In this document: piece by piece, positions 1-64,000 of the stretch
Numbering within the stretch: the stretch's first letter is position 1
How the letters are laid out: the number at the start of each line of letters is the position of its first letter
Assembly (NCBI RefSeq): GCF_000321225.1
Contig: NW_004451504.1
Coordinates: 1-64,000 of the forward strand
DNA from: Odobenus rosmarus divergens
Lineage: Eukaryota; Chordata; Mammalia; Carnivora; Odobenidae
Direction of reading: 5' to 3'
DNA: 64,000 bases
Made by a program: the position numbers and the translations under genes
The notes under the pieces: generated by a model
What the model was told of the DNA's origin: nothing
What the model saw: only the letters and a program-made list of their open reading frames with translations
The model's database searches: none

Positions 1-105
1 AACAGACCAGGGGGATAGAGGACAGGGAAGGCAGGGTGGCAGGGGGCACATGAGCCTCAAGGAGAAGGTAGGCGAAGGAAGGAAGGAAGGAAGGAAGGAA
101 GGAAG

Positions 106-350
106 GTGGGGATATTGTGAGCAGAGGGACAAGCAGTGCAAAGATCTTAAGGTAGGAGCCCGCCAGGCAACCAAAGAAGTACGCCAGTGTGGCTTACGTG
201 GGGGGAGCAAGGGGAAAATAGGAGAGGACAGCCAGGTAACACGGGAGGAACACACTAAGCAGAGCCCCACAGGCCACTTCAGGACTCTGACATTAGCAAA
301 AGGGGAAACATGCTTTTACAAGATTTGGGGACATGTATTATGCTTGGTTT
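106..350. other. Untouched stretch near the left edge
   Basis: Four consecutive grid positions (131, 186, 241, 296) are not overwritten here, so 245 bases of original sequence survive. I recognise no gene or repeat family in it. Bases 1-75 before the first block are likewise unremarkable. Confidence 0.6.
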
Positions 351-550
351 AGGAAGGAAGGAAGGAAGGAAGGAAGGAAGATTCGACAGATAGAAAGACA
401 GACAAAGGAAGGAAGGAAGGAAGGAAGGAAGGAAGAGAAGCAGGCTCTCCGCCGAGCAGGAGGAAGGAAGGAAGGAAGGAAGGAAGGAAGCTGGGATCAT
501 GACCCAAGCCGAAGAAGGAAGGAAGGAAGGAAGGAAGGAAGGAAGGCCCC
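351..550 (-). mobile_element. CanSINE remnant, overwritten by the comb
   Basis: Surviving 25-mers at 381-405, 436-460, 491-515 and 546-570 follow the minus-strand CanSINE order: pyrimidine-tail side, the GAAGCAGGCT block, the GATCATGACC block, then the GCCCC head end at 546-550. The blocks at 461-490 and 516-545 occupy exactly the lengths that an intact copy (57,295-57,497) has at the equivalent places, 57,408-57,437 and 57,463-57,492. Confidence 0.85.
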
Positions 551-1535
551 TATGCTTGCATTTTAATTCAAGGAAGGAAGGAAGGAAGGAAGGAAGGAAG
601 CTGAACACGAGTCAAGAATTCTCCTAGGAAGGAAGGAAGGAAGGAAGGAAGGAAGACATGTTTGATATTTTTTGCTAATGAGGAAGGAAGGAAGGAAGGA
701 AGGAAGGAAGTCCATAGGCTAAACTATGTGAGCCTGTTATAAATTCAAAATCTTCAGTGCTTCTGTAGTGCCTTTGTCACTAATGTCACCAGGAAGGAAG
801 GAAGGAAGGAAGGAAGGAAGGCTTCCATTCCTAAAAAGTAGAGCCAGGAAGGAAGGAAGGAAGGAAGGAAGGAAGTAATGTAAGTAATTTAGTAGTGCTA
901 AGGAAGGAAGGAAGGAAGGAAGGAAGGAAGGGAAATATAAAAATTTTACTATGCTAGGAAGGAAGGAAGGAAGGAAGGAAGGAAGGAGTTCCATGCAATT
1001 CTGTATTATTAGGAAGGAAGGAAGGAAGGAAGGAAGGAAGTTTGCTTGACAAATATTTATGCTGAAGGAAGGAAGGAAGGAAGGAAGGAAGGAAGACAAG
1101 GATAAAGCAGTGAACAGACAAGGAAGGAAGGAAGGAAGGAAGGAAGGAAGATTTAAGATAGAGAAACTGTTAAAAAGGAAGGAAGGAAGGAAGGAAGGAA
1201 GGAAGAAGTGCTAAGGCAAAAAATAAAGTAAGGAAGGAAGGAAGGAAGGAAGGAAGGAAGTAAAAGATAATCTGGTAAAGCCTTAAGGAAGGAAGGAAGG
1301 AAGGAAGGAAGGAAGAACACAGTGAGGGAAGCTGGCCATGAGGAAGGAAGGAAGGAAGGAAGGAAGGAAGAAGGGAGCAGCAAGTGCAAAGGCCCAGGAA
1401 GGAAGGAAGGAAGGAAGGAAGGAAGAAGCCAAAGTGGCAAGGAGGTGGGTAGGAAGGAAGGAAGGAAGGAAGGAAGGAAGCACTAGCTGATGTCAGAGAT
1501 ACAAAAGGAAGGAAGGAAGGAAGGAAGGAAGGAAG

Positions 1536-1780
1536 CACAGGCCACTCACTCTAAGGACACTGACTTTGGATCTCAGGGAGATGGGAAATCCTGGGAAGGT
1601 TTTGCACAGAGAAGTAGCATGCTTTGGCTTACATTTTCAAAGGCTAGCTCTGGTGAATCCATCAAACATATTGGATGGGGGCAAAACAAAAACAGCTACC
1701 ACTTACTACAGTGGTGTTGCTATTGGAAAAACCAATGACTGGCATTAATCCTTCCTAGATAATAAGAATGTCAATTTTTT
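1536..1780. other. Untouched block inside the comb
   Basis: Grid positions 1561-1726 are skipped, leaving 245 bases of normal sequence. A short open frame here is not supported as coding, and no repeat family was recognised. Confidence 0.5.
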
Positions 1781-4700
1781 AGGAAGGAAGGAAGGAAGGA
1801 AGGAAGGAAGAGAGGGGTACAGAATAACCTAAGAGAGGAAGGAAGGAAGGAAGGAAGGAAGGAAGACTACCGTCCCTCCACCCCCCAAACAGGAAGGAAG
1901 GAAGGAAGGAAGGAAGGAAGTATTAGTGACAGATGGTCTAGGAAAAGGAAGGAAGGAAGGAAGGAAGGAAGGAAGTGAGCTCTATCTTTACAACAATTTA
2001 GTTCACCAGAATCAGAATATTTAATATTTGAACTCCTTTATTCCAAAGGCATTTATGAAACACCTCCAAAATATGTGCCAGAAACTGATGCTTGGAGCTG
2101 GAAACGCACAAGGAAGGAAGGAAGGAAGGAAGGAAGGAAGGCTGCATTTACCTTCATGTAGAAACAGGAAGGAAGGAAGGAAGGAAGGAAGGAAGCAGCT
2201 TCAAACAAGGATCAATAAAAAGGAAGGAAGGAAGGAAGGAAGGAAGGAAGCTCTGATACAACTATTTATTAAAAAAGGAAGGAAGGAAGGAAGGAAGGAA
2301 GGAAGAAACTCTGTTGGTTTCAGGGCAAGGAGGAAGGAAGGAAGGAAGGAAGGAAGGAAGTTTTAAGATAGGAAGATCTCTGAAAAGGAAGGAAGGAAGG
2401 AAGGAAGGAAGGAAGCCAGCAAGTTCAGAGCAAAATTATAAGGAAGGAAGGAAGGAAGGAAGGAAGGAAGGCAGCAGCTCTGAGTCCCGGCTACGCATGG
2501 CAATTGCCAGCAGAACTCTGAAAACAGAAAGGGCCTCTTCCACAAGAGCCAGGAAGGAAGGAAGGAAGGAAGGAAGGAAGAGGAGGTGATACACGGACTG
2601 GACCAAGGAAGGAAGGAAGGAAGGAAGGAAGGAAGTCTACGTTCAGTCACTCATTTTCAAAGGAAGGAAGGAAGGAAGGAAGGAAGGAAGGTATAAGAGG
2701 GTGTCAATAAAAGCTAGGAAGGAAGGAAGGAAGGAAGGAAGGAAGAACAAATTAGTGAATGAATGATTCAAGGAAGGAAGGAAGGAAGGAAGGAAGGAAG
2801 TCCCATCCCCTCATATCCCAGATCAAGGAAGGAAGGAAGGAAGGAAGGAAGGAAGTGGGATTAAAAAGTAATTACATGTTAGGAAGGAAGGAAGGAAGGA
2901 AGGAAGGAAGGTAAGTCAAAGAATAAAAGCAAACAAGGAAGGAAGGAAGGAAGGAAGGAAGGAAGACCTCTTTTGCTAAATTACATCAGGAGGAAGGAAG
3001 GAAGGAAGGAAGGAAGGAAGATTCTCTTACAAATGAGCCAGCTAAAGGAAGGAAGGAAGGAAGGAAGGAAGGAAGCTAAGAAATCATCTAAAAAATAAAA
3101 AGGAAGGAAGGAAGGAAGGAAGGAAGGAAGCCAATCAGACCAAGGGTCTTCATATAGGAAGGAAGGAAGGAAGGAAGGAAGGAAGACTGTAAGGATATCC
3201 ATAGAATAACAGGAAGGAAGGAAGGAAGGAAGGAAGGAAGAAAAACCTGTGACAAAGGAAGGTTAAGGAAGGAAGGAAGGAAGGAAGGAAGGAAGAATCA
3301 GTCCCCCTGGTCTCACTCTGAGAACCAGGCATATCAATATAAGTAGGAAAAGCATTCACGGCTGTATGGTACCTGAGGAAGGAAGGAAGGAAGGAAGGAA
3401 GGAAGCAGCACAACCATCCATGAGCATACAAGGAAGGAAGGAAGGAAGGAAGGAAGGAAGAAATTCATAGGCTTATTCCTGAAAAACATTAAGCTAACTC
3501 AAACTGTGACACCATCTTTGGAAGCAATTGTCACACTAGTAGGAAGGAAGGAAGGAAGGAAGGAAGGAAGAGGTGAAGACTCACGCTTCTAATTCAGGAA
3601 GGAAGGAAGGAAGGAAGGAAGGAAGAAAAATTTCTTCCTAGTCAGAATGTAGGAAGGAAGGAAGGAAGGAAGGAAGGAAGTTACACTATAACATTTTTTG
3701 GTACAAGGAAGGAAGGAAGGAAGGAAGGAAGGAAGAAGTGTATTTCCTCAACTTTAATTTAGGAAGGAAGGAAGGAAGGAAGGAAGGAAGAGGAGCACTA
3801 ACTGCAGAATTAATTAGGAAGGAAGGAAGGAAGGAAGGAAGGAAGTTCAAACATAAGGGCAGGAGGCCTTAGGAAGGAAGGAAGGAAGGAAGGAAGGAAG
3901 ATCCGGTGAGGTCCTGCTGTGCACCAGGAAGGAAGGAAGGAAGGAAGGAAGGAAGAAGATCCATCCCTGGAGTCCTAACAAGGAAGGAAGGAAGGAAGGA
4001 AGGAAGGAAGTTCCAGTAACATTCATTCGTCCTACAGAGAGCAGACGCTGGGTACTTCCTGCTCTGCCCATACAAAGGCATGACATCTAAAGGAAGGAAG
4101 GAAGGAAGGAAGGAAGGAAGAAAGGGAGGTGACACACAGGCCCTAAGGAAGGAAGGAAGGAAGGAAGGAAGGAAGTGTTAAGCAAACACTGAAACTGTTC
4201 AGGAAGGAAGGAAGGAAGGAAGGAAGGAAGAATATGTTTATACAGCACTTAGCATAGGAAGGAAGGAAGGAAGGAAGGAAGGAAGCCATTAGTTTTCCTA
4301 TTTGAGGACAAGGAAGGAAGGAAGGAAGGAAGGAAGGAAGATTCCCTGGGTGTTCACATTTAAATAGGAAGGAAGGAAGGAAGGAAGGAAGGAAGTTATA
4401 TATTCTTGTGGCAGGGCGCGAGGAAGGAAGGAAGGAAGGAAGGAAGGAAGTAAATTAGGATGACCAAATAGTCCGAGGAAGGAAGGAAGGAAGGAAGGAA
4501 GGAAGAAAAGTCTTCATGAAAACATAAAAGAAAAACTTTAAAGAGTCCCAGAGACAAGAAGGTTTTTCGAGACCACAAAATAGAACAGTCAAGCCATACT
4601 GTTTGACAAATTAAAAATTCTCCACAGGTTAAAAGTAGCATAAACCCGAAAGACAAATGAAAACAACATATAAAACATGATAAAAGGCTAATTTTAGGAA

Positions 4701-5029
4701 GGAAGGAAGGAAGGAAGGAAGGAAGAAAAAAGGACAAAAACCCAACAGAAAGGAAGGAAGGAAGGAAGGAAGGAAGGAAGCACAGAAAAAGAAATACAAA
4801 AGGCTAGGAAGGAAGGAAGGAAGGAAGGAAGGAAGAATCCATACAAAGTAGAGAAGCAGTAGGAAGGAAGGAAGGAAGGAAGGAAGGAAGTTCAACAATT
4901 ATTCACACAAGGCCAAGGAAGGAAGGAAGGAAGGAAGGAAGGAAGACCCCTGCAGACGGTTTCAAAGTAAAGGAAGGAAGGAAGGAAGGAAGGAAGGAAG
5001 ATTCTTCTGTTACTTTTTTAAAAATAGGA

Positions 5030-5235
5030 AGGAAGGAAGGAAGGAAGGAAGGAAGTGGTTAAGCGACCGCCTTCGGCTCAAGGAAGGAAGGAAGGAAGGA
5101 AGGAAGGAAGCCCGCATCAGGCTCCCTGCTCAGCGAGGAAGGAAGGAAGGAAGGAAGGAAGGAAGCCTCTCATGCTCTCTATCTCATCCTAGGAAGGAAG
5201 GAAGGAAGGAAGGAAGGAAGATAAATAAAAATATA
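5030..5235 (+). mobile_element. CanSINE remnant, overwritten by the comb
   Basis: The 25-mers at 5056-5080, 5111-5135 and 5166-5190 match, in order, the TTAAGCGACCGCC head, the GGCTCCCTGCTCAGC core and the CTCTCATGCTCTC tail of the intact SINE at 59,276-59,476. The comb blocks at 5081-5110 and 5136-5165 correspond to exactly 30 bases each in that copy (59,320-59,349 and 59,375-59,404). An A-rich tail follows at 5221. Confidence 0.88.
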
Positions 5236-5440
5236 GTCACTAAATATCATCACATCTAACAAAATTGACAATCGTTCTGTGATATCATCTAGTAACAAGT
5301 TTAAAGACTCCCTAATTGTCTCAAGAAGTGTCTCCTTATAGCTGATTTTTTACTTAGGAAGGAAGGAAGGAAGGAAGGAAGGAAGCTTTAATAGACAAAT
5401 GCCACCTCCCAGGAAGGAAGGAAGGAAGGAAGGAAGGAAG

Positions 5441-5630
5441 TTTGTCCCCCTTTGTGAATTTCCCCCTTTGTGAATTTTGCTGATTGGGTCCCTCTACTGT
5501 CACTGAATGTGTTCCCCAACATCTTTTGTTACTGTTGTTGCTCAAACTGCTCTGTCATCAATCTGGTGTCAGTGCCCTTCAGTGAACACCAGGAACACAC
5601 CTACAGTGAAACCAGTTGGGAGAACACATT
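5441..5630. other. Untouched block inside the comb
   Basis: Three skipped grid positions (5466, 5521, 5576) leave 190 bases of unremarkable sequence. It includes a short direct repeat of TTTGTGAATTT (about 5451 and 5468). No gene is recognised. Confidence 0.5.
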
Positions 5631-6870
5631 AGGAAGGAAGGAAGGAAGGAAGGAAGGAAGAAGAGAATGTTAAAAAGAATCTATTAGGAAGGAAGGAAGG
5701 AAGGAAGGAAGGAAGGGGGAGAACCTAAGGAAGCAGGAGTAGGAAGGAAGGAAGGAAGGAAGGAAGGAAGAATTCTATGACTGGGTATGTCAGGGAGGAA
5801 GGAAGGAAGGAAGGAAGGAAGGAAGAGTGGTAAAGCAGCAGCCATCACTCAGGAAGGAAGGAAGGAAGGAAGGAAGGAAGGAGACCTTGGCTTTGTGCCT
5901 GGTTTAGGAAGGAAGGAAGGAAGGAAGGAAGGAAGCTGAGGTATTCTGTGAGATTGCTTACATTTAACCGGAGGACATGGCCTGTCTATGAATGTCAGGC
6001 AGCTTCTGCAGCCAGAGGAAGGAAGGAAGGAAGGAAGGAAGGAAGTGGAAGCCCTTTGGGTTGGCCACCAAGGAAGGAAGGAAGGAAGGAAGGAAGGAAG
6101 GACGTTTTCCTTGCTTTCTAGTATAAGGAAGGAAGGAAGGAAGGAAGGAAGGAAGCTGTCCCAAACCTAAAATTAATCACAGGAAGGAAGGAAGGAAGGA
6201 AGGAAGGAAGAAAATGGATTAGAGACCAAAATCTGAGGAAGGAAGGAAGGAAGGAAGGAAGGAAGTCATTATTTCTAGATCTTTTGAGGGAGGAAGGAAG
6301 GAAGGAAGGAAGGAAGGAAGATACATCACAAGTTTATATCAATATTTCCTGTTCAAACTTAGGATTATAGGTTTTTGCTTAACTTCTTTGCCTTTATATT
6401 AGGAAGGAAGGAAGGAAGGAAGGAAGGAAGCCAAACAACATTAACCTAAATATTTAGGAAGGAAGGAAGGAAGGAAGGAAGGAAGAATTTTGTAAAACAT
6501 TTACATTTCCAGGAAGGAAGGAAGGAAGGAAGGAAGGAAGCTAGCTTTCATTCTCCAGCCTTCCTGTCCTTTCCCTCCATGTAACTGCTTTTATTAGTTT
6601 TTAGTTTATCCTTCATTTTTAGGAAGGAAGGAAGGAAGGAAGGAAGGAAGTCTGCATCACCTGTGTCTTAGGTTAAGGAAGGAAGGAAGGAAGGAAGGAA
6701 GGAAGACCATGATTTCTTTCACTAACACTAAGGAAGGAAGGAAGGAAGGAAGGAAGGAAGGCTTCATTAATAAAATGCAAAATAAAGGAAGGAAGGAAGG
6801 AAGGAAGGAAGGAAGATCACATTTTTAAGCTATCGGATTAAGGAAGGAAGGAAGGAAGGAAGGAAGGAAG

Positions 6871-7060
6871 GACTGGTAGGAGTACCAGGCCCATCAATTT
6901 AGCATTAGCTACCAATATGTTACATACACAGCCCTAGGGCTCAGTCCACTTCTGGCAATTTGTCCTATAGGTACACTCACATCCTGTCAAATGTATGTGA
7001 AAATTAACGAAGGGAAACCTCACTAAAGTGGAGTCAGGAGGCTAGAAGGGGCAACCATAC
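6871..7060. other. Untouched block inside the comb
   Basis: Grid positions 6896, 6951 and 7006 are skipped. The 190 bases show no recognisable gene or clear repeat family. Confidence 0.5.
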
Positions 7061-7824
7061 AGGAAGGAAGGAAGGAAGGAAGGAAGGAAGAATTAACAGA
7101 CCCAGCAGAAGAATGAGGAAGGAAGGAAGGAAGGAAGGAAGGAAGCCCACAGGGAAAGATGTACATTGCAAGGAAGGAAGGAAGGAAGGAAGGAAGGAAG
7201 CTCAGCCACTGAGAAACCTCAGCACAGGAAGGAAGGAAGGAAGGAAGGAAGGAAGTCGCTCAGAACACCCTCTCCCAGCTAGGAAGGAAGGAAGGAAGGA
7301 AGGAAGGAAGTCTCCTTTGTCGGACTAGCCTCTGGAGGAAGGAAGGAAGGAAGGAAGGAAGGAAGAATTCTGTTATTTCTGAATAAATCCAGGAAGGAAG
7401 GAAGGAAGGAAGGAAGGAAGGGTTAACATGTACATGGATATTCACTGCAGCATAATATAACAAAAGACTAGAAACATCCTTAATTTACATCAAAAGTGAA
7501 AGGAAGGAAGGAAGGAAGGAAGGAAGGAAGGAATATGCAATTTAAAAAATGAGGTAGGAAGGAAGGAAGGAAGGAAGGAAGGAAGCCAAGATACAGTTAA
7601 GTGAAAAATGAGGAAGGAAGGAAGGAAGGAAGGAAGGAAGATATGATTAGCACTCGCAGGACTTGTGCAACAATGTACCATGTATATATATAGCATATTA
7701 CTGGTACCCTATATAATCCATTGGTAGCAAAAATGCCTTTGTGGTAGGTTTCGTTTCCATTCTTTATCCTCCTATAGGAAGGAAGGAAGGAAGGAAGGAA
7801 GGAAGACTTTTCAATTAAAACATT

Positions 7825-8017
7825 TTTTTAAGGAAGGAAGGAAGGAAGGAAGGAAGGAAGCAGAGAGAGAAGGAACACAACAAGCAGGAAGGAAGGAAGG
7901 AAGGAAGGAAGGAAGCCCGCTGAGCAGAGAGCCCAACGTGAGGAAGGAAGGAAGGAAGGAAGGAAGGAAGCCTGAGCCGAAGGCAGACACTTAACGACTG
8001 AGCCACCCAGGCGCCCC
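7825..8017 (-). mobile_element. CanSINE remnant with imperfect TSD, overwritten by the comb
   Basis: The minus-strand SINE ends at GGCGCCCC (to 8017). The 25-mers at 7916-7940 and 7971 onward match the intact copy at 37,148-37,340 with exactly 30 bases (37,264-37,293) in place of the block at 7941-7970. An imperfect target duplication, TCAATTAAAAC at 7810-7820 against TCGATTAAAAC at 8018-8028, supports a real ancestral insertion under the comb. Confidence 0.85.
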
Positions 8018-10085
8018 TCGATTAAAACTTTTTTTTTCAATTAAAACATTAGGAAGGAAGGAAGGAAGGAAGGAAGGAAGACTTGTATTACATAAAATAC
8101 CAAGCAGGAAGGAAGGAAGGAAGGAAGGAAGGAAGTGCCTGTGCTCTTTTAACATCAGGAAGGAAGGAAGGAAGGAAGGAAGGAAGGAAGAATTAAAAAC
8201 AGAGCAATCGACTATAGGAAGGAAGGAAGGAAGGAAGGAAGGAAGGCAGACAAGCCCATACCTTTGTGTTAGGAAGGAAGGAAGGAAGGAAGGAAGGAAG
8301 AAGACTATTAACTGAAAGTGAATACAGGAAGGAAGGAAGGAAGGAAGGAAGGAAGTTTATTTTTGCCCAAATAATCCTAAAGGAAGGAAGGAAGGAAGGA
8401 AGGAAGGAAGATACAAGAAAGAATCACTTAACCATAGGAAGGAAGGAAGGAAGGAAGGAAGGAAGACATATAACAATAGCTACCCTCACTATTAAGCACC
8501 TATATGATAGGCTCTATGTTGGCTAATTTAAACGCATTATCTCTAAGGAAGGAAGGAAGGAAGGAAGGAAGGAAGCATTATCCTGACTGCATATAACAAA
8601 AGGAAGGAAGGAAGGAAGGAAGGAAGGAAGTCATGGCTTTTACAACCATAAGTTAAGGAAGGAAGGAAGGAAGGAAGGAAGGAAGATGGAAAATAAAATT
8701 TTTACAAAAAAGGAAGGAAGGAAGGAAGGAAGGAAGGAAGAAGAGAGCACATACTACAGGATAAAAGGAAGGAAGGAAGGAAGGAAGGAAGGAAGTAAAA
8801 TATATGCTTTAATATTACAAAGGAAGGAAGGAAGGAAGGAAGGAAGGAAGGTATAAAAGAGAAAACAGAAATACAAGGAAGGAAGGAAGGAAGGAAGGAA
8901 GGAAGCTCTGCTGAATAAAAAGAATGACTTAGGAAGGAAGGAAGGAAGGAAGGAAGGAAGAAATAAATCACTAATGTAAAGATCTAGGAAGGAAGGAAGG
9001 AAGGAAGGAAGGAAGAAAAAAATATTGACAAATTTAGGGAAGGAAGGAAGGAAGGAAGGAAGGAAGGAAGTTTGAAAAAACAGTTAATAATATATAGGAA
9101 GGAAGGAAGGAAGGAAGGAAGGAAGCTTCAGATTCCAGTGTAAAACCCCGAGGAAGGAAGGAAGGAAGGAAGGAAGGAAGTCAGCATCTGAATGATGGCA
9201 CTCTTAGGAAGGAAGGAAGGAAGGAAGGAAGGAAGAAACCAACTACTCAAAAATCTAAAGGAAAGGAAAGTGCAAATTTCAGCACTGAGTGGTGTTAAGA
9301 GCACTAGACTCTACAAGGAAGGAAGGAAGGAAGGAAGGAAGGAAGCCGTATTACCATTAATTGCATATATAGGAAGGAAGGAAGGAAGGAAGGAAGGAAG
9401 TCTGGAAGTTAGGGACCCTGGTATCAGGAAGGAAGGAAGGAAGGAAGGAAGGAAGAGAAACCAACAGATTTTTCTTAAGAAGGAAGGAAGGAAGGAAGGA
9501 AGGAAGGAAGTACCTGCTGTGAACCTAGACATGGCAGGAAGGAAGGAAGGAAGGAAGGAAGGAAGGTAAAATAACTCGGATTGAAGTCTAAGGAAGGAAG
9601 GAAGGAAGGAAGGAAGGAAGGAAAGAAGCATGGTTCATTTTAGAAAGGAAGGAAGGAAGGAAGGAAGGAAGGAAGATGCTTATTAAACTGAAAAAAATAA
9701 AGGAAGGAAGGAAGGAAGGAAGGAAGGAAGAAAAATAGAACCAGTATGAACTATAAGGAAGGAAGGAAGGAAGGAAGGAAGGAAGCATTTTCCAGTCTAA
9801 GGTATTCCACAATTATGTAGGTTGCCAAGGGAAGCTGTTGCCAAGAGAATGCAAAAGGCTTGAAAAGGAAGGAAGGAAGGAAGGAAGGAAGGAAGAGAAT
9901 GAATGGTCCCTGAACAAAATAGGAAGGAAGGAAGGAAGGAAGGAAGGAAGCAAAAGAATATTTCTAGTTGAAAATAGGAAGGAAGGAAGGAAGGAAGGAA
10001 GGAAGACTCAATAATAAAAAGACAACCCAAAGGAAGGAAGGAAGGAAGGAAGGAAGGAAGATTTCTCCAAAACAGATGTACAAAT

Positions 10086-10258
10086 AGGAAGGAAGGAAGG
10101 AAGGAAGGAAGGAAGCGGCTCAGGTCATGATCCCAGAGTCAGGAAGGAAGGAAGGAAGGAAGGAAGGAAGCTCAGCGGGGAGTCTGCTTCTCCCTAGGAA
10201 GGAAGGAAGGAAGGAAGGAAGGAAGAATAAATAAAATCTTTAAAAAAAAAAGGAAGGA
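10086..10258 (+). mobile_element. CanSINE remnant, overwritten by the comb
   Basis: The 25-mers at 10,116-10,140 (CGGCTCAGGTCATGATC) and 10,171-10,195 (CGGGGAGTCTGCTTCTCC) are spaced as in the intact SINE at 48,714-48,920. The intervening block replaces exactly 30 bases (48,776-48,805 in the intact copy). The AATAAATAAAATC tail lies at 10,226. The SINE head cannot be seen and may be truncated. Confidence 0.8.
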
Positions 10259-10440
10259 AGGAAGGAAGGAAGGAAGGAAGATGGCAGTAATCATTAGGGA
10301 AATGAAGGAAGGAAGGAAGGAAGGAAGGAAGGAAGCACTCACAAAGATACAAACAAAAAGAGGAAGGAAGGAAGGAAGGAAGGAAGGAAGGGAGATCTGA
10401 ACCCACCTACAGTGCAGGAAGGAAGGAAGGAAGGAAGGAA

Positions 10441-11065
10441 GGAAGCTGGGAAACAATTGGGCAGTTCTTTAGGAAGGAAGGAAGGAAGGAAGGAAGGAAG
10501 ACAGCATGTCTAGTGGTAGGTACATAGGAAGGAAGGAAGGAAGGAAGGAAGGAAGCAAAAACTTGTACATAAATGTTCATAGGAAGGAAGGAAGGAAGGA
10601 AGGAAGGAAGGAAACAACTCCAATGCCCTTCAGCTAGGAAGGAAGGAAGGAAGGAAGGAAGGAAGGTACAATGGGATATTACCCAGCAATAGGAAGGAAG
10701 GAAGGAAGGAAGGAAGGAAGAACATGGATGCGCCTGAAAACATTAAGGAAGGAAGGAAGGAAGGAAGGAAGGAAGCCCTATATTTTACAACTCCCAATTA
10801 AGGAAGGAAGGAAGGAAGGAAGGAAGGAAGACAAAAGCAGACTAATAGTTTCCTAGGGCTGTGGGGGGTGAGGAGAGAATGGAGTGACTGCTAATGGCCA
10901 GGAGGTTTCTAGGAAGGAAGGAAGGAAGGAAGGAAGGAAGGATTATGACAATAGTTGCTGTCCCCAGGAAGGAAGGAAGGAAGGAAGGAAGGAAGCCTTA
11001 AATGAGTGAATCGTAGGGTAAGGAAGGAAGGAAGGAAGGAAGGAAGGAAGAGAAGTTAATGAGAA
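10441..11065 (+). mobile_element. L1 3'-end remnant, overwritten by the comb
   Basis: The 25-mers in order resemble the end of L1 ORF2 and the adjacent 3' region: AAACAATTGGGCAG, CTTGTACATAAATGTTCAT, GAAACAACTCCAATG, ACAATGGGATATTACC. Against the usual L1 consensus recalled from memory, the block at 10,581-10,610 replaces 30 bases. No reading frame survives. Confidence 0.6.
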
Positions 11066-11460
11066 GAAAAATGTGGTATCAAGGATAATAAAGGAACAAT
11101 ATAGCTACACTGGAGTTACACTGTTTTATGGAAACAAAACTTTACCTTCTGAAAGAAGGGTAGAAATTACCCCAAAGCAGGCCTCTAAGAACACACAGGA
11201 ACCAGCAAATGACAGATTTCCTGTTCTGTCATCCAGGTGGAGGAAGGAAGGAAGGAAGGAAGGAAGGAAGTAGTGTGTAAACCTGGTATTCAAAGAGGAA
11301 GGAAGGAAGGAAGGAAGGAAGGAAGGATGCTCCAGAGGGAGACTGCCTAGATGAACTCACTGGTCACAAACAACTTCTGATGATTCATGAAACTCTACAC
11401 CTTATCTGTGACTCTTAGAAGTTCAAGTAGAAACTAAAGTAAGGGGCAAGTATAAAGAAC
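11041..11460. other. Sparsely overwritten stretch, no gene seen
   Basis: Skipped grid positions at 11,076-11,186 and 11,351-11,406 leave two longer original stretches separated by blocks at 11,241 and 11,296. Neither shows a recognisable coding or RNA feature. Confidence 0.45.
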
Positions 11461-12505
11461 AGGAAGGAAGGAAGGAAGGAAGGAAGGAAGCTGGTGTCCT
11501 GAACCACAGCTTACTAAAACAGAATAATGAGTTCCTGGCAGGGGACAAAAAATACCAAGAAGATCAGAAGAGGAAGGAAGGAAGGAAGGAAGGAAGGAAG
11601 ATCAAAAAAGCTGTGTTTCATCAGTAGGAAGGAAGGAAGGAAGGAAGGAAGGAAGATCACTATTGGTGATAGCAGAAAGCAGGAAGGAAGGAAGGAAGGA
11701 AGGAAGGAAGTTCAGATCTAAGAAGAGTCTAACAAGCCTAAATAAAACTGTAGGACTAGATAGAATGATCTAACAAACCAGAGCTAGAATAGGAAGGAAG
11801 GAAGGAAGGAAGGAAGGAAGTCCTTTTACAGATGAAGCTGAAGCCAGGAAGGAAGGAAGGAAGGAAGGAAGGAAGAAGGTGCATGAAAGGTTAGGTTAAG
11901 AGGAAGGAAGGAAGGAAGGAAGGAAGGAAGTGTGTCCACCTGACCCAATGCTACCAGGAAGGAAGGAAGGAAGGAAGGAAGGAAGAGGGGGGGGAGGGTG
12001 GAGAGGATCTAGGAAGGAAGGAAGGAAGGAAGGAAGGAAGCAATTCCTGGAGACTCAGACCTAAAAGGAAGGAAGGAAGGAAGGAAGGAAGGAAGACATA
12101 AAAAAAAAAATCTTCATGACTGGGGCAGCAAAAGTAAACAGGTCATAAAAAGCACTAACCACAAAGACTGATAAGAGGAAGGAAGGAAGGAAGGAAGGAA
12201 GGAAGTCATCAAAAGACACGTTACAAGAGCAGGAAGGAAGGAAGGAAGGAAGGAAGGAAGTTTTACAATTCATATATTCAACACAGAATTCATATCCAGG
12301 ATATATACAAACCCCAATATTTCAATAAGAAAATGACAACAGGAAGGAAGGAAGGAAGGAAGGAAGGAAGAACAGTCACTCTGCAACACAGGATAAGGAA
12401 GGAAGGAAGGAAGGAAGGAAGGAAGGCTCAAATCACTTATCAAGGAAATGAGGAAGGAAGGAAGGAAGGAAGGAAGGAAGCAAATACGGAATGGTTAAAA
12501 AAAAT

Positions 12506-12687
12506 AGGAAGGAAGGAAGGAAGGAAGGAAGGAAGAAGCGTCTGCCTTCTGCTCGGTCATAGGAAGGAAGGAAGGAAGGAAGGAAGGAAGGAAGCCTGCT
12601 TCTCCCTCTCCCACTCCCCCTGCTTGTGTTCCCTCTTTCACTGTGTCTCACTCCATCAAATAAATAAATAAAATCTTAAAAAAAAAT
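12506..12687 (+). mobile_element. CanSINE remnant with internal length discrepancy
   Basis: The head-side 25-mer at 12,536-12,560 (AAGCGTCTGCCTTCTGCTC) and the intact tail from 12,591 (GAAGCCTGCTTCTCC to the A-rich end near 12,687) identify a CanSINE. The single block between them (12,561-12,590) is 30 bases, whereas the intact copy at 48,714 has about 50 there. The ancestral copy may have carried a 20-base deletion. Confidence 0.8.
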
Positions 12688-12744
12688 CTAAATATTTAAA
12701 TGACAGTACCAAGTAGACGCAAGACAGGAAGGAAGGAAGGAAGG

Positions 12745-13005
12745 AAGGAAGGAAGTAGTTGGAGTATAAATTGGTACAACAGGAAGGAAGGAAGGAAGGA
12801 AGGAAGGAAGCCATCAAAGCTGAAGATACATACACAGGAAGGAAGGAAGGAAGGAAGGAAGGAAGCCAACCAAAATGAATATATACGTGAAGGAAGGAAG
12901 GAAGGAAGGAAGGAAGGAAGCAGCATTATTCATAACTGCTCCAAAAGGAAGGAAGGAAGGAAGGAAGGAAGGAAGAGTGGATAAATTGTGGTATATAATT
13001 AGGAA
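12745..13005 (+). mobile_element. L1 3'-end remnant, overwritten by the comb
   Basis: Surviving 25-mers such as GGAGTATAAATTGGTACAAC, CAGCATTATTCATAACTGC and GGATAAATTGTGGTATAT occur in the order seen at the end of mammalian L1 ORF2. The intervening text is comb. The element is identified by motif order only. Confidence 0.6.
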
Positions 13006-15670
13006 GGAAGGAAGGAAGGAAGGAAGGAAGATTCTGACACCTCTCTCAGAAAGACAGGAAGGAAGGAAGGAAGGAAGGAAGGAAGAGGCAGGCCTGTATC
13101 TATTTCAACCAGGAAGGAAGGAAGGAAGGAAGGAAGGAAGTCAAGAATAAGTCACTCTCAGGAAGAGGAAGGAAGGAAGGAAGGAAGGAAGGAAGGAAAA
13201 CCCAAGGCCTAGTGGAGAATAGGAAGGAAGGAAGGAAGGAAGGAAGGAAGCAGATGATCCTCATCTTTGAGACATAGGAAGGAAGGAAGGAAGGAAGGAA
13301 GGAAGGGAACCTCTAAATGATTCTAGACCAAGGAAGGAAGGAAGGAAGGAAGGAAGGAAGGCCCACCAAATCCCTGACCCACAGAAGGAAGGAAGGAAGG
13401 AAGGAAGGAAGGAAGCCCCCACTAAGTTTGGAGTGGTGCAAGGAAGGAAGGAAGGAAGGAAGGAAGGAAGAGCTGCCAAAAAACAACAAACTACAAGGAA
13501 GGAAGGAAGGAAGGAAGGAAGGAAGGCATAACGGAAGCTTGGTAAGAAGGATTAGATATGGTAAAATTCCACTTAGTGGGCAAAACTAAGCTATAATAAT
13601 ATAAGAGGAAGGAAGGAAGGAAGGAAGGAAGGAAGATTACTGGAAAGAGGCACAGTAAGGAGGAAGGAAGGAAGGAAGGAAGGAAGGAAGTGCTCTGGGT
13701 TGTGGTGATTTCAGTAGGAAGGAAGGAAGGAAGGAAGGAAGGAAGAGCTAGATCCTAAATATTCGTGCTCAGGAAGGAAGGAAGGAAGGAAGGAAGGAAG
13801 AAAAATTTTTTTTGAATCAGTAGAACTTGGTAATTCAAATAGATGCAAGAGTGTGAAGAAGAACTGAGGATGACTAATTTAGGAAGGAAGGAAGGAAGGA
13901 AGGAAGGAAGAACTGAACAGTTAAACGATAGGGCAAGGAAGGAAGGAAGGAAGGAAGGAAGGAAGTCCTATTCATTTTGTATTCAAGTATAGGAAGGAAG
14001 GAAGGAAGGAAGGAAGGAAGCCTCCAAGACACTCCTCTCATTTTCAGGAAGGAAGGAAGGAAGGAAGGAAGGAAGATCTTTTCTTCCTTCCTTTCTCGTA
14101 AGGAAGGAAGGAAGGAAGGAAGGAAGGAAGTTCCATCTTAATCCCCTTTGCAATCAGGAAGGAAGGAAGGAAGGAAGGAAGGAAGCACCGCCCTCGCTCC
14201 TGTATTTTCAAGGAAGGAAGGAAGGAAGGAAGGAAGGAAGTTTTAAAAGAAACTTCCAAGTCAACAGGAAGGAAGGAAGGAAGGAAGGAAGGAAGAATAA
14301 AAAAAAAATTTAACAGGATAAGGAAGGAAGGAAGGAAGGAAGGAAGGAAGTAATGCCTGAGAACAGGATGAAGAAAGGAAGGAAGGAAGGAAGGAAGGAA
14401 GGAAGACCCAAGTTTGATGTATGATGTGGTAGGAAGGAAGGAAGGAAGGAAGGAAGGAAGAACAAAGTATGTAGAAGAAAGGTATAGGAAGGAAGGAAGG
14501 AAGGAAGGAAGGAAGGCTAAACAAGAGATGCGACTCTATTAGGAAGGAAGGAAGGAAGGAAGGAAGGAAGGCATTCAATTCTAAGCACTACAGTTTAAAA
14601 ATGGAATTAAATCAAAAGAAAGCCATCAATGTGGTGAAATGACATGAAATAGGAAGGAAGGAAGGAAGGAAGGAAGGAAGGAGATGTCTCAAGAAGACTG
14701 AGAAAACTTGATGACCATCTTCAGGTATTTGAAAAAACATTATACAGAACAGAGACACCACTTGTTCTAAGTGTCTCCAAAAGAAAGAATTGGGTAGGAG
14801 AAACAATAAAGAAGAAGGAAGGAAGGAAGGAAGGAAGGAAGGAAGACTTGATTAAAAACAGGATCAGCTGAGGAAGGAAGGAAGGAAGGAAGGAAGGAAG
14901 GATTTTGTCCCCATGGCCAGGGATGAGGAAGGAAGGAAGGAAGGAAGGAAGGAAGCCTGCCCCAACTAAGAATGACCCATAGGAAGGAAGGAAGGAAGGA
15001 AGGAAGGAAGTGATGTAATGTATGGTGGTTAACAAAGGAAGGAAGGAAGGAAGGAAGGAAGGAAGTGCAAGTATGAACTCATGGTTTTCAAGGAAGGAAG
15101 GAAGGAAGGAAGGAAGGAAGTAAATATAATTGTGAAAAAAAAAAAAGGAAGGAAGGAAGGAAGGAAGGAAGGAAGGGTGAAAAACCTGCTCTAGAGGTAG
15201 AGGAAGGAAGGAAGGAAGGAAGGAAGGAAGATAGACCAGACAATGTGCTAATATTCAGTACATGACTTTTAAAAAATGGTGGGGGATGAGCTGAAAGAAG
15301 ATTTCCTGTTAGGAAGGAAGGAAGGAAGGAAGGAAGGAAGAGGTATGTTAAAGCAACGATGATGGAGGAAGGAAGGAAGGAAGGAAGGAAGGAAGACATT
15401 ATACCAAGTAATTCAGACACAAATTTCACAGTTAATTCTCACAGCCACCCTGAGATAGGTATTATTTTACTTTGAAGGAAGGAAGGAAGGAAGGAAGGAA
15501 GGAAGCATACAGGGGTTAACATTTGAACCCAGGAAGGAAGGAAGGAAGGAAGGAAGGAAGCTGTCCAAAGCACAAACATTAAATGAGGAAGGAAGGAAGG
15601 AAGGAAGGAAGGAAGAATGAAGCAGCACATATTCTAGCAGAGGAAGGAAGGAAGGAAGGAAGGAAGGAAG

Positions 15671-15860
15671 TCACTGCAAACCTAGCTGGCTAGAAGAAAG
15701 AGGAAAGGATTATTTGAAGTAGTCCTATGATGAAGGAGAGAACAATTATCCTGATTGTCCCCAATTGCCTACTTCTGTAAGAGCCAAGAAGCTCTTATAT
15801 CCACGGAATCTCAGTCAGAAGATGAAATTAATGATGACATCCCTTTATCCATAGGCGTGA
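15671..15860. other. Untouched block inside the comb
   Basis: Three skipped grid positions (15,696-15,806) leave 190 bases of original sequence. A short open frame runs from 15,755 into the next comb block but has no recognisable protein similarity and is not called. Confidence 0.45.
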
Positions 15861-16025
15861 AGGAAGGAAGGAAGGAAGGAAGGAAGGAAGCCCGACTGGG
15901 AATCCTGCCCTTAACAGGAAGGAAGGAAGGAAGGAAGGAAGGAAGTGGCTGCCTATACTCCCGCCCATCTGTCAGGATGGCAGTGTGCCTGCTCACATGT
16001 TGGTCAAACTGTCACTAGGGCATAG

Positions 16026-17155
16026 AGGAAGGAAGGAAGGAAGGAAGGAAGGAAGGCTTGCATAGCAGTGTAAGAGCTTGAGGAAGGAAGGAAGGAAGGA
16101 AGGAAGGAAGATAATACTGAAGAGTTGCAATCACAAGGAAGGAAGGAAGGAAGGAAGGAAGGAAGTCAGTGGGAAAAACATCTAGACTGGAGGAAGGAAG
16201 GAAGGAAGGAAGGAAGGAAGTTATATCAAACAGGAAAGGTACTTTAGGAAGGAAGGAAGGAAGGAAGGAAGGAAGCACTGCCAATCTTTCATTAACACAC
16301 AGGAAGGAAGGAAGGAAGGAAGGAAGGAAGTGCTCAAGAAGTCATCATTGTTTTAAGGAAGGAAGGAAGGAAGGAAGGAAGGAAGCTAAGTAAAAAAGCA
16401 GAAATGCGTTAGGAAGGAAGGAAGGAAGGAAGGAAGGAAGCTATTTGTTGGGTGATTATTTTTTAAGGAAGGAAGGAAGGAAGGAAGGAAGGAAGAATCT
16501 TTTAAATGCAAGAAAGGAGAAGGAAGGAAGGAAGGAAGGAAGGAAGGAAGGAAAAAAGTATAATTTGTTCAGAGAAGGAAGGAAGGAAGGAAGGAAGGAA
16601 GGAAGAAACAAAAACTGAGTAATTTGGGTCAGGAAGGAAGGAAGGAAGGAAGGAAGGAAGGTCCCTGTCACATCCCCCTGACTAAAGGAAGGAAGGAAGG
16701 AAGGAAGGAAGGAAGCCTATTCTGGCCTTAAAGATCTTTTAGGAAGGAAGGAAGGAAGGAAGGAAGGAAGTATTGTCTGGAAATTCTTCCAGAGTAGGAA
16801 GGAAGGAAGGAAGGAAGGAAGGAAGTTTGGAACATGTGTCCTTGTTTAGCAGGAAGGAAGGAAGGAAGGAAGGAAGGAAGCACTCTCTGTAGAGTTCTTC
16901 ATACAAGGAAGGAAGGAAGGAAGGAAGGAAGGAAGCGAGACTCTTCTCTGCCGTGATTAAAGGAAGGAAGGAAGGAAGGAAGGAAGGAAGAGACCAATTT
17001 ATTAACTCTTTATGCAGGAAGGAAGGAAGGAAGGAAGGAAGGAAGCCTTCAGGCTTGATAAGAAATGTCAAGGAAGGAAGGAAGGAAGGAAGGAAGGAAG
17101 CTCTCCTTCCCACATGTAAAATGTAAGGAAGGAAGGAAGGAAGGAAGGAAGGAAG
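16026..17155 (+). repeat. Longest uninterrupted run of the comb
   Basis: Grid positions 16,026 to 17,126 are all filled, 21 in a row, so only 25-base islands of original sequence remain. Nothing longer can be identified beneath. Confidence 0.85.
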
Positions 17156-17485
17156 AAGTGCAGCAGAGTTCTCTTTGCCAAAGACAGTGGCAAAAGTCTG
17201 AAATCTACCATGATTCTCCTAGAAAATACTAGGGAAGGAAGGAAGGAAGGAAGGAAGGAAGGAAGCTTTCCAGTAGACATCCTGACACAAAGCGCTAAGT
17301 CAAGGGCTATGGTTATACCCTGTTCTTCCTTGTGAACCTGTTATCGCCACATAGGGCCTACAACAACCTCTATGAATGCCCATTTCTACTGGATCATTTT
17401 CCTGCTCAAGAACCGCAGGAGCAAATGAAACCAATTACAGACTCTATAATCTAGCAGGAAGGAAGGAAGGAAGGAAGGAAGGAAG

Positions 17486-18555
17486 TTCATCTTCCTTCTC
17501 CCCTTCACTTACCTGCTCCCTAAAACAGCCAGTTCTTATTTTTTCTAGGACTTGTCTTTGCTCATGCTATTCTCTAAAATGTTTTCCCACTCCTCTCAAA
17601 TCTGTACATACTTATTTAAGACTCAAGCCATGTCATACTTTCATAAATCTGTATTAATTTTCATACTTCATTGCACACTCACTTCCTGTCTTCATTTTGG
17701 TATGAAGTTTACCATGTATGGCCAATTGATTTTTTTTTTAATAAAGGTAAAATATGATTCAATGAAGCAAGGGCAGTTTTTTCAACTAATGGTTTTGGAA
17801 CAGTTGGACATCCAAAGGCAAAAGGAAAAGAAAAACAAAGACCGAAGACCTAAACCTCATATCCTGTGCAAAAATTAACCCAAAATGGATCATAGATCTA
17901 AATGTAAGGCATCAAATTATAAGTATCTTTCTGACCTAGGATTAGATAAAAGAGTTCTGACACATGCATGATGCCAAAAACAACCCACATATCAGTAAGC
18001 TGGACTTCATCAATTAAAATCTTTTGGACTACAAAAGACAGTATAACAGACGAAAAGACAATCCACAGACTGAGAGAATATATTTACAAATCACTTATCT
18101 GGCAAAGCACTTGTATTCAGGATATACAAAGGACACTCTAAAATCAACAGTAAGAAAACAAACAATCCAATCACAAAATGGGCAAAAGATATACGAACAG
18201 ACGAGTCACAAAAAAGATAGACATACCAAAAAAGATAGATGTTCAACAACATTAGCCATTAGGGAAATGCAAATTAAAGCCATGAGGAGATACTACTGCA
18301 CACCTATTATCATGGCTAACATAAAAAATACTGCCAACCCCAAATGCTGGTGAGAATGTGATGAAGCTTCATCTCTCATAGAGTGATGATAGGACTGTAA
18401 AATGGTACAGCTACAGTGGAGACGTTTGGCAGTTTCTTAAGTTAAACATTCACTTACCCCACAACCCAACATTCGCACTCCTAGGCATTTATCCTATAAG
18501 AATAAAAACATATTCACACTAAAACCTGTACATGGACACAGGCTTCTGGTTATGG
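17486..18555 (+). mobile_element. Untouched 1.07-kb block with old L1 ORF2/3' fragment
   Basis: Nineteen consecutive grid positions (17,511-18,501) are unfilled, the largest window of original DNA in the comb. From about 17,740 it follows the end of L1 ORF2. Recognisable blocks include ATGGATCATAGATCTAAATG, TCATCAATTAAAATC, GGGAAATGCAAATTAAAGCC and GGCATTTATCCTATAAG. Stop codons and frameshifts break the frame, so it is a dead fossil. The L1 appears to continue under the comb to about 18,940: CTTCAGTGGGTTAATGG at 18,812 sits where a 30-base replacement predicts. The first 250 bases are of unclear origin. Confidence 0.75.
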
Positions 18556-19190
18556 AGGAAGGAAGGAAGGAAGGAAGGAAGGAAGAAGGAATATAGTTAG
18601 TAATGTAACAAGGAAGGAAGGAAGGAAGGAAGGAAGGAAGTTGCGCAGGTAGCAGAATGCATACAAGGAAGGAAGGAAGGAAGGAAGGAAGGAAGTAATG
18701 TAACATTGTGTCAACTATATAGGAAGGAAGGAAGGAAGGAAGGAAGGAAGGAACGTGAATGTTCATAGCAGTTTTAGGAAGGAAGGAAGGAAGGAAGGAA
18801 GGAAGCACAGCTCCTTCAGTGGGTTAATGGTTAAATAAAATGTGGGTGAGCCATACACTGGACAAGCACAGTACTACTGGCAAAACCAGGAAATTGTCAT
18901 TGATACAGTATTAGTAATTAAACTACTTATTCGAATTTCAAGGAAGGAAGGAAGGAAGGAAGGAAGGAAGATAGTCCTAGGACAGTTCATCATGTAGGAA
19001 GGAAGGAAGGAAGGAAGGAAGGAAGGATACAGAACTGTTACTACACAGAAAGGAAGGAAGGAAGGAAGGAAGGAAGGAAGCCACCACCACTCCCAGCCCC
19101 AACCCAGGAAGGAAGGAAGGAAGGAAGGAAGGAAGAATTTTATCACTTCAAGAATACTATAGGAAGGAAGGAAGGAAGGAAGGAAGGAAG

Positions 19191-19570
19191 TGAGATTAGC
19201 TTTTTTCACTCAGTACGATGCCCGTTAAGCTCCACCCAAACTGTCGCACGTCGACAATATTGTTCCTTTTTATTATAAATGGGTGTTCCATTATATGGCT
19301 AGACCACATTTTATTTAACCATTTAAGGAAGGAAGGAAGGAAGGAAGGAAGGAAGGGTTTTGGCTATTATAAAAAAACCTAGGAAGGAAGGAAGGAAGGA
19401 AGGAAGGAAGTGAATAAGTTTTCATTTCTCTAGGAAGGAAGGAAGGAAGGAAGGAAGGAAGGAAGATGTTTAGCTTCTTAAGAAACTGCCAGGAAGGAAG
19501 GAAGGAAGGAAGGAAGGAAGTTTACATTCCTACCAGCAGCATGAGAGGAAGGAAGGAAGGAAGGAAGGAA
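19191..19570 (-). mobile_element. L1 fragment on the minus strand, partly overwritten
   Basis: The stretch from about 19,200 (TTTTTTCACTCAGTACGATG, then a GTTCCATTATATGGC block) and later 25-mers (GGTTTTGGCTATTATAA, AAGTTTTCATTTCTCT, TTAAGAAACTGCC, TTTACATTCCTACCAGCA) follow the reverse complement of the L1 ORF2 end in order. The spacing fits replacement to within one or two bases at the slots I could judge from memory. Confidence 0.65.
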
Positions 19571-21665
19571 GGAAGTAAAATATTTTCTAAAGGCCTAAAA
19601 AGGAAGGAAGGAAGGAAGGAAGGAAGGAAGTAACCTGACTTAGCTTGCTAAAAAAAGGAAGGAAGGAAGGAAGGAAGGAAGGAAGCCTCTAACAAAAAAT
19701 GTATACTTAGATATAACCCCTTTGTTGCTAGCTCTGTTACCATATTATACAGTAAACTGCAATAAAGGAAGGAAGGAAGGAAGGAAGGAAGGAAGAAACA
19801 GTACAAGTTTGTTTCTATGTAGGAAGGAAGGAAGGAAGGAAGGAAGGAAGTTTAACAGCACTTTCCAACTCCTAGAGGAAGGAAGGAAGGAAGGAAGGAA
19901 GGAAGACATGGTATCATCAAACAATGGCACAGGAAGGAAGGAAGGAAGGAAGGAAGGAAGGAGAAAAGCAATTAATCTGAAATAAAGGAAGGAAGGAAGG
20001 AAGGAAGGAAGGAAGCATGATTTTTTTTAATTTTAAATATAGGAAGGAAGGAAGGAAGGAAGGAAGGAAGTTGGGTTCTTAAAACAAGGAGCTAGCTGTG
20101 GAGCAGACATCCACGTGCAAACAGCAGTAAGACAGCCAGTCTACAAAGAGAGGAAGGAAGGAAGGAAGGAAGGAAGGAAGTTCCCCCAAAAGAGTGGGAG
20201 GCAGGAGGAAGGAAGGAAGGAAGGAAGGAAGGAAGCAGTTCTTAGGTCCCTTGTGGGACCAGGAAGGAAGGAAGGAAGGAAGGAAGGAAGTTCTTTCCAA
20301 TAAAATATGCTATTTAGGAAGGAAGGAAGGAAGGAAGGAAGGAAGAATCTCCCAACTAATAACCTTGCAAAGGAAGGAAGGAAGGAAGGAAGGAAGGAAG
20401 TCCCACTTAAGGTATATGGCTTTATAGGAAGGAAGGAAGGAAGGAAGGAAGGAAGAATATTCCCCCTAAATATTAGCCAGTGTTAACAGTGTCTATCTTA
20501 ATTTTCAAATCCTAGAGTACTGGTTCCCATCCAATAGGAAGGAAGGAAGGAAGGAAGGAAGGAAGACTACAAAGAATCATCAAAGTCCATGTATCCACAT
20601 AAAGACTAAAGAAACAATATAATTCACACTGTGTTTTTCCAAGTTAGGAAGGAAGGAAGGAAGGAAGGAAGGAAGAATAAATTTACTGGAGAATGCTACT
20701 AGGAAGGAAGGAAGGAAGGAAGGAAGGAAGTGATGAATAGTAAAAATCTAACTCTTACTGGGAGGGAAGGGCACACCTCATCCCTCTCTAGGCTCTCTAG
20801 AGATTGTTCCAGGAAGGAAGGAAGGAAGGAAGGAAGGAAGAGAGTAGTAGACTGTGCTTGGTTTCAGGAAGGAAGGAAGGAAGGAAGGAAGGAAGGCTGG
20901 GGCAGGAGGAATTGGGAAAGAGGAAGGAAGGAAGGAAGGAAGGAAGGAAGAATGCTAGGTAAACAGCATTCAGGAAGGAAGGAAGGAAGGAAGGAAGGAA
21001 GGAAGCCCTCTTCTCATATTTACAATGCCAAGGAAGGAAGGAAGGAAGGAAGGAAGGAAGAAGGGGCCAAATGTATTCTAGAATAAGGAAGGAAGGAAGG
21101 AAGGAAGGAAGGAAGGTTCTGTCACCTTTCTAAACTAATAAGGAAGGAAGGAAGGAAGGAAGGAAGGAAGAAATTTATCAATAACAGTGTAGTTTAGGAA
21201 GGAAGGAAGGAAGGAAGGAAGGAAGGTTGTGCGCTGGATGCTAGACAACGAGGAAGGAAGGAAGGAAGGAAGGAAGGAAGAAACAAAGAAAACGTGTTTA
21301 AACACAACACTCCAATGGCAAGAAGAGACTATATCCAGCTAGCCCAGTTCCTGACATACAAGGAAGGAAGGAAGGAAGGAAGGAAGGAAGATGAGTCTAT
21401 TTCTGCTCACTCTGAAGGAAGGAAGGAAGGAAGGAAGGAAGGAAGCTACCAGTCCAAAAAATACTCTCCAAGGAAGGAAGGAAGGAAGGAAGGAAGGAAG
21501 ACCCACCAAAACCAATTTGCATGAAAGGAAGGAAGGAAGGAAGGAAGGAAGGAAGTAATTCCCTTTAGGTTCACTGCCTGAGGAAGGAAGGAAGGAAGGA
21601 AGGAAGGAAGGCATAAATTTAGGACTCATCCTTCAAGGAAGGAAGGAAGGAAGGAAGGAAGGAAG

Positions 21666-22075
21666 GTAAGTTTTATTTTTCATATCAAAAATCCTTTCAA
21701 AATTTTATTTTTCAATTCAAAATTCTATTCATGGTACACTGTATCTTATTAGGGATGACTTTAAGGCAAAAATATACAGTTATCAAAATAAACTCTTATT
21801 TTTTCTTTTCTAGACATCTAAGACATTCACTTACATATTTATTATTTCACATTAGTTCTCAAATACAAAAAAAAAAGTGGCCTATTTAAGAAATTTTAGG
21901 GTCTGTCAACATTTGGAATGTACTGCTGGTTTTAAATATACACTTGCATCCTGGAATAAAACTTAGCCTAAGCTTTCCACAGAACCATTTCCTGGGCACT
22001 TAGTAACTTATTCTATGCCAGGTTCTATGCTTGACACATTACTCCATTATCCCATTTGTTTAACAAATAACCTCT
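21666..22075. other. Second-largest untouched block inside the comb
   Basis: Seven grid positions (21,691-22,021) are skipped, leaving 410 bases of AT-rich original DNA. It contains a near-duplicate pair AAAATTTTATTTTTCAATTC / AAAATTCTATTC around 21,700. No gene or confidently named repeat was recognised. Confidence 0.5.
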
Positions 22076-22570
22076 AGGAAGGAAGGAAGGAAGGAAGGAA
22101 GGAAGACTACACTATAAACCTGATATCTGTAGGAAGGAAGGAAGGAAGGAAGGAAGGAAGACTTCACACAAGTTTTTTGTTATTAAGGAAGGAAGGAAGG
22201 AAGGAAGGAAGGAAGAATCGGATCAGCAATGTTGAGATGCAGGAAGGAAGGAAGGAAGGAAGGAAGGAAGCAGAGAAAGCTATTATTAGGTGACTAGGAA
22301 GGAAGGAAGGAAGGAAGGAAGGAAGGAACATAACCTTATCTATCCAGAAATTTAATTCCAATTACTACATGCCATTTTGAACAGCATAATCTAAATAAAA
22401 TGATTATATAAAGAACCCTAGCTTCCCTCTGAAATTGCTTTAAAACTGTAGATTAAATTCAGGAAGGAAGGAAGGAAGGAAGGAAGGAAGAAGGTGTTTT
22501 GATTCTGAACTCTGAAGGAAGGAAGGAAGGAAGGAAGGAAGGAAGTTCAGGCTCAAAAGATAGGCAATTT

Positions 22571-22712
22571 AGGAAGGAAGGAAGGAAGGAAGGAAGGAAG
22601 GAAGGAAGGAAGGAAGGAAGGAAGGAAAGAAGGAAGGAAGGAAGGAAGGAAAGAAGGAAGGAAGGAAAGAAGGGTGGAAGGGTGGGTGGGTGGGGGGAGG
22701 GAGGGAGGATGG
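22571..22712 (+). repeat. Genuine interrupted GGAA microsatellite
   Basis: GGAA units run from 22,571 to about 22,672 with natural interruptions (GAAAGAAGG near 22,626, 22,650 and 22,668), then decay into GGGTGGAAGGGTGGGTGG and GGGAGGGAGG to 22,708. Unlike the comb blocks it is imperfect, so it looks native. Its phase equals that of the comb, and the last comb slot (22,571) merges with its start. It is the right-hand limit of the comb. Confidence 0.85.
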
Positions 22713-23389
22713 ATTAATGAGGCTCTTCAACAGCTCCCTAAAACCGCCACCCCAACAGCAAAACTGGTATTTCCAAGTTGTTCCAAGAAAAAAAGATGGA
22801 GGAGGAGAGGGAAGAGACGATACAAAGAAAAACAAAAATGAGTGACTTGACAAAAAAGTTAGAAAAATGGATGGTCTCAACAGGAACCTAGTGTCTGCCT
22901 CTCTCTGCCTCTCCGCCCAACGCTTCTGGTGCTGTCCGTCGATTTTAACTACATCACCTAAGAGTTTTGAGACCAGAACCAAAAACTACTTCGGCGGTAG
23001 GAAAAACTATGTGTTGCCCTCAGATACAACTGCATCAGTAAAGGGTGCCACCGTGTCAGCCAGGGAGAGAGAAGGCATACCAAATCCCTTAGAATATGAA
23101 GGACTCACGGAGCTCTACCGCCTTGCACCATGCCCTCCAGGGCAAGCTCTTACCTGGCGTTACGCGGACAGACAGGTTGGTAAGGGGACAGTCCCCCACC
23201 CTAAGGTTCCCGGGCCCGGAACGCTATCCTCAGGGGGGCAGGCTCCCTCTCCCCTCTCAGTTCTCAAGTCAAACGTCACCTCTTCTGGGATGCCCTTCCT
23301 CACCCCCATCACTCTGGCCTACAATCGCCTGTCCTGGTTTCAAGGGAGCTTTTCAGGGTCTGCAAACTGTAGCATTTGCTTCTATTCGG
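22713..23389. other. Unique sequence flanking the CpG island
   Basis: This is normal, repeat-free, moderately CpG-containing sequence between the microsatellite and the GC-rich core. A long open frame covers 22,867-23,469 on the + strand, but its composition is that expected of open GC-rich DNA and no protein is recognised. It could include a 5' exon of a leftward transcript (see the donor at 23,153). Confidence 0.5.
23143..23157 (-). promoter_or_regulatory. Strong splice-donor match on the minus strand
   Basis: On the minus strand the sequence reads CCAG then GTAAGAGC, matching the vertebrate 5' splice-site consensus CAG|GTAAGAG throughout. The exon would end at 23,154 and the intron begin at 23,153. 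It lies a few hundred bases left of the GC-rich core, the usual place for the end of a first exon. A weaker plus-strand candidate (TTGGTAAGG) is at 23,177-23,185. Transcription is not demonstrated. Confidence 0.35.
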
Positions 23390-23858
23390 TGTTTCCCCTC
23401 CCGAATGTGAACGTCATGATGCCAGAGGGACCTCGTCGGTCCTTGCTGGTACCCGGCCCCCGGCCCTGAGACCGGGCCCCGAGTGCCCAGGACGCGAAGC
23501 AGGTCTGAGCGCGCGAGAACGAGCAACTAACCCGGGGTGGGGCGGGGGAGGGCCGGCCTGGCAGGTGCAGGAAGCCGGGGCCGCTACTGGGCCTGAAGGG
23601 AACCGGCAGGAAGGGACGCTCGCGCGGCGCCGCCCGAGGTCACGGCCGCCCGGACGCCCGGCGCCGGCCCAGCCCCCGGCCACCCTTCCGCGGTCCCCGC
23701 TCGGCGCCCGCGCTCTCGGACCGCGGCGTCCGCGGCCTCCCTACCCGGAGCCGGAGACGTGTCGCCTTCCGCACTGTACGAACTTCCCGCCGCTTTCGCC
23801 GACTTGCAACTCCACGGCGGCGCCGGCCCCGTCACACACTGCAGTATAGAGCCTTCCC

Positions 23859-23865
23859 ATTGGCT
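23859..23865 (-). promoter_or_regulatory. Inverted CCAAT box
   Basis: ATTGGCT, which reads AGCCAAT on the minus strand, matches the NF-Y CCAAT consensus. It lies about 75 bases left of the first ZNF143-type motif and close to GC boxes, a common promoter arrangement. Confidence 0.55.
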
Positions 23866-23937
23866 GAGGGCGAGCGGGAGAGGCGGGGCAGCAGAGGAGC
23901 GGGGCGGAGCCCGCGCCAGCCCGCGCCGCCTCCCCAC

Positions 23938-23956
23938 GCATGCCGGGAGTTGTGGG
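23938..23956 (-). promoter_or_regulatory. ZNF143/THAP11-type motif, copy 1
   Basis: On the minus strand this reads CCCACAACTCCCGGCATGC, close to the known ACTACA-TCCCAGCATGC binding motif shared by ZNF143 and THAP11. There is one mismatch in the CCCAG part (CCCGG). Confidence 0.55.
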
Positions 23957-23970
23957 CCGGCGCTGCCGCT

Positions 23971-23990
23971 GCATGCTGGGAAATGGAGTC
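23971..23990 (-). promoter_or_regulatory. ZNF143/THAP11-type motif, copy 2
   Basis: On the minus strand this reads GACTCCATTTCCCAGCATGC, with a full TTCCCAGCATGC half. It has the same orientation as copy 1, about 33 bases away. Paired sites of this kind occur in CpG-island promoters. Confidence 0.65.
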
Positions 23991-24033
23991 TTTCCCAGCC
24001 TCAAAATGATCCGGGTCCCTCCGCCCGCCGGGG

Positions 24034-24046
24034 TTTCCGGGAAGTG
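24034..24046 (+). promoter_or_regulatory. ETS-type site
   Basis: TTTCCGGGAAGTG contains a GGAAGTG ETS core at the right border of the CpG island. GABPA/ELK-type sites commonly accompany ZNF143 sites in promoters. It is a motif match only. Confidence 0.4.
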
Positions 24047-24060
24047 TGGTTTACTGCCTG

Positions 24061-24283
24061 CGAGTCAGTCCTGATGAGATACTGTACCCTCCAATGCTGT
24101 TGGAACCGAAATAAGTATTGCCAGTGTTCGCAGTAGCTTGATTTATTAAATAAGTGTGTTGGCAAAGGGTTGGATGTAGTAGAAGCCTTATAGTGCCGTG
24201 GGCTAAGGGTCTCCTCCGCCTACTTGCGCTCGCGTTTTCCCACCTTCTGCTCCACCACCCTGGAAGGCTCGTCCCCCAGCAGC
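24061..24283. other. Right flank of the CpG island
   Basis: CpG density falls off here. There is a second small CpG-containing patch at 24,200-24,240. No gene or repeat was recognised. Confidence 0.4.
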
Positions 24284-24490
24284 TTGGTTCAGTGCACAAT
24301 GGCCTGGGTCTGGAATCGAAAGGTCCGCAATGCAAAACCTAGCTCTTTCACTACATTTGTAGCTTTGTGACCTAAGGCAAGTTACTTAACTCCTGTTAAG
24401 TCTTGCTTTCCTGTTTCTGTCAGGATTAAATGAGATGATCTATAGACAGTGCTTTGCACATAGTAGGTGCTCAATAAATAGTAGATAGTA
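24284..24490 (+). mobile_element. MIR element
   Basis: The order of diagnostic MIR blocks is clear: a central GTGACCTAAGGCAAGTTACT motif, then GGATTAAATGAGATGA, and the 3' end TAGTAGGTGCTCAATAAATA. It is an ancient tRNA-derived SINE, no longer mobile. Confidence 0.85.
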
Positions 24491-25145
24491 TTAATATTCT
24501 ACCCAACGATTGTCATACATCTAAATCCTAACTGTCTTTCAAAGCCACTTCAATGTCTACCTAACCTTCCATAGCATCTCATCTATTATCTTATGCCATG
24601 GTTTCCTTTGTATTTATAATAAATTGTCTAAACCTCCATCAGCCATGCGGCTGTAAGCTTACTGCGGACTGGAACGATGTTCTAGCTCAAAATCACCAAA
24701 TCCATAGGCAGAAGGATATTAGTGAGAAGGGTCATCGATGAGGATAGGTGTTGTTGTCAAGGTCACCTCCAATTGGCTGGTCCCTCAGCTGAAGGTCACT
24801 GCTCCCTGGCCCTCCCCTCCAGCTTACAGCTCCCTCCCTTTGTGCCTCAGATCTGCAGACAAACACCACATCTACTCTGAGCCACAAGCTACTGTTCCAC
24901 CCCTGTGGTTCCCACACCCACGCTTTTGTTAATAGTCTCCTTGCAAATAAACCCTCCTCAGATCATCTTATCTCAAATGTGTCATCTGCTTTCTGTTGAG
25001 ACCCCAAAGGAAACACATGCACAAGGTGAGCACTCAATGAGTATTTGTCAGCAAAGAGGTCTCAAGATTTACACATCTCATGGGTGTGGAATTCCCCAGC
25101 AAGACAATGTGTCCAGAATCCATTGAGAAAAAGACACTCTACACA

Positions 25146-25146
<1 letters not shown>
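24491..25146. other. Non-genic stretch, nothing distinctive
   Basis: Ordinary unique sequence, with a possible weak L2-type tail around 24,630-24,700. No supported coding or RNA feature was seen. Confidence 0.4.
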
Positions 25147-25185
<39 letters not shown>

Positions 25186-25192
25186 GCACATG
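25147..25192 (+). repeat. (CA)n microsatellite
   Basis: A run of CA dinucleotides, nearly perfect to 25,176 and then interrupted by TATA and CG units to 25,192. Confidence 0.95.
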
Positions 25193-25575
25193 AACTCATG
25201 TGCTAAGAAGACTTGGAACAGGACTTATCTTTCACATTGTGACCATGTTCCCCTAACCTCAACATACACATACAGAAGAAATGCCCCTGCTTCCGCACTG
25301 GGTTCACAATTGGCTGGCCTTAAAGCACAATTAAGCCAGCAGCAGTGCATGGAGTATTCCAAGGTGAGAATGGACCATATTTATTCTGGAGCTCGTGGTT
25401 ATGTCACCCTCAGTTGGATGGCTTACTGTTAAATGCTACTTAAGTGCAATTAAGTTCCCAGGCAGTTGCTAACACCTCCAACACCACCCACATATGCTGA
25501 GAATGTCCTACCAGTGCAGAGCATGGCAGGAGACCAGTCCAAGCTGCTGTCATGGAGACAGTGTGTCTGGAATGC

Positions 25576-25666
25576 TGTAGATGGGGATACACCCCTGGGA
25601 CATAGTTATCCCAGGGAGACACCCCTGGGATACACCCCTGTAGATGGGGGTACAACCCTGGGACAT
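25576..25666 (+). repeat. Short duplicated segment with 63-base spacing
   Basis: TGTAGATGGGGATACACCCC... at 25,576-25,603 recurs at 25,639-25,666 with two mismatches over 28 bases. A third ACACCCCTGGGA piece lies between. It is an incipient minisatellite. The flanks (25,193-25,575) are unremarkable. Confidence 0.8.
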
Positions 25667-25839
25667 CAGTGAATTTTGATGAGTTGATAGCTTGGTATCA
25701 AGATCAGGGTTGTGCAGAAAGTTGACCAGTAAGAACTTGCTATGGCAGGGTTTTAGAACTTAAGAACTGAACTAGAGAGGAAAGGTCCATGAATATAACC
25801 CTGTTATCTATGCAAAAACATCTACAGTCCAAACAAATG

Positions 25840-25990
25840 TTTACTGAGCACTTACTCTGAGCCAGGGTATGAGCTAACCTCTGGGGACTCTGGGGATTCT
25901 GATTTAACTAATGTTTAAGAAGCCTCTACCACGGGTTAGACACTGTGCTTTTTCACATACATTATTTCAGTTCTTAAAGGGGGAGAAATA
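25840..25990 (+). mobile_element. Old L2/MIR fragment
   Basis: TTTACTGAGCACTTACTCTG followed by GAGCCAGGGTATGAGCTA is the typical start of an L2 3' tail. It is diverged and truncated. Confidence 0.5.
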
Positions 25991-26924
25991 TCTCAAAGAC
26001 TTTAAATTATTCTAGGACCCCTGAATCTACAAAGTACTGTTTTCACTGCCTCTTTATGCACAGCCCCAGTACATTAGGAAACTTCTAATAAAGAGATATT
26101 TTCAATGCAGGAATAGAGATTTGTGCACAAGGCTGTCATAGTCAGCTAATGGGATTCCTGGCTAACAGATCATCATACATAAAGCAGGGTGACCCATAAG
26201 TGGATTCAGCTCAATGAATAAAAATTTTCCAGCTTCCTAGCAAAGGCAGACCAGCCAAAAATCTATGCATGGGAACTGTATTGATTTGCCAGATACCCAG
26301 ACCCCAGATTGCCCTTTTTTATTTCCAGGAGCCCGGCCAGCTCTTGTAACCCTAGTACAAAGGCACAGAAAGGTAACAATAGAACAGGGCACTTTGACGG
26401 AGAGAGAGAATGTTGGTATTGACTAGCCCATGGTGGAAAAGGTCTGCGAAGTTCAAACAAATATGATAGTCACCAAGAGGCAACATTGCCCTGGCAGGCT
26501 GCCCAGCGGTCCCTGGTTCTGCTCATGAATCAGTTTATGCGTCCTGGTCCTTGTTGTTTTCATCCATAGAATAGGAATAATCATCCTGGGCCAACCAGTT
26601 CTCTGCCTTCCCCAAGGCTTTGAAAGGGCTTTGATCTACCTGGAACAAAGCTGCTAGGGTGTCATTAGTCAGTGTAGGCAACCTAACAACAACCCCAGGA
26701 AACATTACACCCTGGGAGGAAGGAAAAGGGAAAGGAAGGAAGAGTAGAATGTCTATGAGGCTCTTCTGAGTCCCCTGCCCCTGGTTTCAATGACTCTTTT
26801 CATCCCAGATGCCCAGAGCCATTCTTGCCATTTTAGCAAGGACTTTTGAGCATCTACCATATGCCAGACACAGTGTCCTTAAGAAATTTATAATCCAGTG
26901 GGAAAGCCAGCCATGTCTACAAAT
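25991..26924. other. Non-genic stretch with a purine-rich tract
   Basis: Ordinary sequence. A short natural purine tract of GGAAGG/GGAAAAGG type lies at 26,716-26,747; it is imperfect and unrelated to the 55-base grid. A weak L2-like ATCTACCATATGCCAGACAC motif lies near 26,850. No gene was recognised. Confidence 0.5.
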
Positions 26925-27115
26925 TCTAGGAACTGTGAATTTTTATGAGCATGTATTATGTGCTGGGAAAACTACTCCTGGTAACCCTGAGAGGTGAATA
27001 ATATGATCCCCAGTGTCCAGGTGGGGAGACAAAGTCCCAGAAAAATGAACTGATTTGTTCAAGGTCAGGGTTGGTGACCAATAGAGCTGCCTGACTCTGT
27101 AGTCATCCTGGTATC
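26925..27115 (-). mobile_element. MIR/L2-like fragment
   Basis: GTATTATGTGCTGGG followed by GGGGAGACAAAGTCCCAG and TTCAAGGTCAGG has the order of a minus-strand MIR. It is diverged. Confidence 0.55.
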
Positions 27116-27400
27116 AGTTACAGATGCTGATGTTGGAAAAGGTAATGATGTAAGGACTAACTGGTGGCACACAGACTCTGTGCAGTGTGAATGCAGAAAA
27201 AAGAGCAAGTTGTTCTGCCAAGCTTCATAGACAAGGTGACAGACATTGACCTAGTTACTCTACTGAACTAATCTGGCGACTTCCACGATAGTAGAAACAG
27301 GTCCTTTTAGATTTAATGACACAATAATTGATGATTACAGATTATTCTGAGGTCAGAATGGATGAAGGAAAGTGTTTCCTCCTCCTCTTTTTCTTTATCC

Positions 27401-27432
<32 letters not shown>
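27401..27432 (+). repeat. (TGA)n microsatellite
   Basis: About ten consecutive TGA/GAT trinucleotides. The poly-methionine run in one translated frame is a by-product. Confidence 0.95.
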
Positions 27433-27434
<2 letters not shown>

Positions 27435-27449
27435 AGTGACGGTGATGAT

Positions 27450-27662
27450 GACAGCTTCCATTCATTGTTTTAAGCATTTTCCAGGAATTGTGCTAATACT
27501 TTCCCAGCCAAATTTCAAGAAATCTTCACAATAGCCCTTGGAGGTTGCTATTACTACCCCTTCCTCCACTGCAGAGATAAGGAAACTAAAGCTCAGAGAA
27601 GGTAAGTAACTGGCTCATGGTCACACAGCTAGGAAGTGATGCAGCTGGACTTTAAGCCAAGG
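27450..27662 (-). mobile_element. MIR element
   Basis: Minus-strand MIR blocks are visible: GAGATAAGGAAACTAAAGC, GGTAAGTAACTGGCTCATGG, TCACACAGCTAGGAAGTG. It is old and immobile. Confidence 0.8.
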
Positions 27663-27999
27663 TTTCAACCAACGCAGAAGACTGAATGTTTAACCACTCC
27701 CCCTGCGGTGCACCAACCATTCATCACTTCGTGTGTTTCTATCTCCTGAGCCGGCTTTCAGGACGCCATAGTTATTTGTCTTCCCCAAGTTTTGAGAAAT
27801 TAATGGTACAGGAAAATTTAATGTGTGCACCTCCAAGAACGACTGTGCTGTTTCTCAGTGTGCTGGCTCACCAGCTCTCAGCGGAGGACACCGGTAGTTG
27901 CGTTGCTCTCTCCCTACTCAGTAGGAGTGACAGGATCTACTGACACTCAGCACACATTTCTACCATCTTCTACTGCCCCTTCCTACTGCAGAGGCTGCA
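27663..27999. other. Non-genic stretch, nothing distinctive
   Basis: No repeat family or coding signal was recognised here. Confidence 0.4.
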
Positions 28000-28960
28000 A
28001 AGGTAAAACCTGCATTTCCCAGACCCCCTAAGTGCTTAGGGCTCTAAAGGTATATTAGGCTCCACCAGGTGAGACTCCTCAGGAAGATTTGGAGGGCGGA
28101 AGTGAGGCATCAACACAGACTTGGAGCCTTGGGAGTTTTTTGCCACCGTGTTCCAATCCCATATGTCTTATTCCGTAAGTATCGGAAGGCAGTGGCTCTG
28201 GTGGCAGGAGCAGCTTTTTGATCCCTGGGTGACAAGTACAGTTGTGAGTATGTGTAGTAAAGAATTTAACCTTACCCAAAAAGAGCTCTGACCGTCGTCC
28301 CAGCTTCTAGGAGGTGATCTCGAAGACCTTGAAATGCCACGCTTGATAGGAGTGTCTCTGGTTGCCTGGGAGCCTTGGGTCACCAGATGGTCCAACAATA
28401 TGATTTAGGGTGGGACCATGTTGGAAGAACCAACAACACAATTTATGGCATGTGCTTTGGGTCATGCAGTATCAGTCAGCCTCCAGAGGGTTTAGAGACT
28501 GAGATCAGCCATGTGGGCGATCAGTCATGCCTTTGTGGTAGAGCCCCAATAAGAACTCTGGACCCTGAGGCTTGGGTGTCTGACAAAACTGACAGTATCA
28601 TCACATGTTGGTGCTGGGAAGTAATGCTCTCCTAACCCCATGGGGAGAGGACAACTGATGCTCTGCATTTGGAATCCTGGGCTCTGCTCGTTCCCTTGGC
28701 AATTTTAATCTGTATCCTACCCATGCATATACCATGACTTTGCTAGAACTCTCACAACTTTATCTAAACTTGCAAGTCCCAATGGCAGCCTCCTTTGCCT
28801 TCCCCTCTTCGACTGTGGCTTCCTAACAAGACAATTCTGCAGAGTTCCAGCTAGTTCTGCTAGTCCAGCCCTTCAGCGATTTTATAAAAATCTTGAATTA
28901 AATTGCTTTGTGCTTAGAATACCTCAAATGGTTGTCGTGTCCTGTGTTAAACTTCAAGAC
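28000..28960 (+). mobile_element. Probable ERV-type LTR remnant
   Basis: The arrangement CATGCCTTTGTGGTAGAGCC-CCAATAAGAACTC, then a GCATTTGGAATCCTGGGCTC segment and CAATTTTAATCTGTATCCT, resembles ancient ERV LTRs with the polyadenylation region in the middle. The left part (28,000-28,400) may be a separate relic. The family is not identified and no retroviral gene is present. Confidence 0.4.
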
Positions 28961-29324
28961 AGGATAGGAGCTGGCCTTGATAAAGGACATCTTGTATCAA
29001 TTCTAACATGCAAGCTTTTCACTCTTTAACGTCTCCGAAATCAGGATATGTCTCGTAATCAATGCCAGTTGTAATTGGTAGTGATTTCATCTTTATCAGA
29101 GGCATATAAAATAATGGGACATGTTATGATTGGTGGATTTGAATAAATTCCAGGGTACCGGGTGCTTGCTTCATTAGAACCTCTCTCCAGATCATCTCTC
29201 CTGTTCGCTCCACTTCCCACATCGCACACTGGATCTGATACTCTCAAACTCCCGGGGGCATGAGTGTTCCTCCTTTCTCGCACTCCACACTTTCTGAAAG
29301 TGAAGACAAATGCCCTTAGAGTAA
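28961..29324. other. Non-genic stretch, nothing distinctive
   Basis: Unique-looking sequence without recognisable coding, RNA or repeat features. Minus-strand open frames here have no recognised similarity. Confidence 0.4.
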
Positions 29325-29525
29325 GAGAGAAGTAGTGTGGTATAGTAGCAGCATGGGTTTTGTGAATGAGGCAGACCCAAGTCCGGAACCTCCTTCTGCC
29401 TCTTAATTGCTGTGTGACCTTGTAGAAATCACTAACCTCACTGAGCCTCTCTCCTTGCCTGGAACTGCTCATAGTTGTTGGGATTAAATGAGATAGTGTG
29501 TGCCAAATTCTTGCCCCCTCGGCCA
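29325..29525 (+). mobile_element. MIR element
   Basis: MIR order is visible: GTGTGGTATAGTAGCAGCATG, TTGCTGTGTGACCTTGTAG, GGATTAAATGAGATAGTG. It is ancient. Confidence 0.8.
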
Positions 29526-30061
29526 CTCAGTAAAAGTTGCATTCCTCTTTCTGTTCATCCCTCTCTTACTTCTCTCCTTCTAAACATCATGAGGTCCACC
29601 TCTCACATTGCTCCACCTCCAGGAGCCAGCCGCCAGAGGCTGTCATCATTGATTGCCAGTGACTAGCCATAGACTCAGGTCAAATACACATCCATGTTTA
29701 TATCGGCTACCAGGTTGCAAACTTAGGAGAGGAAGGTGTGCTCTTCCAAGGCAAAAGTAAATTGTTGCTTTTCTTTTCAACCATCCAGCTCTTACTATGT
29801 TTTGATTTCAGGGCTGCTCCAAGATTCCAGAACAAAAGACACTATTTGTGAGCATTGTTATGAGACTCAAAGGGGCCCTGAGCAAAGCAAAATCGTTTTA
29901 TCACAAGAGAATTGGAGAGACTTGTTGCCCAATATAGTCACTGCATGGAAAATGCTTTTTCCGCAATTTCCACACATCATCGCCATCACCACTACCTTGC
30001 TTTAACTAAACTCATAGCCTGTCAATTAATCTACAGGCAAATATTTTTCAATAGTAGTAAC
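29526..30061. other. Non-genic stretch, nothing distinctive
   Basis: Pyrimidine-rich stretches but no clear gene, RNA or repeat. Confidence 0.4.
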
Positions 30062-30069
30062 TGAAAGAT

Positions 30070-30296
30070 GGGGTGCCTGGGAGGCTCAGTCAATTGAGCA
30101 ACCGACTCTTGATTTTGGCCCAGGTCATGATCTCAGGGTCCTGGGATCAAGCCCCATGTTGGGCTCCATGCTCAGTGGGGAGTCTGCTTGAGGAGTCTCT
30201 CTCTCCTTCACCCTCTGCCCCTCCCCCACTCACACACACCCACACATGTGTGCTCTCTCTCCCTCTAAGATAAAATAAATAAATCTTTAAAAAAAA
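30070..30296 (+). mobile_element. CanSINE (SINEC-type) with TSD
   Basis: Full layout: tRNA-like head (GGGTGCCTGGGAGGCTCAGT), GTCATGATCTCAGGGTCC core, CT-rich region, AATAAATAAATC tail and a poly(A) run. It is flanked by the 8-base duplication TGAAAGAT (30,062-30,069 and 30,297-30,304). The tRNA-like head carries the internal pol III promoter of the family. It is not a tRNA gene. Confidence 0.92.
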
Positions 30297-30304
30297 TGAA
30301 AGAT

Positions 30305-30490
30305 TTTAGCAGTTACCACGTGCCAGGCGTGGTCCTAAGTACATTATCTACATCTCATCTGGTCTTCCCAGGAGCTCTACCATTATTAGCCCATTTTCCA
30401 GGTTAGGAAATTGAGTCTTGGAGAACTTGCTCAACTTGCCCAAAGTCATATAACTAGTAAGTAGTGGAGGCAGATTACAACTCAGCTGCA
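30305..30490 (-). mobile_element. MIR element
   Basis: TACCACGTGCCAGGCGTGG, CCCATTTTCCAGGTTAGGAA and CCAAAGTCATATAACTAG are minus-strand MIR blocks in the correct order, directly next to the CanSINE. Confidence 0.75.
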
Positions 30491-31176
30491 CAATGTCACT
30501 GATTACGCTCTTCCTCTATGTCAAAGGGAATGTGGGATCCCACAGTGTAGACTGGCACATGGCCCCTGACCTTCAGGAATCTGGGTTCCAGTCATTGAGG
30601 TAATGTCAAGGTCAGCTGCAGGAGAAATCTGAGTGAGCCAGGGCTCTTTGAGAAGACAGAGTACAGTGAGCTAGATTTTAATATGAATCACTTTACTTCC
30701 CTGTCCTTCCCCCCATTAATCCCTCTGTGCCCTGTGGTTTCTCCCCGGTTCAGGCACTAAGGACATTCCAGTCCTGTGCGTCAGGGACAGAAAGCCATGA
30801 CAAAGAGAGCCAGAGAGCAGAGATGGCAACTCTTAGCTTTTTAATTTTAAAATACACTTTTGAAACTCATGGCAGAAGCAATATAATTCAGAAAAGATTT
30901 GTGAGTTTCAAAAGGTTGGGTTTTCAAGTGTCAGAGGTCAAGGTCTCGGAAGTAAGGCCGGAGCACAGGAGAGGTTTCAGCAGACCAACACTGAGGGTGG
31001 AGGAAGCAGAGAAGGTCCTGTGTGTGTCCTGCCCCTTCCGAAGGCCATCCCCAGACAGTGGGCATGCTAGAACCCCGTGTGGGACACATCTGATGTGCCT
31101 CAGGGCATGGGGTCCCACCTTGTCTCCCAGACCCTGGGCTGCTTGTTGGGCCTCTAGCACTGCTTCCACGGTGCTC
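30491..31176. other. Non-genic stretch, nothing distinctive
   Basis: Several overlapping open frames (for example 30,727-31,224 on the + strand) lack any recognisable protein feature and are not called. No repeat was recognised. Confidence 0.4.
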
Positions 31177-31754
31177 TGGACTGAATTGTGTCCCGCCCCC
31201 AAAGTTCATATGTGGAAGTCCTAACCCCCAGTATCTCAGAATATGCCTTTATTTATAGATAGGATCTTTAAGAGGTGACTAAGTTAAAATGGAGTCATAT
31301 GGGTGGGCCTTGATCCGATATAACTGGTGTCCTTTTTTTTTTAATATTTTATTTATCTGAGAGAGAGAAAGAGAGCAAGAGCACACACAAGCTGGGGAAG
31401 AGGCAGAGGGAGGGAGAAGCAGACTCCCTGCTGAGCGGGGAGCCCGACGTGGGGCTTGATCCCAGGACCCCGGGATCATGATCCAAGCCGAAGGCAGACA
31501 CTTAACCGACTGAGCCACCCGTGCGCCCCAATTGGTCCTTATAAGAAGAGGAGATTAGGACACAGACAAGCACAGAAGGATGACCATGTGAGGGCACAGG
31601 AAGAATGGGGCTCCCTACAAGCCAAGGAATCAGGCCTCAGAAGAAAGTGGTCTTGCCTTCACTTTGATCTTGAACTTGCAGAGAAAATACATTTCTTCTG
31701 TTGAAGTCAGTCTGCGGTGTTTTGTTCTGGCAGCGCAAGCAAATGAATACACAC
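31177..31754 (+). mobile_element. LTR-like repeat family, copy A (split by a SINE)
   Basis: It starts TGGACTGAATTGTGTCCC, continues with TCCTAACCCCCAGTATCTCA and GGTGGGCCTTGATCC, and ends near TTTTGTTCTGGCAGC. The same order of blocks recurs at 36,355 (reverse), 42,331, 45,130 (3' part) and 56,663. The TG start and overall layout suggest a MaLR-like LTR. I am not sure of the database name. A CanSINE is nested at 31,333-31,529. Confidence 0.65.
31333..31529 (-). mobile_element. CanSINE nested in LTR-like copy A
   Basis: A minus-strand SINE runs from a poly(T) at 31,333 to the GTGCGCCCC head at 31,529. Near-duplicate flanks AACTGGTGTCCTT (31,322-31,334) and AATTGGTCCTT (31,530-31,540) are an imperfect target duplication. 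It interrupts the host element in the middle of the word GGTGTCCTTATAAGAAG. Confidence 0.9.
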
Positions 31755-32094
31755 GGTGACCAAGCCCTCGAGCTGCAGGGCTGGGCGGTCAATCCCACAG
31801 CAGTCTGCTCCTCCTGCCCGCTCCCGAGGTTCCGGGACGGGCTCCGGGCTTAGCGCTCTGTCTCTACTGGGCACCAGCAGGTAAGACAAACCAGCTGTGC
31901 ACCAGGCCAGGTGCCCCTGCTTCTTCTGTTTTTCTGCTTAGAGGGAAACTTCTATGAGGCCAAAGGTGTGAACGGAGGGAGAAATGTTGGCGCAAATGTG
32001 CTTTCAGATGTAAGCTAGACAAATAAATTTCAGGGAAATAGCAGAAGGGCACAGGAATGGAAATGTGTTGTATGTCTGTTAAGGGAGACTTTGA
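31755..32094. other. Non-genic stretch, nothing distinctive
   Basis: GC-moderate unique sequence. No coding or repeat feature was recognised. Confidence 0.4.
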
Positions 32095-32270
32095 AAGGGT
32101 GTTGACCTCTTGAATCCTTACTATCAACCCTGAAAGGCAGGTCTGATTATCATTACCTTGCACATGAGAAACAGAATCTTTGACTGTCTTTGCAGCTAGT
32201 TAGTGACAGAATGGGGCTTTATACTCAGGACGGTCTGACTCCAGAACCATGATAACTCCACACTGCCCAT
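32095..32270 (-). mobile_element. MIR element
   Basis: TTATCATTACCTTGCACATG, GAAACAGAATC and CAGCTAGTTAGTGACAGAAT follow the minus-strand MIR order. It is diverged. Confidence 0.65.
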
Positions 32271-32319
32271 TAAAACTAGGTAAGTGGACTTTCTTTTTTT
32301 CTGCATAAATGTCTCTGGC

Positions 32320-32790
32320 TAATGCCTTGAGAGAGATGAATAATCAGCAAGTTGATAAATTATACTCACTTCAAGCAAACAAGCCAATTGTTTTGCTGCT
32401 AGCAGGTGTGGCTTGATTGCAGACCATTAGTGACCATTAATAAAAGAAACTCAGGCTGCAATCCACTGGTATGTTTGCATTTCCCAGGATTTACATTTCA
32501 CACCAGGGAGCTGAGCTCAGCCAATATTTTCATAAGCTAACACCTGCAATAGAAGCGTAAAGCATGATTTAACCGAGGTAACATTTATCTCTGGGAATTA
32601 AAATATAAGCCAAAGGATAATTTGTGAACTTGATCATTCTTTCCCCTGGCTGTCATTGGTCTTAGGTTAGCATAGCAATAAGGCCTCAGGTGTTTTAAAA
32701 ATTTGTCAAACAGCTTTAAGAGGATTCAGGACATTTGGCATCCATTTGCGGTGCATCCTTTGATGCATCTGCATGCTTAACGTTATACAT
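32320..32790. other. Repeat-free AT-rich stretch, candidate conserved noncoding DNA
   Basis: There is no recognisable interspersed repeat and no open frame of note. It contains several homeodomain-like cores (ATTAATAAAAG, GGGAATTAAAAT) and a TTTGATGCATCTGCATGC run at 32,758-32,775. Its complexity and AT-rich non-repetitive character resemble conserved enhancers, but conservation cannot be judged from one sequence. Confidence 0.3.
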
Positions 32791-32794
32791 GTAC

Positions 32795-32870
32795 TGTTGA
32801 ACAAAGGTTTACTGAGCACCTACTATGCCCTAGGCACAGTGTTGGTTCTCAGGATGCGGAGGGACAGGAC
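32795..32870 (+). mobile_element. L2 3'-end fragment
   Basis: AAAGGTTTACTGAGCACCTA followed by CTATGCCCTAGGCACAGTG is the common L2 tail block. Confidence 0.65.
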
Positions 32871-33228
32871 TAGATTGCAGTCTCCAAGGGGCCATGCTCT
32901 GCTGCAGCAGATGGACACAAAGTGACTGTTACAGCTCAGTGGTGGCTGCATTATGAGAGGAGATTGCTGTTCCTTCCCTCAAGTTCCCACAAGGAAAATT
33001 CCATCCCGCATCCCAGGAAAAGCAGTAATAGGGAGGAATTTCAGCCCTCGCCCCCACAGACTCCTCCCAAATAAGAAGGGACTTGTTGGATGGGTAGACT
33101 GTCAGAAGTCACTGAACATGGGCATGGGGCAGGGGGCTCATCCTAAGGTTTAGATTGGGGGCCAAAGTCTCAAGGAAGCTCACAAGTCCACAGGTGAAAC
33201 CACATTCTCCAGTGAAGCTTTACCAATC
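32871..33228. other. Non-genic stretch, nothing distinctive
   Basis: Ordinary sequence up to the target site of the L1. Nothing recognised. Confidence 0.4.
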
Positions 33229-33245
33229 ATAAAGGTGGCATTCTG

Positions 33246-34181
33246 GCTAAAATTAACAAGTCAGGAAATGACAGATGTTGGTGGGGATGCGGAGAAAGGG
33301 GAACCCTCCTACACTGTTGGTGGGAATGCAAGTTGCTGCAACCACTCTGGAAAACAGTATGGAGGTTCCCCAAACAGTTGAAAATAGAGCTACCATACGA
33401 TCCAGCAATTGCACTACTGGGTATTTACCACAAAGATACAAATGTAGGGATTCGAAGGGGTACATGCACCCCAATGTTTATAGCAGCAATGTCCACAATA
33501 GCCAAACTGTGGAAAGAGTCAAGATGTCCATCGACAGATGGATGGATAAAGAAGATGTGGTATATATACACAATGGAATATTATGCAGCCATCAAAAGGA
33601 ATGAGATCTTGCCATTTGCAATGACGTGGATGGAACTGGAGGGTGTTATGCTGAGTGAAATAAGTCAATCAGAGAAAGACATGTATCATATGACCTCACT
33701 GATATGAGGAATTCTTAATCTCAGGAAACAAACTGAGGGTTGCTGGAGTGGTGGGGGGTGGGAGGGATGGGGTGGCTGGGTGATAGACATTGGGGAGGGT
33801 ATGTGCTATGGCGAGTGCTGTGAATTGTGCAAGACTGTTGAATCACAGATCTGTACCTCTGAAACAAATAATGCAATATATGTTAAGAAAAAAAAAGAAG
33901 ATAGCAAGAAGGGAAAATGAAGGGTGGAGAAATCGGAGGGGGAGACGAACCATGAGAGACGATGGACTCTGAAAAACAAACTGAGGTTTCTAGAGGGGAG
34001 GGGTGTGGGGGGATGGATTAGCCTGGTGATGGGTATTAAAGAGGGCACGTTCTGCGTGGAGTACTGGGTGTTATGCACAAACAATGAATCATGGAACACT
34101 ACATCCAAAACTAATGATGTAATGTATGGTGATTAACATAACAATAAAAAAGAAAAAAATTCAGACTAAAAAAAAATAAAA
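33246..34181 (+). mobile_element. 5'-truncated L1 with 17-bp TSD
   Basis: The insertion is bounded by an exact 17-base duplication, ATAAAGGTGGCATTCTG, at 33,229-33,245 and 34,182-34,198. It contains the last part of ORF2, a 3' UTR and A-rich ends (GTTAAGAAAAAAAAAGAAG near 33,885 and the terminal A-rich tract). It is 5'-truncated as most L1 insertions are, so it cannot move by itself. The perfect TSD marks it as relatively young. Confidence 0.93.
33333..33707 (+). pseudogene. L1 ORF2 C-terminal fragment
   Basis: The translated frame contains typical C-terminal L1 ORF2p words: [10 protein letters not shown] at about residues 3-12, [17 protein letters not shown] at 19-35, WIKKMWYIYTMEYYAAIK at 71-88 and MTWMELEGVMLSEISQSEKD from 97. 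Endonuclease and reverse transcriptase domains are absent, having been lost by 5' truncation. It has no initiator of its own, and the first methionine is simply an internal residue. It is not a functional gene. Confidence 0.88.
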
Positions 34182-34198
34182 ATAAAGGTGGCATTCTG

Positions 34199-34299
34199 CT
34201 ATTCATCTGTTTGATACTAAGTCCGTATTTCAACCTATTTCAGAGGAAAGGAGATGGGGTGTTAGTTCATTGGATTCCTGAACTCCAATAGCTGTGACC
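34199..34299. other. Short unique spacer after the L1
   Basis: Original flank after the second target duplication. Nothing recognised. Confidence 0.4.
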
Positions 34300-34510
34300 A
34301 GGGGTAAGCAGAAAGAGATGAAGGAGAATAAAAATGAATGAATGAATGAGGAGCAATATCTAACCAAGCAGGAGGAGTGGGCCAATAGGTAAAGCTGGAC
34401 CCTCGAATGAAGTCTTGAAGGAGGTGTGGACATGAGTCAAGCAGACGGGGCTGGGAAGGACATTCCTGGCAGGGGGAAAGGCATAAGCAAAGTCATAGGA
34501 GTATGAGGCT
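34300..34510 (+). mobile_element. L2 fragment
   Basis: GAAGGACATTCCTGGCAGG and AAAGGCATAAGCAAAGTCAT are internal L2 words near the 3' end. Confidence 0.6.
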
Positions 34511-35829
34511 TGGTGCTTTTGAGAAACTGTAAAAACCCACCCTTGTCTTGTGATGCTCCATGGACTACACCTTCCTTAACTGTGGCCCTCTTTCTACATC
34601 TATGTCTTTGCTCCTTCATCTCCTCTTTGACCCTCTCTCTGACCCCTCCAGTATGCCCTCTGCCTCCTTCATGCCACCAAAGCATTCTCGCAATGGTCGC
34701 CAGTGACCCCATGTTACTAATTACGGTGACCATTGCTCAGGTCACTGGGCCTCCTCACAGCAGCCCCCCCCCCACCTGCCATTCTCCTCTTCTTGAGGCC
34801 TCTTGGCCTCCAGAACACACCTCTGGTTTCTGTTCCTTTTCTGAAAACATTTTTTCCTGTGCCTTTTGCTAGCACTTCTTCTTTGGCTCCAACTTCTGAG
34901 TCTTTGAGGCCCTTTTCTCTGTGTCTCTGTTCAAATCCACACAGATTTCAGAGGGTGCTGATAAAAACTTGGGGGTCATCAGCACATAGTTGGCTTGTTA
35001 GAAATGAGGATGGGTTATTTTTGAGAATGGAGGAACTAACCTAAGGCGCGAGTATAGACTGAAGAAGTCAGATAGTTCTGCTGGTAGTGTGGGGGGGAAC
35101 TGACACCATACTAACTTCCCATGGGATGGCAGCCAACTGAAGGGGATTTGATCCTTGAAAGAAGAGGAAGATCCATGTTTATCTGACCTTTCCCCTGAAG
35201 ACACTCGGCAGTCTACACACCACATGGTGGCTAGAACTCAAAAGGCAAGTCGCAATCTTACTAGCCCTAGGAGTCAGAGGATGGGATCTGAACTGCTAGA
35301 GCAATTGGAAATGGAGAAGGATTGCAGAATGGAGCCACGGGGGCAGCCCTAAGGCCCCCATAAAAACACCCCTGAAATCTCTGGCTGTTTAATGAATTGC
35401 CCCTGCATGAGTACGACTCCAAGAAGCCCAAGGAGGGGACATTTGGCAGGCTGAAAGAGCAGACAGAGATCTCAGCTGCTGCCCACCACAGGGGAGACTG
35501 AGTCAGGAGTTCTAGTTCTACCAAGTTGGCAGAGCTTGACTGACTTGTCAGGCTGTCTATTCACTGAAACCCACAAAAGACCATGACTTGAGAAGAAAGG
35601 CTAGCCTCAAGGACTGGAGAACTAAGAAACAGAGACCCCACCATGTCAGTAGCTCGTCCAGACAGGGCTGGGATTCAAACCCAAGGGCCCCGGCTCCAGA
35701 ATCAAGCCCTCAGCCTCAACCACACGCTCAACCCTCAACCCAACCAGCCCACATCCTTCCTCTAAAGCACTCGTCACCAAATTCAACACCTGATGGCATT
35801 GCACATGGAGCTATTCATCTCTTGCACTA
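34511..35829. other. Non-genic stretch, mostly unrecognised
   Basis: A pyrimidine-rich part (34,550-34,930) may be an old LINE-derived segment. The rest is unique-looking. A C homopolymer lies at 34,763-34,772. Open frames here have no recognised similarity. Confidence 0.4.
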
Positions 35830-35912
35830 GACTGAAGCTCCATACAGACAGAGGGCTTGCATGGTGCCTGACACACTGTCCAATAAATATATATTGAATG
35901 AATGAATGACTC
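35830..35912 (+). mobile_element. L2 3' terminus
   Basis: CTTGCATGGTGCCTGACAC, then AATAAATATATATTGAATGA and a short GAATGAATGA tail, is the canonical end of L2. Confidence 0.7.
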
Positions 35913-36200
35913 ACCAAAGCTTGCATGTGTATAATGCATTAATATATTTGTTATTAGTGAAGACATATGATTAAAAATGCCTTCCTGCCATATAATTTCA
36001 CACACCCCCTTCTGATCCTGGAGTGAATTAAATCACCAATAATTACTCTGGCTTGTAGCTGGGCTTATTTGTACATATCTGTTACTGACTATTTTTAAGC
36101 ACGATCAGGAATTTCTAAGTGTAATATGTATGACTCAGTATTTTGATTAATCATCTCAGTAGGGAAAATTTCCATGGGTAATCAGACTGAACATAAAGAT
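35913..36200. other. Repeat-free AT-rich stretch, candidate conserved noncoding DNA
   Basis: It contains several TAAT/ATTA cores (for example CACCAATAATTACTC near 36,033 and GATTAATCATCTC near 36,145) and no recognised repeat. It could be regulatory. This is speculation without alignment. Confidence 0.25.
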
Positions 36201-36354
36201 AGGGCATGCTGAGACTGAGTGGGGGCGGGGGGAGGTGCGGAGAGAAAGACAGAGATCAGAGATAAGAATTTTTTTTTTTTTTTGTAGTTAGAAAGGCAGT
36301 TTGGGTCAATGCTACAGAACTTAAGTTCCTGTTTTATCATAAACAGGTTGGCAG

Positions 36355-36807
36355 CTGTTTCGGTTTCTTGTGGTTGCCACATGAATGACCACAAACTTGG
36401 TGGCTTAAGAGACATATATTCTCACACGGTTCTGAAGGGCGGAAGTCCAAAATCAAAGTGTTGGCCGGGTCGTGCTCCCTCTGGAGGCTCCAGGGGAGAA
36501 TTCTTCCTCGCCTCTAGCAGCTCCTGATGCTCCAGGCATTTCTTGGCTTGTGGCTGCATAACCCCAATATCTGCCTCTGTCTTCATGGCCAACTTCTCTC
36601 TGTGTCTGCAAAATCTCCCTCTCCTTTCTCTTTTAAGGACACCAGTCATTGGACCTAGGACCACCCTAAATCCAGGACGATCTCCTCTTGAAATCTTTAC
36701 CTTGATTACATCTGCGAAGACCCTACATCCAAACAAAGTCACAGTCACAGGTACAGCGGTTGGGACTTGGACATATCTTTGGGGGGAACACTATTGAACC
36801 CATTACA
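36355..36807 (-). mobile_element. LTR-like repeat family, copy B
   Basis: This is the reverse complement of the family seen at 31,177 and 56,663: it opens with ACCACAAACTTGGTGGC and closes with ACTATTGAACCCATTACA. Diagnostic internal words include GGCGGAAGTCCAAAATCAA and AATCTTTACCTTGATTACAT. Open frames crossing it are repeat translations. Confidence 0.7.
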
Positions 36808-37129
36808 ACAGCCATGGCCAGTGTTGCTGCCATCATTCCCTTTAATGGAATCAAGAGAGGAGCCTGCTCTGACAATTGCCCACTGACCCCAGGTGCTGTT
36901 GGGCATGTCTCCTGCTGCGATGCATCCTCCCCAAATTGGAGCTGCTCTGGCTCATGTACATCCACTCTGCCATGTTTCCACTCTCCAGAGAAGGAGCCAG
37001 AGGCCAAAAAGGTTAAATCAGCTGCTCAAAGTCACACACATGGAGAAGTCAAGGTTTGACCTTAGATATGTCCTCTTCAAAGCCAGGGAGATGGCCATCC
37101 CACACTGCCTGAAACACTCCCATTATTAA
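36808..37129. other. Non-genic stretch with a probable MIR-type piece
   Basis: CAGAGGCCAAAAAGGTTAAA followed by GCTCAAAGTCACACACATGG (about 36,992-37,042) looks like a minus-strand MIR tail. The rest is unrecognised. Confidence 0.45.
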
Positions 37130-37147
37130 AGAGTCACTGTATTCTTT

Positions 37148-37340
37148 TTTTTTTAAGATTTTATTTATTTATTTCAGAGAGAGAGAGACAGCAGCGGGGA
37201 GGGGGGAGAGAAGCACAGGGAGAGGGAGAAGCAGACTCCCCGCTGAGCAGGGAGCCTGACTCAGGATTTAATTGCAGGACCCTGAGATCATGACCTGAGC
37301 CAAAGGCAGACCCTTAACCGAAAGCCACCCAGGTGCACCG
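37148..37340 (-). mobile_element. CanSINE with 18-bp TSD
   Basis: It runs from a poly(T), through TTTATTTATTTATTTC and GAAGCAGACTCCCCGC, to GCCACCCAGGTGCACC. The flanks AGAGTCACTGTATTCTTT (37,130-37,147) and AGAGTCACCTTATTCTTT (37,341-37,358) form a duplication with one mismatch. It served as a length reference for the comb block at 7941. Confidence 0.93.
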
Positions 37341-37358
37341 AGAGTCACCTTATTCTTT

Positions 37359-37779
37359 AAATACCTTTGCTAAAATTCAAACACTTCCTGAGAGAGGTTA
37401 CCCAAGTCTTCGTAGAACCCCAGGTTGTAGAGATGTGTATTAGACCACCTTTTTAAGAACACAAGCAATCCCAGGGGTATGCATGTGGGGAGAGAGACAG
37501 TAAGGTGGAGGGTAAATTTGCAAATTGAGAAACTGATGTGTGGAGAGGTTAAGTGACTTGACTAAGAGTACTCAGCAAATCAGCAGCATAACCAAACACC
37601 ACACCCAGGGGTCCTGATTCTGCACAGCCAGTTTGGCTGAGCCAAAGGATTGCTCTTGGTGGAGGCAGGTGGAAGTAGTGAAGTCCTCGCCAGACTCTGC
37701 CAAGAGGCTCCCTTGGGCCGACCCTTCCCAGGAGGCCTCCCTCCCTGCATAGTTCAGAGAGAAGTAAAGAGCAGGGAGC
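37359..37779. other. Non-genic stretch with weak MIR similarity
   Basis: AAATTGAGAAACTGATGTGTGG and GGTTAAGTGACTTGACTAAG (about 37,520-37,565) resemble a minus-strand MIR. Nothing else was recognised. Confidence 0.45.
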
Positions 37780-37925
37780 TGAGGGTTAGAGACCCGAGTC
37801 TTAATGGAAGGCCTGCTACAAAAAACTCAAGTGACCTTGAGCAAGTCACATCTTCCCTCAGTCTCCTCAACTTGAAGCAAAAAGGTTAAATTTAATCATC
37901 TCAAAATTGCCTCTGGCACGAGGCT
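37780..37925 (+). mobile_element. MIR fragment
   Basis: GTGACCTTGAGCAAGTCAC followed by CTCAGTCTCCTCAACTTG is the MIR core in plus orientation. Confidence 0.7.
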
Positions 37926-38690
37926 TCTAGAGCTTATGCAAGCCTCAGGGCCAACTAGAGCTGGTTCAAACCCCCAGTGGATGTCTGGTGTTGGCTCTGC
38001 CTGTCAGCCTTTCTCCCTTCCACTAAGAGCAGCCTCTCTCTCTTCTAAGGGGGAACCTCCCCCTGTAACTTTTACTTTACTGTTGGGAGAGACTGACCCC
38101 ATTCCTGCTTCTGCCCTCCAGTGGGCCTGTGACCCAGATCTGGCCCCTCAGGGCAGTTTGTACCCAGAAAACGGGGACTGGTTCGGGGACAGGAGTGTGA
38201 TTCCATCTGAACCAGTGAGATCCAATCCCAGGGCTTTTATTAAAAATACTGGGAGAAAGAAGTTCTCATTCTGCTGGTGTTGCCACGGCGTGAGAACGTG
38301 AGCATGGAGCGAAGGGAGGGCAGCCCCAGCTTGCACGTCTGAGGAGCTGAGATGTCAAGAGAGGGAGGGAAACCAAGTCCTGGGAAGCCTGTTGGAGCAT
38401 CAGGATGCGCCCTTGCCTGAACCCACAACACTTCCGAGGTTCGTGGTTACAAGAGCTGCTTAGTCCCCGCATGGTGTCTAAAGGCACTTTAGGTTGTCAT
38501 TGCAACTAAGTGTCCTGATTGATACAAAAGCCTTCATTTTAAGGATGAGGAATGGAGGCTGGGAGTGGAAAGTGGCTTTTCCTTGTAATCTGACAGCAGG
38601 AAGCACCTCAGGACCCATCAAGTCCAATTCCACTCTTTACAGATAAAGAAACTGGTATCTGGAATGAGACGTGTCTTGTTATGTGTATAC

Positions 38691-38691
<1 letters not shown>
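37926..38691. other. Non-genic stretch, nothing distinctive
   Basis: No repeat or coding feature recognised apart from short unrelated open frames. Confidence 0.4.

Positions 38692-38725
<34 letters not shown>
38692..38725 (+). repeat. (CA)n microsatellite
   Basis: About 17 perfect CA units. Confidence 0.96.
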
Positions 38726-38728
<3 letters not shown>

Positions 38729-38739
38729 TGTGTGAGTCG

Positions 38740-39180
38740 TCTTATTACAATGCTGAGAAACTCTGTTTATCATCAAACATTTCATATATCCTATTACACG
38801 TGAGAGAATTATTATCTAGCCTGGTGCCATGAAATGCTTTTTCCCCATAATGGAATTTTACTCTGGAAGTGTATTTTGGTATTAAAAGGCTCCACTTTAT
38901 AATGTCGATGGTTCAATCTGTGATCTAAAAGGCACTTAAATGCTTTGAACAAGAGGCATAAAGAGCTTTTATTGCAAAAGCCTTGCTGGATCCACCAATT
39001 TTGCCATTGATCCTTTTCCCCAGAAGACTGCTCTGGAAGCAGCCCGTGCGGTAGCAAATCCCATCGTGGGGCTGGACCTCCAGCTAGTGAGTGAGACACA
39101 TTTCCCATGTGCCCGTTTCCAGATATTGAAGGCATTCTGGTGGACCGTAATGAGTTTCTTCAGGCACATGGCTCAAGCAA
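38740..39180. other. Repeat-free stretch, candidate conserved noncoding DNA
   Basis: AT-rich left half and mixed right half without recognisable repeat. Open frames on the minus strand (38,812-39,169) carry no recognised domain. Conservation is untested. Confidence 0.25.
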
Positions 39181-39424
39181 AAACATCCAGCCATGCAGAA
39201 TGCCCATGGTCCTAGTTCTCAGTCCCCTTTACCCCCAGTGTGTTCGCTGGGTTGCTTCTTCTACAAAATAAGTTCAGTAGTACCAGCTCCCAGCATCCTT
39301 GTGAGGGGTCAGTTGATTACAGTTGCTAAGAACCCTGATACATATAGGTGCTCTGTGAATGTGGGGTCCCTGTCCCTGGCGGATGTGATTCTTCAAAAGC
39401 TGAGGGATCAGGGTCCCCCCAAGA

Positions 39425-39560
39425 GCAGTGATGTAGTGGAAAGAACCCCACACTTGGAGTCCAGAGACCACCGATCTCTCAGCTTTACCCTGGGCAGGCC
39501 ATTCACTTCTCTAAGCCCCCACTTCCTTGTTGTAAAGGGACAGTTGAATATGTCACAGAA
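39425..39560 (+). mobile_element. MIR fragment
   Basis: TGATGTAGTGGAAAGAACCC and TTCTCTAAGCCCCCACTTCC correspond to the start and middle of MIR. It is diverged. Confidence 0.6.
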
Positions 39561-40159
39561 CTGTCATGGTCACTCATGTTGTGCATGGACAATTATGGCT
39601 ACTTCCAACCCTGATTCCATGAGACCTTTCAGCTCAGTCACCTGCCATGGAAAAGAGGAATATGATTAGCACCTCTTGGTCATTGATCTACCCTTTGCCA
39701 ATAGCTGAGCACCAGGGACGTTTGGCTCACTCCCTGGTTGTCAGGGGCTAAAGGCAGGGGTATCCCCTGAAAGGAGCTGTGGGCAGAGCAGTGGCAAGAA
39801 GTTGGAGCAATTGAACAGCATTTCCCAGAGAACGTACAATGGACCAGTGGCCCCACCAGAGCTCCAGGGTGAAATAAGTTTGGGAAGCATGGCATTCTGT
39901 ACTTTCTGTGAGATCACCAATGCACATCAGCATATTTAGCTTTTATAGTCAAAGGGAAAAAATCAATTTTGTTTAATTTGGGGCTTCCCAAATTCTACCA
40001 CAGAACATCTGTCACCAATCCGTAGCACTCATGGAAGGTGGAGCATACCTGGGGAGCAAGCCTCCAAGATTCCAGAAGCGGAAATGGAATCTTTCAGCGA
40101 TTTCTTAGTTGTGCTATTCCTGCCAATACTTCATATGCTTTCATTCAGGTGTTCCAATA
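39561..40159. other. Non-genic stretch, nothing distinctive
   Basis: Ordinary sequence. Nothing recognised. Confidence 0.4.
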
Positions 40160-40545
40160 TGAAGCCGTTCCTTGGGCCACACCATCCATCCATTCCCAAA
40201 GCATTCTTTCATGCATGTATTCCATATTCACAGAGCATGCTCTGCTTCCCCCGTCTCTCCTAGGCAAAGAGAACACCCTCCAAAATACAGCTCCTGGCTG
40301 CAAGGAACTCATTGTCTAAAAGGGAAGAACAGATAATTATATGCAAAATGACAAGGCCCGTAAGATAAATGTGCACCTTGTGGGGTGGGATGGGGCGGGG
40401 TGGATGTCAGGAAAGCCTTGTTTGAAACATGAGTTGCTGCCCAAAGAAACAGTCAGAGAAGCCAGGAATGCTGCAGAGACAGCACGTGCAAAGGCCCAGG
40501 AGGAAGATAAAGAGATTTCTGGAATTACACGTAATAAAATTAGGA
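40160..40545 (+). mobile_element. L2 fragment
   Basis: CAAGGAACTCATTGTCTAAA, GCCTTGTTTGAAACATGAG and GCACGTGCAAAGGCCCAGG follow the order of the L2 3' region. Confidence 0.6.
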
Positions 40546-40856
40546 TGGAAAACAGAGGCTGAGGGGAAAGGAGTAGAAAAGTAAGGAGGGGGGCAGGCCA
40601 TGAAGAATTTACTGAGCGTGTGTGCCAGGGAGCATGGGAATCCTTCAGAGAAACTGAATAGCTTAACAGAGAGCCCACAAACATATGTGAGTGAGTGTGC
40701 TCGTGTGCGCATGTGTGAACACGTGTGGGGAGGGGGCAGGAAGGCGACATGGTTAGATCTGTGGTTAAGAATGATAGTTCTGAGACCCCATGGGGAAGGG
40801 CTTGGGGAGACACTGGAAGCATTGGACAACAGCTAATAGGCAGAGTGTGCTTGGAA
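40546..40856. other. Non-genic stretch, degenerate GT-rich patch
   Basis: A GTGAGTGTGCTCGTGTGC patch lies near 40,690. Nothing else was recognised. Confidence 0.4.
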
Positions 40857-41504
40857 GGTTAAAGATGGCTGCAAATTCTGTCAATCCTCTGAGAGGTGGA
40901 GTGTATTTCCCCTCTTCCTGAATCAGGACTGTCCTTAGTGATTTGCTGGCCAAAAGAACGTGGAAGAAGAGACAGTGTGTGAATTCTAAGTCTAGGTCAT
41001 AAGAACCCTTGGCATTTCCACCCAGCCTTCTTGGAATACTGAGTAATACTCAGTCTGGAGGGAGACCAGCTGTCCAAATCCCCTAGGACCACCATGCTGT
41101 AAGGAAGCCCAAGTTGGCCGCGTGGGGGAGCTGTGTATTGACAGCACGATGCCCAGCCACCCCAGCTGCTCTAGTCACCCCAGCCCAGTCATCAGACATG
41201 TGAGGACAGATGCCGTCTTGGATAATCCAGCCCAAGTAAACACAACGTGAAGAACCAAAGGAGCCCAGCCAACAGCCAGGACCAAGGCCAAGCACTGCAG
41301 CCCCAGTCGAGCTGCTCAGCTGTCTGCAGTTGCTCAAGTCATCTGGGCTGAGGCCAAGCCACTGTGAAGCAGAGACCAGCTGTCCTGCATGCCTCTCTGC
41401 CCCAATTTCTAACCCACAAAATTGTGCATGTGATTAAATGGCAATTGTCTTATGCCACTAAGTTTTGGGGTGGTTTGTTACACAACAAGAGCTAAACAGA
41501 ACAC
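40857..41504 (+). mobile_element. MLT1-like LTR
   Basis: The 3' part has the diagnostic end GCCACTAAGTTTTGGGGTGG then TTTGTTACACAACAAGAGC. The middle has CCAGCTGCTCTAGTCACCCC-type GC-rich words and CAGACATGTGAGGACAG. These are typical of MLT1-class MaLR LTRs, mammal-wide and long dead. Confidence 0.7.
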
Positions 41505-42330
41505 TGGACAAGCTCAGAGCATCAGATCTAGTTAAAAAAAAAAAAATCCTGTGAACAAATAGGAAGTAGTGCACACATGTGCATGCACACACACGCAAAC
41601 ATACGTGCTCACACTTCTCAGACACACCTCCTATGTCATAGCTCATTCCCACTCTGACCTCCACTCCGGCATGAGTCTCCCTGTGGCCACAATTCTGAAG
41701 GTGTATGGATGGTGGCCCATTTGACAAGGAGCACAGTGTAAATACAGAGAGTGTTATTAGTAGGTGAGTTTCATTGATAAGAATTTAATGCAATTCCAGG
41801 CCAGCAAGAACACCATGTCAGTCGGTGTTTTGTTCCCACGGCAAGATCATCTATGTGGCAATTTCTTATGTTCCTGGGTCAAATCCAAGACCTCAGTGCA
41901 AAGCCAGCAAAAATCTCCCTTCAAGGAAGGCATTTGGGGGAATTTCAAGCCATTCATCTCCTCCCAAGGCTCAAAGTCAGCCTAGAATAGCCAAAGGCAA
42001 AGCTTAGCTTCACCCTGGCTTTCTGTACTGGAAATGTAGGGGCTGAGAGAGTCCTTGGGTGGGGGTGGGGTTCACTCTGCAGGAGGGAGAAACATAGTCC
42101 CAGAGGACCCTGCAGAGAGCATTCTCACCAGGCCACACCTGGAGAGGCCCTGGCCCGGCTCTGTGATCAAGAGACCTGAGCTCAGGTTCTGGTTCTGAAC
42201 CTAAGGGTCTCTGTAACGTGACAGCTATTTAACTGTCTCGGGGAGTATTGTGGGAACACAATGAAGAGGGAAACTTGCAAAATGTCTGTTATATCCGGGA
42301 GAAGGAGCCTTGAGATCAGCTTCCTCAAGG
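41505..42330. other. Non-genic stretch with degenerate CA-rich patch
   Basis: A degenerate CA-rich patch covers 41,571-41,612 and a MIR-like segment lies near 42,170-42,250 (GACCTGAGCTCAGGTTCTGG). No gene recognised. Confidence 0.4.
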
Positions 42331-42926
42331 GTTGTTATGGGTGGAATGCGTCTTCCCAAAATTCCTGTTAAAGTCCTAACTCTCAGTATCTAGAAAGTGA
42401 CCTTTATTAGAAATAGGGTCATTATAGAGGTAATTTGTTATGTTAAGATCGGGTCATACTGGAGCAGGGTGGGCCCCTAATCCAATGTGACTGGTGTCCT
42501 TATAGAAAGCAGAAGTGTGGGGGCGCCTGGGTGGCTCAGTCAGTTAAGCATCTGACTCCTGATCTCAGCTCAGGTCTTGATCTCAGGATTGTGAGTTCAA
42601 GCCCCACATTGGGTGTGGAGCCTATTTACTTAAAATAAATAAATAAAATAATAATAATAATAAAGCAAGCAGAAATATGCACACACAGGTGCACATGGAG
42701 AATGCCATGCAAAGAGAGGAGTTAAGCTGCCACAAGCCAAGGAACTACTAGAAGCTGGGACAGAGGCCCAGAACACAGTCTTCCCTAGAGCCTTCAGAGG
42801 GAGCATGACCCCGCAGACACCTTGACCTCAGATTCCCAGCCTCCAGAAGCATGAGAATAAGGTTCCTTTGTTGTACATCACCCAGTGTGGTACTTTGTTA
42901 TGGCAGCCAGAGGAAACTCATACGAG
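42331..42926 (+). mobile_element. LTR-like repeat family, copy C (split by a SINE)
   Basis: Same family as copy A: AAAGTCCTAACTCTCAGTAT, GGGTGGGCCCCTAATCC, then after a nested CanSINE the 3' half with CACCTTGACCTCAGATTCCC, CAGCCTCCAGAAGCATGAG and GTGGTACTTTGTTATGGC. Confidence 0.7.
42519..42664 (+). mobile_element. Short CanSINE nested in copy C
   Basis: Head GGGGGCGCCTGGGTGGC, core AGTTCAAGCCCCACATTGG, then GGAGCCTATTTACTTAAAAT and an AATAAATAAATAA tail. The long CT-rich region of other copies is missing, which is typical of a shorter CanSINE subtype. The flanks AAAGCAGAA and AAAGCAAGCAGAA suggest the target duplication. Confidence 0.9.
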
Positions 42927-43050
42927 GGGTCATTCGTTTAACAAACTTGCGTTTCTCAAGCTTCTTCTATGTCTCAGACCTCATACACAGAGATGACCAA
43001 GACACACCCCTTCCCTGCACTCAAGGGCCTTCCAAAGAGAAAAACACATC
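42927..43050 (+). mobile_element. L2 fragment
   Basis: TTCTTCTATGTCTCAGACC then CCCTTCCCTGCACTCAAGG is a weak L2 tail match. Confidence 0.45.
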
Positions 43051-44020
43051 CCAAAGCCACATGCAAGTTCAAAACCACGGCAGGTGCAAAAGTGGCAGAG
43101 AAGAGGCACCTCCCCCAGCCCAGGGGGTCGGAGAAGGCCCTGCGAGGAAGTAGCATAGCAGATTTGGGGAACCCCTCAGGCTGTGAAGGACAGGTTCCCC
43201 ATTTGATAAGGCCCACTATTATGTTTCACCTGGAGGATTCTGGCACTTCACTCATGCTCTTCTACCTCAAGATAAAAGCCCAAGTGGCAAGGTGTGTCCA
43301 AGACAAGACTCCTTTTTCTTCACAGGGGTTCTTGTTAGCAGAAGAGGGGCTGGAGGCATGGAGAAGGTCACGGAGGCCTCCTAGTGACCTCACAATTCCA
43401 TATGAACTCCCTGGGGCAGGGAAGACTTGTAGCGCATGGACTCTAAACCCAACAGGGTCTACATCAGAGCCTGGCACCTGGTAGGTTCTCTGAAGGTGTT
43501 TATTGAACTGAAATGAGAGCAGAACTGAACTCCAGCCCAGCCCATTCCTGGGGTCATCAGGCTCCAAGGGGCCTAGGAGTGTTTGCACGGCTCATGTAGG
43601 CCACGGTGACCACCCGCTCCTTCCATCTGGCTGTGGACCTATTCATCAAGGCCACACATCCATGGCCAATGCGATGGGCGAGAAGAGGAAGGGAGAGGGT
43701 GCATCATACAAAATGGCAGCCAGATGGGCCTCTGACCCACCCAGTAAGTACATTTTCCAAGGATTTTCAACTGAAGAGATGAGGAAAGAGATGGATGGAC
43801 TCCAAGAGAGCCTGAGACAGAAAGGGAGACCCAGAGAGAGAGATGGAGAGAGAATTTGAATGGTCTTTGTCCCTGGTTCTAGTCCCTTCCTGAGGCTGTC
43901 CAAGTTTCCTGACAGAGGCAGGAGCTAAGGAGTCCTTTTATCCGTGCCTCCAATCCCACTGGCTCTTCTGAGGAAGAATACTGAGTATATCTACCACCAG
44001 GTGCCTCGGTGGGTTGTTTC
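43051..44020. other. Non-genic stretch, nothing firm
   Basis: It contains a weak MIR/L2 tail (CTGGCACCTGGTAGGTTCTC near 43,472) but no coding signal. Open frames spanning 42,969-43,588 have no recognised domain. Confidence 0.4.
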
Positions 44021-44370
44021 CCGACGACACAATGAAAAACAAGAGAAATCTTGGCAAACTTTAAAGAAAATACAGTTAATTGCCACTGACATTCTCCCTT
44101 TAGTTACACAAGCAAGCCCTGGCTTTAATCACATGCATTATTGTAATCAGCCTGCCAATCACATTTTGAAATATTTCATTTTTGACATAATTACAGTAGA
44201 ATACCCACAACCCATCAATAACATGGATCAGGCAAGATTGATATTGTGTTTCCAAATGGGACCTGACAAAGCCATCACGGCTTTTGTTCGGAGGAATAAA
44301 GGTAGGACAGATAGCATCTCCCTCTCCCGTGACGACTGGGTTTAGCAAGACTGTCTAGCACGTCACTCAC
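44021..44370. other. Repeat-free stretch, candidate conserved noncoding DNA
   Basis: It has low-bias, non-repetitive sequence with clusters of TAATC/AATTA words (CTTTAATCACATGCATTATT, ATTGTAATCAGCC, ATAATTACAG) and a GGAGGAATAAAGG motif. It resembles a developmental enhancer by texture only. Confidence 0.3.
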
Positions 44371-45129
44371 AAGAGGCTGGAAAACCCCACTCGTCGGAAC
44401 TGTAATTGGGAATTTTCAATTATTCAAGCCTCATCTATGTTATTCTTATTGAGTAACAAATTCAAAATGAGTGCTCTAACCTGGGGCCTTTGTGCATAGA
44501 CATTATTGTGAAACGGAGGCCTATTATGAATTGATCTTTTATGTTAATTTACCTCATTTTCCTTATTAGTTCCTTGCTGTATGTCAGTTTATTCATGTAT
44601 AATACTCTCAAAAGTAAAACCCGTGCCTGAGAACTTGTAAAATTTGGACTTCCAACTTTTCCAGGTGGGTTGGCCATGACCCCCTCCTCTCCCTCACCCA
44701 CACCTCTGTGTGTTCAGGTGAAGATAGAGCTCGGTCTTTGGCCCCAGACAGATCCTCAAAGTGTCCAAAGAGTGGCTTTGTTTTTTTCATAGAGTTCTGT
44801 TCTTTCAGGAAAACCCCCTTTGTCCACCTACTTGAAGAGGTGAAGTTGACAGGGGAAGGAGGAAGCTCAGATCTGAGGAGAACGGTCCTTACTCAAAGGT
44901 TTCTTCTAGAAGCATCCTTATTTAGGACATAACATTGGGTGTGTTTCATCAATAGAAGGAGCCATAAAACAGCTCAAAAGCCAATCTCGGGGGTCTAGGA
45001 CAGAGGCTCAGATGGGTCAGCAGTGCGACTCCCGGGCGACCATACCTCAAATAGCTTTGCACGGCATTGAACGCCCACCCCGGGAAGCACACTGTCAGCC
45101 ATCCCAGGGCACCTGCAGGCCTCCCTGGT
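44371..45129. other. Non-genic stretch, nothing distinctive
   Basis: AT-rich left half, mixed right half. No repeat or coding feature recognised. Confidence 0.4.
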
Positions 45130-45246
45130 GCTGACACCTTGATCTCAGAGTTCCGGCCTCCAGAACTGTGAGGCCATCATTTCTGTGGCTTAAGCCGCCA
45201 GCATGTGGTACTTTGTTATGGCAGCCCTACCAGAGGGATACACGCA
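45130..45246 (+). mobile_element. LTR-like repeat family, copy D (3' part only)
   Basis: GACACCTTGATCTCAGAGTT, CGGCCTCCAGAACTGTGAG and GTGGTACTTTGTTATGGCAG match the 3' ends of copies A, C and E. Confidence 0.65.
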
Positions 45247-45489
45247 TAAGGCAAGTCACTGAATGGACCAGAAACTTCATTCCCTGCTGCCCCTCCATTC
45301 CTGGTTAGTCAAGGCCCACCTGCTTTGAAGCTGGAGGATGTTGTCTTATACCATTTAATGCCGGCACCTGAGTGTGCCTTCTGTGGTCTCCTTCCCCAAG
45401 CTGTGACCGTTTTAATAGTAACCTTGGGTCTAAGTGTCTTATGTAATGGCATATGTATATGCTGTCTTATGTCATATGACCTAGGGAAG

Positions 45490-45596
45490 ATAAAGAAGAA
45501 AGGGAGGGTGGGAGGGAGGAGAAAGAAGGGGAGGAAGGAAGGAAGGAAGGGAGGGAGGGAGGGAGGGAGGAGGGGAGAGAGGGAGGAAGGGAGGAG
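45490..45596 (+). repeat. Natural purine-rich tract (GGGA/GGAA)n
   Basis: An imperfect mixture of GGGAGG, GGAAGG and AAGAAGG units with only a short pure GGAA run (45,532-45,549). It is not on the 55-base grid and is a useful contrast with the comb. Confidence 0.9.
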
Positions 45597-46449
45597 TTAG
45601 CTGTGTAGGTCAGGTGTCACACATGGTGTGGCTGGGCTCTCTGCTCAGGGTCTCGCATGGCTGAAATGAAGGTTTTGGCCTGCTGCCTTCTCCTCTGGAG
45701 CTCAGGTCCTCTTCGAATCTATTCCTGTTATTGGCAGAATTCAGTTCCTTGTGGTTGTAAGTCCAAGACCCCCATTTCCTTATTGTCTATGGACTGGGGT
45801 TCACATCAGCTCATTGCGGCCACTCTCTAATCCTTGCCTAGGGTCCTGTCCATTCTCAAATCAGCAACAGCAAATCAAATCCTTCTTGTACCTCAGATCT
45901 GTCTTCTGCCACCTGCCTGAGAAAATATCTGTTTTTAAAGAGCTCATGTGATTAAGTTAGACCCACTCTTATAACCTTCCTCTGTCACGGAAGGTGACAT
46001 AGTCGTGGGACTGATAGCTCACCATATTGGCAGGGTTCACCCACACTCCAGAGGGAGCAGACAGGGCAAGGGTCATTAGCAGTCATTCTTAGACTTCTGT
46101 CTACCTCTTAGGAGACTATCTGCATGTGTATAAATGCCCAGAAAATGCTCTGCAGGGATATACATCAAATCAACAGCAGTTCTTGTCTTGTGTGGAAGGA
46201 GAATATCCATTCTAGCTGATGCTAGGACTATATGCTAAAATATATGTGCTGATAATTAAAGGGTAAAAGTCAATAGATATGAATGAGACATATGGCTTCC
46301 ACATGCTGAGAAAAGAAAAAGAAATGGAATGAAGAAAACTCAATCTTTTCCAATAAAAGTCTGGAAAGAGGGGGAGGGAGCATGGTAACTCAAAAACATA
46401 AAATCATGTCTGTGGAAAAAGAAATGTAAATGTACTAAATTCTTACATT
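45597..46449. other. Non-genic stretch, probable old repeats
   Basis: The segment 45,690-46,080 resembles an old LTR or DNA relic (GGTTGTAAGTCCAAGACCCC, GTGATTAAGTTAGACCCACT). From 46,100 it becomes A-rich and may already be L1. No gene. Confidence 0.4.
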
Positions 46450-47640
46450 AAAAGTCAAAAGCTCAGAGTGAGATGTTTTGATGCAAATACCTATCATGTA
46501 TAGGAGGTACAATAAAAAAAGACACACAAAGACTGAAAATAAAGACATAAGACCAAAAGCAAGTCAAAAATGAAGGTCATTGTGGTAATGTTAATATAAG
46601 ACTGCATTGGATACGAGCCAAAAGTAATATTTCATATTAATAAAAAGCATAATTACAAGAAAATGTAATAGCTATGACATTTTTTGCACCTGACAACATT
46701 ATTTTAAAGTCTTAGTTTAAAAGACGGTTGCAGAGCAGGAAATTTACTCCCGTAAAATCATATTGCAAGTCTTTAACGTACTTTTCTCAAAAATGAAGGG
46801 ATAAAATGAAGCAAGAAATGTGTAGAAGATTTAAATAACACAATTAACAAGCTTGATATAATAGAAACATAGAAATTTGAACCAGCAGGCAGAGAATTCA
46901 TGTTCTTTTCAAGGAATGCTCATAAAATGTGATCATATAGTAGGCCATATAGGAAGTCTTTTTTTTTTAAAGAAAAGGTGAAAACAATACATTTCTTTTT
47001 TTCTTCTTTTAATTTTATTCATTTATTTGACAGAGAGAGACCCAGCAAGAGAGGGAACACGAGCAGGAAGAGTGGAAGAAGGAGAAGCAGTCTTCCCGTG
47101 GAGCAGGGAGCCCTGACGCGGGCCTCGATCCCAGGACCCCTGTGATCATGACCAGAGCCGAAGGCAGACGCTTAAAAACTGAGCCACCCAGGTGCCCCAA
47201 CAAGCACATTTCTGACCACAATTCAATACCATTAGAAATTAACAGCAACCGTGATATAGCTAAATAGATCGACCTGCCTCAAAATGTTAAAATGCCATTC
47301 TCACTAACTCTTGAGTAAAAGAGAAAAGCAAACCAAAATTAAAAACTCTTCAGAAATGAGCAATAATGGGAGCACCACATATAAAAACCCATGGATTGCA
47401 GCCAAATTAATATATAAATATAAAATAAAAATATAAAAAATAAATCTTCTATCTGAAAATCTTTCTATCGGAAAGTTTGAAAATAAATGAGCTAAACACT
47501 TAACTCGGGAAGCTGAAGAGCAGGGAGGAACAAGAAAATAAACTTAAAAATGGTAGAAGGAGGAAATTAATAAACACAAAGGCAGAAATTAATTAAATAG
47601 AAAACCAGAAAATAGTCAGTAAAAACAAAACACTTGCACT
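46450..47640 (+). mobile_element. Old L1 ORF2 fragment (endonuclease side), split by a SINE
   Basis: Words typical of L1 ORF2 occur in order: GAAGATTTAAATAACACAAT, CATGTTCTTTTCAAGGAATG, TAGTAGGCCATATAGGAAG, then after the SINE ACCACAATTCAATACCATTAG, TGGATTGCAGCC and AGAAATTAATTAAATAG. Many stops; dead. The left limit is uncertain. Confidence 0.65.
46998..47198 (-). mobile_element. CanSINE nested in the old L1
   Basis: Poly(T)-rich left end, GACAGAGAGAGACCCAGCAA, GGACCCCTGTGATCATG, and the head GAGCCACCCAGGTGCCCC. The flanks ACAATACATTTCT and CAAGCACATTTCT are an imperfect duplication. It separates L1 text that would otherwise be continuous. Confidence 0.9.
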
Positions 47641-47679
47641 TTGAGAGGGGAATGAAATAGACATACTTTCCGCAAGTAT

Positions 47680-48110
47680 GTTTCATCAGAGATTCATTGA
47701 AAATTTTGGGAGCACAGGCAATGAGCCAGGTGTTGTTCTAGGCGCTGGAAAAGAAAGTGAGCAGAGCAAAGAGCCCCTGCCCTTGTGGAGATGACTCTGG
47801 TGGAAGTGGGGGAGACAATAAATTAATAAACAAGTAAATCTAAATATGTCTGATGAGGATGAGTGTTCTAGAGAGGGAAAAAGCATGGAAGAAAGATACA
47901 GAACCTAAGATTGGGTTGGTTTGCAATTACAAAGAGGATGGTCGGACCTCTCTGAGAGGGCACATTTGGGAAAAGACCAAGGGGGAGGAGGGAACAAAGC
48001 CTTGCAAATATCTGGAGAATATTCCTGGCAGAGGGAAGAGCAAGTGCAAATACCCTGAGGGAGGGCCATACCTGGTATGTTTGCAAAGGAGGTAAGAAAG
48101 ATACTGATGC
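47680..48110 (+). mobile_element. L2 element (3' part)
   Basis: GAGCCAGGTGTTGTTCTAGG, CCCTGCCCTTGTGGAG, GGGGAGACAATAAATTAATA and ATATTCCTGGCAGAGGG are L2 3' words in order over more than 400 bases. Confidence 0.85.
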
Positions 48111-48139
48111 AGAGGGGTGGGGAGAGAACAAATATACAA

Positions 48140-48545
48140 TAAAGAGGCATAGAGGAGGTTGTTCGTTTTTTGGTTTTTTTTTTTTAATAGAAGTTTTTGA
48201 AAATGTAGCTTATATTAATTAGATGTGGGTCAGTGGTTGTAGCAAGAAAAAAAAAGTCAGAGGCTTAAACAAAGGAGAAGTCAACTCTGTCATAGCACTA
48301 AGGCCTCATCTTAGGCTCCTTCTGCTTTATTGATCTGCATCTCAGCTCCTTGTCAGCTGACTCACCTCTAGGTGCTGCTTCCAAGCAGCACACTGAGGGA
48401 AGAAGGGGAACACTCCCACATTTAAAGGCATGTGCCAGGAACTGCACACAAACCTCACTTCCTTTACAACCTGAATTCTGAAATCTCCCACAACCTGAAC
48501 TTTGGGACTTGGTCACATCCAGCCACAAAAGAAGCTAGGAAAAGT
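48140..48545 (-). mobile_element. Unclassified old interspersed repeat
   Basis: GTCAGAGGCTTAAACAAAGG-type and TTTGGGACTTGGTCACATCC words resemble LTR or DNA relics, but I cannot place the family. Confidence 0.35.
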
Positions 48546-48713
48546 TGTCTCATTCCAGGCATTTATACCCAGCTAAAAACTGAAAAATGAGAGAAGAGAT
48601 ACTGTGGACAACCAGCAGTCTGTGACACAGGAGCCAAAGATCTATCTCTTAAAAACAAACAAATAACAGACAAACAACACCATGCTGGATGGTTTTAAGA
48701 ACAAATTATCCCA

Positions 48714-48920
48714 GGGTGCCTGGGTGGCTCAGTTGTTAAGCATCTGCCTTCGGCTCAGGTCATGATCCCAGGGTCCTGGGATCGAGCCCCGTGTCGGGCT
48801 CCCTGCTTAGTGGGAAGCCTGCTTCTCCCTCTTCCACTCCCCCTGCTTGTGTTCCTTCTCTCTTTGTGTCTCTCTCTGTCAAATAAATAAATAAAATCTT
48901 AAAACAACAACAACAACAAC
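48714..48920 (+). mobile_element. CanSINE with 14-bp TSD
   Basis: Complete copy: GGGTGCCTGGGTGGCTCAGT head, GATCGAGCCCCGTGTCGG core, CT-rich part, AATAAATAAATAAAATC and an (AAC)n-rich tail. The exact duplication AACAAATTATCCCA occurs at 48,700-48,713 and 48,921-48,934. It served as a length reference for the comb. Confidence 0.95.
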
Positions 48921-48939
48921 AACAAATTATCCCAAATCT

Positions 48940-49370
48940 TTAAGAAATAGTCTTTCAGGATACATCCTCTCCAATCCTGTTACCGAGGCTTGGAAAGGAC
49001 AGAGCATTTCCTAGTTCGACCTTTCAGGTTGGCATGGCCCCAATACTAAAACCAAGAATAGTGCACACATAAAAACTATAGGTCAGTATCTTTTATAAAT
49101 ACAGAAGCAAATCCTAAATAAAACATGACTGGTGGTCTGTTAAGAGAATAATGCAATTTGATCCAGTAGAGTCGAATGCCAGAAAAGCAAATATGGTTCA
49201 ACATGAGGAAGTCCATCTCACTTACGGATTAAAGGAGAAAATCATATGGTCACCTCAAAAGTTACTGAAAAATAATCAGGTGCAACCAAGCATCTAATAC
49301 TAGATTTAAAAATAAAACAAACTGCTTGTCAACTAGAAATAGAAGATTTATGTGAGTAGATAAAGAGTAT
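48940..49370 (+). mobile_element. Old L1 ORF2 fragment (RT region, left part)
   Basis: CCCCAATACTAAAACCAAG, AACTATAGGTCAGTATC, AATATGGTTCAACATGAGG and ATCATATGGTCACCTC are eroded versions of conserved L1 reverse transcriptase DNA words. No intact frame. Confidence 0.65.
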
Positions 49371-49424
49371 TGTGGCAGAGATTGTTCTAGTCCCGCATCA
49401 TCCACTCTCTGTTTCCCCTGTTGT

Positions 49425-49835
49425 ACCTAACCGCCAGTTTTAGAGGGCAATATGGCTACTGAGCCAGAGACTACATTTCCCAGCGTTCCGTGCAGCTGGG
49501 TGTGATCAGGTGATTAAGTTCAAGCCAATAGGTTGTGAGTAGAACTGATACCTGCAATTGCTACGTTATTGCTCCAAAGAGGGAACTGTTTGTTTTCCTT
49601 GGAGTTCCCCTTTCCCCCTTCCAGCTGGCTGGAAAATAGCAATTCCTGGAGAGTGTGGAAGCTCCCTAAGGAGACTGGGGGAACTAGCCCTGGGCTGCTT
49701 ACCCTGGACCATCACTGTGAACTCTTATGTAGGAGAGAATTTAGCTTCTATCTTACTTAAGCCACAGCAGTCTAAACTCGCTTTGTTGTGCCAGTTAGCC
49801 AATGCCCTAATCAGTGCACGAATGCAGTAGTTAAC
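49425..49835 (+). mobile_element. MLT1-like LTR inserted in the old L1
   Basis: CTACATTTCCCAGCGTTCC, AAGTTCAAGCCAATAGGTTG and a 3' end with CTTAAGCCACAGCAGTC suggest an MLT1-class LTR. L1 ORF2 text lies on both sides (48,940-49,370 and 49,840-50,110) in the same direction, so this element appears to have split it. Confidence 0.5.
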
Positions 49836-49839
49836 ATAA

Positions 49840-50110
49840 GTCACCACAAACATAATTCCCAGTCATGAATCATAGAAGCATTCCTATTAAAATCAGGAAC
49901 AAGAAAAGAATACCTGCTCTCTTTATTATTCAACATTTTTCTGGATGTCCTGGCCATGTCCTAGAAATTAGGTGAGAAAAAAATAATAACAATTAGAAAG
50001 GAAAATTAAAATTTCCATTACGTGAAGGCAATATTATCTGCTTTCGTGCTAAGAAGTACTAGAAATGGTAAGAGATTTCAATAAGTGGCTAAAATATAAG
50101 AGATTTTGAG
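49840..50110 (+). mobile_element. Old L1 ORF2 fragment (RT region, right part)
   Basis: AAAATCAGGAACAAGAAAAG, TTATTATTCAACATTTTTC and GATGTCCTGGCCATGTCC match, in eroded form, the part of ORF2 downstream of the segment at 48,940. Confidence 0.65.
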
Positions 50111-50250
50111 ACTCAGTTCCTTGTTTACAAAATGGGAATAATAGTTCTTCATGGGATTATCATGAAGATTAAATGAGAAAATGATTGGAAAATGCCTAAC
50201 CCCATGCCTGACATATAGTAGGCATTCAGTAAATACTATTCCTTCCCTTC
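50111..50250 (+). mobile_element. MIR 3' part
   Basis: CTTGTTTACAAAATGGGAAT, GAAGATTAAATGAGAAAATG and TAGTAGGCATTCAGTAAATA are MIR 3' words. Confidence 0.75.
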
Positions 50251-50524
50251 TTTCTTATTCAGCTATAATCAGGAATCCCACACATCTATCTATTACAAGA
50301 GAAAAAAAGATTTCTAAGTTTCTGGAAGTAAAATAAGTCTCTACTGCATTTCTGTGCAGAGGCAAAACCCTACAGAAATATAATGGAATCAGGGGCTCTC
50401 TGGTTGGAAGAAATCTAACAGATTAGTTTGTCTGACAATCCATCTAGGTCCTGAAGGCTCTCTACAACCTGTGCTGGAATGCTTCCAATGCCAAAGAAAA
50501 TATCATTCTCTAGGAGGATCTGTT

Positions 50525-50725
50525 CCTTCAATCCATCCACCAACCCATGCATCCATTTATCCACCCACCCATTCATCCATCTATCCAGCCATCCACCCAT
50601 CTACTACCCACCCACCCATCCATTCATCCACCCACCCATTCATCCATCTACCCATGTAATACCTGCCCATCCATTCATTCATCTACAACCACCCACCCAT
50701 CCATCCACACCCCCATCTACCCAAC
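50525..50725 (+). repeat. CATC/CCAC-type microsatellite
   Basis: Degenerate CATCCATC and CCACCCAC units over about 200 bases, giving His/Pro/Ser/Thr-rich spurious frames. Confidence 0.95.
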
Positions 50726-50734
50726 CACAGCACC

Positions 50735-51190
50735 ATTCCACAGACACTTATTGAGCATGTATTATGCACCACGGTGGTAGGTACTGGGGCTTTCAGATTG
50801 AACATATCTTGGTCAAGATACTCCTGTGTGTAAACATATAACAATAACACACTGTGACAAGTGCTATAATAGAGTCCCCTTTAAATCGCTATAGGAGAAT
50901 GGAAGTAATAACTGCTGGGAGTGTGAAGGAAAAGTTCCCAGCAGGGATGACATTTTAGCCAGGAGCTAAAGAATATCTAAGAGATATCTCCAAGCAGAGA
51001 AGAGAGGAAGAACATTCCAGACAGAGGGAACAGGAAACTGAATACAGAAATGTACATACATAACACGTTCAGAAAACTACAAATAGTAGGGCAGGGGTGG
51101 GGGTGCATGGGGCAGGAGAAGGAGTGCCAGACAGGGGTTCTGAAAAGGTGGCAAGAGGCAAAACTCTGAAAGACTTTGTAATCTCTGCTT
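50735..51190 (+). mobile_element. L2 element (3' part)
   Basis: GACACTTATTGAGCATGTAT, AGCAGGGATGACATTTTAGC, AAGAACATTCCAGACAGAGG and a following GGGGTGGGGGTG patch follow the L2 order. Confidence 0.75.
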
Positions 51191-51690
51191 CAGTTAAAGT
51201 TTTGGTGAGTACAACCATCATTCCCTAGAAATCGCCTTAAGAAAATATGCAAAGAATCCCCATGATGTTCTTACATTAATCTGTGCTGCTGGCTTGGGCT
51301 TAGATGCAGCTTTGCAGAATATATTTTTTAAAGTTTCATTATGCCACTGTACATCAAAATAGGCCAATATAAATTATAATATGGTCATGGCAATAGGACT
51401 TGCAAACACAATATTTTAAGTTTATATTGCTTTCCAAGACCCATAAAAATTATTCCGAATGGCTGTTTGCTTTTTGAAGCCAAATGAAAAGGTATTTGCA
51501 ATTTGATTATTAACAAATCAAATCACTGATATGATATTGGATTCGGTACATCTCGAACTGACTGAGAGCGAAAAATCCTCAGTGGTCAATTATGTAGCAT
51601 GCCTGGTTTATAGTTTCCTGTGTGTCATTAAGAATAAGCAGCACAGCCAACTCCGATTTTATTTTGATTTATTTTAACTATTTCTCTGCT
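51191..51690. other. Repeat-free AT-rich stretch, candidate conserved noncoding DNA
   Basis: About 500 bases without recognisable repeat, with many TAAT/ATTA and TTTGATTATTAAC-type words, and no coding frame of note. Among the repeat-free parts of the window its texture is the most enhancer-like. Confidence 0.35.
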
Positions 51691-51779
51691 CTAAGAATTT
51701 CTCTCCAGGCCTCTACCAGGCTTTGGAGCTTTTCTCCGACTGAGGCTAGTATGGGTATGACCAGGGGCATAGCTGACTG

Positions 51780-51860
51780 TGTTAAAGAAGTAATGGGTGG
51801 ATGGCTGGGGGATACATGGATGCATGAACGCATCAACACATGGATGAATGAATGATACCA
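51780..51860 (+). repeat. Degenerate GGAT/ATGA microsatellite
   Basis: GGGTGGATGGCTGGGGGATA, ACATGGATGCATGAACGC and ATGGATGAATGAATGA units. Confidence 0.75.
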
Positions 51861-53054
51861 TTTTAGTGCACACCAGATTTTAAGAACTGAAGTTCTTTCA
51901 TAGTAGAAAGAGTGTTGGTTTTCTTACTTCTGGCATCAAGTCTTCTTTATTTTTTTAATATTGTCTTGTGTTTTTGCCCTGTGCCCTTGACTAATGGAAA
52001 AGTCTCTTTTCTTTAGATATTTTCAGGGCCTTTTGATATTAATGGCTAGAGAGAAAATAGTATATATGCTCTCAAGTAAAATGAATCATTCTAGACTGGG
52101 GCCTCCTGTGCAGTGTCTCTGATCTCTCTGCAGGTTCAGGGAAAACCTGAACTCCTCCTTTCAGCAAGTGGACCTCTCCTCACCCCTCCTTCAAGCCGGG
52201 ACTTCAATTTCAGAAAATCCTTAGATGACCCAGACTCTGCTAGTGCACAGAAATGCATGACCCAGGAAACACAGGGTAAAGGACTTCTGAGAGGCAGGGT
52301 GTCTGGGGACACAAACTTCTGCCTCCTGATCCGGAAACAGGATTTGAGTTTGGGGGAGCCACATCTTGTCCTGCTTTATTCAGCTCTTAAGACATTCCTA
52401 GGTTACCACTGGTGCTGATGAAGAGGTTATCACCTCTTCCAGATAGATTCCATGGACAGCTTTCACAGGGCTCCCACCATGCGGTTCTCAACCCTGAGCC
52501 TCACCATGAGTTGGGCAGAAGAGGAATTATTTCCTGAATTTTTCTAAAATAGAAGGAGACAAAGATTTAGGGAAGTTCCATATCTTACACAAGGTGACAG
52601 GAATGAACATCTATTTTGTGTATATCCAGGGTCCATTTCCCACCCTGCCCCATGATAACATTCTCCTTAAAGATCCTCTTAGAGAGTGTCATCCCCCATG
52701 ATCAAGCCATGGTTTAGTTTCAGGTGATGCCTGGTCCTGCTTCTAGAGGTGGAGAATGCTCCTTATGCACCCTTAACGTGAAGGAAGATCATGTACTAGG
52801 CTAACAGGATGTATTTCCAGGAATTTCATGTACCTACTGAGACAGAACAGGTGTGTTCCTGGTATTAGTGGAAGCAGGGGTGATACAAGTTTGGAAGTTT
52901 GGGGCAATATCAGTGGAAAGAGGTGGTTTAGGAAGAAGGCAGCACGGAAGAGAACAAGATATGAAAAAGAGAGAAAAACAAGATCCAGCAATATTATTTG
53001 AGCCTCTGGATCTAGCCACACCTGAAATCAGTCCTCCCTGGACTTTCGCATTAC
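51861..53054. other. Non-genic stretch, weak MIR near 52,500-52,630
   Basis: CTCACCATGAGTTGGGCAG and ATCTTACACAAGGTGACAGG look like a diverged minus-strand MIR. The remainder is unrecognised. Confidence 0.4.
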
Positions 53055-53585
53055 ATATCTATTGCTGCCATAACAAACCATCCCAAAATTTAGTGACTTA
53101 CGACAGTAATTCATTATTACTGTCATGGTTTTGAGTTGATGGGCTCAGCTAGGTAGTTCTGAGTTGGGGTCTTTCATGTTGTTGTATTCAGATGTCAAGC
53201 AAACTTAATGTGTAAAATGGCATCTTCACTAATATGTCTGTTGGCTAGGTTAGTATAGGTGGACCTCCAGGGGGCTGGTCAAGCATCTCTCGCCATGCAG
53301 CCTCTCCACGTGGCTGGTTTGGACTTCCTCATAAGATTGAGGTTTCATCAGAGCTGAACCTCATACAATGTCTAGCTTTCCTTGGGATGAACAGTTCCAA
53401 GATAAGGTGGGAGCTACAACGCCTCTGACTCAGGAGCCAGGCAGCATCATTTCTGCAACTTCTACTGTTATAAGTAGGTTTCTGGATCAACCTAGATTCA
53501 AGAGGAGGAGCCTACACAAGGCATGTGCACCGAGAGGCTCAATTCACTGAGACTGTGGTTTTAGAGACTGGTTACCACAATACGC
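53055..53585 (-). mobile_element. Unclassified old repeat, minus strand
   Basis: It starts TATCTATTGCTGCCATAACA and CCAAAATTTAGTGACTTACG. Inner words include GGGCTCAGCTAGGTAGTTCT, CTCTCCACGTGGCTGG and GATTCAAGAGGAGGAGCC. This order is common in mammalian LTR-type relics; the family name is not certain. Confidence 0.5.
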
Positions 53586-54685
53586 TAGCCAATATATTCC
53601 CTTTGATACCCTCAGAGTTAAATTTCCATTACTTGCAACCAAAAGCAACTTTGAGCAGAGCCTGGATTAGAATACAGGCCTGCTCTGCCCTCTCCCGTGT
53701 TGAAATCCTTCAAGACCAAATGGATGGAATATGCTTCTTGGTGCACCCCCTTCCCCGATTTTTCCTCCCCAGTCATGAGAATTACGTCCTTCTTGATTCC
53801 AGTGCACTGCTAGAAATCATTTGGAAGAACTGGTCAGAGCACGACACATCACTGAGTCTCAACACCCTACTTTAGCAGCTCAGGAAACAGAGGCCCAGAG
53901 AGACAAGGAGAAACTACCAGTCACCTCACAGTTTAGGGGGCTCATTAGGGAAGCATTCTGGCTGGAATGATGGATATGATGTTCACATCTTATTCTCTCT
54001 ACTGGACTGTAAACTCCTTAGAAGACAGGACTGTGCCTGCTCCATCCCAGGACCCCCATGGGTCCTTGAACAGGTCTTGGACAGGGAAGACCTTCAATGC
54101 TTAAACAAGCGTTGTTTAAAATTTACAGAGGTAAACTTTACATCTGGAATTTCCGCAGCCTGCTTGGCTCTAAACAGCTCTCTCTGGCCCCTGGGGAGCT
54201 GCCCCTTTGTGCCCCCCCCAAGGAAAAAAGGAAGAAGAAGGACAAAGGCAGCTCACCGGCCGGGTGTCCCAGGCCTGTGTTCTACCAGAGGCTCTGCCTA
54301 TGGCCAAGTGAACCTCCACTTCCTCATCTGTAAAGTGGGATGTAATAACCACAGCCCCTCCCAGTCGTGGGGCTGTTGGATGTAATAATGTATGCAAAAG
54401 GGTTTTGAAAACCCTAACAAGCTACACAAAAGCAGAGGGTTGGCATCATTAGTAGACTGGGACACGGGGACTCCAGTGTGCCCAGTGGGGCGGGGGAGGG
54501 GAGGGGAGGAGCCTGTGCATCCTCAGAAGAGCTGCCACCCTCCCCTTCACCTGCCCGGGGAAACCTTAACCCTCCCCAGGCCCAAAGGATGAGCACACCC
54601 ACCCAAAGCTGCCTGTCGGAGCCCAGGGCTAAGGGAGAGACTGAGCCCCATCGGATTTTCTCCCTCCCCCCCTCAGATTCCCCAC
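53586..54685. other. Non-genic stretch with an L2 tail and a MIR core
   Basis: ACTGGACTGTAAACTCCTTA (about 54,001) marks an L2 tail, and CTTCCTCATCTGTAAAGTGG (about 54,319) a MIR core. The rest is unrecognised; GC-rich open frames at 54,077-54,723 have no domain. Confidence 0.45.
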
Positions 54686-54800
54686 CCATTATTAGCCCCG
54701 AGTGGGGGGAGAGACATGACTAATTGTGCCCACAGTTGCCTCCTGGCATGGACAATTAGCCACCTGCATCTAATTCTGAGGGACCCAGAGGCTAATTGCA
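54686..54800. promoter_or_regulatory. Cluster of homeodomain-type TAATT sites
   Basis: Within about 110 bases are ATTATTA (54,689-54,695), TAATTG (54,721), CAATTA (54,753), TAATTC (54,771) and TAATTG (54,793), with an E-box CACCTG at 54,761-54,766. The surrounding DNA is GC-rich, so such a density is not expected from base composition. This suggests a homeodomain-responsive enhancer, unverified. Confidence 0.4.
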
Positions 54801-54818
54801 TCTGCCAGACCCCATGGG

Positions 54819-54856
54819 CTGTGTGTGTGTGTGTGTGCATATGTGTGCATATGTGT
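54819..54856 (+). repeat. (GT)n microsatellite, interrupted
   Basis: GT units to about 54,838, followed by two GCATATGTGT units. Confidence 0.9.
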
Positions 54857-56289
54857 CCTCGAGCTACCAGTGGGCACCAAAGCAGACACTGCTAAAATAA
54901 GTGGGTATTATTGCATTTAACATCCCCCAAGAGCTTGCTGGCCCCTGAGCACAAAGGGACCAGACCACGACATTGTCCTTCCAAAGGAAGAGGGACAAAG
55001 GAGGCTTTCACTGGTAAATTAGTAAAGCACAGTTCTGTAGCTGGAGAGCACCCCCTGAGTCATTCTGGAGGTGAGGGAGGAGTCCACTTCAGGGCTGCCA
55101 CCGTGATCAGAAGCACCCTGCGTCAGGGTTCGGGACAGGGCCCACCTAGAGACTCCTCCCATGTCCGCCCCCTGTCAGGGCACTGCGCATGCTCTGCTCT
55201 AGTACCGCCATGATGGCCTGTGAGCCTCCCCTGCACTGGCTGCACCTCAGAGGCCAGGGTGGGTTATCGCTCACGCCGGCTCCTGGGTGGAATGAACCAA
55301 TGCATGAGTGAACCAACGGAAGACACCTGCTGCCTCTGGAAGGGCTCAGCGCCGTTTCCATCCTGTATGGTTAGGATCCCCTGGCGCACCTTCTCACCTC
55401 ACAGCCACCCTCGCCTCGCAGCAAGTGGGTTCTGCGGTGGGCTTGGTTCCCAACTCAGACCCGACACCTTCTCACGGTCCCCCTGTGCCCCTAGCCCATG
55501 CTGAGTTCCTGACCTCAGCCTCCATCCCTTGCTTCTGCTCAAGCTTCCAGCGACTGCTCCCTCTGGCTCCTGCAGACTCTGGACCCCATCTGAACACTTC
55601 TGGCCCCTCTGGTCTTTCTACCTTGTACCTCCTTGGGAAGGGTGCCTGCCCTAGCCAGTCCCTAGGGACTTGGTCTTATCAGGTGAGCTCACCTGGTCCC
55701 AATAGGGCAGGGGTAAGGGGTCTGAAGACCACCTCCTCTGAGCCACTTTAGCCTCTCCCAGGCCAGGTCTCCACTGGGTCCCGTTCTTCAATCCCACGGA
55801 CTTCGATTCATGTGCTTCCGTTGTCTGTAGGGGACTGTGCCCTAGCAATAGTTAGAAGTTATAAACTCCCAAATCTCAAAGGCTTCCCGTAATAAGGTTT
55901 ATTCATACACACAGCGCAGCCCAACATGGGCTCATGGGGGAGTCGGCTCAGTGCAGCCATTGAGACGCCCAGGCCTCTTCTGCCTGGGCTCCGAGTGCCC
56001 CACTACCCCACCTGCTGCTGGCAGGCAAATGAGGGAAAGGAGCGAGTATGCAGGATTGCGTGCTGGATTTCCATGGCCACGTCTAGAACATGGCTTCCCC
56101 CGTGTTTCACTGGCCAGAATTCACATGGTTACCTAACGGCAAGGGAGCCTGGGACCTGTGGTTCACTTACGTGCCCCGGAGCAAACAAGATTCTGTGGGT
56201 GAACGACTAGCCAGTCTCTGCCAGCTTCACCTAGGACCTTGTACATAAAGCAGTGAAAACATACAGTTAGGCATTCGTTTCCTCTGTGT
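54857..56289. other. Non-genic stretch, nothing distinctive
   Basis: Moderately GC-rich sequence with many overlapping open frames but no recognised protein, RNA or repeat family. Confidence 0.4.
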
Positions 56290-56640
56290 GCTCCTGATAG
56301 AGGCCAAACACCGTAATCTGACACCCAAAGCCCTGCCTGGTCATCTGCCCTTTCCTCATCCTCCCTTCCACACCTTGTGCTCCAGCCACTGCAAGCTAGT
56401 TAGGAAGCCTGCCCCCCGCCCCCGCGGCCTCCAGGCTGTTCCACACTTCTGTGGTTTGCTTATTCCTCTGCTGCCATGGCCTCTCTCCTCTCCCCCCAAA
56501 CTCCATTCAGCTTCCAAGACCCACCTCAAGGGCTTGTTCCGGGAGAGCTCTCCTCAGCCCCTCCCTCCACTCCCAGGAGAGCCAACAGTATGTCCGCTAT
56601 CACCCTGCTTTGCACCCGCCCCCACACACTCTGCTGTCCA
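56290..56640 (-). mobile_element. Possible L2-derived segment
   Basis: CTGCCCTTTCCTCATCCTCC and CAAGACCCACCTCAAGGGCT resemble the pyrimidine-rich internal L2 region. Orientation and extent are uncertain. Confidence 0.35.
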
Positions 56641-56662
56641 TGGCCCACCTGGCAATCCACAT

Positions 56663-57118
56663 GTATTGGGTTGAATTGTGCTCCCTAGAAAAAATACGTT
56701 AAAGTCCTCACCTCTGGTACTTGTGAATGTGACCATTATCTGGGCATAGGGTCTTTGCAGATGCAATTATATTGAGGATCCCAAGATGAGATCATCTCAG
56801 ATCTAGGACCAGTGTCCTTGTAAGAGAACAGAGAGGAAAATTTGACACAGGGATACTGGAAGACCCAGGGACAAGGCCATATGAAGGTGGAGGCAGAGAT
56901 GGGAGAGACGCAGCCATAAGCCAAGGTGCCCCAAGGATTTCTGGCTGCCCCCAGAAGCGGGGAGAGAGGCATGGAACAGATTCTCACTCAGAGCCTTTAA
57001 AGAAACCAACCCTGCTGGCATCCTTGATTTCAAACTTCTGGCCTCCAGAACTGTGAGAAGATAAGTTTCTGTTGTTTTAGCCACCAAATGTGCAGTAATT
57101 GGTACAGCAGCCCCAGGG
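56663..57118 (+). mobile_element. LTR-like repeat family, copy E
   Basis: The most complete uninterrupted copy: TATTGGGTTGAATTGTGCTC start, GGGTCTTTGCAGATGCAAT, CCAGTGTCCTTGTAAGAGA, CTTCTGGCCTCCAGAACTG, and the AGTAATTGGTACAGCAGCC end. It is a reference for copies A-D. Confidence 0.75.
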
Positions 57119-57294
57119 ATCCAATGTGGCACCCACGCAGTGTGGCTGCTAAAAGCAAGCTACAGCTGTTCCCCTGGGACCCACAACTCATGTGCCAGGC
57201 AGGTGATCTGATTACGTGCAAGACTGAACAGAGTGCCTGGCCTGTGTGGAGCATGAGAACACAAGCTTCTCTAAAAACATTCAAATTTATTCTT

Positions 57295-57497
57295 TTTTTT
57301 TTTTTTTAAAGATTTTATTTATTTATTTGAGAGAGGGAGGAGAGAGAAAACATGAGCAGTGGGGAGGGGCGGAGGGAGAGGGAGAAACAGACTCCCGGCT
57401 AAGCAGGGAGCCTGATGTGGGGCTTGATCCCAGGACCCTGAGATCATGACCTGAACCGGAGGCAGACACTTAACCGACTGAGCCCCCCAGGCACCCC
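57295..57497 (-). mobile_element. CanSINE with 14-bp TSD
   Basis: Exact duplication TCAAATTTATTCTT at 57,281-57,294 and 57,498-57,511. A long poly(T), GAAACAGACTCCCGGC, GAGATCATGACCTGAACC, and the head GAGCCCCCCAGGCACCCC are present. It is a length reference for the comb blocks at 461 and 516. Confidence 0.95.
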
Positions 57498-57511
57498 TCA
57501 AATTTATTCTT

Positions 57512-57794
57512 AAAGAAAAAATGGAAAGAAAATATTTCAGTAAAACAAAGCACATCTGTGCTGGGGATTTGGCTTGCAGCGAGGGTGGTGCTGGAACCAT
57601 CCCAATTTATCCCTATCCCAATGTAATCACTAATAACCCCCCTTTACTCTCAGAAGGACTCGTAAACTATACGGTCACCCTTCCCATGGACTGTGAGTCC
57701 TCTGTTCCTTTCATCCCAGTCATTCAGAACAGACCTGCCTCACCCCACCTCTGATCGTAGCCCCACACTGATAGATTTGATTATTGTTGCACAG
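57512..57794. other. Short non-genic stretch
   Basis: Nothing recognised apart from the end of the SINE target site. Confidence 0.4.
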
Positions 57795-58236
57795 AATTCA
57801 CGCCCTCCTCACCCCCACCGCCAAGGAAGGAGTATTTTCCTCTGTCCGACAGATGTAGGGTTTGGCCATTAGGACTCGCCCTGGCCTCATGATACACAAG
57901 GGCAGGGTACTCTTCCCTGCTGCTGAACTGGGCCACAGCCATGTGACTTGCTGTGGCTGATGGGATGTTAGCCAATGTGACTGAGCTGAGGGTTGGAAGC
58001 ACTTGCACAACCTATACCATCATGTGACTGCTTCTCCCAGCTAGTTGCTGCCCCTTCAGCCTGGGCCCTGAAATGAACAGCCTTGAAGTTGAGCCCAATT
58101 GTCAGGGAGAAGCCAAGCCCAGCCTAGATCAGCAGAACCCCAGTCAAACCCCATGAGTGAGAAACAAATGCATATTCTTGTACGTCTTTGGAGTTTTGTG
58201 ACTGTTTGTTACACAGCAAAAGCTGACTTATACACC
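57795..58236 (+). mobile_element. MLT1-like LTR
   Basis: CATGTGACTTGCTGTGGCTG, ATGGGATGTTAGCCAATGTG, CCTAGATCAGCAGAACCCC and GTTTGTTACACAGCAAAAGC follow MLT1 order. Left boundary approximate. Confidence 0.65.
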
Positions 58237-58488
58237 CTCAAACCACCACTGGACCCCAGTATGTTGGTGCTCACTCAGTGCCCTGGGTTCCAACTCCAAC
58301 CTCCTCACCCCAACCCCAGTTAGTTCCTCGAGCCTCCCCAGACAGCTGGACCCTCTGCTGACCTCCCCTGCCTGCCTTTGGGGAGGCCTCTCCATGTCGG
58401 GCTCCAGCTCTAGGGAGATGTGGAAAATTATAGCACTCCCCTTGTTGTTTTATAATCAACCAATTACATGTCTGCAAACCTTCTAGAT
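58237..58488. other. Short non-genic stretch
   Basis: Unrecognised sequence between two repeats. Confidence 0.4.
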
Positions 58489-58863
58489 CGGCTCTGTCCA
58501 GTAGAAAGAGAATGCGAGCCACATTTGTAATCTAAAATTTCTGGTGTCTGCATTTAAAAAATAAAAAGAAGCAGGTGAAATGAATTCTAATAGTAAATTT
58601 TATTTAATCCAATATGCCTAAAATATTACTGTTTCAACGTGTAACCGATATTAATTATTTAAATTATAATTATAGATATTTAATATATAAAAATGTTATG
58701 AAAAATGTATGTTATTTTAAAAATATTTTGCATTCCTTTTCATACTAAGTCTTTGAAGTTTGGTATATATCTAACACAAGCAGTGCATCTCCCTTTGGAT
58801 TAGCCACATTTCAAGTGCTCAATAGCCACGTGTGGCTTACGGCTACCATATTGGATGGCACGG
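58489..58863 (-). mobile_element. hAT/Charlie-type nonautonomous DNA transposon
   Basis: The termini GGCTCTGTCCAGTA and TACCATATTGGATGGC are imperfect inverted repeats around a CTGTCCAAT core. The flanks TTCTAGAT (58,481-58,488) and ATCTAGAA (58,864-58,871) are 8-base duplications with the TCTAGA centre typical of hAT-Charlie insertions. The interior is AT-rich and noncoding. Family name not certain. Confidence 0.7.
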
Positions 58864-58871
58864 ATCTAGAA

Positions 58872-58975
58872 CGTGGACAATAGAAAGCAATGTTGCCAAT
58901 GCATAGCATGGCACCTGGCACATACCAGGGACTGAATAAATAACTATTAAATAAATGAATGAACCAATGATAAAC
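58872..58975 (+). mobile_element. L2 3' terminus
   Basis: CATGGCACCTGGCACATACC and AATAAATAACTATTAAATAA followed by ATGAATGAACC is the L2 end. Confidence 0.65.
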
Positions 58976-59000
58976 ACACAGAGGTTGTTTTAAAGGTGAT

Positions 59001-59061
59001 GAAAATTTGATCTATGTAACCCATGGTAAAAACACCCATGGCTTACATAGATCAAATTTTC
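59001..59061. repeat. Compact inverted repeat (hairpin), 26-bp arms
   Basis: Arm 59,001-59,026 and arm 59,036-59,061 are reverse complements with one mismatch (position 20 of the arm) and a 9-base loop. The outer 19 bases (GAAAATTTGATCTATGTAA) pair perfectly. As RNA it would form a stable stem; as DNA it could be a template-switch product. No repeat family recognised. Confidence 0.9.
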
Positions 59062-59275
59062 TTTATAAAGAGCGGTTATGCTTTGAAGGTCCAAGTTGTC
59101 TAGTCGTGTACCTGAGTCCACATAGCAATCTTGCTCAAAGACTACCATACGCAACTAAGATGTAACCTTGGGCAGTATTTCCCAAACTTGTTTGACCATG
59201 ATTACTTAAATTTTACTGTTTTGTCAGGGATTCCAATTGACGCTCCTGCGATATCGTTTAAATGAAAGTCGACAG

Positions 59276-59476
59276 GGTGCCTGGGTGGCTCAGTTGGTTA
59301 AGCGACTGCCTTCGGTTCAGGTCATGATCCTGGAGTCCCAGGATCGAGTCCCGCGTCAGGCTCCCTGCTCAGCAGGGAGTCTGCTTCTCCCTCTGACCTT
59401 CTTCCCTCTCGTGCTCTCTCTCTACCATTCTCTCTCTCTCTCAATAAATAAATAAAAATCTTAAAAAAAAAGAAAA
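59276..59476 (+). mobile_element. CanSINE with 12-bp TSD
   Basis: Exact duplication GAAAGTCGACAG at 59,264-59,275 and 59,477-59,488. The head GGTGCCTGGGTGGCTCAG, CT-rich part and AATAAATAAATAAAAATC tail are present. It is a length reference for the comb blocks at 5081 and 5136. Confidence 0.95.
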
Positions 59477-59819
59477 GAAAGTCGACAGCACAAAAATGGT
59501 CTCACAGTTGAATTAACTGTGGTAAGAAATGATCAAAATGTGATCCATATGCTTAATATAAAGTAAACATTGAGTAATTGCACCAATAAATGTTAAAATT
59601 ATGAGATAAAATGCATAACAAAGACCAGCGATTGTCAAATAGAAAACACACAGCTTGGCAGCCGGGAGGTGAATATGCAACCTGTTACCGAACCTCACGC
59701 TTCCCGCGGCTGTCTGTCACGGGACTTCCCAGTGTTGTCAGGTGATGGAGACCCTTTCCCAAAGGTAGATGATCACTTAGAAGGAAAAGCTACCCCAAGT
59801 CCAAGTTTTACAGTGTGGC
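59477..59819. other. Non-genic stretch, nothing distinctive
   Basis: Unrecognised sequence. Confidence 0.4.
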
Positions 59820-59990
59820 AGGCGCTGTTCTAATCCTCGGATGCAGATCCTACCACTGGTGCCATTTTGCAGATGAAGGAACTGAGTCACAAAGAGGTCG
59901 AGTAACTTCCCAGGTCAGGTTGGTGCCTGAGGATTCTGGGTCCAGAGCCTGCACTTTGAGCTGTCAGGCCATCCAGCCTCTCTTGTTTAA
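59820..59990 (-). mobile_element. MIR element
   Basis: CATTTTGCAGATGAAGGAAC, TGAGTCACAAAGAGGTCGAG and CAGAGCCTGCACTTTGAGC follow the minus-strand MIR order. Confidence 0.75.
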
Positions 59991-62699
59991 TCATTAGAAC
60001 CGCTCTATCGATGAGTTAGCCTTTTTCTAACATTTTACTTTAAAATAAATAGAAGGTGAAAAATGTCACCAGCTATGATTATGTCCCTCCTTTGGAACCT
60101 CCGTATGCCACGGAACAGAGTTTGGGAAATGGTGTTCGGGAAACATATGTAAACTACATTTAATGCTGCCAGAAGGTATAATGAATGAGCCACGTACGGA
60201 CTGCCTTAATCCCTGGGCTTTCTCTCCACCTCCATTTCCAAACGGCAAATCACAATACGAATAGAATACAATTCGATGGAACGGAGGCTACAATATTCCA
60301 GGTGACCCTACAGAAATTAAGCCCAAAACTGCCCTCTCAGCTCCTGAGACCTGGAGTCTAGAAGGATAGCAGGCCATGGGGTCCTTCTTGTCTAGAGGTA
60401 GGATCCAGCCTGTATGTCAGGAGGACCGATTTTTCTTGGCCCAGTGCCCTAGGATGCATTTGTCATAGGGACATTTGCATAAGTGGCATTGAGCAGAGTA
60501 ATGAATGATGTCCCCAATAGTCGTTTCACAAAAAATGCAATGATGATCCTTGGGTGGCTCTTCTTATACCATCGTGTAATCTTTGCTAAGGGCAAAATAT
60601 TAAAGTGTAGTTCCACAGAGGCAATTCTAAAGGGGAATTTAAGTCACTTGAGTGCCTTGATTCTAGACAAAGGAATTTGAGTTAAGCTGCTTTCAGATCC
60701 ATCCCCTCCTCCTTAGCCAGGCTGCCATGGCCCCAGGCCAGGTCCACATCTCTCCCTAGCCTGTCACAGGAGTCTCTTCAAGGTCTCCCAGCTTCTAACC
60801 CCATCACCACCAGCCCCTCCTCCCAATTGTTGCCGCGGCGACTGTCCGACGCTGAGATCTGAACACATCTCAGTGCTCAAAACATTGCCACTGTCCCGTC
60901 GCAGTCAGAGCCTTGACTGATTAGTTTATCTCTAAATCCCCAGCAGGTGGCAAATGATAGGTGCTCAATAAATGTTCGTTGCTGCATAAAGGAATCTTTC
61001 AAAAATAAGAAATAAAAACAAAGCACAAAGTCTCACGTCACTCCCGCCAACTTATTGGTCCCCAAACTGGGTGCCCACTGGCCTTTCCCTCTTACGGACC
61101 GAGCCCCATCTGTGAAAATTGTACTCAGACACCACCTCCTCTGTGACAGTCTCCTCTTGCCCCCAGTGGAAATGAACCCCTCCTTCTCAAGGTCTGGACC
61201 AGCACAGGCTGCTGCTGATCACGGGCAGCAGGCAAAGAGATGGGGGTCCCAATGTCAGCAACCCCGCTTTGCGGGACCCGGGGAAGTCATCTGAGGAAGC
61301 ATCTCAGGGGAAGCAGCCTGAGACTCAGTTTCTACCTCAGAGCTGCAGATAACCACATCACAAGGTGGGAACGAGGAGGAGCTAGTTCTCTAAGTCACAA
61401 AGACTATCCCAATGCCGGTCTCCCTCCTGCCTGCAAGCTGCTCCAGAGCACGGTTTTCTGAGTCACCACTGCATCCAGCGGAGTGCCTTCCAGGGACCTT
61501 GCTCCGCAGGACCGAATAAACCCGGCAGATTTAAACGTGAGGGATACGACACATGCACTCTTGTGGCCCGGACCCACATTTCCTGGACAGCGTTCAGCAA
61601 TATCCAGAATAACTCCGAACACTTCAAATTTCTTTGATTTCGTGGTTCTAAGTATAGAAATAAGCTTTTGATTTTAAATAGGAATTGGGGAGCTGAAGAC
61701 CAGTGATGGAAGTCTCGGGATATCCAGGCAGAGTAACAAAGTACCAGCAAGCGTGCAGGCAGGGCACCAAACACGGAGGGGGAGAGCTACTTGACAAAAC
61801 TCTGAGTGAATCCGGAGCTCTGAGAGCGGGGTCTGAGCTTGGGCTCAACTGGAAGCAGGCACAGCCTGGGCAGGGAAGATCATTAGCAATAAATGGAGAG
61901 CACCTCAGGGGACCCTCCTACAGACAGTCTGTCACCCAGTGTTTTTACCATTCCATTTCAAAGTTTAATTAGATAATCACTTTCCAATGCTTACATGCAA
62001 TTAACCCCTTTGGAGCAGCCCTGGTAAGCAGTCAACTTTCACAGGCCACAGAAGCTGAAGTGCCCACGACGGTCTTTAGCATCGCAGATTTGAGAAAAAC
62101 ATGTTTCAAAGAGAAAAATAACTGACAAATATTTGTGGGTTTTAAAAAAAGAAAACTTCTTCCCTAAATGTCAGAAGAAAACCATTTCTCATCCAAGAGC
62201 CTTCACCATCCATGCCTCCCTCCTCATGGAAGTCTATAAACAGAAAGAATACTCTTTGGTTGGAGCCATGCTTACCTTCCCTGGTAAGGGAGACAAAACA
62301 AGTGCACCCTTTCCTTCAAGGGCAGTGTCTGGGTAGCTGCAAATGTGCACACCCTTTTCCTCCCTGGTGGGCTGCAGTGCTGGCCCCATTTCCTCTAAGT
62401 CAGTGGAAGAATACAGACCCCCTTTGGTCCTCTTTGATCACCAAACCTAAGAAGGCAAAGGACCACAGAGACTTCAAAATGCCCCAGGACTTTCAAAAGC
62501 AAGTTATTTATTTGCATGGTTTTTCAAAGCACTCCTTCTAGGTTACTGACCCTCACAACAGGGTGGGCCAAGAAAGAGACCATTCGTTACGCCCATGGAA
62601 CACACAAAGACCCTAACTCAAAGAGGATGTGGTCAACAGCGCAGAGCTGGGAAGAGCTAGAGCAAGACTCAAACTGGGGCTCCAAGGTCTTTCCACTAA
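59991..62699. other. Non-genic stretch with small L2/MIR pieces
   Basis: An L2/MIR tail lies near 60,940-60,985 (CAGCAGGTGGCAAATGATAG, GTGCTCAATAAATG), and a pyrimidine-rich possible L2 segment at 61,070-61,170. The rest shows no repeat, RNA or coding feature that I recognise. Confidence 0.4.
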
Positions 62700-62850
62700 G
62701 CTTTTTTATGAATCCAACAAGTACTTATCAAGCACCTCCTATGCACTAGGTCCTGGAGATTCAGCATCTAGCAGGACACGGACACTACCCACCTTCAAGG
62801 AACTCTGAATCTAATGGAGGAGACAGATAAAAAGACACCGTGGGACAGTC
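62700..62850 (+). mobile_element. L2 fragment
   Basis: CTTATCAAGCACCTCCTATG, CACTAGGTCCTGGAGATTC and ACCTTCAAGGAACTCTGAAT are L2 3' words. Confidence 0.7.
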
Positions 62851-63331
62851 CGCTGAGACATGTTTGCCTTGGAAGTCCCCGGATCCCAGACATTAGGCTC
62901 CATCTGACGCTGGGAAGCCAGCGGGAGGTTACTCAACAGAGCCAGGTGTAGGGTGAGATCAGGGATGTGTCCAGTGGGCAAAATTCAAGGAGGCCCTGGC
63001 CCTTAGGAGCATGCCAGTCATTGCCTTGTCACTCAAGGGGGTCTCGTAAATACTGAATAACAGGCTCCATGGAGAGAACAGACCTGGTTTCTAGCATTCG
63101 CCTGTGTCCGTGGTATAAAGACTCCCACGACAACTGATTTCAAGCTATAATAAGAAGTCCCAGCTTTCGAGAGCCGGGACAGGCTGGTGTAGCCAGGGCA
63201 AGCCGGCACCAGCACAGCACTGAAGCGGCATCTAGCTGAGCCCCAAAGAGCTCATACCATGTGGTTATAAAATATAGATTTGAGTTTGAGTGAGACCAGA
63301 GGCAGAACTGAGGACAGGTTTTTATAGAGCG
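62851..63331. other. Non-genic stretch, nothing distinctive
   Basis: Unrecognised sequence. Minus-strand open frames near 63,033-63,361 have no domain. Confidence 0.4.
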
Positions 63332-63542
63332 GCACTGTCCAATACCGCAGTCACTAGCCATATGTGGCTATTTGATTTAAATTTAAATTAATTAAAATTA
63401 AATTAAACTGAAAATTCAGTTGCTCCATGGCACTAGATACGTCGTAAGTGCTCAGTAGTCACATGTGGCTAGCGGCTACCATACCAGACAGCTCAGACTT
63501 CAGAACACTTCCAGCATCACAGAACGTTCTACTGGACAGTGC
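63332..63542 (+). mobile_element. hAT/Charlie-type element with 10-bp TIRs
   Basis: Perfect inverted repeats GCACTGTCCA (63,332-63,341) and TGGACAGTGC (63,533-63,542) enclose an AT-rich interior with GTCACATGTGGCTAGCGGC, a word also seen (as CCACGTGTGGCTTACGGC) in the element at 58,489. It is probably a shorter member of the same broad group. Target duplication not clear. Confidence 0.7.
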
Positions 63543-64000
63543 TTGTCGGGTAGAAGGGCGGGAGAGCGTGAATTCCCGGCAAGGGAGGAGAAATTCCAAA
63601 ATGGGAGGGGAAACGTCATCTAAAGTAAACTTCCTCGACTTCCCAATTTTACCAAGGACCAGCCTGCAACGAAGAACGGACTGAGTGAAAGAAAGCAAAG
63701 TCAAGGTGCTAGGCGAGTCTCCTGCCTGTCATTGAGGAATTTACAGCCGTGGCACAGAGCAGGTGCTCGAAGCATGCACCGAGGATTTGGGGCCATCTCC
63801 AGAACAGTGTTCCACAGAGCATACTCTGGGAGAGGCCTGTCCGGATACATTGTTGTTTCTGGTCCATGGAGCCCAGAGCTGGGGCTACACCATGGGAATG
63901 CACAGTTGCCGGGCAACCGAGGGCCTGGTTTTGGTTAAAACCCCAATTGGGAAGTAGTTTTCTTTCCTAGGGAGCCATCAGCATAAAGGAGGAGGGCGAT
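63543..64000. other. Right-edge non-genic stretch
   Basis: No recognised feature. Several overlapping open frames at 63,701-63,970 on both strands show no domain and end at or near the window edge. Confidence 0.4.

Follow-up and report, generated by a model that had tools for sequence, protein, structure and literature searches.

Tracts of simple sequence rich in A and G are a described source of difficulty in genome assembly. The HiCanu paper reports that HiFi coverage drops and contigs break at A/G-rich simple repeats, and wrong counts of microsatellite repeat units are given there as a form of HiFi read error (PMC7545148).

The window analysed here is a stretch of 64,000 nucleotides at the beginning of a contig of 642,937 bases, which belongs to a 2.38-Gb assembly. 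Its first part carries a comb of identical GGAA blocks, called comb 1 below, which runs into a microsatellite of the same type:

76..22600, + strand: comb 1, 309 identical 30-base blocks (AGGAAGGAAGGAAGGAAGGAAGGAAGGAAG) with 25-base spacing sequence (exact match, lattice 21+55k)
22571..22672, + strand: GGAA-type microsatellite closing comb 1 (perfect 22571-22627, imperfect to about 22672)

The 30-mer has 319 exact matches in the window; 309 start at lattice positions 21+55k (k=1..410). Of the remaining 10, four extend blocks in phase and six lie within the microsatellite tail. Each of the 410 slots holds either an exact block, of the form AGGAAGG...AAG, or natural sequence (101 slots), with 0 near-matches, and all 30 columns are invariant across the 308 blocks tabulated. 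A preliminary description of this DNA had claimed about 300 identical 30-base GGAA blocks on a 55-base comb at 76..22600, free of drift, on a single strand and in a single phase and without block variation, and these counts bear it out. About a quarter of the slots are unfilled, and these are clustered (102 runs over slots 0-410, versus 154.4 +/- 7.6 in shuffles).

The 25-base intervals between slots are ordinary sequence and, as had been claimed, all different (410 of 410 distinct). Autocorrelation of comb 1 at lag 55, a check that had been proposed, gives 0.522 against a median of 0.308 for lags 1-399, and falls to the background value of 0.273 when the blocks are masked. Pairs of blocks separated by exactly 25 bases occur 258 times in the window versus 0 times in 100 shuffles, and the isolated block occurs 160 times within the 22.5-kb comb versus ~31 times across the remaining readable 2.38 Gb. 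The earlier statement that such a fixed-length lattice in a mammal is not the product of any known satellite, CRISPR array or transposon still stands, to our knowledge.

The comb stops exactly where a perfect GGAA tract of 57 bases begins on the same strand and in phase. This microsatellite starts at lattice slot k=410, and the block is identical to its first 30 bases. The block run claimed to reach 22600 is correct as to lattice position, but its last 'block' is the head of the tract. The microsatellite as a whole (22571-22672) is imperfect, whereas the blocks of the comb are exact. A model in which the locus is interwoven with a single long GGAA sequence was considered and rejected, since the phase would then rotate by 55 mod 4 and is instead constant. 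Because the phase stays fixed along comb 1 although 55 mod 4 = 3, each block is a separate paste of one template.

Comb 1 is also present in the whole-assembly copy of the sequence, and searches of the assembly with selected GGAA phases and block lengths revealed two further combs. Comb 2 lies in the interior of a 3,294,957-base contig (C206), in the region of 540-580 kb, has a pitch of 42 and a 29-base block, and also ends at a GGAA tract; in the stretches examined, all 261 readable slots carry the exact block. Comb 3, in the interior of a 4,595,189-base contig (C176), in the region of 1.59-1.66 Mb, has a pitch of 58 and a 32-base block, lies on the opposite strand and is 56.5-61 kb long. It was forecast from imbalances between forward and reverse counts before being found: the search behind it gave 507 reverse matches (forecast about 300) versus 31 forward, with 92 among the 100 listed falling on C176. 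Pitch and block length thus differ by locus (55/30, 42/29 and 58/32 for combs 1-3). Near-match blocks numbered 0 in the 261 readable comb 2 slots and 0 in 114 sampled comb 3 slots. The GGAA-tract end is seen at two of the three combs; the corresponding end of comb 3 is unreadable, and we infer that a tract is also present there. A left-boundary search with one more GGAA phase gave roughly equal counts on the two strands (516 forward, 463 reverse), and a minus-strand comb of 31-base blocks, searched for in the assembly, was not found.

In comb 1, each block stands in place of ~30 bases of ordinary sequence rather than adding to it. The evidence comes from intervals that fall within repeats for which intact copies exist elsewhere, including these SINE copies in comb 1:

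381..515, - strand: SINE copy overwritten by blocks (intervals 436 and 491 are 55 apart on intact copies)
5056..5135, + strand: SINE copy overwritten by blocks (intervals 5056 and 5111 are 55 apart on intact copies)
7861..8018, - strand: SINE copy overwritten by blocks (intervals 7861, 7916 and 7971 are 52 and 55 apart on intact copies)
10116..10250, + strand: SINE copy overwritten by blocks (10116 and 10171 are 55 apart; 10171 and 10226 are 78-80 apart, variable tail)
12591..12686, + strand: SINE segment across an empty slot, an unblocked control (continuous, 72-92% identical to intact copies)

When two of five reference copies were used, four of six block-separated interval pairs were exactly 55 apart on intact SINEs, and the others were 52 and 80 apart. 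In a wider placement test, 16 of 308 block-separated pairs were matched, with spacings of 39-78 and a mode of 55; six were at 55, 12 were at 51-58 and none was near 25. Transposon-like insertion of the blocks was rejected on this basis, since intervals matched to intact repeats typically lie about one pitch apart. Block-masked and block-deleted versions used as queries gave similar match lists (41 and 50 rows), so that it was the placement of intervals that told replacement from insertion.

Natural sequence is likewise overwritten in comb 2, where spacing also centres on the pitch. On one intact L1-like copy, its first seven readable intervals are collinear with a spacing of 42 (offsets 0, 0, 0, 0, -1, +4, +4); the copy was picked using three of the seven, so that four are independent; the test covered 26 intervals, and the remaining 19 have no collinear match on that copy. 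A scan of comb 2 interval triples discriminated poorly (53 matches, six of them at spacing 42), because 13-base intervals of simple sequence match at many spacings. For comb 3 there is one informative pair, with a spacing of 47 versus the 58 expected.

The unfilled slots of comb 1 reach their longest run, 19 slots (17511-18530), within this feature:

17486..18555, no strand assigned: longest natural stretch inside comb 1, with an old L1-like segment within (genome search)

This 1070-base stretch has one full-length match in the genome, namely itself; the other 46 are partial L1-like copies, and the main matches of the L1-like segment elsewhere are 68-74% identical. On the basis of this stretch, the idea that an intact version of the locus lies hidden elsewhere in the assembly was rejected. 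No convincing sequence rule separated filled from empty slots in 1008 k-mer tests (best p 0.00027, uncorrected), no position rule emerged for the empty slots (smallest p 0.069), and no phase shift occurs at any of the 101. Comb 3 behaves differently, in that the stretches read contain two lattice shifts, +1 and 46 mod 58 (-12 or +46), both of which cross unfilled natural sequence with a T15 (poly-T) or (CT)n run. These shifts suggest that the comb was probably written onto a preceding draft that was later partly repaired, and the empty slots of comb 1 would then be repaired slots; the lack of phase shifts at those slots tells against this reading.

Judged from sequence, we consider the comb to be a recurrent computational assembly artefact rather than a biological array, with a probability of about 0.94, and one that was probably seeded by GGAA tracts. 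The pattern is keyed to coordinates and not to sequence, holding to 21+55k over 22.5 kb without drift, and it recurs within the assembly at other pitches. At a draft stage, ~30 bases copied from the head of a GGAA microsatellite would have replaced nearby sequence at a constant pitch particular to each locus, over tens of kilobases in the 5′ direction with respect to the GGAA strand. Later correction or polishing would then restore the true sequence in some slots. The GGAA tract is the likely seed of the copying, and the overwriting step seems to precede polishing. We know of no program that makes such a pattern.

That gap, together with the machine-like regularity, could also point to a deliberate edit, a watermark or a test plant written into the record. 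We regard this as quite unlikely, as the whole-assembly copy shows the comb too and the two additional combs, found only by searching, have other pitches and block lengths and in one case the other strand. An edit is less likely than an artefact, since the parameters differ from comb to comb and two combs can be seen to end exactly on GGAA tracts; the lattice shifts of comb 3 at homopolymer and CT runs are also what later correction would produce. An error of sequencing chemistry or base calling in single long reads that are the only coverage of these regions is very unlikely. It would fit the position of comb 1 at a contig start and the inclusion of A/G-rich low-complexity tracts among HiFi trouble spots (PMC7545148), but drift in base coordinates would be expected and combs 1 and 2 have none, and comb 3, 56.5-61 kb long, lies in a contig interior. 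Moreover, a sample of 39 contig starts and one contig end (1.5-3 kb each, 13 of the 40 entirely N) had no comb in any of its 27 readable stretches, and a contig-end effect was rejected on the same count.

A real genomic array, with GGAA units spread by a mechanism such as repeat-templated conversion or a mobile element, is extremely unlikely. In its favour, the block is the head of the adjoining microsatellite, and the combs end on GGAA tracts wherever that end is readable. Against it stand replacement at the same length and at a constant pitch across unrelated DNA of SINE, L1-like and single-copy type, the lack of any near-match block in the slots of all three combs, and a pitch that varies between loci. 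We know of no enzyme that measures out 55, 42 or 58 bases along a stretch of 22-60 kb. The preference for an artefact or edit over biology in the preliminary description is thus upheld by replacement, the assembly-wide copy and the two further combs.

Searches elsewhere gave no counterpart. The comb 1 lattice had 0 matches in viral_contigs and 0 in genome_contigs, neither of which is a mammal collection; positions 22601-24000 of the window matched no phage, and an Rfam search of the window gave 0 hits. Among the publications listed, judged by titles and the beginnings of abstracts, none describes such a pattern.

As artefacts, the combs would have no biological meaning, and their importance lies in data quality. 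In three places of about 22 to 61 kb each, 55-69% of letters are overwritten per filled period (30/55, 29/42, 32/58), and, unlike a gap, the overwritten sequence resembles ordinary A/C/G/T. Gene finders, ETS/GGAA motif scans, repeat censuses and genome-trained models would accept it as real. We give about even odds to a broader proposal: that this is an undescribed class of corruption, in which a simple-repeat tract yields ~30-base copies that overwrite tens of kilobases at a locus-specific pitch before polishing, and that other public genomes from the same pipeline are affected too. If true, those genomes would carry hundreds of false GGAA sites per locus, with real sequence destroyed. A scan of lag autocorrelation or block spacing would reveal such combs.

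Among known systems, HiFi dropout shares with the combs an association of assembly trouble with long A/G-rich low-complexity sequence, but the breaks, low coverage and wrong counts described for it are at the repeat itself (PMC7545148), whereas the combs overwrite tens of kilobases beside it. Of the three combs, only the first sits at a contig start, the other two being internal, and this assembly may rest on another sequencing technology. GGAA microsatellites share their motif with the blocks, and one of them terminates the comb, yet they are contiguous and variable in length, whereas the comb consists of isolated identical blocks in unrelated DNA. Satellite DNA has a regular period, but in comb 1 only the block repeats, as evident by the distinct intervals and by the masked autocorrelation at background. 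Interspersed insertions would add sequence to the locus, whereas the 16 pair spacings indicate that the blocks replace it. CRISPR arrays resemble the comb in their ~30-base repeats and unique intervals of fixed length, but the comb repeat is a tetranucleotide run and the host genome is mammal-like. CRISPR spacers, moreover, are taken up from foreign DNA and bear no relation to the host flanks, whereas consecutive intervals of the comb continue one SINE or L1-like copy wherever they can be aligned; where testable, they are consecutive pieces of host sequence with ~30 bases missing between them.

The GGAA-block lattice in the window (comb 1) comprises 309 copies of a single 30-base string, AGGAAGG...AAG, which begin at 21 + 55k (k = 1 to 410) and span window positions 76-22600. 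The block length is 30 because an ordinary base flanks the block on either side. Every one of the 410 lattice positions (slots) carries either an exact block (309) or natural sequence (101, 'empty' slots), with no near-matches, and the 308 copies tabulated are identical at 30/30 columns. The 410 intervals between slots are all distinct. Pairs of blocks separated by 25 bases occur 258 times, versus 0 in 100 shuffles. Empty slots are clustered, forming 102 runs versus 154.4 +/- 7.6 in shuffles, and the longest covers 19 slots (17511-18530); neither flanking composition nor k-mers explained which slots of comb 1 are empty or filled. A 16-base unit, TCCCCCTTTGTGAATT, is present as two exact head-to-tail copies at 5445-5477, partly within an empty slot.

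The window covers the initial 64 kb of a 642,937-base contig in an assembly of 2085 contigs and 2,377,615,816 bases. The same comb is found in the genome copy, whose first 30 kb are identical at all readable positions. The natural stretch at 17486-18555 has itself as its sole full-length genome match, along with 46 partial matches that are L1-like. An old L1-like segment, natural within comb 1, lies at 17775-18536, and its main genome matches are 68-74% identical. A further contig of the assembly (C2085, 16,565 bases) is probably the mitochondrial genome, as its first 2 kb match tRNA and small and large rRNA models.

Isolated blocks, bounded on both sides, number 181 forward and 10 reverse in the readable genome, with 160 in the window alone. 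The control pattern for this count was itself unbalanced (130 forward versus 15 reverse in the readable genome), and searching the genome with it revealed a second comb. Imbalances across several counts also pointed to a comb on the minus strand, built of 32-base blocks, for which a forecast of ~300 matches was recorded before the search result. This search yielded 507 reverse versus 31 forward matches, and one contig (C176) holds 92 of 100 places among the matches listed, with a lattice step (pitch) of 58. The two additional combs are as follows.

Comb 2: C206 interior (contig of 3,294,957 bases), ~542.9-575.9 kb; 29-base block GAAGG...AAGG, pitch 42.
Comb 3: C176, 1,593,955 to between 1,650,500 and 1,655,001 (56.5-61 kb); opposite strand; 32-base block, pitch 58.

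In the fetched stretches of comb 2, 261/261 readable slots are exact; its blocks are seen from ~542.9 kb, with none up to 533.4 kb. Sampling 114 slots of comb 3 gave 96 exact, 18 natural and no near-matches.

Successive 25-base intervals of comb 1 lie approximately one pitch apart on intact repeat copies found elsewhere, and therefore about 30 true bases are lost per filled slot. On two of five reference intact SINE copies, six block-separated interval pairs could be placed, with spacings of 55 (n=4), 52 (n=1) and 80 (n=1, in a variable tail). When all 308 block-separated pairs were compared with the rest of the window and with fetched loci, 16 gave matches: 12 have spacings of 51-58, including six of exactly 55, and the others are 39, 67, 77 and 78. 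None of these 16 pairs has a spacing near 25. Judged from the sequence, the blocks of comb 1 replace natural sequence rather than being inserted into it. One SINE copy within the comb (10171-10250) has a tail ~23-25 bases shorter than those of intact copies (spacing 78-80 versus 55), which may reflect a natural deletion or a local error. For comb 2, the first seven readable intervals map to one intact L1-like copy with a spacing of 42 (offsets 0, 0, 0, 0, -1, +4 and +4); three of the seven served to find this copy and four are independent. Therefore, comb 2 also replaces sequence. The corresponding test for comb 3 involves a single interval pair, with a spacing of 47 (pitch 58).

Comb 1 stops at a GGAA microsatellite that begins at 22571, is perfect through 22627 and continues imperfectly to ~22672. 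The tract starts on a lattice slot with 30 bases that equal the block, and beyond these it stays in phase and on the strand of the comb. The final block could be a paste over the tract head, and the tract past 22600 is in phase whether or not this is the case. Likewise, comb 2 ends at 575,886 at an uninterrupted GGAA tract (at least 40 bases readable) that begins on a lattice slot. A GGAA tract would also be predicted at the low end of comb 3, beyond the readable sequence. If a single uninterrupted GGAA sequence had been superimposed on the locus, the phase of the blocks should change at each successive slot, because 55 mod 4 = 3; the blocks show no such rotation. Each block is a separate paste from a single template, a 30-base string equal to the tract head. 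Just past the microsatellite, positions 23400-24000 are GC-rich, CpG-rich and promoter-like by eye, with no gene identified.

Within the stretches read, comb 3 undergoes two phase shifts: +1 between 1,621,273 and 1,621,390, and 46 mod 58 (-12 or +46) between 1,630,728 and 1,630,890. Both occur in natural sequence spanning at least one empty slot, one with a 15-T run and the other with a (CT)n run. Lengths at such sites are commonly altered by polishing. The simplest reading of these two shifts is that a comb of unvarying pitch would first have been written onto a draft, after which a correction step would have restored some slots together with the homopolymer and dinucleotide lengths there. 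No phase shift occurs across the 101 empty slots of comb 1, and in comb 2 every slot that was read is filled.

Most likely, the combs are an artefact that arose computationally, and repeatedly, during assembly, with GGAA tracts as the probable trigger; we speculate that a fixed-size buffer or word reused in tiling would generate a constant block and pitch. Our searches covered combs of the GGAA type in selected phases and block lengths. A contig-end effect does not account for the combs: although comb 1 is found where its contig begins, combs 2 and 3 lie within theirs, and no comb was present in the 27 readable contig-end samples (40 fetched). The combs also lack defining features of a CRISPR array, a satellite or an insertion. 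Deliberate editing of the record is unlikely given that there are three combs with differing parameters, that two are seen to end on GGAA tracts, and that one carries repair-like shifts.

Nothing similar was found among the papers listed in literature searches, as judged by titles and abstract openings. One paper describes dropouts of HiFi coverage where sequence is A/G-rich and of low complexity, and also errors in microsatellite repeat counts (PMC7545148). These phenomena are related to the combs, but different from them.
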